A stretch of 26,646 nt of DNA from a virus. The notes under the pieces were generated by a model that was not told the origin of the DNA, made no database searches, and was given only the letters and a program-made list of their open reading frames with translations. Location of the stretch: positions 1 to 26,646 of IMG/VR virus record IMGVR_UViG_3300043446_003860. One strand, given 5' to 3'. How positions within the stretch are numbered: the stretch's first letter is position 1; each line of letters begins with the position of its first letter. The position numbers were made by a program, and so were the translations under genes. Shown here in pieces: positions 1 to 26,646 of this stretch.

Positions 1-1016
1 TTTCCATCACTGTCTCTTGTATAAAGAGTATTCCATTCTTTTAAACTGTTTTTCAGTGTGTTGTAAGATTCTCCAGATTTTTCTCTAACATCTTGAATGG
101 CATTTATGATATTTTCGTTGCTTGTTTCTGATATATGATGTCTATACAACAAATATGCCAGAATGATGGCAATTCCTATTATTCCCACGGCAAGAATCAT
201 CCAAGGCTCCAAATACATTATCCCCACGGATATAAATCCAAGTATGGCGGATATAAGAGCCAATCCTCCTTTACCAACTGGAGAATATATGGCACCTATC
301 ATTGCAATTGCTGCACCAATACCACACCACACCATTATATCGTGTTTTGCATTTTTTATTGTTTCCGACATATCATTCAATTCCAATACCTTGTTCTCAA
401 AATTTTTATTTGCTTTTTCGGCCTTTGAACGTGCTGCTGCGATATCATTTTCTTTTTGATTGGATATCTGTTCTTTTTCGTGGTTAAGTTTTACCATTTC
501 ATCTTTTGCTTTTTCAGCATTCTTTCTTAGTTCTTCATTAACTCCCATCAATTTTTCATGTTCTTTTCTAAGTTTTTCAAGTTCAGATGCATCATTAGTT
601 TCAGTTGCAATAATTTGTGATTTTAATCTCTTCGCTCCTTCTATAATTTCATCGACGGTGGGCGGCTTTCCGAGCGCCTTCATTCCTTCATCTGTTCTGT
701 ATTTTGTGAAATCCAAGGCACCTTGTTTTGGATAATATTCCGTGGCGACCTTGACGGAATATAATGCATTTGCAGCCGCTTGTATCTGGTCCCCTTGTTT
801 ATTTATGACCTCATTTTTAGCCTCGGATATTTTCTTATCCTGTTCAACAATTCTATTGTTGTATTTTTCCTCTACTTCTTTGAGATTCTTTTCAGCGTCT
901 TCCTTCTTGATGTAAAATCTATCAAGTTCACTCTTTGGCATTGCCAGATATGATTGGCAACCCGTTAGAACCATCATCGCCGCCACCATCAATATCTTGA
1001 ATATTTTCTGTTCCAT
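1..1016 (-). CDS. Coiled-coil lipoprotein with C-terminal membrane segments (partial)
   Basis: Open from an ATG at 1016 to the left edge (338 codons seen, C-terminus missing). Residues 1-20 form a lipoprotein signal peptide: basic MEQK, a hydrophobic core, and lipobox LTGC with the acceptor Cys at 20. Residues ~35-75 and ~145-215 are charged, heptad-like and probably coiled coil. Residues ~227-292 hold two or three strongly hydrophobic helices, followed by a polar tail (TSNENIINAIQDVREKSGES). A lipidated N-terminus combined with several later membrane helices is unusual. A GAGGA lies about 13 nt before the ATG. The first 89 nt overlap the preceding small gene in another frame. Function unknown; an envelope or lysis-related role is only a guess. 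The continuous frame and clear signal peptide make the gene itself secure. Confidence 0.85.
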   Translation of the reverse strand, partial: MEQKIFKILMVAAMMVLTGCQSYLAMPKSELDRFYIKKEDAEKNLKEVEEKYNNRIVEQDKKISEAKNEVINKQGDQIQAAANALYSVKVATEYYPKQGALDFTKYRTDEGMKALGKPPTVDEIIEGAKRLKSQIIATETNDASELEKLRKEHEKLMGVNEELRKNAEKAKDEMVKLNHEKEQISNQKENDIAAARSKAEKANKNFENKVLELNDMSETIKNAKHDIMVWCGIGAAIAMIGAIYSPVGKGGLALISAILGFISVGIMYLEPWMILAVGIIGIAIILAYLLYRHHISETSNENIINAIQDVREKSGESYNTLKNSLKEWNTLYTRDSDG

Positions 1017-1188
1017 AACTTTTTCTAAATTCCTCTATGAAAGTGTCTGAATGGTCCTTGCACACCCCGTGGCGAACCCAATATCCATTTTCATTATATT
1101 CTTTTGATAATGCCCCATCTTCGTCGCACCAAGCACAAATTGTAACCTTTTTTTCGTTTTCATTCTTTTCTAAGATATATGGATTCAA
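928..1188 (-). CDS. Small Cys/His phage protein, unknown function
   Basis: 86 residues. Residues ~18-46 show CAWCDEDGALS..., then VRHGVCKDH. This CxxC followed by HGxCxxH is like small phage and bacterial proteins that probably bind one zinc through CxxC plus a distal Cys/His. The start is a TTG at 1188 whose TTGA overlaps the stop of the upstream gene, the same coupled geometry as the ATGA overlaps elsewhere in this operon; no ATG lies upstream of the Cys motif. The C-terminal 29 codons overlap the lipoprotein gene out of frame, and the Gly/Asp-rich tail (DIDGGGDDGSNG) may be constrained by that overlap. Role not known. Confidence 0.65.
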   Translation of the reverse strand: MNPYILEKNENEKKVTICAWCDEDGALSKEYNENGYWVRHGVCKDHSDTFIEEFRKSYGTENIQDIDGGGDDGSNGLPIISGNAKE

Positions 1189-1421
1189 TTTGATTTATGA
1201 TTTATTGATTTATCATAACTCTTTTTGTCACTAATCTCGGTCTCTTCTATTGAAGGCGTTTCTTTTTTATTCTTCTTGTCAGTATCAAACGCCTTGATTG
1301 TCCAACGACCAGACATATCAGTTGTTATTCCTGCACGAGGCTCCTTTATACGAGAACCTCCTTCGTTAATTGATTCTTGTATAAGAAAGCAATAATAATC
1401 TATTGGATCGTAATTTACCAT
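1185..1421 (-). CDS. Hypothetical protein, 78 aa
   Basis: Small hydrophilic protein with an ordered N-terminal half (MVNYDPIDYYCFLIQESINEG) and a Lys/Glu/Asp/Ser-rich second half that looks disordered. It starts within the last codons of the upstream gene (7-nt overlap, GGAAAA just before the ATG) and its TGA overlaps the TTG of the next gene. This tight coupling on both sides supports it as a genuine member of the small-gene operon. I recognise no family. The fragment MSGRWTIKAFDTD could be part of a beta-strand module, but nothing more can be said. Confidence 0.65.
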   Translation of the reverse strand: MVNYDPIDYYCFLIQESINEGGSRIKEPRAGITTDMSGRWTIKAFDTDKKNKKETPSIEETEISDKKSYDKSINHKSN

Positions 1422-1873
1422 TTTTCCAACATTTGGGAACCAAAATGATTTAATGCATCTGCTTGGGTTGTTATTGGAGGAGTATTTCCCACCACCACTT
1501 TATTTGGACCAACTTGATTTTTTTCTGGCGGAGCAGTTAACTTTGTTGTGGTTAATGGTTTTGGTGCACCAGAATCCCCCAAGCCAGAGCTTGACAGTTT
1601 CTGCTGATCGTCGCCAGTTACCATTGCAGCCAATGAAGGAGCGTCGATCTTGAATACGGCAACCGATGGAGCGACTGGTGCAATTATTCCACTGTCTGCG
1701 GATCCTTGTGAATCGTCGCCGCATTCTTCCAAACCAGATTTTTCCAACTTTGTGTAATAGTGTGGATCTTCCATCAGATGATCGATTGCAATCTTTGTGG
1801 CGAGTGCCTCGTCATCTGTGTGCTCTTTTTCGTGCTTTATTCCTTTTGCCAATTCTGATTTATCGTAGAACAT
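1415..1873 (-). CDS. DUF5661-like protein, 152 aa
   Basis: Residues 1-45 read MFYDKSELAKGIKHEKEHTD, then ALATKIAIDHLMEDPHYYTKLEK. The pattern KGIxxExEHTxD...AxxIAxDHLxEDPxYYxKL is what I recall for DUF5661, a short helical domain in phages and bacteria with no assigned function. After residue ~50 the protein is low-complexity, rich in Ser/Gly/Ala/Pro/Thr (GSADSGIIAPVAPS, PKPLTTTKLTAPPEKN), and likely disordered. AAAGGA sits ~8 nt before the ATG, a good ribosome binding site that fixes the start. It is separated from the upstream gene by only 20 nt. The upstream neighbour has a related LxxDPxFYxxL motif near its C-terminus. The domain call is by eye. Confidence 0.75.
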   Translation of the reverse strand: MFYDKSELAKGIKHEKEHTDDEALATKIAIDHLMEDPHYYTKLEKSGLEECGDDSQGSADSGIIAPVAPSVAVFKIDAPSLAAMVTGDDQQKLSSSGLGDSGAPKPLTTTKLTAPPEKNQVGPNKVVVGNTPPITTQADALNHFGSQMLEKW

Positions 1874-1893
1874 AATATTTTCCTTTGTTGTTT

Positions 1894-2316
1894 TTAAACT
1901 TTGTCGCTGTCGAAATACATTTGCAGATCGCTGTAGAATTTTGGATCCTTTTCCAGATTTTTCAACACAGTCTGCTTGGCAACATCCTTGTCTGGATATT
2001 CCATTCTGCTCATTTCCTTGCGCAGACCTGTGAAGATTTCCTGCGCTGAAAACTTCGGATGTTTGAGATCGTCTTTTGTGATGGTATCGTATAATGAACT
2101 TCCGATTACTGTGTTGCCTTGCATATATGTGTAACGGCGCGAAGCTGGATAGTCAGTTAGACGACGCGATGTTTGATTGCTGGAGAATGTACCAGCCCAA
2201 TTCGTCGGCGCAACCTGGCCTCCCGTCATTGCTCCCCCACCATATCCACCAGATTGCCCGACAAAATATTCTTTGATCACTTCTTTGATCAGTTGTTTAA
2301 GTTGTGATTTTTTCAT
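1894..2316 (-). CDS. Hypothetical protein with KxSxLKxLIKEV N-terminal tag
   Basis: 140 residues. The first 16 (MKKSQLKQLIKEVIKE) form a basic amphipathic helix nearly identical to the start of the gene at 2618-2842. Next comes a Gly-rich linker (GQSGGYGGGAMTGG), and the C-terminus carries AKQTVLKNLEKDPKFYSDLQ, which resembles the DPxYYxKL motif of the downstream neighbour. Its ATG overlaps the TGA of the upstream gene (ATGA, 2313-2316) with AAGGAG 12 nt ahead. The tag contains Ile-Lys-Glu twice, matching the (L/I)-x-E cleavage rule of T4-type prohead proteases. An internal capsid protein is therefore one reading, not proven. No enzyme motif is visible. Confidence 0.72.
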   Translation of the reverse strand: MKKSQLKQLIKEVIKEYFVGQSGGYGGGAMTGGQVAPTNWAGTFSSNQTSRRLTDYPASRRYTYMQGNTVIGSSLYDTITKDDLKHPKFSAQEIFTGLRKEMSRMEYPDKDVAKQTVLKNLEKDPKFYSDLQMYFDSDKV

Positions 2317-2621
2317 CCGCGTAAAATCTCCTTATTGTTTTTTCTTTCGACGATTCCCATTCTTCCCTTTAACATATTGAGTGCTGCTCTTGGGTTCATC
2401 TTTCCAAAATTTACGCCAAGTATTCCATTCTCTCTGCAAAATTGCTCCAAAGCCAATATATCTTTTTGATCATACTGTGGTATATCTTGGTATGACATTG
2501 GAGTTTGCTCAAATGAACGACCTTTTAACAATTTATTGATGTCATCCGCCGATACTTCATCTTTACCCTTGCCATTTGGGCGAAGCATTGATGTGTTTAA
2601 CATTGGCCAAGATTCGTTCAT
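2313..2621 (-). CDS. Hypothetical protein, 102 aa
   Basis: Hydrophilic protein of about 100 residues. The middle (DEVSADDINKLLKGRSFEQ) and the end (ILALEQFCRENGILGVNFGK, then RAALNMLKGRMGIVERK) look helical; the second part could be a small helix-turn-helix-like fold, but I cannot assign a family. Both ends overlap neighbours by 4 nt (ATGA upstream at 2618-2621 and downstream at 2313-2316), so it is translationally coupled within the small-gene operon. No signal peptide or membrane segment. Confidence 0.72.
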   Translation of the reverse strand: MNESWPMLNTSMLRPNGKGKDEVSADDINKLLKGRSFEQTPMSYQDIPQYDQKDILALEQFCRENGILGVNFGKMNPRAALNMLKGRMGIVERKNNKEILRG

Positions 2622-2842
2622 TGTATTAGTTTATTAAACTCTTCTAGGTATCTTTTACACGCTGCGGCAAGACGCATGTGGTTGTTGTACATTTCTTCGT
2701 TTGATGGCTTTTCTCCACCCGTTCTTCTTGTATGATATCTCAATTCGGAGATCTGTTCCCATACTTTATTCGTCGTTTCTTCGACGCCGCCGCTTTCTTG
2801 CACAACTTCTTTTATCAATGCTTTGAGTTCTGATCTTTTCAT
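2618..2842 (-). CDS. Hypothetical protein with KxSxLKxLIKEV N-terminal tag, 74 aa
   Basis: I place the start at the ATG at 2842, so the protein begins MKRSELKALIKEVVQESGG. A longer frame from a TTG at 2872 would only add residues encoded by AT-rich intergenic sequence. The N-terminal helix matches that of the gene at 1894-2316. The rest (ELRYHTRRTGGEKPSNEEMY, then HMRLAAACKRYLEEFNKLIQ) is helical and charged. The upstream sequence is TATATAT-rich with no clear Shine-Dalgarno. It ends in an ATGA overlap with the next gene. Function unknown; a short substrate or internal protein sharing a targeting tag with its neighbour is an inference. Confidence 0.7.
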   Translation of the reverse strand: MKRSELKALIKEVVQESGGVEETTNKVWEQISELRYHTRRTGGEKPSNEEMYNNHMRLAAACKRYLEEFNKLIQ

Positions 2843-2897
2843 ATATATGGTCTTTATATAAATATAACCCAATAGATGGATTATGTATTTTTATATA

Positions 2898-2990
2898 TCA
2901 AAACACAGTTCCCAAAACTGCTAATACTACCAACACCACCAGTATGAAAGCTGCAACAGTTTTTGTCGCCTTGATTATTCTATTCAGCAT
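2898..2990 (-). CDS. 30-residue single-pass membrane microprotein
   Basis: A 30-codon frame begins at the ATG that shares one base with the TGA of the metalloprotease gene (TGATG at 2988-2992), a classic reinitiation arrangement. The product has a basic N-terminus (MLNRIIKATK) followed by ~19 very hydrophobic residues (VAAFILVVLVVLAVLGTVF). It is thus a small inner-membrane peptide with an N-in, positive-inside arrangement. No family is recognised. It could be a lysis, holin-like or membrane-regulatory peptide, but length and hydrophobicity are the only evidence. The coupling and the lack of interrupting stops argue against chance. Confidence 0.55.
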   Translation of the reverse strand: MLNRIIKATKTVAAFILVVLVVLAVLGTVF

Positions 2991-3418
2991 CACGAACCAT
3001 ATGACCCCAAACCAAGCTTCTTCTTTTCTTCCGAAGTCAATATATTTTTAACAAAGTGCTTGGTTATTCTGCCGCTCATAACATTAGCTTCATCTTCTAT
3101 TTCACCGCCAATTTCAGGAACATTATCAGTTATTCTCTTCTGATAATCCTGTTTCATATGAGTTAGTTCGTGAGCAATAGTTCTGCAATAATCAATCATA
3201 TGTCTGCCACCAGCAATAGTGCTGATTGTCTTATCGGATGGTGTATATGCTCCTGTGGTGATAGGCTCATTTGGATTGGCACCAAGCAGTCTAATCTTGA
3301 TAGGCTTATCTACCAATCCCAATTGCTCACACGCATACTTTACATACTTGGCAATAAGAACCTGTGTATCTTTATCGATATTTGGGCATCCTTTGACTAT
3401 TACCAATTTGGCGTTCAT
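2990..3418 (-). CDS. Putative zincin metalloprotease, 142 aa
   Basis: Carries the zinc-metalloprotease motif HELTH (H83, E84, H87) in the context RTIAHELTHMKQDY, followed by EIGGEIEDEANVMSGR. An acidic residue there (E106, E108 or E110) could be the third zinc ligand, as in gluzincins and ImmA/IrrE-like peptidases, whose helix also has an ExxAN-like pattern. At 142 residues it is a single catalytic domain. There is no signal peptide, so a cytoplasmic or virion-internal site is likely. It heads a minus-strand operon opposite the GMP-reductase-like gene. The start ATG at 3418 has no Shine-Dalgarno but sits just below a possible promoter. The substrate is unknown. Confidence 0.75.
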   Translation of the reverse strand: MNAKLVIVKGCPNIDKDTQVLIAKYVKYACEQLGLVDKPIKIRLLGANPNEPITTGAYTPSDKTISTIAGGRHMIDYCRTIAHELTHMKQDYQKRITDNVPEIGGEIEDEANVMSGRITKHFVKNILTSEEKKKLGLGSYGS

Positions 3419-3428
3419 ATAGAATAAA

Positions 3429-3456
3429 TATATGCCACTTTATTTAAATTGACCAA
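3429..3456 (-). promoter_or_regulatory. Possible promoter for the metalloprotease operon
   Basis: On the minus strand TTGGTC (3451-3456) and CATATA (3429-3434) are 16 bp apart, 10 nt before the ATG at 3418. The fit is weaker than the other promoters here but it has the same spacing and the same C-ATA start to the -10. It overlaps the -35 of the divergent plus-strand promoter. Confidence 0.35.
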
Positions 3457-3476
3457 CTGACCGATTTTGGTAAGAT
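3449..3476 (+). promoter_or_regulatory. Probable sigma70-type promoter of the GMP-reductase-like gene
   Basis: TTGACC (3449-3454), a 16-bp spacer and TAAGAT (3471-3476) on the plus strand would start transcription around 3483, giving a leader of ~22 nt before the ATG at 3506. The leader is AT-rich with no Shine-Dalgarno. Confidence 0.45.
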
Positions 3477-3505
3477 ATATCACGGTTATTTTATAAAAAC
3501 TATAT

Positions 3506-4510
3506 ATGCAAAAAGCACAATATCTATCGTATCAGGATGTATTCCTAAAACCGCAGTACTCAAAGTACCATTCAAGATCAGAAGCCGATGTTTCTGTACA
3601 GTTTGGGCCGAAGAAGTTCAAACTCCCAGTAACTCCAGCCAATATGAAATGTACTATCGACACAAAGTTGGCGAAATGGATGAGCGATAATGATTACTTT
3701 TATGTAATGCATCGTTTTAACGCCAATCATTATGATAGTCCTAATACAGATAATATCAACTTCATTGTAAAGGCGAATGAAGAGAACTGGAAGAATATCA
3801 GTATCAGCCTTGGCGTAAAACAAGAAGACATGGACTTGATTGAATATTGCATCAAGACAAATCTCAGAATTGATTATATCACGATTGATATTGCTCACGC
3901 GCACAGCATCAGAATGAAAGAGATGCTGTCATATATTCTAAGAATGTATCGCAGCGACATTTGTTCTATTGAAAAGCCATTCATCATTGCTGGTAATGTA
4001 GCAACCCCCGCCGCAGTTGTTGATCTTGAAAATTGGGGAGCAGATTCTATCAAGGTTGGTATTGCCCAAGGCGATGCTTGTACAACATATGGGCAAACTG
4101 GTTTTGGACTGCCTATGTTTAGTTGCATGCTTGAATGTTCTGCTGCTGCCAGAAAGCCTCTTGTTGCGGATGGTGGTATTAGAATGAATGGCGATGTTGC
4201 AAAAGCAATTCGTTCTGGGGGTGGAATGGTTATGGTGGGAAGTGTGTTCGCCGCCTGTGTCGATTCACCCTCAGAAACCGTAAAGGATGCATCTGGAACC
4301 AAAACGTACAAACAGTATTTCGGATCTGCTTCCGCAATCAACAAAGGAGCAAATGTTCACGTTGAAGGAAGGCTTGTTAGTCTCGAATGTAATGGATTTA
4401 CATACGAACAGAAACTCAAGGAAATGACAGAAAGCCTACAAAGCAGCATGTCATATGCTGGCGGAGACATTAGACTGGCCGATTGGGGAGTTATCTATCA
4501 GCGCCGCTGA
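3506..4510 (+). CDS. guaC: GMP reductase-like (IMPDH/GMPR family) enzyme
   Basis: 334 residues, the length of bacterial GMP reductase, with no CBS insert (unlike most IMP dehydrogenases). Family landmarks in order: SRSEADVSVQFG (23-34), LPVTPANM (40-47), YFYVMHR (64-70), YITIDIAHAHS (124-134), AGNVATPAAV (162-171), DSIKVGIAQGDACTTYGQTG (180-199) with catalytic Cys192 and Thr193/194, ADGGIRMNGDVAKAIRSGG (221-239), YFGSAS (271-276) and VEGRLV (286-291) with a Glu equivalent to the catalytic Glu of GuaC. It resembles the Bacillus-type GuaC most. GMPR reduces GMP to IMP with NADPH. The phosphate loop, usually GPG, is AQG, so activity or substrate may differ. It is a monocistronic plus-strand unit ending in a strong terminator. 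Confidence 0.88.
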   Translation: MQKAQYLSYQDVFLKPQYSKYHSRSEADVSVQFGPKKFKLPVTPANMKCTIDTKLAKWMSDNDYFYVMHRFNANHYDSPNTDNINFIVKANEENWKNISISLGVKQEDMDLIEYCIKTNLRIDYITIDIAHAHSIRMKEMLSYILRMYRSDICSIEKPFIIAGNVATPAAVVDLENWGADSIKVGIAQGDACTTYGQTGFGLPMFSCMLECSAAARKPLVADGGIRMNGDVAKAIRSGGGMVMVGSVFAACVDSPSETVKDASGTKTYKQYFGSASAINKGANVHVEGRLVSLECNGFTYEQKLKEMTESLQSSMSYAGGDIRLADWGVIYQRR

Positions 4511-4680
4511 AGAAGATGTCGAAGGAAGTTCAGATGGTGAACTCCTTCATACTTCGACAAGTAATAACAAAACGCCGCTACTACAGCGGCGTTTTCTTTT
4601 TCCAATAGTTCTGAAAGTTCCAGATATTTTTCATCACGGAACAGTTCAAGATAATTCACACACTTGTCATCGACGCTCAT
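4498..4680 (-). CDS. Small hypothetical protein, 60 aa, containing a terminator hairpin
   Basis: Starts at the ATG at 4680, inside the last codons of the gene above it (14-nt overlap), with MSVDDKCVNYLELF. A longer frame to 4770 is open but would run through the upstream gene in the wrong frame. The C-terminal half is encoded across the perfect hairpin 4569-4595, giving ENAAVVAAFCYYLSKYEG, and the last 13 nt overlap the end of the plus-strand GMP-reductase-like gene. The first 30 residues look like a normal helical protein. The second half may be constrained by the terminator. No function assigned; it could also be a decaying reading frame. Confidence 0.45.
   Translation of the reverse strand: MSVDDKCVNYLELFRDEKYLELSELLEKENAAVVAAFCYYLSKYEGVHHLNFLRHLLQRR
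4569..4600 (+). terminator. Strong intrinsic terminator after the GMP-reductase-like gene
   Basis: Arms AAAACGCCGCT (4569-4579) and AGCGGCGTTTT (4585-4595) flank the 5-nt loop ACTAC and are followed on the plus strand by CTTTTT. It lies 58 nt after the stop at 4510. The minus strand also reads into T-rich sequence (TTTTGTTATT), so it may stop transcription from both sides of this convergent junction. Confidence 0.85.
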
Positions 4681-4831
4681 CTTCTTCTCGTTGAGCGTCT
4701 TTGTGCTTCGGCTTATTCTTTTCTTTTTTCTTGGGGCGAAACTTCTGAAACTTCTCAGTTTCAATTTCATCCAACTCTTCTATATCTATATTTGTATAGT
4801 CTTCTTTATATCTGTCGTTATTTTTGCTCAT
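4667..4831 (-). CDS. Very hydrophilic small protein, 54 aa
   Basis: A 54-codon frame from the ATG at 4831 to a TGA at 4667: MSKNNDRYKEDYTNIDIEEL, then a Lys/Glu/Arg-rich tail (KKKEKNKPKHKD, REEDERR). It is almost entirely charged, probably disordered, and ends inside the start of the next small gene. It lies 52 nt after dUTPase in the same direction. The length is below usual calling thresholds, but the composition, start and coupled end look like a normal small phage gene. No family recognised. Confidence 0.55.
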   Translation of the reverse strand: MSKNNDRYKEDYTNIDIEELDEIETEKFQKFRPKKKEKNKPKHKDAQREEDERR

Positions 4832-4883
4832 ATTAGTGTGCAATAAACTTTACAGGTATAAATATATAAAAAAAATAAAAACG

Positions 4884-5687
4884 TCACGTCTTCGTTAACA
4901 TTAATATTTTTGAGGTAGGATGAACTGTGCCAGATTCGTCAACAACACATAGCCCTTTTCCATTTCCCTCTTCAAATTCATATATTTCTCCGTGAAAATT
5001 TGCGAGATGTGTTTCCACAAATCCCGGATTAATTCCTTGGCTTACTTTATTTTCTGAGAAGAAATTTTTAATCGTGCTCGGCCTTTTTAGGTTGAATTTT
5101 GTATATGAAGGCTGTGTCAACTTTTCAAATGATTTAATCTTGTCTGTAGACCCAAATCCACCACCACGATCATTGGTGTCAAGGTTGTCAACTTTGACGA
5201 ATTCAATATTCAAAGTTTCCATCGGAACAAGCTGACAAATCTTGTCGCCGTTATTGTATATCTTTCCTTTGTTCACACTTCCCATCAGCATACCATTTTC
5301 AAGAATATAATCCTCCGGTTGCCAGATATACTTAAAACGAACTAGAACTTGATTTCTATATCCTCGATCTATGAGTCCAATAGAATTGGCGAGCACAAGA
5401 TTGTATTTGCTGATACTACTTCTCGGACGCAAGTCTGTGTGAAAATTTTTTGTTTCATACGTGGACTGTGAGTATGTGCTTTGAGGAGCAATATATAAAT
5501 TTGTTTCGTATTCGATATAATCGATGCGCTTGTAATATCCCCCTCCGATTTCTTCACCAACAATTTTAGGAGCAGTTGTTGCGATAACATCATAACCTGC
5601 GTCCGTTGTATTGGCACGTTGAGGGACATTAAGACCATCGACTTTCTTTAAATGGTATTGAACCGCATTATTTTTTACAATATTCAT
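4884..5687 (-). CDS. dut: dUTPase with C-terminal extension
   Basis: Hydrolyses dUTP to dUMP and pyrophosphate, keeping uracil out of DNA and feeding dTMP synthesis. All five motifs of trimeric dUTPase are present: TTDAGYD (27-33), RPRSSISK (87-94), GLIDRGYRNQ (104-113, with the catalytic Asp107 and Tyr110), GDKICQLVP (147-155) and RGGGFGST (174-181). Motif 3 has RN where GE or GK is usual. The common enzyme ends just after motif 5 at ~150-180 residues; this one continues for ~85 residues (NFFSENKVSQGINPGF, then EGNGKGLCVVDESGTVHP), a domain I do not recognise. A ~25-residue insertion after motif 1 is also present. It sits at the end of the glycan operon, 8 nt from the gene above. Confidence 0.93.
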   Translation of the reverse strand: MNIVKNNAVQYHLKKVDGLNVPQRANTTDAGYDVIATTAPKIVGEEIGGGYYKRIDYIEYETNLYIAPQSTYSQSTYETKNFHTDLRPRSSISKYNLVLANSIGLIDRGYRNQVLVRFKYIWQPEDYILENGMLMGSVNKGKIYNNGDKICQLVPMETLNIEFVKVDNLDTNDRGGGFGSTDKIKSFEKLTQPSYTKFNLKRPSTIKNFFSENKVSQGINPGFVETHLANFHGEIYEFEEGNGKGLCVVDESGTVHPTSKILMLTKT

Positions 5688-5695
5688 AATATAAA

Positions 5696-6004
5696 CTAAT
5701 GTATGCTGACAACGACATCCGTGTGTGTCAAGCCATAATCACCTTTCCATCCTTCCTCGTTTTTTCCAAATACGATATGTTCTTCTCCTTCTAGAGCATT
5801 ATATATGACCATATCTGGAAAATTTGGATCAATTTCCTTGCTGTATTGAAAATGTTGACGTGTTTGCTCGGATTGTAAGAACTGATCAAACTCCGATATT
5901 ACTTGTTGCAACGGAGTGCTACGAACGATCACGACCCCTCTTCCATTTCCACCAAGCTGTTTTACATGAGTAACAATGAATATAAAAAGATTTACTCGAT
6001 TCAT
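5696..6004 (-). CDS. Hypothetical protein, 102 aa
   Basis: Begins with MNRVNLFIFIVTHVKQLGGN and ends with EHIVFGKNEEGWKGDYGLTH. It looks like a small alpha/beta protein with a hydrophobic N-terminal strand that is too short and mixed to be a secure membrane segment. Its ATG overlaps the stop of the glycosyltransferase above by 4 nt (6001-6004), and dUTPase follows after 8 nt. No family recognised. The coupling suggests translation with the glycosyltransferase, not necessarily a shared function. Confidence 0.65.
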   Translation of the reverse strand: MNRVNLFIFIVTHVKQLGGNGRGVVIVRSTPLQQVISEFDQFLQSEQTRQHFQYSKEIDPNFPDMVIYNALEGEEHIVFGKNEEGWKGDYGLTHTDVVVSIH

Positions 6005-7212
6005 ATCTTGATAAGGTCCGCGCTAATATCTCTTACAACTTTGGTCTTCATCTTGAATGCACCAAGCTCAAACTCGGAATTGTTTTCCACACCATCTTCA
6101 GATAAAATATCAGTAAGTTTCATAAGAATGGCGGAATTGCTACTTCCATCTCGCATGAAATCATCTTGACTGAAATACAACAAGATGTCGTTATTTACCT
6201 CCTCAATGTATCCATGATTGAGTACTCGCTTTTTTAAATCAATCTTCGTGGTTGGCTGCTCTTTTTCTATGTATCTTTCAGCACAAACCATATTGTCTAC
6301 AAAGATATTGGTTGCCCAAGGTTCAACAAAATGCAGAAAGTCTTCAGATAAGACGTTTGTCAATACGAAGCCGATATTGTATACAGGATGCTTGATTGGG
6401 TGATGGTTTTCATCAAACATCATCCAACGATGCCATTTGCGAAGATAGTTACGTCTTGCTCTGTTCTGATAGAACTTGAACATATCATCGTCTTTGCCCA
6501 CACCATTTTTTGCCCAGCTTCTGTGTCCTCTGCTGATCCAATGCCAACATAGGCTATCTCTGCTTTGAATCATCTTGTATCCAGCTAAATGAAAGCGAAG
6601 AAACAAGTCGGCATCTTCTTCTGGGTATGGAGCAAAACTCTTTGCATCATGTCCACCAATGGCCAAGAAGTCTTCTTTGCTTATCAACCAAGGAGCAAAT
6701 ATTCCATTTGATGTTTGATCCTTGCGATCTTTTTCTTCCTGCTCAACAAATGTTAGAAAGTCCTTGTATTTGAAATCGAAGTATTCAAGACCAAAAGGCT
6801 TCAGAATCTTCTCTTTTCCAGATGGATAAATACCCTCTGGTTCAATGCGGGTGGCACATACAACTGTCTTTTCATTCCAATGCTTCAACAGATTAGCCAA
6901 ATAGTTCTTAGTGCATATCATATCACTGTGAAAAATGGTAACAAGAGGATTCTTTGCCATCTTGATTCCCATATCATACGTTATGGTGTGACCAAGAATG
7001 TTTCCAGTTTTATTTGCCCAAAATCTCAAGTTATCATCCAAGTGAAGCTGTAGTTCAAAATACTCTGCGCTTTGATCTTCACTACCGTCATCCATCACAA
7101 TGATCTCGTTCTCTGGATAATAATCTCGTAGGCTCCTATATGCCATCAGCGTATAATTCAATGTATTATACGACGGCATTATAATTGAAATGTCTTTGGT
7201 CGTGTATTTCAT
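6001..7212 (-). CDS. GT2-family glycosyltransferase
   Basis: 403 residues. An N-terminal GT-A domain begins ISIIMPSYNTLNYT, then IIVMDDGSED (37-46), and the position of the usual metal-binding DxD reads TIFHSDMI (92-99). Further along, LISKEDFLAIGGHD and PYPEEDADLFLRFHLAGYKM supply the ED-containing acceptor/base region typical of GT2. The C-terminal ~130 residues (from ~LRKWHRWMMFDENHH) are extra and unassigned. It transfers a sugar from an activated nucleotide sugar, donor and acceptor unknown. It shares the HSDM variant with the transferase at 7620-8510. The start overlaps the stop of the small gene above by 4 nt. No membrane segment, so cytoplasmic. Confidence 0.88.
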   Translation of the reverse strand: MKYTTKDISIIMPSYNTLNYTLMAYRSLRDYYPENEIIVMDDGSEDQSAEYFELQLHLDDNLRFWANKTGNILGHTITYDMGIKMAKNPLVTIFHSDMICTKNYLANLLKHWNEKTVVCATRIEPEGIYPSGKEKILKPFGLEYFDFKYKDFLTFVEQEEKDRKDQTSNGIFAPWLISKEDFLAIGGHDAKSFAPYPEEDADLFLRFHLAGYKMIQSRDSLCWHWISRGHRSWAKNGVGKDDDMFKFYQNRARRNYLRKWHRWMMFDENHHPIKHPVYNIGFVLTNVLSEDFLHFVEPWATNIFVDNMVCAERYIEKEQPTTKIDLKKRVLNHGYIEEVNNDILLYFSQDDFMRDGSSNSAILMKLTDILSEDGVENNSEFELGAFKMKTKVVRDISADLIKI

Positions 7213-7391
7213 ATTTTCCCGTGGTCGATTCCAACAATATCAAGCATCTGCTTTTCCTTTTCAGTCATGCTGTTAAAATGCTCGTGCATTTCTTCCTTGA
7301 TCTGATTGATCTTGGCGCGAGGAGAATCCTCGTCTATACAACGCTGTAACTTGTAGTATAACTCAAAATACTTTCTAGCGGCTTCTGTCAT
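7209..7391 (-). CDS. Small helical protein, 60 aa
   Basis: MTEAARKYFELYYKLQRCID, then KINQIKEEMHEHFNSMTEKE: two charged helices with a Pro-Arg turn between them, the pattern of many small uncharacterised phage proteins. It overlaps the gene above by 17 nt and the glycosyltransferase below by 4 nt (ATGA). No catalytic or metal-binding motif. It could be an accessory or regulatory peptide, but nothing identifies a partner. Confidence 0.65.
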   Translation of the reverse strand: MTEAARKYFELYYKLQRCIDEDSPRAKINQIKEEMHEHFNSMTEKEKQMLDIVGIDHGKI

Positions 7392-7623
7392 ATTTTTTAA
7401 TTTCTTCAGTAACTTCTATTTCTTTCCAACGCTCATAGCACATTTGACTTTCACAGTTGTCATCAAATACGAGAGGATGTTTTCGATGTTCATACAGAAA
7501 TGCTTGAAGGGCATCCATGTACTCTTTTTTGGTATATACGCGGATGTCAGTGTATACCGAAGATTGAGCAATCCACAGGTGACATTTACATTGAGTGCAA
7601 GCGATTGAATATGTTTGGCTCAT
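7375..7623 (-). CDS. Small Cys-rich protein, 82 aa
   Basis: MSQTYSIACTQCKCHLWIAQ has CxxCxC near the N-terminus, then DALQAFLYEHRKHPLVFDDN and ESQMCYERWKEIEV. The N-terminal CxxC with a later EHRxHPLVF segment is the look of small zinc-ribbon phage proteins; the second metal-ligand pair is not a clean CxxC, so zinc binding is only likely. It overlaps both neighbours (4 nt with the transferase above, 17 nt with the gene below). Function unknown. Confidence 0.65.
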   Translation of the reverse strand: MSQTYSIACTQCKCHLWIAQSSVYTDIRVYTKKEYMDALQAFLYEHRKHPLVFDDNCESQMCYERWKEIEVTEEIKKYDRSR

Positions 7624-8510
7624 AGTTGATTATGATAAATAGATTTATTTTGATTGTACCTTCTTCGCATCTCGTCGGTCACTTTGATGAAACCATATTC
7701 ATCATATGATGGCGGTTCTCCCCACAATGTCAACCATGTTTTAAAGTTTTTCTGTTCGCTTATCTTTTGTCTATCGGATGTTCCAGTCAACTTATCATGT
7801 TGACCAAGGAAATGACTGCTGCGTGCTCCAAAGTGCCAAGTCAATGCTTTACCAGTTACAACAAAGTCATATCCATGCAACTGCATAAGCACACTCTGCA
7901 TATGATCTTCAAATGAACTTGGTGCAAAGCGTTCATCGTTTGGAATGAAATACTTTGTACGCATCATATAAGATACACCTTCTACTTTTCTAAAGTTCGG
8001 TGCGTTTGATCCTGCAAATGAATAATCTACCCAATCCAAGAACTCATTCTTTTTGAAATCGTGGTAGTATGCCCCAAATCCCTCCGTTGTATCTGGAGGA
8101 GCAAATATTGTACCGAGTCTATCTGTATTGTTGAATATGTTGGGTTCAAGACGCCAAGCACACGCTAATATAGGCTTTTCAGTATTGGATACAATATCAA
8201 ACAAAGGCTTGTCATAATAGCGACTAATATACATGTCACTGTGAATGAGGTTAAAGTACTCTGTTTTGACTTGTTTAATTGCTTCATTTACTCCTCCTCC
8301 TATGCCTTTCGGCACTTTGTTATCTTCATAAATACACTGTATATCAGATTGTGAGAGTAGCCAATCACGAGTTTCTGTGTCATTCTCCGTATAAACAATG
8401 ATAGGCTGGTTCTTGTGATACGCATTATCACGTATAGACTCAACCGCCAATTTCAAATATGGCAGCGATTTGTAGCTGTTAATGATCCAAGTGTATAGAT
8501 GTTCACTCAT
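7620..8510 (-). CDS. GT-A (GT2-like) glycosyltransferase
   Basis: I start it at the ATG at 8510, whose ATGA overlaps the stop of the gene above (8507-8510); an in-frame ATG three codons earlier is possible. 296 residues: YTWIINSYKSLPYLKLAVES, IIVYTENDTETRDW (~37-50), GGGVNEAIKQVKTEYFNLIH, then HSDMYIS (90-96) where DxD is expected, and SSFEDHMQSVLMQLHGYDFV with the Glu-Asp pair. HSDM is the same variant as in the transferase at 6001-7212, so the two may be paralogues using a similar donor. WHFGARSSHFLGQHD is rich in His near the C-terminus. Sugar and acceptor unknown. Confidence 0.82.
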   Translation of the reverse strand: MSEHLYTWIINSYKSLPYLKLAVESIRDNAYHKNQPIIVYTENDTETRDWLLSQSDIQCIYEDNKVPKGIGGGVNEAIKQVKTEYFNLIHSDMYISRYYDKPLFDIVSNTEKPILACAWRLEPNIFNNTDRLGTIFAPPDTTEGFGAYYHDFKKNEFLDWVDYSFAGSNAPNFRKVEGVSYMMRTKYFIPNDERFAPSSFEDHMQSVLMQLHGYDFVVTGKALTWHFGARSSHFLGQHDKLTGTSDRQKISEQKNFKTWLTLWGEPPSYDEYGFIKVTDEMRRRYNQNKSIYHNQL

Positions 8511-8800
8511 GATTTCCATCCGCTGTCATTTTTCAAATCAAGTTGAGCTTGAACATATCTCTTAATGACTTCATCAAAGAAAAGTTGTGCGCTTTCTTCT
8601 GCATCACCCTCAAACTTCATAGTGCCATCATTCCAATCCAGTTCTCCGACTTTGGTTCTATCTTTGTAAAAAGATACGGTGTATGCAGGCGGTACATACA
8701 GACTGGTGTTCAGCAATATATCAGATGAATAATTTATTTTTAAATCCATCTGCTCTGGTTTTATAAAATCAAACTCAAGCTGTATTTCAGTTGTATACAT
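8507..8800 (-). CDS. Hypothetical protein, 97 aa
   Basis: Starts at the ATG at 8800 (MYTTEIQLEFDF) with GGAG 4 nt upstream; an earlier TTG at 8827 is in frame but would need to override this site. It has alternating strands (YVPPAYTVSFYKDRTKVGEL, DWNDGTMKFEGDAEESAQLF) and a C-terminal helix (FFDEVIKRYVQAQLDL), a layout common in small conserved phage proteins of unknown function. It lies between two glycosyltransferases, overlapping one by 14 nt and the other by 4 nt. No enzyme motif. Confidence 0.72.
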   Translation of the reverse strand: MYTTEIQLEFDFIKPEQMDLKINYSSDILLNTSLYVPPAYTVSFYKDRTKVGELDWNDGTMKFEGDAEESAQLFFDEVIKRYVQAQLDLKNDSGWKS

Positions 8801-9560
8801 ATGTCTCCGCTTTCTTTCGTAATTCAATATATTCTCTCAACAGATTTTTCTTTGAGAAGAAATTATTCTGTCCAGTTTCCGCTCTCATGCAATAGGTTGG
8901 TATATCAAGTCCCGCCACTCCTTTTTTTACCGTGAGTGAATTGTGATGTAATACACAACAGCGATCAACCATACCAAGCTTCCAACCATTGTTTCTTGCT
9001 ACAAGTGCAAAGTAAAAACAAATGCCCCAACCATACATCAGATCCTCGTCTATCTTTTTTACTTCCGCGAGCAATCTCCTACTGATTAATGGACATTGAA
9101 AATCAATATAATCAACTGGTCTAATATCTCTCGCGCTCCAACTATGCATGCTTTTCCAATGGCACTGCCCCTTTGGTTCAACGTTATAAAACGAAGGAGA
9201 CACAATGTCATACTTTGTTTCTTGACTTCCCCATTTACCTGCAAATATTTCCTCAAACATTTCTTCTCTCAGAGATCTTACAAAGTGATATGGATGAACC
9301 GTGAGATCGTTGTTAAGAAAAAGCATGCTGTCATATTGTTCATTTTCCAATGTATATTGCATAGCGGCGTTAAATCCGCCACCAAAATACACATTCTCAC
9401 CTAATTCAAACGAAGTATGCTTGCTCTTGCCTTCTGGTGTTGAACCATTGTCGATTACAAACAAGTCGTAATCATATCGCTCATACGGCTTGAGCGACTC
9501 GTACAACATGTCTGTATAATCGGGTAGATTATGATTTAGAATGAATGTCGCTGTTTTCAT
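8787..9560 (-). CDS. GT2-family glycosyltransferase
   Basis: 257 residues. TATFILNHNLPDYTDMLYES opens a GT-A fold; LFVIDNGSTPEG (33-44) is the nucleotide-binding turn, NVYFGGGFNAAMQY follows, and FLNNDLTVHP (81-90) places NND at the metal-binding position, as in rhamnosyltransferase-like GT2 enzymes (WbbL and relatives). The later segment EDLMYGWGICFYFALVARNN matches the usual (E)D-WG-D-D acceptor region loosely. Donor and acceptor unknown. Its stop lies inside the start of the small gene below, and its start overlaps the membrane protein gene above by 32 nt. Confidence 0.86.
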   Translation of the reverse strand: MKTATFILNHNLPDYTDMLYESLKPYERYDYDLFVIDNGSTPEGKSKHTSFELGENVYFGGGFNAAMQYTLENEQYDSMLFLNNDLTVHPYHFVRSLREEMFEEIFAGKWGSQETKYDIVSPSFYNVEPKGQCHWKSMHSWSARDIRPVDYIDFQCPLISRRLLAEVKKIDEDLMYGWGICFYFALVARNNGWKLGMVDRCCVLHHNSLTVKKGVAGLDIPTYCMRAETGQNNFFSKKNLLREYIELRKKAETYVYN

Positions 9561-9984
9561 CTTCTTCGTATTCTACATCCCCATTTAAAATTTTCATATT
9601 AATGCTTTTTGCATTCATCTGAGCTTCTTCAATCAGGAATTTTTTATTTGGATGCACCGTGTCAAAATACAATTGTAGCTCCTCTTCGCTGTCGGCAAAC
9701 ATCATGAAATGATCACTGTCCCCAGATTCTCTGCATTTAAATAGTTTATATTCTGTGGTCACCACTTCGGTATATCCTGCATCATATTTGAATACATCGG
9801 ATATAAGAGTTAGCTCTATCATAATCATCAAGCCATTACTTGCAGTCTTTATTATGTCAGAAAGTAGGGTATCATTCATCCATTGAACTTTAAGCGCCAA
9901 CAACCCAGATATTGCCAATGGTAATGCGATTATTGCAAATGCAAATGTGAGATAATATGCAAACGGCTTCTTTTGTTTTGTCAT
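9529..9984 (-). CDS. Two-helix membrane protein, 151 aa
   Basis: Lys-rich N-terminus (MTKQKKP), then a hydrophobic segment at ~9-31 (YYLTFAFAIIALPLAISGLL) and a second at ~44-63 (IIKTASNGLMIMIELTLI). The remaining ~85 residues form a soluble acidic domain (DSDHFMMFADSEEELQLYFD, then DVEYEEDENSDIHSKS). It is an inner-membrane protein with both ends probably cytoplasmic. AAGGA is 8 nt before the ATG and a promoter at 10054-10082 lies above, so this gene heads a transcription unit feeding several glycosyltransferases. It could anchor or regulate them, but that is inferred from position only. Confidence 0.75.
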   Translation of the reverse strand: MTKQKKPFAYYLTFAFAIIALPLAISGLLALKVQWMNDTLLSDIIKTASNGLMIMIELTLISDVFKYDAGYTEVVTTEYKLFKCRESGDSDHFMMFADSEEELQLYFDTVHPNKKFLIEEAQMNAKSINMKILNGDVEYEEDENSDIHSKS

Positions 9985-10053
9985 AAAATTATTCCTTCGG
10001 TTGTTTCAATGAAGTAAAAAGACTGTATGATATATTCGCCATAACAATTGGTG

Positions 10054-10082
10054 AATATGCACCAAAGGTACACAAGAGTCAA
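10054..10082 (-). promoter_or_regulatory. Promoter with its -10 in the loop of an inverted repeat
   Basis: Minus strand TTGACT (10077-10082), 17-bp spacer, CATATT (10054-10059). It lies between the FkbM methyltransferase stop and the membrane protein start at 9984, giving a leader of ~60 nt. The -10 hexamer is exactly the loop of the 6-bp inverted repeat TTGGTG/CACCAA (10048-10053 and 10060-10065), which could also act as a weak terminator. Confidence 0.6.
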
Positions 10083-10083
10083 G

Positions 10084-10662
10084 CTATAATAGCTTTGCAG
10101 TTGCGTTTGGGCCTTGAAGAGATGACACTTTGTATCCAATGGATGTAAGATACTCGGCTAGATCATCCAACTTTTGTCCTCTTTTGTTCGTACCATCGAC
10201 GTGGCTGCACTCAAATGTCATTTCTTTTATCTTATACTTGGCAAAGTCGATGCTTTTTATTATCCTATAGTCATATCCTTCAGCATCAATGAAGAGATGG
10301 TCAAGTTCGTTCAAATTGTACTTTTCCATCAATGCCGCAAAAGTAAGCACAGGCACCTCCAATGTTCCCATGTCCTTTGGCTTGCATCCTAGTTCCAACA
10401 AATGCTCTTTTCTGAATGAACTGGTCTCATAGTTGCTGTTCAATTGATAGTAGAACGGCATACTTTTAATAGTAGGATCATCCACTATTCCGATATTTTC
10501 TATCACCGCTTGTGGCAGATTCTTGTATGTGTCCTTCAGCGCTTCTATTAACGGCGGCATTGGTTCAATCAAAACCGCCAATTTCAATGAATTTTTAATC
10601 GAGTGTAGGAATTCATTGACAAGATCAATACCATTATTAGTACCTATTTGTATTATATTCAT
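10084..10662 (-). CDS. FkbM-family SAM methyltransferase
   Basis: 192 residues with FkbM family signs: the SAM-binding motif I IIQIGTNNGIDLVNEF (3-18), AVLIEPMPP (29-37) with the acidic ribose-binding Glu, ENIGIVDD, and HLFIDAEGYDYRIIKSIDF with the conserved IDxEGxD motif. FkbM enzymes O-methylate sugars or polyketide-like acceptors. Located within ten glycosyltransferase genes, it most likely methylates a hydroxyl of the glycan being built. It is shorter than typical FkbM proteins (~230-280) because it starts almost directly at motif I. It overlaps the gene above by 4 nt, and the promoter of the next unit abuts its stop. Confidence 0.85.
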   Translation of the reverse strand: MNIIQIGTNNGIDLVNEFLHSIKNSLKLAVLIEPMPPLIEALKDTYKNLPQAVIENIGIVDDPTIKSMPFYYQLNSNYETSSFRKEHLLELGCKPKDMGTLEVPVLTFAALMEKYNLNELDHLFIDAEGYDYRIIKSIDFAKYKIKEMTFECSHVDGTNKRGQKLDDLAEYLTSIGYKVSSLQGPNATAKLL

Positions 10663-11372
10663 AAAATGGACTCTGACAATATCTTATTCCAATTTTTGAA
10701 TGGACTCAGCCATTTTGTTTCTCCGTGTGTGGAATACCCCGGCATAGGAGAAACAAGCAATCTCTCCTTCGATCTCAGTTCCAAAAACATCTGGTGATCG
10801 TTGGGATGCACTCCAGAAATCCATTTGTCGAATATTCCCTTGTCTTCCTTAAGAGTCTTTACTCTTGCCGAAAATGTCATAGTAGTGCTGTCTGCCGTTC
10901 TCCAATATCCGCTCTTTGATCTGAAGATATACTCCGACTTAATTCCCTCTTCCATTTCTTTGTCTGGGTGCGCATATAAAGTGACATATTCTACCATAAC
11001 ATCCAATAGATTATATCCTTCCAATAGCATTTCTTTTGAACCAACATCGTGGATATAGTCGCCTTCAACAAAATACACGATTTCATTCTCATCAAAATTC
11101 TGAATGGCATATTCCAATGCAAACTTGAACGATCCCGCATTTCCATTGTTTGTGTCAATGACGATTGGGCATGCTCCAAAATTTATTTGCTTAACAACGG
11201 AATCAAACTGTGTATGCGTGGATGAATTGCAATTGTCTCTTATCAACACAAGATCCGACAGATCTCTATTCAGGAAATTTACGCAGAAGTTCCTAAAACA
11301 ATTCTCGTTGTTTACAATTGGAAGCTTTTGTTTTGGATATCCTCTGTCGCTAAATCTGTATATTACTTTCAT
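10659..11372 (-). CDS. GT-A-like glycosyltransferase
   Basis: 237 residues, MKVIYRFSDRGYPKQKLPIV at the start. A GT-A signature is seen in VLIRDNCNSST (42-52), IDTNNGNAGSFKFALEYAIQ (72-91) and IVYFVEGDYIHD (98-109), where EGD replaces DxD. GVHPNDHQMFLELRSKERLL follows near the C-terminus, before THGETKWLSPFKNWNKI. This architecture occurs in phage and giant-virus glycosyltransferases of unknown specificity. It overlaps neighbours by 4 nt on both sides. The family is less certain than the canonical GT2 proteins here. Confidence 0.72.
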   Translation of the reverse strand: MKVIYRFSDRGYPKQKLPIVNNENCFRNFCVNFLNRDLSDLVLIRDNCNSSTHTQFDSVVKQINFGACPIVIDTNNGNAGSFKFALEYAIQNFDENEIVYFVEGDYIHDVGSKEMLLEGYNLLDVMVEYVTLYAHPDKEMEEGIKSEYIFRSKSGYWRTADSTTMTFSARVKTLKEDKGIFDKWISGVHPNDHQMFLELRSKERLLVSPMPGYSTHGETKWLSPFKNWNKILSESIL

Positions 11373-12133
11373 GTTATTGGAATTTTCAAATATGGTTCAA
11401 CGATATCATATTCTCTGTCTCCAAAGATGACATCTTTGCCTCTGAATGGTTGTTCAAATTCTTTTTCCACAAGCACAGACCAATCAAGATCCTTGTTATG
11501 GCCCCATGATTTTACCTTTTTTAGCATTCCTTCCTTGGAACGTACCCATGAAAAGTGATGAGAGAATGGAAATCCATCCAATTTGCATTTGTCCATTCTC
11601 ATTTCTTCTGGGAGACACCAAAACATCGCCTTTCGCTCTTCCTGATGAAAAATAATATTGTCGTTTTGAGTTAATGGACCCGATTTTACCAATGCTATTG
11701 CCTCTTCCCAAGCCTTGAGTCTGTATTTGAATTCCCTAAAATACCAATAACACGCCAATCTATAGCTTTGTTTTAGATCATTCTGCTGTTGCGACCACCA
11801 TCTGATGAATTTATCTGGTTCAATCACTTCGTCCACATCAAGAAACATGAAATAATCAGTGTCTTCTGGAGCGCTCATTATTCCCAGCTTTCGGCATGCA
11901 TTATGGTGCCATCTGGAACTTTGGGATGGATCATATTCAAATTCTATGAATTCCGCCTTTGGATTCTCCGCAATTCCCTTGTTTATAAGTTCTCTGTTTT
12001 CCGATGTTCCATCCAAGAAATGATCGCAATATGCCACAATAACTTTTTCGGAGAAAGGTAAAACTCCATCCACACATGGTTTCAAGAACATGTGGTCGAT
12101 AGTACAATAGTTTATAACGGATGTTATTTTCAT
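11369..12133 (-). CDS. GT2-like glycosyltransferase, 254 aa
   Basis: The start is the ATG at 12133, which overlaps the TGA of the methyltransferase above (ATGA, 12130-12133); an earlier TTG would extend it pointlessly through that gene. MKITSVINYCTIDHMFLKPC, EKVIVAYCDHFLDGTSEN (~29-46), DYFMFLDVDEVIEPDKF (~93-109) with the DxD-type motif DVDE. It resembles transferases that lack the full N-terminal DDGS turn and have HFLDGT in its place. The rest is rich in Trp/His/Phe (WWSQQQND, FSHHFSWVRSKEG), likely acceptor-binding. Donor unknown. Confidence 0.8.
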   Translation of the reverse strand: MKITSVINYCTIDHMFLKPCVDGVLPFSEKVIVAYCDHFLDGTSENRELINKGIAENPKAEFIEFEYDPSQSSRWHHNACRKLGIMSAPEDTDYFMFLDVDEVIEPDKFIRWWSQQQNDLKQSYRLACYWYFREFKYRLKAWEEAIALVKSGPLTQNDNIIFHQEERKAMFWCLPEEMRMDKCKLDGFPFSHHFSWVRSKEGMLKKVKSWGHNKDLDWSVLVEKEFEQPFRGKDVIFGDREYDIVEPYLKIPIT

Positions 12134-12720
12134 TTTTTTACGAATAAAGCATTGATCAAGTGTTTTTCTGTCCATCTTGGATCTTGTTCGCAATGTTCAC
12201 ACTTTATAGTTTCAAAATCATTTCTTTCCATTAATTTCGCAAGCTTTTCTGGAGTATAAAAGCTTCTATGGTGAGGATCTTGGTATGCTTTCATGTATGG
12301 GATGCTTACAACCAAATGTCCTCCAGACTTCAAACCAGCCGTTGAGTTCCTTATGAATGCATCTGAATGTTTCTCAATGATATGTTCGATCACATGAAAT
12401 GAAATTGCAGTATCATACGTCATGTCATCTATCTTTGTCTCCACCAAATTGGCACAAATAAATTTGAATGGGATTGAAATTTCTTTTAAATTTTTTTCAA
12501 AAGTTTCTTTGACTTTTTCGTTTATATCCACACCAGTTATGGATGTCACCTTCTCGTTTTTCCCCAACCAATAGGTTATCCCTCCAGTATTACATCCTAT
12601 GTCCAATACATTTCCATGTATCAAAGATTCATATTCTTCCAACAGAATAACCGTGGAATGTTTTTTCCATGGGCCGTGACCACCATCCATGACATAATCT
12701 TCGCTGGTGTAATTTTCCAT
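12130..12720 (-). CDS. Class I SAM methyltransferase
   Basis: 196 residues. Motif I NVLDIGCNTGGITYWL (37-52), acidic ribose-binding residue in ITGVDINEKV (61-70), AISFHVIEHI (105-114) at motif IV/post-IV, GGHLVVSIPYMKAYQDPHH with the typical post-motif strand, and FYTPEKLAKLMERNDF. It belongs to the Methyltransf_11/23-type group, often found in polysaccharide and O-antigen clusters where members O-methylate a terminal sugar. Flanked by GT and methyltransferase genes with a 4-nt overlap below and 1 nt above. Substrate unproven. Confidence 0.87.
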   Translation of the reverse strand: MENYTSEDYVMDGGHGPWKKHSTVILLEEYESLIHGNVLDIGCNTGGITYWLGKNEKVTSITGVDINEKVKETFEKNLKEISIPFKFICANLVETKIDDMTYDTAISFHVIEHIIEKHSDAFIRNSTAGLKSGGHLVVSIPYMKAYQDPHHRSFYTPEKLAKLMERNDFETIKCEHCEQDPRWTEKHLINALFVKK

Positions 12721-12721
12721 A

Positions 12722-13294
12722 TCATTCTTTTCTCTTACACACCCACGCTATCGATTGAAATAGATCCGACTGATGATCAACCAGCCCGTATTTGGAACAT
12801 ACTTCGGATATTTGAGATTCCTGCAATTCCAACCAATCCCACACTTTTCCCCTAATATGCTCATTAAAAAAGGTTGAAGATTTAGAATAATCATGTCCCA
12901 TGATGAAATCTCCAGATTTCATGTATTGAGAAAGTGTATTAAATTCCGCTGCTTTGTTTCCACCATCACACATGATCAATTTTTTTCCATTCGAGTTCAA
13001 TATCTCAAGTGCTTCTTGGTTGTTTACCTCGTTTTCTCCAAAAATATTGACTATTTTCACCTCTATCCCACATTCGATCAGTTTGGGGTGTTCTTCTTGC
13101 GTGGATATATCATAACTAACAATTCTTGAGTTTGGCGATGCATCTCTCAGATATCTTGTTAATCCTCCATTGAGTGTTCCAATTTCAATGATGATGTCAA
13201 ATTTTTGCTCCTCCAAAAATGGGCCAATCACATGTCCAAAATGCTCATGTTGTGCCGCTCTGAATCCCTTGTAGTGTGTAAATCCGTGTATCAT
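12722..13294 (-). CDS. Class I methyltransferase-like (CmcI-like) protein
   Basis: 190 residues. IIIEIGTLNGGLTRYLRDAS (34-53) is motif I with GTxxGG, IVSYDIS follows as motif II, then KLIMCDGGNKAAEFNTLSQY and SGDFIMGHDYSK, the pattern of cephalosporin-hydroxylase-like (CmcI) SAM enzymes and sugar O-methyltransferases, where the Asp after the strand helps bind metal. The N-terminus MIHGFTHYKGFRAAQHEHFG is short. It is probably an O-methyltransferase acting on a sugar of the glycan island. It overlaps the gene above by 4 nt. Confidence 0.78.
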   Translation of the reverse strand: MIHGFTHYKGFRAAQHEHFGHVIGPFLEEQKFDIIIEIGTLNGGLTRYLRDASPNSRIVSYDISTQEEHPKLIECGIEVKIVNIFGENEVNNQEALEILNSNGKKLIMCDGGNKAAEFNTLSQYMKSGDFIMGHDYSKSSTFFNEHIRGKVWDWLELQESQISEVCSKYGLVDHQSDLFQSIAWVCKRKE

Positions 13295-13863
13295 GTCAAG
13301 TTTAAATTAATGTTGTTGTTAAAAAATACAATTCCCGTGCCAGAAAAATGACCATATTGTGTTATATCATATTTTTCATGCTTTATTTCAGACCAAAATC
13401 TTTCCATTTCCTCGCTAAGATGTATGTCATCACACATCATTATTCCTTTCCAATTGTTTTCCACTAGGAAATTATAGAACCATATTTCGTTGTGATAAAG
13501 ATGGTCGATGTCCAAGAATATGAACTCCGACTTCAGAATTTCAGATTGTATTCGCTGATCGGTCTTGAAGTCCCCAATGCAAAACTCTATGTTGCTTGAT
13601 GGTATGTCATTTCTGAATACTCCAACGTCCAAGCTGAGAACTTTATTATTCTTATTCTGGGATAATGCGATTGCCGACGCGCCTCGGTACGTTCCAATGT
13701 CAGATATTTGAATGTTGTCAAAGCAATACCCAAGATGTATCAATAGTCTATAATGTTCTTTTCCAGATTCCAAATGGAACCATTGATTCGCATCTGGATG
13801 AATATGTTCTATATGCGAAGTTGATATGCAGTCCAAAATTACATTAGATAGTGAAATTTTCAT
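13291..13863 (-). CDS. Class I SAM methyltransferase (Methyltransf_24-like)
   Basis: The start is the ATG at 13863, overlapping the stop of the gene above (ATGA, 13860-13863); an upstream GTG is less likely. 190 residues: ISDIGTYRGASAIALSQNKN (motif I), VLSLDVG, then SEFIFLDIDHLYHNEIWFYN with the metal-ligand-like DIDH, and KGIMMCDDIH. This arrangement (GxYxGxSA..., LDxDHxY, DDxH) is that of macrocin-O-methyltransferase/Methyltransf_24 proteins that O-methylate sugars or phenols. This part of the window looks somewhat more AT-rich (NNNINLNLT at the end). Inferred substrate: a glycan hydroxyl. Confidence 0.82.
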   Translation of the reverse strand: MKISLSNVILDCISTSHIEHIHPDANQWFHLESGKEHYRLLIHLGYCFDNIQISDIGTYRGASAIALSQNKNNKVLSLDVGVFRNDIPSSNIEFCIGDFKTDQRIQSEILKSEFIFLDIDHLYHNEIWFYNFLVENNWKGIMMCDDIHLSEEMERFWSEIKHEKYDITQYGHFSGTGIVFFNNNINLNLT

Positions 13864-14759
13864 GATATTTTCGAAATATGTTCTTGAAGCTTTCCGCTGA
13901 ATTGTTCCCACACTTTACTCTTATGTACATCAATGTCAATGGGATTAAAATGAATGTATTTATTATAATGATTTTCGACTATATATTTTTTGCCAATCTC
14001 CGTCACAACCACGTTTCGCATGACATATTGAGATGCGTTTGCTGATTTGTAATTCAATGAAAATGCCGTCAACCATGTATCGTCTGGTCCATACGGTCCT
14101 ATAAAGTCTGGCACCGTTGCTGCTTGTAGCAAATCGTGGGATATGCACGTGAACCACCCTCCGCCAAACTTTATGGATGATATTTTTTCTATATAAGGTG
14201 AGTCCAATTCCTGAGCCACTTGATTTATAGAATACATATCGAAGTAATCTCTATGATTATGCGGTTCTTTTAAATATTTTTTATTGGTTATGATGTCCCA
14301 AGAAGAATCCCAGTATCGTATAAGTTCTGGTGTGATGATGTAATTTTTTTCAGAAATTTGTTTAATCGCTACCTCAACGACCTGTAAAATATGCATCGGA
14401 AAATACATGTCGGGGTCCAGCCATACAAATAAATCACATTTGTTCTTGTATTTGATGCTGTCATTTCTGCGTTTCGCCGCGCTGCCAAAGCAATTTAAAT
14501 TATGATTGATGTCGAAGTCCAAATCGCACCAATTGCAAAGAACTTTTAGGTTTTCAAACTTATCTATGAAAAATTGTTTTGGAATTTTTGATTCTTCCCA
14601 TCTCACTCTATGATCATCGGACGCATCCATTGTGATGGATAGTGTGTATTTCGTGTCACCTGACCGAAAACATGATGCCTCCTTCAAGTTTATGAGTATT
14701 CTTTCCAAGCCATCTATTTCCCAAGGAAAGATAAAAATACTGAATACAACATGTTTCAT
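13860..14759 (-). CDS. GT-A-like glycosyltransferase, 299 aa
   Basis: I place the start at the ATG at 14759 (MKHVVFSIFIFPWEIDGLER), 4 nt after the preceding stop; an ATG at 14813 would overlap the fucosyltransferase by 50 nt and add 18 non-conserved residues. YTLSITMDASDDHRVRWEES (38-57), DINHNLNCFGSAAKRRNDSI (83-102) and DLFVWLDPDMYFPMHILQ (109-126) with DPD as the metal-binding motif indicate a GT-A fold, and YGPDDTWLTAFSL provides a later acidic pair. Donor and acceptor unknown. The C-terminus is rich in Lys, His and Trp. Situated between the fucosyltransferase and a methyltransferase. Confidence 0.75.
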   Translation of the reverse strand: MKHVVFSIFIFPWEIDGLERILINLKEASCFRSGDTKYTLSITMDASDDHRVRWEESKIPKQFFIDKFENLKVLCNWCDLDFDINHNLNCFGSAAKRRNDSIKYKNKCDLFVWLDPDMYFPMHILQVVEVAIKQISEKNYIITPELIRYWDSSWDIITNKKYLKEPHNHRDYFDMYSINQVAQELDSPYIEKISSIKFGGGWFTCISHDLLQAATVPDFIGPYGPDDTWLTAFSLNYKSANASQYVMRNVVVTEIGKKYIVENHYNKYIHFNPIDIDVHKSKVWEQFSGKLQEHISKIS

Positions 14760-14763
14760 GTCA

Positions 14764-15570
14764 TCAATTATACATGTTTTGCGTTGGTTGCCAAGGTTGC
14801 AATTTTCTTTCATGCTTCAGCACCTTCCAAGATGGATAATACAACCCCTTGCCTCTGCCATCATAATTTGGACCATACCACGGATCTGGTATAACGATGT
14901 TACCACCTCGGGTATTCAGATATGCTCCCCACCAAGCAAACGTGCTGTTGGAAAGCACAAGATTTGGCATTCTGGACATAAGAAACAATTGAGACCCAGC
15001 GTCACCTTCCACATATACAACATGTTTTCCAAACATTCTCTTACACCAATCAAAATCGTCTGAAAATACAAACAATTGGTCGCAATGTTGACAATACCTT
15101 TCAAGTGCCTCGTTGTAATATTTTTCTGCAAGCACACAGTGATTTTGCTGCAACATCAAATAGTCGCCACGACGAACACTGACGCCTGCGGCATTTATAG
15201 ACATTTCCAAGGTCGATATTCTTTCGTATATCTCATCGTTTGGAACGAAGTATTTGTATATCAAATCTTCCCTAATGTCATCAAAATATTCATATGACTG
15301 ATAAAATCCATTCAAAGTTAGATTTTTCAGATTTGGAATTGGAAAGTAAACATCTTCCTTTTCCTCGTGTCTGGTGTTTTCTTGTGGCAACTCTCCTCGC
15401 GGAAAATTATATCCAAACATACTTAGGTCAACAGGTCTTGTTCCCCTGTGTCCTGCATATGTGGTGTGAGGAAATATTACATCGTCTCCGGATTTTTTTG
15501 CCACAGAGAGTGTGGCGGCAATCTGAAACATGTTATTACCAAGTCTACCGTTGAATGCGCAGCTGTTCAT
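14764..15570 (-). CDS. GT11 alpha-1,2-fucosyltransferase-like protein
   Basis: 268 residues. GRLGNNMFQIA (8-18), the inverting GT11 N-terminal signature; SVRRGDYL (131-138), where the family usually has HxRRGDY (the His is Ser here); FVFSDDFDWCKRMF (167-180); and LSNSTFAWWGAYLN (206-219), the strongest GT11 block. GT11 enzymes transfer L-fucose from GDP-fucose to galactose in an alpha-1,2 link, as in O-antigens and Helicobacter Lewis antigens. No GDP-fucose synthesis gene is visible, so the donor would be the host's. It overlaps the downstream methyltransferase above it by 4 nt. Confidence 0.92.
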   Translation of the reverse strand: MNSCAFNGRLGNNMFQIAATLSVAKKSGDDVIFPHTTYAGHRGTRPVDLSMFGYNFPRGELPQENTRHEEKEDVYFPIPNLKNLTLNGFYQSYEYFDDIREDLIYKYFVPNDEIYERISTLEMSINAAGVSVRRGDYLMLQQNHCVLAEKYYNEALERYCQHCDQLFVFSDDFDWCKRMFGKHVVYVEGDAGSQLFLMSRMPNLVLSNSTFAWWGAYLNTRGGNIVIPDPWYGPNYDGRGKGLYYPSWKVLKHERKLQPWQPTQNMYN

Positions 15571-16193
15571 TTTTTGACTATTACACTTGTGATGCTATGG
15601 AAAAAATCTTTTTCGTGCAATTGAAATATTTTTGCGGATTCAAAATTTTCAGCCAAATAACTTATCTGCTTTTCATCTGCAAATGGTGTCTGCACATCAA
15701 ATTTTTTGAAAATCCTATACAAAAAATCATATGTTGTTACTGGATCTCCACTGGGATTATATTGTTTTCCCAAAAAAGAGGTATGCAAATCTTCGATAAT
15801 ATAGACTCCCTTGGATTTCAAACATGGAAACAAAGTCGCGAAGGATGATATTTGATGATCGATCATGTGACTGCCATCATCTATGATGATATCATATTCT
15901 GGAATTAATGCTGTACATTTTTCCAAGATGTCCTTTGGATTTTTTTGATCTGCAATCACTGTTCTGGTATATTGGCTATCATATTGCTTCTTGTCGAGAA
16001 TATCCACTCCAATTATGCTTGGGTTGCCATAAAATTCTTCCCACATTTTCAACGAAGCACCGTCATAAATTCCTATTTCAAGAATGGATGGATTTATGTA
16101 TTTTTCCAAATATGGATAGTAGAATTCAGTAAAGCCATGCCCAGTGGCTTTATCCGTGTTATATTTCAATCCAAGTTCCGTTAATCTGTCCAT
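15567..16193 (-). CDS. MycE-like sugar O-methyltransferase
   Basis: I start it at the ATG at 16193 (MDRLTELGLKYNTDKATGHG), one nt below the preceding stop; an in-frame alternative at 16331 would lie inside the upstream gene. 208 residues: FYYPYLEKYINPSILEIGIY, GASLKMWEEF (motif I), IIGVDILDKK, YDIIIDDGSHMIDHQISSFA and CLKSKGVYIIEDLHTSFLG. The blocks IDDGSHxxxHQ and IEDLHTS are characteristic of SAM enzymes related to mycinamicin 2''-O-methyltransferase MycE, which methylate sugar hydroxyls with a divalent metal. This is the clearest sign that the glycan is O-methylated. Confidence 0.88.
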   Translation of the reverse strand: MDRLTELGLKYNTDKATGHGFTEFYYPYLEKYINPSILEIGIYDGASLKMWEEFYGNPSIIGVDILDKKQYDSQYTRTVIADQKNPKDILEKCTALIPEYDIIIDDGSHMIDHQISSFATLFPCLKSKGVYIIEDLHTSFLGKQYNPSGDPVTTYDFLYRIFKKFDVQTPFADEKQISYLAENFESAKIFQLHEKDFFHSITSVIVKK

Positions 16194-16194
16194 A

Positions 16195-16875
16195 TTATCC
16201 ACGCCCCATGTTGGCATCTCTGGACCAGTTCTTGTTGTAGAACATATTTTGTGCACGTTGACGGTCAATTGTCTTGTCGTGAATAATAGACCACTCGACT
16301 TCTTTTGGCAAATTTGCCGTGACAGTGGCACCAGTTATTGTTTCATGCAATGGTTTGTGCCATTGAATCTTTAGGCTATTTTTGTATATACGAGACTGAT
16401 AGTCGCCGTGATTCCAATTTATGATTGGATGCTCTCCAAACTGTGGCAATTTGCTTAGATGCCATCCCCATGTTATTGCATCTTGCTCTGTTGCGCCACG
16501 GACAATATTCACACGTGGAACTCTATACAATTCCACCGTTGGATTTGCTTTAAGTAACTCTTGCATATCCGTCAAAAAGCTTGGCCACAAATACTCATCC
16601 GCATCAAGTTGGACAATATAATCTCCAACGCAGCGTTTTCCACCGTAATTTTTATGCTCGGCAAAGTTCTTATTTAGGGCATGTTGTATTACAGTAAACC
16701 CATACGTTCTTGCATTATCCAATATCTTTTTTGTATCCTCGTTGTCCGAGAAGTCATCAAGAATGACGACTTCATCGCTGGGGGCATTGGTGTCGAGATG
16801 AGTTTTGAGCTTCTCGATCAGTTCAAGAAGCTCGCGTGTCTCATTCTTGCAAGTTACTAAATAACTTATTTTCAT
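16195..16875 (-). CDS. GT2-family glycosyltransferase
   Basis: 226 residues. ISYLVTCKNETRELLELIEK, VVILDDFSDNED (37-48), FAEHKNYGGKRCVGDYIVQL and LDADEYLW (90-97) with the DAD metal-binding motif. HGDYQSRIYKNSLKIQWHKP, LHETITGA supplies a His-rich acceptor region typical of WaaE/beta-1,4-glucosyltransferase-type GT2 proteins. It is cytoplasmic, with no membrane segment. It overlaps the GT4 above by 4 nt. Sugar donor unknown. Confidence 0.9.
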   Translation of the reverse strand: MKISYLVTCKNETRELLELIEKLKTHLDTNAPSDEVVILDDFSDNEDTKKILDNARTYGFTVIQHALNKNFAEHKNYGGKRCVGDYIVQLDADEYLWPSFLTDMQELLKANPTVELYRVPRVNIVRGATEQDAITWGWHLSKLPQFGEHPIINWNHGDYQSRIYKNSLKIQWHKPLHETITGATVTANLPKEVEWSIIHDKTIDRQRAQNMFYNKNWSRDANMGRG

Positions 16876-18167
16876 CCTACTGTTGATGCTGAAACTTTCT
16901 TGAATTTTGGCAATGTGATTGCGACCTTCTTTTCAAATGAAGGAATATTTTTTTCCAAAATGTCTATCAGTACTTTATTTCCGTTTTCCAGTGTGAATTT
17001 TTCAGAATTTTGGATGCGCAGTTTCTCGGCATTTGGAATATATTTTATGTAATTTTCAAACATATCTTCCAATTTTTGAGCGGCCACACTATAATTTATG
17101 GTAAACCATTTTGCTTCTTTTATTAACCAATCGTTGCATGCGCTTTGAGGAACATGGTCTATGGCACCGGGCAACAAATTTGCCAATTCGGTTGGTAGGA
17201 AGTCAAGCTGTCCGCTCCATCCAGAAGCAAGCAACGGCTTTCCACTCAATGTGGCTTCCAACAATGGACGACCAAACCCTTCACCATGTGTGAAACTTAC
17301 ATGAGCCTTTATCTTTGGATGATTGTATAGTCTATTAAGCTCAATTGGATCCAATTCTCCGTGAATCAAATATACATTTGGAAGATCTCCGGACATATTT
17401 TGACGTATGTCATGTATCTTTTTCAAGATATCAGTCCTATCCATCTTGGAGAATGTTGCACCGCTAGTCTTCAATACAAGGGCTGGCTTGTTTTTCTTGT
17501 TCTTGAACACCTCGCTGAAAACTTTTACAAGCATTCCGATGTCTTTTCTGTCCGCACCAAGATCACCTTGCAGCCAATGGCCAACCATTAAAAAGCAAAA
17601 ATCCTCACCTATCGCATTTAATGCCGTGTCTATTCCTTCCGACGGTTCTGATGTTTTCTTGTATACACTTGTATCAACACCTTCAAACGCAACTTCAATT
17701 GGTCTATTCAATGTAATTTTCTCAGATGTTCCGTTTTCCAATTTCTTTTCGTATGATGCCCTAATAAATATCTCTTTTGAAAAGTTTGAAGGGACGATGT
17801 TAAGGTTCATTCTATTAAGACCTTCTACCCACTCTGGCTTTGGAACGGTGCTTTCTATTCCGGCAGTTATACCCACATTGTATTTTCCTATTGGTCTGAA
17901 TTCATTTGGTATAGATACCTGAACGAATAGATCTGGCTGTTCAGTCAATCTGTTGATTATTTTGCTCTTTACCTCTTTGACCATTGGACGGCTTTCATCA
18001 TCCAACATTGTGTTTGGGCAAACTCCCCATCGCATGGGAACGATTTTCACATCAAATTTCCCCCAGTTGATTAAAGCCGTGGCAATTTGAAATGTATGAT
18101 CACCATATCCAGAGCGAGATGCCACTGGACCCTGAAGTACACACACTGGTTTAATTTCGTTGCTCAT
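16872..18167 (-). CDS. GT4-family glycosyltransferase
   Basis: 431 residues, a GT-B fold. N-terminal VLQGPVASRSGYGDHTFQIA (10-29) replaces the usual glycine-rich acceptor loop; IEVAFEGVDTSVYK (157-170) is the inter-domain linker, CFLMVGHWLQ begins the donor domain, and THGEGFGRPLLEATLSGKPL (293-312) has the E296-x7-E304 motif of GT4 retaining transferases that contacts the nucleotide sugar. The C-terminal ~80 residues are helical. AAAGG lies ~7 nt before the ATG. The small coiled-coil gene lies 21 nt above and a GT2 gene below with 4 nt overlap. Confidence 0.9.
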   Translation of the reverse strand: MSNEIKPVCVLQGPVASRSGYGDHTFQIATALINWGKFDVKIVPMRWGVCPNTMLDDESRPMVKEVKSKIINRLTEQPDLFVQVSIPNEFRPIGKYNVGITAGIESTVPKPEWVEGLNRMNLNIVPSNFSKEIFIRASYEKKLENGTSEKITLNRPIEVAFEGVDTSVYKKTSEPSEGIDTALNAIGEDFCFLMVGHWLQGDLGADRKDIGMLVKVFSEVFKNKKNKPALVLKTSGATFSKMDRTDILKKIHDIRQNMSGDLPNVYLIHGELDPIELNRLYNHPKIKAHVSFTHGEGFGRPLLEATLSGKPLLASGWSGQLDFLPTELANLLPGAIDHVPQSACNDWLIKEAKWFTINYSVAAQKLEDMFENYIKYIPNAEKLRIQNSEKFTLENGNKVLIDILEKNIPSFEKKVAITLPKFKKVSASTVG

Positions 18168-18188
18168 TTATAACCTTTTTTTGTTTTA

Positions 18189-18539
18189 TTATGGATTTGT
18201 TCCCGCTGTATTTTGATCGTCCTGCTCCGCGAAAACAGCGAATATTTCACTGACCACATCGCTGATCTCGTCCTTGTATTCTTGTGCCTTGGCTTTCTTT
18301 TCCTTGGCAATTTCAAGACGCTTCTTTGTTGCTTCAAAGACACGACCCTTGGCAGCTTCTTCTGAAATTGCCTTCAAGTCCTTTTTTTCATAGGTATCCT
18401 GAATTTCATTCTTCAGTTCCTTATCTTCTTCGGCATAACTCTTCATTTCTGCCTTCTTGTCCTTTTCAAGTTCAAATAGTCTCTTTGTAAGATCATAAAT
18501 CTTGTTTTTTGCTTCGTCTGTTGTTAGTGGTTTTGCCAT
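18189..18539 (-). CDS. Coiled-coil protein, 116 aa
   Basis: MAKPLTTDEAKNKIYDLTKR and then a long run of charged helix (ELEKDKKAEMKSYAEEDKEL, AKGRVFEATKKRLEIAKEKK), with a short disordered Gly/Thr/Pro tail (DDQNTAGTNP). The heptad-like Leu/Ile/Val positions suggest a coiled coil, possibly oligomeric. It sits between the two GT4 genes and could be a scaffold for them, but it may be unrelated; no family recognised. The ATG at 18539 lies 9 nt after the previous stop with no Shine-Dalgarno. Confidence 0.7.
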   Translation of the reverse strand: MAKPLTTDEAKNKIYDLTKRLFELEKDKKAEMKSYAEEDKELKNEIQDTYEKKDLKAISEEAAKGRVFEATKKRLEIAKEKKAKAQEYKDEISDVVSEIFAVFAEQDDQNTAGTNP

Positions 18540-18548
18540 AATATTTTA

Positions 18549-20024
18549 TTAGTTGAATTTTTTAAGCGCTTCTTCTCTGTCGATCTTTGGTAGAATGAAT
18601 CCGAGTTTCTTATCTGGCATGTTATGCCCTACGAATTCATCATGGCGATGAATATTGAATTTTTCTCTACCTTTCCAATTTTCCAACATCATGTCAATAC
18701 CAACCGCCATGTTCTCGCACATTTTTTCCGAACTGAGACCATCTGGTCCAATTAGCCACTCGCGTCCCTTCAATCCTCTTGCCTTGCGATTTTCTCTTCC
18801 AACTTCATACCAATGCATCATTGCCACAGCCGCGTCTTCCCAACGAGCATAATCTGCAAGAATATATGGGGTTGGAATACTACCCTGAACCATTCTTGCT
18901 GCTGGAAATATCGGAGTGGCCCAAGTACCATGACTCTTGTATCTTCCATCGGCATTTGTGCCCCATTCAATATTGAATTCAATTGGTTTTCCATTTTCAT
19001 CTGTGAATCCGCATTGATCCTGCAATCCGCCAGTTACTGTGACGATAATCGGCGTGCCAGCCGCGATGCTTTCCGCAGTTCCCAAACCAAATCCCTCATT
19101 GTCGGATAGATTAATGGTCACATCCGCAATGTTGTAGTATTGATTCAGACGCTCTGGCATGATCTTGTCTGTACTGAATATCACATCATAATTTGGACAA
19201 AATGCTGTTTTGCATGCATTAAGATCTGTACCTGCCTCGTCAGAAGGAGTCGTGTGCATGAATAGCACACATTTCTTTGCTTCTTCTGGTGTTAGATTAT
19301 CACAAAAGTTGCGATATGCAAGCATTATTGTCGATGTCTGCTTGCGACGAATATTTCTGTTGTTATAGAACAACACGAAATTGTAATCTTTCTTGAATAG
19401 TTGCTTTCTTAGTACAGTAAGCTCTTTCAATTCTTGATCAGTCGTCAATGGTCTAAATGTCTTGGTATTGATACCATGAGGAACGTATGTTACTTTTGTA
19501 GGATTATTAAGCGCAGTTCCAAGAACTCCTTCGACGATGTTTTTGGTCTGCTTGCTGATGCAGCCAATCCAATCACAGCTTTCATAGAATGCTCGATTAT
19601 ACATCGGATATGGAAGATCATCCCATATGCTGTAAAATCCTATGGGCATTCTTTGGCGAAGTTCACGCTCCATTTGATACAGCCAATTCCAAAATCTTGG
19701 ATCAGTGAAGTGAATCAATGCATCTGGCTTTTCCAAGTTTATGACCTCGTTTAATATTTCAGCATTACCGTAACCGTCTACGGGATACAAGCGTACATAT
19801 GAATCTGTGATTCCCGCCATTTGGTTGGCAGCACCGTCCAGATTCAATATTTTGCCTTTTTCAGGATGTTGAATACTACCTGCCAACTGAACCCAGTTGT
19901 ATTTTCCAGCTAGACCCGTTACAAACTCTCTTGCCATTGTGGCAATACCAGAATGCATTCTTAGGTCGTCGCACAGTAGTATGATTTTCTTTCTGTCCTT
20001 TTGAGGAATATAACCATTTGCCAT
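18549..20024 (-). CDS. GT4-family glycosyltransferase, 491 aa
   Basis: A large GT-B transferase and the first gene of the glycan operon. IILLCDDLRMHSGIATMARE (14-33) supplies the N-terminal acceptor-domain loop, KVTYVPHGINTKTFRPL (177-193) is the canonical linker of GT4, FVLFYNNRNIRRKQT (216-230) begins the donor domain, and SDNEGFGLGTAESIAAGTPI (307-326) contains E310-x7-E318 for donor binding. An extra segment after ~340 (TDENGKPIEFNIEWGTNADG) and a long C-terminus distinguish it from the GT4 at 16872-18167. A promoter at 20038-20065 lies 13 nt above the ATG. Sugar unknown. Confidence 0.9.
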   Translation of the reverse strand: MANGYIPQKDRKKIILLCDDLRMHSGIATMAREFVTGLAGKYNWVQLAGSIQHPEKGKILNLDGAANQMAGITDSYVRLYPVDGYGNAEILNEVINLEKPDALIHFTDPRFWNWLYQMERELRQRMPIGFYSIWDDLPYPMYNRAFYESCDWIGCISKQTKNIVEGVLGTALNNPTKVTYVPHGINTKTFRPLTTDQELKELTVLRKQLFKKDYNFVLFYNNRNIRRKQTSTIMLAYRNFCDNLTPEEAKKCVLFMHTTPSDEAGTDLNACKTAFCPNYDVIFSTDKIMPERLNQYYNIADVTINLSDNEGFGLGTAESIAAGTPIIVTVTGGLQDQCGFTDENGKPIEFNIEWGTNADGRYKSHGTWATPIFPAARMVQGSIPTPYILADYARWEDAAVAMMHWYEVGRENRKARGLKGREWLIGPDGLSSEKMCENMAVGIDMMLENWKGREKFNIHRHDEFVGHNMPDKKLGFILPKIDREEALKKFN

Positions 20025-20037
20025 ATATAACCGTTGT

Positions 20038-20065
20038 ATTATGTTTTAAATTTCAATTCTGTCAA
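20038..20065 (-). promoter_or_regulatory. Promoter of the glycan island
   Basis: Minus strand TTGACA (20060-20065), 16-bp spacer, CATAAT (20038-20043), in the gap between the stop at 20070 and the GT4 ATG at 20024. Initiation ~7 nt below the -10 would leave a leader of only about 6 nt and no room for a Shine-Dalgarno. Confidence 0.65.
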
Positions 20066-20069
20066 TGCT

Positions 20070-20279
20070 TTAAAATGCAGAACCGCTTACTTGTAGATCG
20101 TTTGTAGAATCAATCTTTGCTTTAAAGTCTGGATCGTTCGTGTACAAATAAACGCAGCGATTAACCAATTTTTGGAGCGTCATACCGCTACTTACACCAG
20201 ATTCCTTGAACAAGGTGTACTTGTCCTTGAAAATGTGTATAGAAGTGAAGCTCGTTTCGTGATTTGATTTTAATTTCAT
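20070..20279 (-). CDS. Small protein, 69 aa
   Basis: MKLKSNHETSFTSIHIFKDK, then GVSSGMTLQKLVNRCVYLYT and DPDFKAKIDSTNDLQ. A short strand followed by two helices (SIHIFKDKYTLFKE, MTLQKLVNRCVYLY) is compatible with a ribbon-helix-helix regulator, though I cannot match it to a family with confidence. AAAGG is ~8 nt before the ATG. It lies 77 nt downstream of the PD-(D/E)XK nuclease gene and just ahead of the glycan-operon promoter, a position suited to a regulator but not evidence of one. Confidence 0.65.
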   Translation of the reverse strand: MKLKSNHETSFTSIHIFKDKYTLFKESGVSSGMTLQKLVNRCVYLYTNDPDFKAKIDSTNDLQVSGSAF

Positions 20280-20356
20280 ATATATTACCTTTCTCTATAT
20301 ACATATATATGAAATCATATATTCCGTTCATATAAAAACTAGATGTTGTTTATATA

Positions 20357-21367
20357 TCAGCCTTCTTTACCGTCGCAATACAATTTACCTTCTGGGCTTT
20401 TAAGGTCTTTGAAAATGCAGTACTTGCAATTTTTTCTTGCCTTTCCCGGATTTTTAATGAATTTATGAGCTGTATTATACTCGCCTTCTTTGGTAAATCC
20501 TTCGTTTATAAAATCTAAGAAACTGGTTTCGACTTCCTTCATGCTCATCTTACCATCTGGTGGAGAAATACGTTGAATACGTTGTTGTGGGAATTCAACA
20601 TTTTCAAGCAGCTTTCTCTTGAGTACCATGAATTCGATCTCTATTTCGGACATAGGAATCTTGAACAACTGATTATAAAAACGCTTATAAAGCAACAGTT
20701 GATCTATTTTGGTTCTGTCTGCCTTCTGGTATTTGTTCCAACCATTGGTCGAAGTCTTGAAGTCCAAAATAAGAATTTTCTTTGTATCTTTGTCTCTTAA
20801 TACAATATCAAGAAATCCTTTATATAATATTGTGCCGCCTCTCAATGGAATTTCAAGCGGAAGTTCAATGCCCACAATTTCATACTTCTTACTCGGAAAG
20901 TGCTTGCTGCGTTGAGCATATGCGAGCACATGATCCAATATAACCTTACCATCATTTTCAAACTCAGCTATTGTTTGCGGAGTAACGAGACCAAGTTCGT
21001 CTATCTCGTCTTCACTCAACTTCATTTGCTCCTCCGTCGCGATTTTTAGTTCTTTTAACCCTTCTTCGTATGATTTCTTAAATAGAGCAAATGTATCGAG
21101 AGCATCCGCTTCTGCGGTGCCCACTGTATATAATAATCTCAGATATTCTTGCAATGCCTCGTGGATACCAGTTCCAAACACGGTGTGTATGCTTGCTTCG
21201 TATGGGGCGAGTTTGTCTATGTACGAAAGCTTCCATTGCATCGGACATTTCAGCCACATGGCATATTGACTGAAGCTCACTGTCTTCATTTTCTTGTCAG
21301 GCTCCTGAACCACTGCCTGTGTTTGAGACTTTACCTCTGGTTCTTCTTGGAAAAACTGGTTTGACAT
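20357..21367 (-). CDS. PD-(D/E)XK nuclease, Cas4/RecB-like
   Basis: I start it at the ATG at 21367 (MSNQFFQEEP), giving 336 residues; a later ATG at 21289 (MKTVSFSQY) would remove a disordered 26-residue lead and is also possible. VSFSQYAMWLKCPMQWKLSY (30-49) begins the fold, GTGIHEALQEY (66-76) has the H69 motif, GFLDIVL (184-190) the catalytic Asp187, LILDFKTS (199-206) the Asp202-x-Lys204, and IDQLLLYKRF (221-230) the QxxxY helix. Cys41 and Cys314, Cys317, Cys331 are placed like the four iron-sulfur ligands of Cas4/AddB-type nucleases. It likely processes DNA ends or repairs breaks in replication-recombination. Confidence 0.88.
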   Translation of the reverse strand: MSNQFFQEEPEVKSQTQAVVQEPDKKMKTVSFSQYAMWLKCPMQWKLSYIDKLAPYEASIHTVFGTGIHEALQEYLRLLYTVGTAEADALDTFALFKKSYEEGLKELKIATEEQMKLSEDEIDELGLVTPQTIAEFENDGKVILDHVLAYAQRSKHFPSKKYEIVGIELPLEIPLRGGTILYKGFLDIVLRDKDTKKILILDFKTSTNGWNKYQKADRTKIDQLLLYKRFYNQLFKIPMSEIEIEFMVLKRKLLENVEFPQQRIQRISPPDGKMSMKEVETSFLDFINEGFTKEGEYNTAHKFIKNPGKARKNCKYCIFKDLKSPEGKLYCDGKEG

Positions 21368-21376
21368 ATTCGAAAC

Positions 21377-21404
21377 ACTATATACCAACAAATCTTGGTG
21401 TCAA
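21377..21404 (-). promoter_or_regulatory. Promoter of the PD-(D/E)XK nuclease gene
   Basis: Minus strand TTGACA (21399-21404), 16-bp spacer, TATAGT (21377-21382), with only 9 nt between the -10 and the ATG at 21367. Transcription would begin about 2-3 nt before the start codon. Confidence 0.55.
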
Positions 21405-21445
21405 TCTATTTAAGGTTATATTTATTTAGAACAAACAAAAAACAT

Positions 21446-21880
21446 ATGCAAGGATTCACTCATATTTTGCAGAAGACCGGAGTCCTCAAAACATTCACGG
21501 TAGCAAAGATTGTGAAAAAACAAGACATAGATGATCTAAAAAAATTAATCAAAGATGTCGCGTCCGATGAAAATGAATACAAACAATTGCTTTCAGAGGA
21601 ACTTGCAAAATTATCAAATATGCACGATGTCAAAAATCCTATTCCCGGAATAATTTATGGTGCAAGTGATGGAGTTAAACATCAATTGATAAAAGCTATC
21701 ACCGTCAAATTTTCCCAAAATTTGAAACAACAAAAATTTGACAAAAAAGAGCTTGCATTTCTGATAACCGCGATAATAAACGAGCTTGAACTAACACAAG
21801 AAGATTTTCAAAATCTAAAAAAAGATCTAGACAATGAAGATATGGATGATGAAGATGAAGACGAAGATGATGAATTTTAA
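21446..21880 (+). CDS. Helical protein with acidic C-terminal tail ending in Phe
   Basis: 144 residues on the plus strand from the ATG at 21446 (MQGFTHILQKTGVLKTF); an earlier in-frame ATG at 21395 would translate the divergent promoter. The body is predicted helical and Lys-rich (KKLIKDVASDENEY, IKAITVKFSQNLKQQKFDKK), and the tail DMDDEDEDEDDEF is strongly acidic and ends in Phe. Acidic tails with a terminal Phe recruit partners in SSB and T7 gp2.5, but the body does not look like an OB fold. The leader AACAAAAAACAT has no Shine-Dalgarno. Its stop overlaps the stop of the dNMP kinase gene. Function unknown. Confidence 0.75.
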   Translation: MQGFTHILQKTGVLKTFTVAKIVKKQDIDDLKKLIKDVASDENEYKQLLSEELAKLSNMHDVKNPIPGIIYGASDGVKHQLIKAITVKFSQNLKQQKFDKKELAFLITAIINELELTQEDFQNLKKDLDNEDMDDEDEDEDDEF

Positions 21881-22521
21881 ACTATTCTCATCTTCTCCAT
21901 AAACTTGTCAACATGCTCGTTTAATTCTGGATTCCACAACAAATCGTCTGGGTTTATATCATTGATGTGTGGCCATTCCACGCGATAGTCGGACAATTGT
22001 TTGATCTTCGGATCATTTTCTTGCTCGTGATCATTTGCTGGTGCCACGAACTCTTTGTAATGGACCACCCCAGTAATATCATCATACTGTTGAGGCTGTG
22101 ATTTCCATTCATATTTGCTGATATGACAGAGCGTTCCGCTCATTTCGTTTTTCAAAAAGTAGAGTTCGTCTTTTTCATAAAATGAATATCTTACATCCGT
22201 AATTATGTAATACTCATAATCCGATTCTTCAATTGCTTTTTTTGCAATATCAATCCAATATCTCCCATTTGTTCTTTTCCGTTGGGCATCTCCGTACCAA
22301 ACAAGCATGGGACGAATTAATGTCTTCTCAGCTGAGTTCGGCGTGAATGCGGTGATTCCTAAATTCTTGATAAGAAATTCATCCACTTGAGTTTTTAACG
22401 GATCGGCAAATGCCACTCGTCTTACCTTTTTTCCAGCCTGAAGCAATTTAAGAGACAAAATACCAGCGAAGGTATCTTTTCCAGATCTTGCCACCCCACC
22501 AAGTCCAATAATTTTTTTCAT
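21877..22521 (-). CDS. Deoxynucleoside monophosphate kinase (T4 gp1-like)
   Basis: 214 residues. Walker A loop GLGGVARSGKDTF (6-18), VRRVAFADPLKTQVDEFL (33-50) with the DPLK pattern typical of phage dNMP kinases, LVWYGDAQRKRTNGRYWIDI (73-92) with a basic lid-like segment, and YYIITDVRYSFYEKDEL (104-120). It phosphorylates dNMPs to dNDPs; T4 gp1 uses dTMP, dGMP and 5-hydroxymethyl-dCMP, the last relevant if the DNA is modified. It overlaps the clamp-loader gene above by 4 nt and its stop overlaps the convergent plus-strand gene. Confidence 0.86.
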   Translation of the reverse strand: MKKIIGLGGVARSGKDTFAGILSLKLLQAGKKVRRVAFADPLKTQVDEFLIKNLGITAFTPNSAEKTLIRPMLVWYGDAQRKRTNGRYWIDIAKKAIEESDYEYYIITDVRYSFYEKDELYFLKNEMSGTLCHISKYEWKSQPQQYDDITGVVHYKEFVAPANDHEQENDPKIKQLSDYRVEWPHINDINPDDLLWNPELNEHVDKFMEKMRIV

Positions 22522-22976
22522 GTGCTTAATAAATCTTCTATTTGTTTTTCGGTATAACCGTATTGGCGTATGATGGACTTGAGATCGTCTTTTGTCAAGA
22601 GTGATATGTATTCATATACATTTCTCCAACTGTCTTTGAAGTGCGAAGATAGTAAATGTAATAGCTCTGGTTTATACTTCTCAGTGCCTCGCTTGACATA
22701 AGGAGCAAATACTTTCTTCTTTGGAATCACGGCAATACATACCTGATAGAATTGTTCTGGCGACAATTTGTCCTGATAGTATTGTATATCGTTGATTAGA
22801 TCAACAGATCCAGACTGCATGCTCAAAACTCTGCATACCATATAATTCGACCAAGTCTTTTTATCTTCGTCAGACAAAGTCTCAAAATACTTGGGATTTT
22901 TGCCAACGCGGATTTCATTTACATGATCGAACAAAGACTTTGTCTTTGGTTTCGATTCTTTGAGTTTTGACGCCAT
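22518..22976 (-). CDS. DNA polymerase clamp loader small subunit (gp62-like)
   Basis: 152 residues. SLFDHVNEIRVGKNPKYFET, SNYMVCRVLSMQSGSVDLIN, LSPEQFYQVCIAVIPKKKVF and VFAPYVKRGTEKYKPELLHL follow the layout of T4 gp62 (the ...FMVxxxLS..., LSxExxFxYLxAxxPRxKR.xxWxK blocks), which with gp44 loads the gp45 sliding clamp onto DNA. The basic IPKKKVFAPYVK equals the conserved arginine/lysine-rich block. The C-terminal IIRQYGYTEKQIEDLL is common to this family in phages. It is shorter than T4 gp62 (187). The identification is by pattern, not alignment. Gene 44, 45 and 43 are outside this window. Confidence 0.72.
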   Translation of the reverse strand: MASKLKESKPKTKSLFDHVNEIRVGKNPKYFETLSDEDKKTWSNYMVCRVLSMQSGSVDLINDIQYYQDKLSPEQFYQVCIAVIPKKKVFAPYVKRGTEKYKPELLHLLSSHFKDSWRNVYEYISLLTKDDLKSIIRQYGYTEKQIEDLLST

Positions 22977-22982
22977 AAATTT

Positions 22983-23411
22983 TCAAGACCAAGTTCTGTG
23001 ATCTTCAGCCACCCACTCGGCACCATCATATTCACCGATATGCCATTTTACATCAAATGGGATCTTTACAACCTTCAGTTCGGCAAAATTTCCGTTTGCT
23101 TCTTCCCCAAGTTCTTCAACTACAGCAACCAAATCTGGGTCTGCTCTGTTTTCTGGTCGATCAGACAAATTATGTTTTGTATAATCAAATTCTTCAAGAT
23201 TGTCTGTCGATGAAGCGGTCCAATACATACCCGTTGGATATCCTTTGATTGGGGTACATTTAGATTTATCTCTATCAGAAATAGTATTGAAGAAATAGCA
23301 TTTCTTTCCCTTACGTTCAGCAATCTTTTCGATTGCTTTTGGGGAAAGGCTGAATCCTCCGTGACAAGTGTTGATGACAACCTTGATATATTTTGCCTTT
23401 TTTGATTTCAT
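22983..23411 (-). CDS. Conserved phage/bacterial hypothetical protein, 142 aa
   Basis: Starts at the ATG at 23411 (MKSKKAKYIKVVINTCHGGF) with GGAAGAAG before it and one nt after the previous stop. VVINTCHGGFSLSPKAIEKI (13-32) and, near the end, HIGEYDGAEWVAEDHRTWS match a recurrent hypothetical protein family in phages and bacteria with the VIN.C.GGF and YDGAEW..E..R.W signatures. The middle is Cys/Pro/Asp-rich. Its activity is not known to me; the paired N- and C-terminal signatures are strong evidence that the gene is real. It lies between a small protein and the clamp-loader gene. Confidence 0.75.
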   Translation of the reverse strand: MKSKKAKYIKVVINTCHGGFSLSPKAIEKIAERKGKKCYFFNTISDRDKSKCTPIKGYPTGMYWTASSTDNLEEFDYTKHNLSDRPENRADPDLVAVVEELGEEANGNFAELKVVKIPFDVKWHIGEYDGAEWVAEDHRTWS

Positions 23412-23412
23412 G

Positions 23413-23631
23413 TTACTTCTTCCACACTCTTTTATCATACTGCACGAAAGTTACAAGCCCAAAAGCATTCTTGGCATTGGCCCATTTGCCATTACCGTCT
23501 TTCTGACTTGTTATCTTTGTGTACGCCGCATTTTCAGTGAGTGCTTCTGGATTGCCGAGATAGAACTTACTGCCTATCTCCAACTTTCCAAATTCAACCA
23601 TTTTTACTGAATTTTGATTATTCGTTTTCAT
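23413..23631 (-). CDS. Hypothetical protein, 72 aa
   Basis: I start it at the ATG at 23631 (MKTNNQNSVKMVEFGKLEIG), 8 nt after an AAGGA; an in-frame TTG 18 nt upstream lies within the Shine-Dalgarno region. EFGKLEIGSKFYLGNPEALT, AAYTKITSQKDGNGKWANAK and FGLVTFVQYDKRVWKK suggest a small all-beta fold. The pattern of a short beta-barrel with an added loop is common in small phage proteins with unknown function. It overlaps the gene above by 14 nt and the next gene starts one nt below. Confidence 0.65.
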   Translation of the reverse strand: MKTNNQNSVKMVEFGKLEIGSKFYLGNPEALTENAAYTKITSQKDGNGKWANAKNAFGLVTFVQYDKRVWKK

Positions 23632-23950
23632 CTTCTTTTTCCTTTTCAATTATATTTGTTCGCTTCAATCCGTCTCGGATATTGCGATTGTTGTGTTGTT
23701 CAATCCTATGTATTCTCGAACTGTGTTCGTTCAGTTTTGCATTGATTTTATTGTGTTCTGCTGTATTGCGTTTAAGATTATCAAACGCCACACGTAATGT
23801 ATCTGTGATTGCATTCCCCGCTTCTGCCAAGGCTTTTCTCTGATCTTCGTTCTGCTTGATCAATGCCTTGTTTAGCTTGAACATTTCATAAATGAAATAT
23901 CCAGAAACGGAGAATAGCAGCACAAATAATATTGTTTCTAATATATCCAT
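23618..23950 (-). CDS. Membrane-anchored coiled-coil protein, 110 aa
   Basis: From the ATG at 23950: MDILETILFVLLFSVSGYFI is an N-terminal membrane helix (residues ~6-24) followed by EMFKLNKALIKQNEDQRKAL, VAFDNLKRNTAEHNKINAKL and RIHRIEQHNNRNIRDGLKRT, a charged coiled coil, and an acidic tail. The topology (short N-terminal anchor, long coiled coil) is like small phage inner-membrane proteins, e.g. spanin-like or membrane-tethering proteins, but I see no lysis motif. The ATG is directly preceded by a T-rich tract and a hairpin with no Shine-Dalgarno; see the composite element at 23951-23996. Confidence 0.7.
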   Translation of the reverse strand: MDILETILFVLLFSVSGYFIYEMFKLNKALIKQNEDQRKALAEAGNAITDTLRVAFDNLKRNTAEHNKINAKLNEHSSRIHRIEQHNNRNIRDGLKRTNIIEKEKEDENE

Positions 23951-23984
23951 AATAAAAAAGATGCGTGTATTATGCACGCATCTT
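23951..23984 (-). terminator. Intrinsic terminator of the HNH gene, overlapping the next promoter
   Basis: Perfect 10-bp stem AAGATGCGTG (23958-23967) and CACGCATCTT (23975-23984), 7-nt loop, then TTTTTATT on the minus strand, 9 nt after the HNH stop at 23993. The loop contains the -10 hexamer of the promoter at 23969-23996. Confidence 0.85.
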
Positions 23985-23996
23985 GTTGTTTGTCAA
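23969..23996 (-). promoter_or_regulatory. Promoter inside the terminator hairpin
   Basis: Minus strand TTGACA (23991-23996), 16-bp spacer, CATAAT (23969-23974), the same spacer and -10 as the glycan-island promoter. It overlaps the last codons of the HNH gene and would start RNA ~12 nt before the ATG at 23950. The -10 is in the loop of the terminator hairpin. Confidence 0.6.
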
Positions 23997-24652
23997 GACG
24001 CCAGTACTCCCCTTACTTCGATGACATTATCCAAAAAGTGAACCCAACTTGGATGATGTGCAATTTGAATGGTTGAACTGACTGGGACAGGAGGCGGAGC
24101 CTTTGGCTTGCGAATAAGTTTAAGTCCTGCCTGATCTGGTGTCTTATCTGCCTTTCTACTGTTGATGTCCTTGTGGCACCATACCATGTTTTCAAACGTG
24201 TTCCTACCACCTTTTGTACGTGGAATAACATGGTCTATGTTACCTTCTCTCCAACTTAATACCTTACCAGTATATTGGCAAATACCGCCATCACGCTTGC
24301 GAATGCTTTCTTTTGTTGGGCGCGGAGTAACCACGGGCATTTTGCTGTAATTTGGTTGTATGATTACTCGTGGAGCACGAATTGTCATGTTGGACGTATG
24401 AATAGCGAGATCATAATCTCTGACAGGCAATGTTTTCCAAGTATTCCAATCGACTGGTTGGACATATTCAGGACTATCCCAATCAACATTACCATCTTCA
24501 TCGGTTGGAAAATTCATGTCTATAGCAAGCGCGGCGGGGTTGCTTCCATCCGCGCCACCAAGCATAGCAATAAGGGCTTCCTTGACAGTCTTTGTATTGA
24601 GAGCTTGCCATAAGCCATTTAGGCATAATACTGGTTGATTAACTACATTCAT
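23993..24652 (-). CDS. HNH endonuclease
   Basis: 219 residues. The HNH core is at ~125-172: GICQYTGKVLSWREGNIDHV, IPRTKGGRNTFENMVWCHKD and INSRKAD, with DH at 140-141, Asn151/155 and the H160-xx-N164 end of the beta-beta-alpha-metal fold; Cys125 and Cys159 flank the fold in a variant zinc position. The N-terminal ~110 residues (VDWNTWKTLPVRDYDLAIHT, APRVIIQPNYSKMPVVTPRP) precede it as in common bacterial/phage HNH proteins and may be involved in DNA recognition. AAAGGA is ~12 nt before the ATG, and a promoter is at 24677-24705. The end has a strong terminator. It could be a homing or a functional phage nuclease. Confidence 0.86.
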   Translation of the reverse strand: MNVVNQPVLCLNGLWQALNTKTVKEALIAMLGGADGSNPAALAIDMNFPTDEDGNVDWDSPEYVQPVDWNTWKTLPVRDYDLAIHTSNMTIRAPRVIIQPNYSKMPVVTPRPTKESIRKRDGGICQYTGKVLSWREGNIDHVIPRTKGGRNTFENMVWCHKDINSRKADKTPDQAGLKLIRKPKAPPPVPVSSTIQIAHHPSWVHFLDNVIEVRGVLAS

Positions 24653-24676
24653 TTATAATATATCCTTTCAGATATA

Positions 24677-24705
24677 ACTATGGAACGCTTAATATAAAAA
24701 GTCAA
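24677..24705 (-). promoter_or_regulatory. Promoter of the HNH gene
   Basis: Minus strand TTGACT (24700-24705), 17-bp spacer, CATAGT (24677-24682), in the gap between the small gene ending at 24709 and the HNH start at 24652. The leader of ~17 nt contains AAAGGA. The flank shares the string TAACTATGGA with the RNA-ligase promoter. Confidence 0.6.
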
Positions 24706-24708
24706 GAC

Positions 24709-24915
24709 CTATTTGAATGTCTTTAATACTTTTTCAAAGCGAAAATATGGATCAACATCTATTTCCATGTCTCCGTCAAACAAGATGATAGTCTTGTTTG
24801 CTTTATTAACAACAAGCGAAACGGTAAGTATTTTTCCCGATGAACTTACAACTTTATCTCCAATTACAAGGCGCTTGGCGATTTTATCGGTATATTCTTG
24901 TACTTTTGTCATCAT
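24709..24915 (-). CDS. Small beta-rich protein, 68 aa
   Basis: MMTKVQEYTDKIAKRLVIGD, then KVVSSSGKILTVSLVVNKAN and TIILFDGDMEIDVDPYFRFE. A short helix is followed by four or five beta strands (LVIGDKVV, ILTVSLVV, KTIILFDG, EIDVDPYF) resembling a small SH3/KOW-like barrel; the pattern is too short to assign a family. It is 9 nt below the gene above with two consecutive ATGs and no Shine-Dalgarno. Unknown function. Confidence 0.65.
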   Translation of the reverse strand: MMTKVQEYTDKIAKRLVIGDKVVSSSGKILTVSLVVNKANKTIILFDGDMEIDVDPYFRFEKVLKTFK

Positions 24916-24924
24916 AAATAAATA

Positions 24925-25119
24925 TTAATATTTTGTGGCAAGATGCCAATATCCGCAGTAACTACATTTGTACGGTGTTCTCTCTGAACGATATTCAATC
25001 AGTATTCTTTTGGCATCACGAATAGCATCGCTGCGAGTTTCATAATTTGTTTTAGTCTCGCAGGATGCTTTGTGATGATTGTTACTTGAGGACTTGATAT
25101 AGGATTTTCTTGTAGTCAT
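24925..25119 (-). CDS. Zinc-ribbon-like small protein, 64 aa
   Basis: I start it at the ATG at 25119 (MTTRKSYIKSSSNNHHKASC), inside the end of the RNA ligase gene (38-nt overlap). The longer frame to 25236 would translate the ligase gene in another frame. SCETKTNYETRSDAIRDAKR and YKCSYCGYWHLATKY: one Cys near residue 20, then CxxC and a His near the C-terminus, with a helix between, as in a recurrent small phage protein with CxxCxxWH. It likely binds one zinc. Its role (possibly nucleic-acid binding) is unknown. Confidence 0.68.
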   Translation of the reverse strand: MTTRKSYIKSSSNNHHKASCETKTNYETRSDAIRDAKRILIEYRSERTPYKCSYCGYWHLATKY

Positions 25120-26197
25120 CTGCACCAATGAACTTTGCATCAAGCATCTTAAACACAATTGATGCTCTATCTGTGCTGCTATATGTCGCCAAGATCTCAG
25201 CCGCTGCTTGCTTACGAGGAATATTGATACAACCAAATGAAAAAAGAACTAATTCATTCATTATTTTTTTAACTTCCACCATAGCATCGCAAATCTTGGA
25301 TGCATGTCCAGTTGCCATTGTAGCAATCTCAAAGTCAAACTTTTCAGTCAGATACTTAAAGAATTCTGGATATCCCGTTGGCTCATGTGATAAAGTATGA
25401 CGATCCATGAACCAATCAATATAAACATCAACCACCTTGTCGATACTTGATATTTCAGACTTTGCACGATGTAGAAACAGATAGTGCGCAGACTTTACTT
25501 TACGAATAGACTGACCTTCGTTGTAATATACACATAGTCCTTCCTGATCGCGCAATGCTTCCACGCTCTGCTTCATTTCTTCCACAGAGTTATAGTTGTA
25601 TGTCTTGGGACGACGTAGTTGAAGCTGTGAAGCAACAGTGCTTACCCCATCCTGTGTCATAAGCGTATAGTCATTATGAAAGATTACACCAATCAAAACC
25701 ATATCTGGTTCATCTCCATAATCCAACACAATGCGATTGGTAGGAGACAGCCACTCAAAGATGTAAGAAACTGGAGTTGTATCAAGTGCTTCGATAAATT
25801 CAAAGAACTTATTGTATTTTTCACGCAATACATCAATCTCGTGACCATTTTCCTGATTTCGTACATCAACGGTTCCGCGAGTACGAATAACGGTATGACC
25901 TTTGTAACGAGAAATTATAAGAGTTGATCCATCAAGCTTTTCCGTCAGCGTTGATCCAGTTAAATCCGATGGGGCGGGATCTATTGTGGGAGCTTCATCC
26001 CAATTGAAAAACTTCTTGAATGACAAGGATATAGGATTGCCTTCATTGTCCCATACAGAAGAACGAAAAATCAGATTGTCCTTGTTCCATGTAGCACCGA
26101 TATGAATCGGTTGCACAAGAAAGCAGTCATTTTCACCGATTCGGTGTGGATGAACCATGAATGACTCTCTATCAATAGACTGTATATCAATCTTCAT
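25082..26197 (-). CDS. rnlA: T4 Rnl1-type RNA ligase
   Basis: 371 residues from the ATG at 26197 (MKIDIQSIDRESF), close to T4 Rnl1 (374). The GTG that opens a longer frame lies in the upstream terminator. Nucleotidyltransferase motifs: LTEKLDGSTL (84-93) with the AMP-accepting Lys87, VIRTRGTV (103-110), IFEWLSPTNRIVLDY (146-160), EGLCVYY (219-225) and RKVKSAHYL (232-240). The C-terminal ~130 residues match the Rnl1-specific helical domain that binds tRNA. It seals 5'-phosphate/3'-OH RNA ends, in T4 reversing host anticodon-nuclease cuts. It is the first gene of its unit, followed by two small genes. Confidence 0.92.
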   Translation of the reverse strand: MKIDIQSIDRESFMVHPHRIGENDCFLVQPIHIGATWNKDNLIFRSSVWDNEGNPISLSFKKFFNWDEAPTIDPAPSDLTGSTLTEKLDGSTLIISRYKGHTVIRTRGTVDVRNQENGHEIDVLREKYNKFFEFIEALDTTPVSYIFEWLSPTNRIVLDYGDEPDMVLIGVIFHNDYTLMTQDGVSTVASQLQLRRPKTYNYNSVEEMKQSVEALRDQEGLCVYYNEGQSIRKVKSAHYLFLHRAKSEISSIDKVVDVYIDWFMDRHTLSHEPTGYPEFFKYLTEKFDFEIATMATGHASKICDAMVEVKKIMNELVLFSFGCINIPRKQAAAEILATYSSTDRASIVFKMLDAKFIGADDYKKILYQVLK

Positions 26198-26206
26198 AAG
26201 ACCATA

Positions 26207-26235
26207 ACTATGGATAAGTGGGGGTGTAATGTCAA
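26207..26235 (-). promoter_or_regulatory. Promoter of the RNA ligase gene
   Basis: Minus strand TTGACA (26230-26235), 17-bp spacer, CATAGT (26207-26212), just below the terminator at 26238-26271 and 9 nt above the ATG at 26197. The -10 is in a small inverted repeat, CCATA-AC-TATGG (26202-26213). The leader would be about 2-4 nt. Confidence 0.65.
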
Positions 26236-26237
26236 CC

Positions 26238-26271
26238 AATAAAAATCCCACGGTTTTTATGCCGTGGGATT
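26238..26271 (-). terminator. Intrinsic terminator between the small basic gene and RNA ligase
   Basis: Perfect 10-bp stem AATCCCACGG (26244-26253) and CCGTGGGATT (26262-26271), 8-nt loop, followed on the minus strand by TTTATT. It is 27 nt after the stop at 26298 and just above the RNA-ligase promoter. Confidence 0.85.
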
Positions 26272-26297
26272 GATAATATAACCTTTATAAGCCAATA

Positions 26298-26513
26298 TTA
26301 CTTGGCAAGGATTCTGCGAAGAATCGCAACAGCACGTCCATCAAGACGAACCTTGTTCATCTGCTTTGTAATCGGATTGATACCCGTTACATTGAGATGC
26401 ATTCTCAAATCCTTGACGCCTTCAACGGGGCGTGTGAAAGAAAGAGAATACTTTCTGTTCTTGACGAATGTGTTTACCTTGCGACCATTTTGGGTTTTTG
26501 TTGTTTTTGTCAT
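26298..26513 (-). CDS. Small basic protein, 71 aa
   Basis: MTKTTKTQNGRKVNTFVKNR, then SLSFTRPVEGVKDLRMHLNV and RLDGRAVAILRRILAK. It is highly basic (many Lys/Arg, few acidic residues) with a disordered N-terminus and a strand-helix end, so nucleic-acid binding is plausible. No family recognised. It is monocistronic: a promoter at 26557-26585 above and a strong terminator below. The leader AAAACTAAACAT has no Shine-Dalgarno. Confidence 0.7.
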   Translation of the reverse strand: MTKTTKTQNGRKVNTFVKNRKYSLSFTRPVEGVKDLRMHLNVTGINPITKQMNKVRLDGRAVAILRRILAK

Positions 26514-26556
26514 ATGTTTAGTTTTTGTTTTTGTTATGTTGTTTATAACGAAATAC

Positions 26557-26585
26557 AGTATGTATTTTTACCCGCAGATTGTCAA
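26557..26585 (-). promoter_or_regulatory. Promoter of the small basic gene, -10 in an inverted repeat
   Basis: Minus strand TTGACA (26580-26585), 17-bp spacer, CATACT (26557-26562), 43 nt above the ATG at 26513. The -10 overlaps the inverted repeat AAATACA-GTA-TGTATTT (26551-26567), 7-bp arms with a 3-nt centre. Confidence 0.65.
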
Positions 26586-26605
26586 TAACTTTTCTCGGGA
26601 AATCT

Positions 26606-26613
26606 TATTTATA
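26606..26613 (-). promoter_or_regulatory. Possible T4-type late promoter octamer
   Basis: The minus strand reads TATAAATA here, the exact core of T4 late promoters, 93 nt above the small basic gene. Such octamers also occur by chance in this AT-rich DNA (see rejected items), so this is only a candidate. Confidence 0.3.
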
Positions 26614-26646
26614 GCGATTTCTTTTTTTATTATAAGAAGTAAAATA

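Follow-up and report, generated by a model that had tools for sequence, protein, structure and literature searches.

What does a lake phage build with about 15 sugar-adding and sugar-methylating genes, and on which molecule? The genes lie at positions 5696-20024 of the viral record IMGVR_UViG_3300043446_003860, whose whole 26,646-nucleotide stretch was analysed (hereafter the window; genes are named by their lower coordinate). This island comprises 21 genes and is 99% coding. In agreement with the single polarity stated in an earlier note on the sequence, all 21 lie on the minus strand; 10 of the 20 junctions are 4-nt overlaps and 13 fall within 4 nt. Judged from relatives, four listed starts, those of 11369, 13291, 13860 and 15567, are probably too long, and the likely genes are given in Table 1. 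An Rfam scan of the window was empty, and a megablast search of phage records with the island gave no match. The block is found again in dozens of contigs, so the island is not a product of chance.

The earlier note had counted ten glycosyltransferases (GTs) and five methyltransferases. By our evidence, seven GTs are firm (6001, 7620, 10659, 14764, 16195, 16872 and 18549), two probable (8787 and 11369) and one unproven (13860), with three methyltransferases firm (10084, 12130 and 15567) and two probable (12722 and 13291). Several of these family assignments are weak. Pfam cut-offs were passed by 6001, 7620 and 16195 (GT2), 14764 (GT11) and 18549 (GT4). For the last of these, hereafter GT4-1, the PDB match ranked first was the chlorovirus NY2A glycosyltransferase B736L (7.8e-10), a similarity at the general family level only. 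Structure prediction, which the note had proposed for the GTs, gave a confident GT-A model for 10659, a protein with no family match by sequence and no meaningful match in the PDB profile search; Foldseek related the model to POMGnT1 (best PDB match, 4.6e-8), the LH3 GT domain and TarP. The AlphaFold model of 13860 was too poor for use (pLDDT 54), and profile searches gave no Pfam, NCBIfam or PDB match for this protein; a profile comparison linked it to a family from other phage islands (97.9%). Gene 11369 had no Pfam match and no meaningful match in the PDB profile search, where dynein light chain matches were judged to be chance; its match to the GT2 family profile has an E value of 1.4e-4, valid for a single comparison. 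Among the methyltransferases, 15567 matched demethylmacrocin O-methyltransferase (8ia9, 1.4e-24) and a MycE-type enzyme (3ssm, 4.1e-22) in the PDB, which marks it as a relative of macrolide-sugar O-methyltransferases. Profiles of 13291 and 12722 matched the 15567 family (1.3e-4 and 1.7e-5, respectively), and 12130 and 12722 are restricted to the window's own clade. The gene content supports the complex, O-methylated oligosaccharide suggested earlier, while fucose in the predicted glycan is a guess from the GT11 family membership of 14764.

Table 1. Features of the glycan island and its flanks in the window.
Coordinates	Strand	Feature	Evidence or remark
3506..4510	+	IMP dehydrogenase/GMP reductase (IMPDH) homologue, constant right flank	Pfam IMPDH 1.3e-46
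4884..5687	-	dUTPase-like gene	phrog_135 7.7e-23, TIGR00576 4.6e-14
6001..7212	-	GT2 glycosyltransferase, conserved right end	Pfam Glycos_transf_2 5.6e-18
7620..8519	-	GT2 glycosyltransferase, conserved right end	Pfam Glycos_transf_2 8.1e-8
8787..9560	-	Probable GT-A/GT2 glycosyltransferase, conserved right end	Glycos_transf_2 0.0023, below Pfam cut-off
9529..9984	-	Small membrane protein, 1-2 predicted TM	Cluster c7, 21 loci; no family match
10084..10662	-	FkbM-type methyltransferase, variable region	Pfam Methyltransf_21 2e-13, above cut-off
10659..11372	-	Predicted GT-A fold glycosyltransferase	AlphaFold2 pLDDT 87.8
11369..12133	-	Probable GT-A glycosyltransferase	Conserved FxFLDxDE motif and GT2-family profile match
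12130..12720	-	SAM methyltransferase	Methyltransf_23 2.5e-15, above cut-off
12722..13294	-	Probable class I SAM methyltransferase	FtsJ 6.2e-5, just below cut-off
13291..13863	-	Probable class I SAM methyltransferase, variable region	O-methyltransferase 3tr6 E 0.005
13860..14759	-	13860 protein, GT unproven, variable region	DxD-like motif WLDPDMYFP only
14764..15570	-	GT11 (alpha-1,2-fucosyltransferase family), variable region	Pfam Glyco_transf_11 3.5e-24
15567..16193	-	Sugar O-methyltransferase, variable region	Listed 16331 start probably too long
16195..16875	-	GT2, conserved core GT	Pfam Glycos_transf_2 2e-17
16872..18167	-	GT4-2, conserved core GT	phrog_2170 glycosyltransferase 1.1e-15, phage GT family
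18189..18539	-	116-aa charged, probably helical protein between GT4 genes	No family
18549..20024	-	GT4-1, conserved core GT	Pfam Glycos_transf_1 8.5e-10
20070..20279	-	69-aa conserved small protein, between nuclease and GT4-1	28-94% identity, most loci
20357..21391	-	PD-(D/E)XK nuclease, constant left neighbour of island	Pfam PDDEXK_1 6.7e-18

Comparison of the architecture across 66 loci with 737 ORFs revealed constant ends and a hypervariable middle, a feature that the earlier note could not have seen. The left end retains the PD-(D/E)XK nuclease, found at the same position in relatives including Flavobacterium phage immuto, Mel-JY01 and LR756508, followed by GT4, GT4 and GT2, the last present in nearly all loci (cluster c0, 60 members). 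The right end retains 9529 as its first gene, then 8787 (57-92% identity among relatives), 7620, 6001, the dUTPase-like gene, which is the first non-glycan gene at this boundary and keeps its position in relatives, and the IMPDH homologue on the strand opposite to the island. For 6001, the orthologue of the 185-kb relative (G001) is 38% identical to that of immuto. The 116-aa protein varies, being replaced in relatives by a shorter version or other small ORFs. Between the ends, the 737 ORFs fall into 180 families, 101 of which were seen once, and most relatives that have intact flanks and a GT4-1 75-86% identical to that of the window are without the window's central genes. Dispersal of the cluster in close relatives, named in the earlier note as part of what would refute its reading, did not occur.

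Bacterial O-antigen and capsule loci likewise keep their flanks while the GT, methyltransferase and sugar-nucleotide genes between them are exchanged, and gene replacement between conserved flanks is what we find here. The absence of nucleotide-sugar synthesis noted previously holds for the window's own cassette but not beyond it, as the corresponding slot in relatives holds genes for an aminotransferase, a UDP-Glc dehydrogenase, an epimerase, a GDP-Man dehydratase, an acetyltransferase and a nucleotidyltransferase; use of host donors alone is therefore not the rule. Unlike the bacterial loci, the island resides in a phage and lacks a flippase, a polymerase, an exporter and a lipid-carrier initiator. 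None of 783 cassette ORFs has at least three membrane segments predicted by a hydropathy scan, which argues against a flippase or polymerase, and in the same scan no multi-span ORF was available as an exporter or gtrAB-type membrane glucosyl carrier. Assembly in the cytoplasm, as favoured before, is supported by this result.

The major capsid protein gp23 (PF07068) was found in the long relatives G001, G002, G003, G009, immuto and Mel-JY01, in agreement with the T4-superfamily membership proposed earlier; the 26.6-kb window ends short of that region. Among 27 genes common to the 185-kb relative and immuto, GT4-1 ranks third and GT4-2 sixth in conservation, their neighbours in rank being terL, gp23, gp21 and gp20, so that conservation of the GT4 pair is about on a par with that of terminase, portal and capsid protein. 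Within the phage collection, the seven records whose gp23 is nearest have GT4-1, their hosts belonging to three bacterial phyla; the gene is present in these and in none of seven T4-like control phages. Carriers of the core include immuto, Mel-JY01, RM378 and LR756508, and the GT4-GT4-GT2 order recurs in Rhodothermus phage RM378 despite the phylum-level difference in host. As a separate observation, the nearest long relative also has a gene of GT60, the family by which protists start mucin-type glycans, and this gene immediately follows, on its downstream side, one that encodes Thr-Pro repeats, a pairing that recurs in many phages.

Since the ends are kept and the middle is constantly swapped, as in bacterial surface-sugar loci, these phages seem to make a sugar decoration of their own that can be changed, its most likely carrier being one of the phage's proteins. 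We lean, with little more than even confidence, towards an O-antigen-like locus for a virion glycan, made in the host cytoplasm on a phage-encoded acceptor and consisting of a fixed core and an exchangeable, O-methylated periphery. The end enzymes (GT4, GT4 and GT2 on the left; 8787, 7620 and 6001 on the right) would build the core oligosaccharide without a lipid carrier on this acceptor, most likely a virion protein, and the exchangeable middle genes would add outer sugars, possibly fucose, and O-methyl groups, with relatives supplying their own nucleotide-sugar genes. Closely related phages would then display a common core with different outer sugars, all island enzymes presumably acting in one pathway and the variation probably serving to alter the particle surface. 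Counted against a virion-protein acceptor are the surroundings of the island, which are replication and nucleotide genes rather than structural genes; no obvious glycan acceptor tails were seen in gp23 or tail-tube sequences, and co-inheritance of a clade-wide core gene with the capsid could have causes other than action on the capsid.

The earlier note had left phage protein, modified DNA and a host acceptor side by side as targets; the evidence favours a phage-encoded acceptor and, for the hydroxymethylase and 7-deazaguanine routes that were searched, disfavours DNA. That the sugars sit on modified phage-DNA bases, extending the theme of T4's glucosylated hydroxymethylcytosine, seems improbable to us. 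The T4 alpha- and beta-glucosyltransferases are also phage-encoded enzymes of this superfamily, but they belong to other GT families and depend on a hydroxymethylase, whereas searches of Mel-JY01 and of the 185-kb, 297-kb and 166-kb relatives showed no member of the thymidylate synthase/hydroxymethylase family. Genes for 7-deazaguanine DNA modification are present in immuto and G003; in a direct comparison with the immuto proteins, however, neither Mel-JY01 nor the 185-kb relative nor the part of RM378 that was searched showed a homologue of QueC/D/E, FolE or DpdA, although all three have the core GTs. The TGT family PF01702 was dropped as a DpdA probe, as it missed the annotated immuto DpdA, and a TET/JBP search run without a positive control gave no match. 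The replication, dUTPase-like and dNMP kinase-like genes near the island of a T4-superfamily phage would suit a DNA target, and virus GTs that place diverse glycans on DNA are cited as a precedent (Pyle 2024, as cited in PMC12619734), but sugar methyltransferases, aminotransferases and acetyltransferases suit surface glycans better than DNA.

Remodelling of a host surface glycan, such as the lipooligosaccharide core, in the course of infection, so that competing phages are kept out or misdirected, is unlikely in our estimation, yet deserves more weight than a DNA target. The same idea was put forward for GT genes in the pelagimyophage host-recognition island (PMC7029224), the variable middle could follow variation in host surfaces, and the island contains a conserved small membrane protein (9529). 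The missing flippase is also compatible with host lipid A-core as acceptor, since building and modification of this structure likewise take place in the cytoplasm. We favour a phage-encoded acceptor because phages of Flavobacterium, Microcystis and Rhodothermus, hosts whose envelopes differ, share the core GTs and their order, and because these GTs are as conserved as capsid genes, a level unexpected for an accessory exclusion function; lipid-carrier enzymes and multi-span proteins are also absent from the cassette ORFs. It is likewise doubtful, about as much as for DNA, that the island's enzymes elongate mucin-type O-glycans which a separate GT60 module starts on Thr-Pro-repeat proteins. The three elements occur together in G001-G004, and GT60 follows a Thr-Pro-repeat gene directly in many phages, but immuto, Mel-JY01, RM378 and LR756508 have the core with neither, and GT4-1 was not found in GT60 contigs of 136-162 kb, which are possibly incomplete. 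The two systems are thus separable, and Thr-Pro-repeat proteins as the island's acceptor were set aside as unsupported. A broader version of the virion-glycan reading, which we hold tentatively and think may well fail, is that a T4-superfamily clade infecting several phyla depends on obligate cytoplasmic glycosylation, with a capsid-like essential core and cassette-encoded outer sugars that define particle serotypes, some members having a mucin-type GT60/Thr-Pro system in addition.

Virus-made glycans outside the host secretory route are already known from chloroviruses and, in simpler form, from mycobacteriophages. In chloroviruses (PBCV-1), virus-encoded GTs assemble capsid N-glycans without host organelles, the core being made by virus enzymes and conserved in all members (PMC7826918). 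Those are eukaryotic viruses with multidomain GTs and a known acceptor, the major capsid protein, whereas the phages with the island infect bacteria, their GTs have one domain each and lie together in an operon-like block, and the acceptor is one that we infer. Phage-encoded GTs decorate the capsid and tail tube of mycobacteriophages (Freeman 2023, as cited in PMC12619734), for which the texts consulted describe no comparably large locus with constant ends and a variable middle. Pelagimyophages, also of the T4 superfamily, carry GT genes, mostly GT8, in a hypervariable host-recognition island that lies between structural genes with tail fibres intermixed (PMC7029224); the present island, by contrast, adjoins replication genes, has no fibre genes and begins with a conserved GT4-GT4-GT2 set. 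If the reading as a virion glycan is correct, a locus this large in widespread freshwater phages, pairing a fixed core with a periphery open to exchange, would imply serotypes among phage particles and would bear on how phages adsorb, are masked, are protected and are recognised. The core GTs are present in Flavobacterium phage immuto and Rhodothermus phage RM378, both named phages whose hosts are on record, so the acceptor is open to direct test.

A search for GT4-1 in cellular genomes, aimed at the host of the window phage, gave no match. The cyanophage marker psbA was absent from the tested carriers and present in two of three cyanophage controls. Shine-Dalgarno sites are rare, at 8% in G001 and 4% in immuto compared with 52% in a T4 segment, suggesting a host that is Bacteroidota-like.

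The window, a 26.6-kb piece of an uncultured IMG/VR phage, carries at 5696-20024 an island of 21 genes, all on the minus strand and 99% coding, with a GC content equal to that of the rest of the window (0.383 vs 0.379). Adjacent genes overlap by 4 nt at 10 of 20 junctions, and four genes were shortened after alignment to relatives, which makes the chaining tighter than in the raw ORF list. The earlier note counted ten glycosyltransferases and five methyltransferases. Six of the former have firm matches (table); 10659 matches no family, yet gives a confident GT-A structure model, 8787 and 11369 have weak but consistent support, and 13860 received no enzyme class after family, structure and profile comparison. 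Among the methyltransferases, two calls are firm, 15567 aligns with demethylmacrocin O-methyltransferase (1.4e-24) and a MycE-type enzyme (4e-22), both of which methylate macrolide sugars, and for 12722 and 13291 the support is weak, though consistent.

Island genes with firm enzyme calls (window positions)
Call	Gene start or range	Strand	Support
GT2	6001	-	firm, Pfam or PHROG
GT2	7620	-	firm, Pfam or PHROG
GT2	16195	-	firm, Pfam or PHROG
GT11	14764	-	firm, Pfam or PHROG
GT4 (GT4-1)	18549..20024	-	firm, Pfam or PHROG
GT4 (GT4-2)	16872..18167	-	firm, Pfam or PHROG
FkbM methyltransferase	10084	-	firm, Pfam or PHROG
Class I methyltransferase	12130	-	firm, Pfam or PHROG

Searches of viral contigs gathered 51 loci via GT4-1 and 72 via GT4-2, and architecture was compared over 66 loci, near-duplicates among them. 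The left end almost always keeps the order nuclease - small protein - GT4 - GT4 - GT2, and the right end, 9529 - 8787 - 7620 - 6001 - 5696 - dUTPase-like - IMPDH, is retained within the close clade; window genes up to and including 16195 on the left, and from 9529 rightwards, are present in most relatives whose loci extend there. Between these ends lie 737 ORFs in 180 families, and 101 of the families have a single member. The presence table restricts 12130 and 12722 to the window's own clade and finds 13860, 14764 and 15567 in a few neighbours. Replacements in the middle slot of relatives include a DegT aminotransferase, UDP-glucose dehydrogenase, SDR/epimerase, GDP-mannose 4,6-dehydratase, PglD-like acetyltransferase, HAD-nucleotidyltransferase fusion and FkbM methyltransferases. 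The reported absence of nucleotide-sugar synthesis thus holds for the window cassette and fails for the locus as a whole. A Kyte-Doolittle scan found at least three membrane segments in 0 of 783 cassette ORFs. This disfavours Wzx/Wzy or lipid-carrier systems; it does not argue against lipid A-core as acceptor. Just one membrane protein recurs, the conserved 150-aa product of 9529-9984, which has no known family, lies at the cassette's right edge and is possibly a membrane anchor or exclusion protein. The constant right flank (3506-4510), encoded on the opposite strand, is a homologue of IMP dehydrogenase/GMP reductase; in Microcystis phage Mel-JY01 an IMPDH gene directly adjoins GT4-1. Nine cassettes contain a PIF1-like helicase gene (cluster c20; e.g. 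L135:12531-13883), and that of the carrier G006 encloses GroES/GroEL-like ORFs.

Long relatives encode gp23. The nearest isolates by GT4-1, Flavobacterium phage immuto and Mel-JY01, have the same locus order; in Rhodothermus phage RM378 the GT4-GT4 pair is separated from two GT2-like genes by ribonucleotide reductase, and in a 484-kb uncultured phage (LR756508) nuclease - small - GT4-1 leads into sugar-type genes of its own. Ranked by gp23, the seven closest phage records (at least 37% identity; next 32%) are exactly those with a convincing GT4-1, and none of seven T4-like controls has GT4-1. Of 27 reciprocal best hits between immuto and the 185-kb uncultured relative G001, ordered by bits per residue, GT4-1 is 3rd and GT4-2 6th, among terL, gp23, gp21 and gp20; RM378 and immuto share only nine reciprocal hits, GT4-1 being one. 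Synechococcus phage S-EIVl was rejected as an eighth carrier, its partial 24% match being generic GT4. In the carrier G015 (L158:353-2880), GT4-1 is broken around residue 176-190 by a zinc-finger, homing-endonuclease-like ORF of 265 aa, for which no intron family match was found, and Mel-JY01 GT4-1 comprises two adjacent ORFs split at about the same place. Behind GT4-1 of LR756508 (L178:15368-28608), several sulfotransferase-like (motif FxHVPKxAGTS) and GT25-like ORFs, recognised by motif only, suggest a sulfated glycan.

DNA is unlikely as acceptor, because no ThyA/hydroxymethylase family member was found in G001, Mel-JY01 or the uncultured carriers G002 and G003, and the 7-deazaguanine genes common to immuto and G003 are missing from G001 and Mel-JY01. 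Between protein and host-surface options, an acceptor brought by the phage would be favoured, since the core genes are about as conserved as capsid genes in phages whose hosts span three phyla; no acceptor site was found. Chlorovirus capsid glycans, with a conserved core made by virus enzymes (PMC7826918), and mycobacteriophage virion glycans (as cited in PMC12619734) are among the functionally closest systems to the island, as are pelagimyophage islands rich in GT genes, which their authors interpret as modifying the host surface (PMC7029224). Judged by gene content, the island is a candidate virion-glycosylation system. The 7-deazaguanine genes are of the queuosine DNA-modification type (immuto, L121 and L179; G003, L192-L198 with L137/L138), and QueE identity of 95% between these phages, against 56% for gp23, suggests recent transfer.

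The search for acceptors also met Ser/Thr/Pro-rich proteins: the pattern was counted 69, 13, 39 and 7 times in four uncultured carriers, as against 0-1 times in eleven further records. In G001 such stretches, the longest of about 340 residues, occur in ten genes, and directly after one of these genes starts a gene set (103898-110803; L130:3898-10803) of GT60 (PF11397, E 1.7e-59), two GT4-like genes, GT25-like, GT11 and UDP-galactopyranose mutase. In protists, the GT60 family starts mucin-type glycans as well as the glycan of Skp1 (PMC8724618). A Ser/Thr/Pro-rich ORF lies near GT60 in 17 of 25 phage loci, 14 of these ending 44-388 bp upstream, although the loci are related and represent a few independent lineages rather than 14; among 119 loci with the GT4 core (1.9 Mb) there was none. 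On the strength of this module, phages of the group likely glycosylate their own proteins. As an explanation of the window island it was rejected, since module and GT4 core each occur without the other. GT60, a protist-type polypeptide GlcNAc-transferase family, occurs in T4-like phages directly 3' of mucin-like Ser/Thr/Pro-repeat genes (also L211-L235), with GT4, GT25, GT11 and UDP-galactopyranose mutase genes after it. The roughly ten such genes of G001 contain long (TP)n stretches, and this phage also encodes a 3407-aa collagen-like GXY protein (together at L127:2113-7430, L129:12855-17617 and L130:1018-3525).
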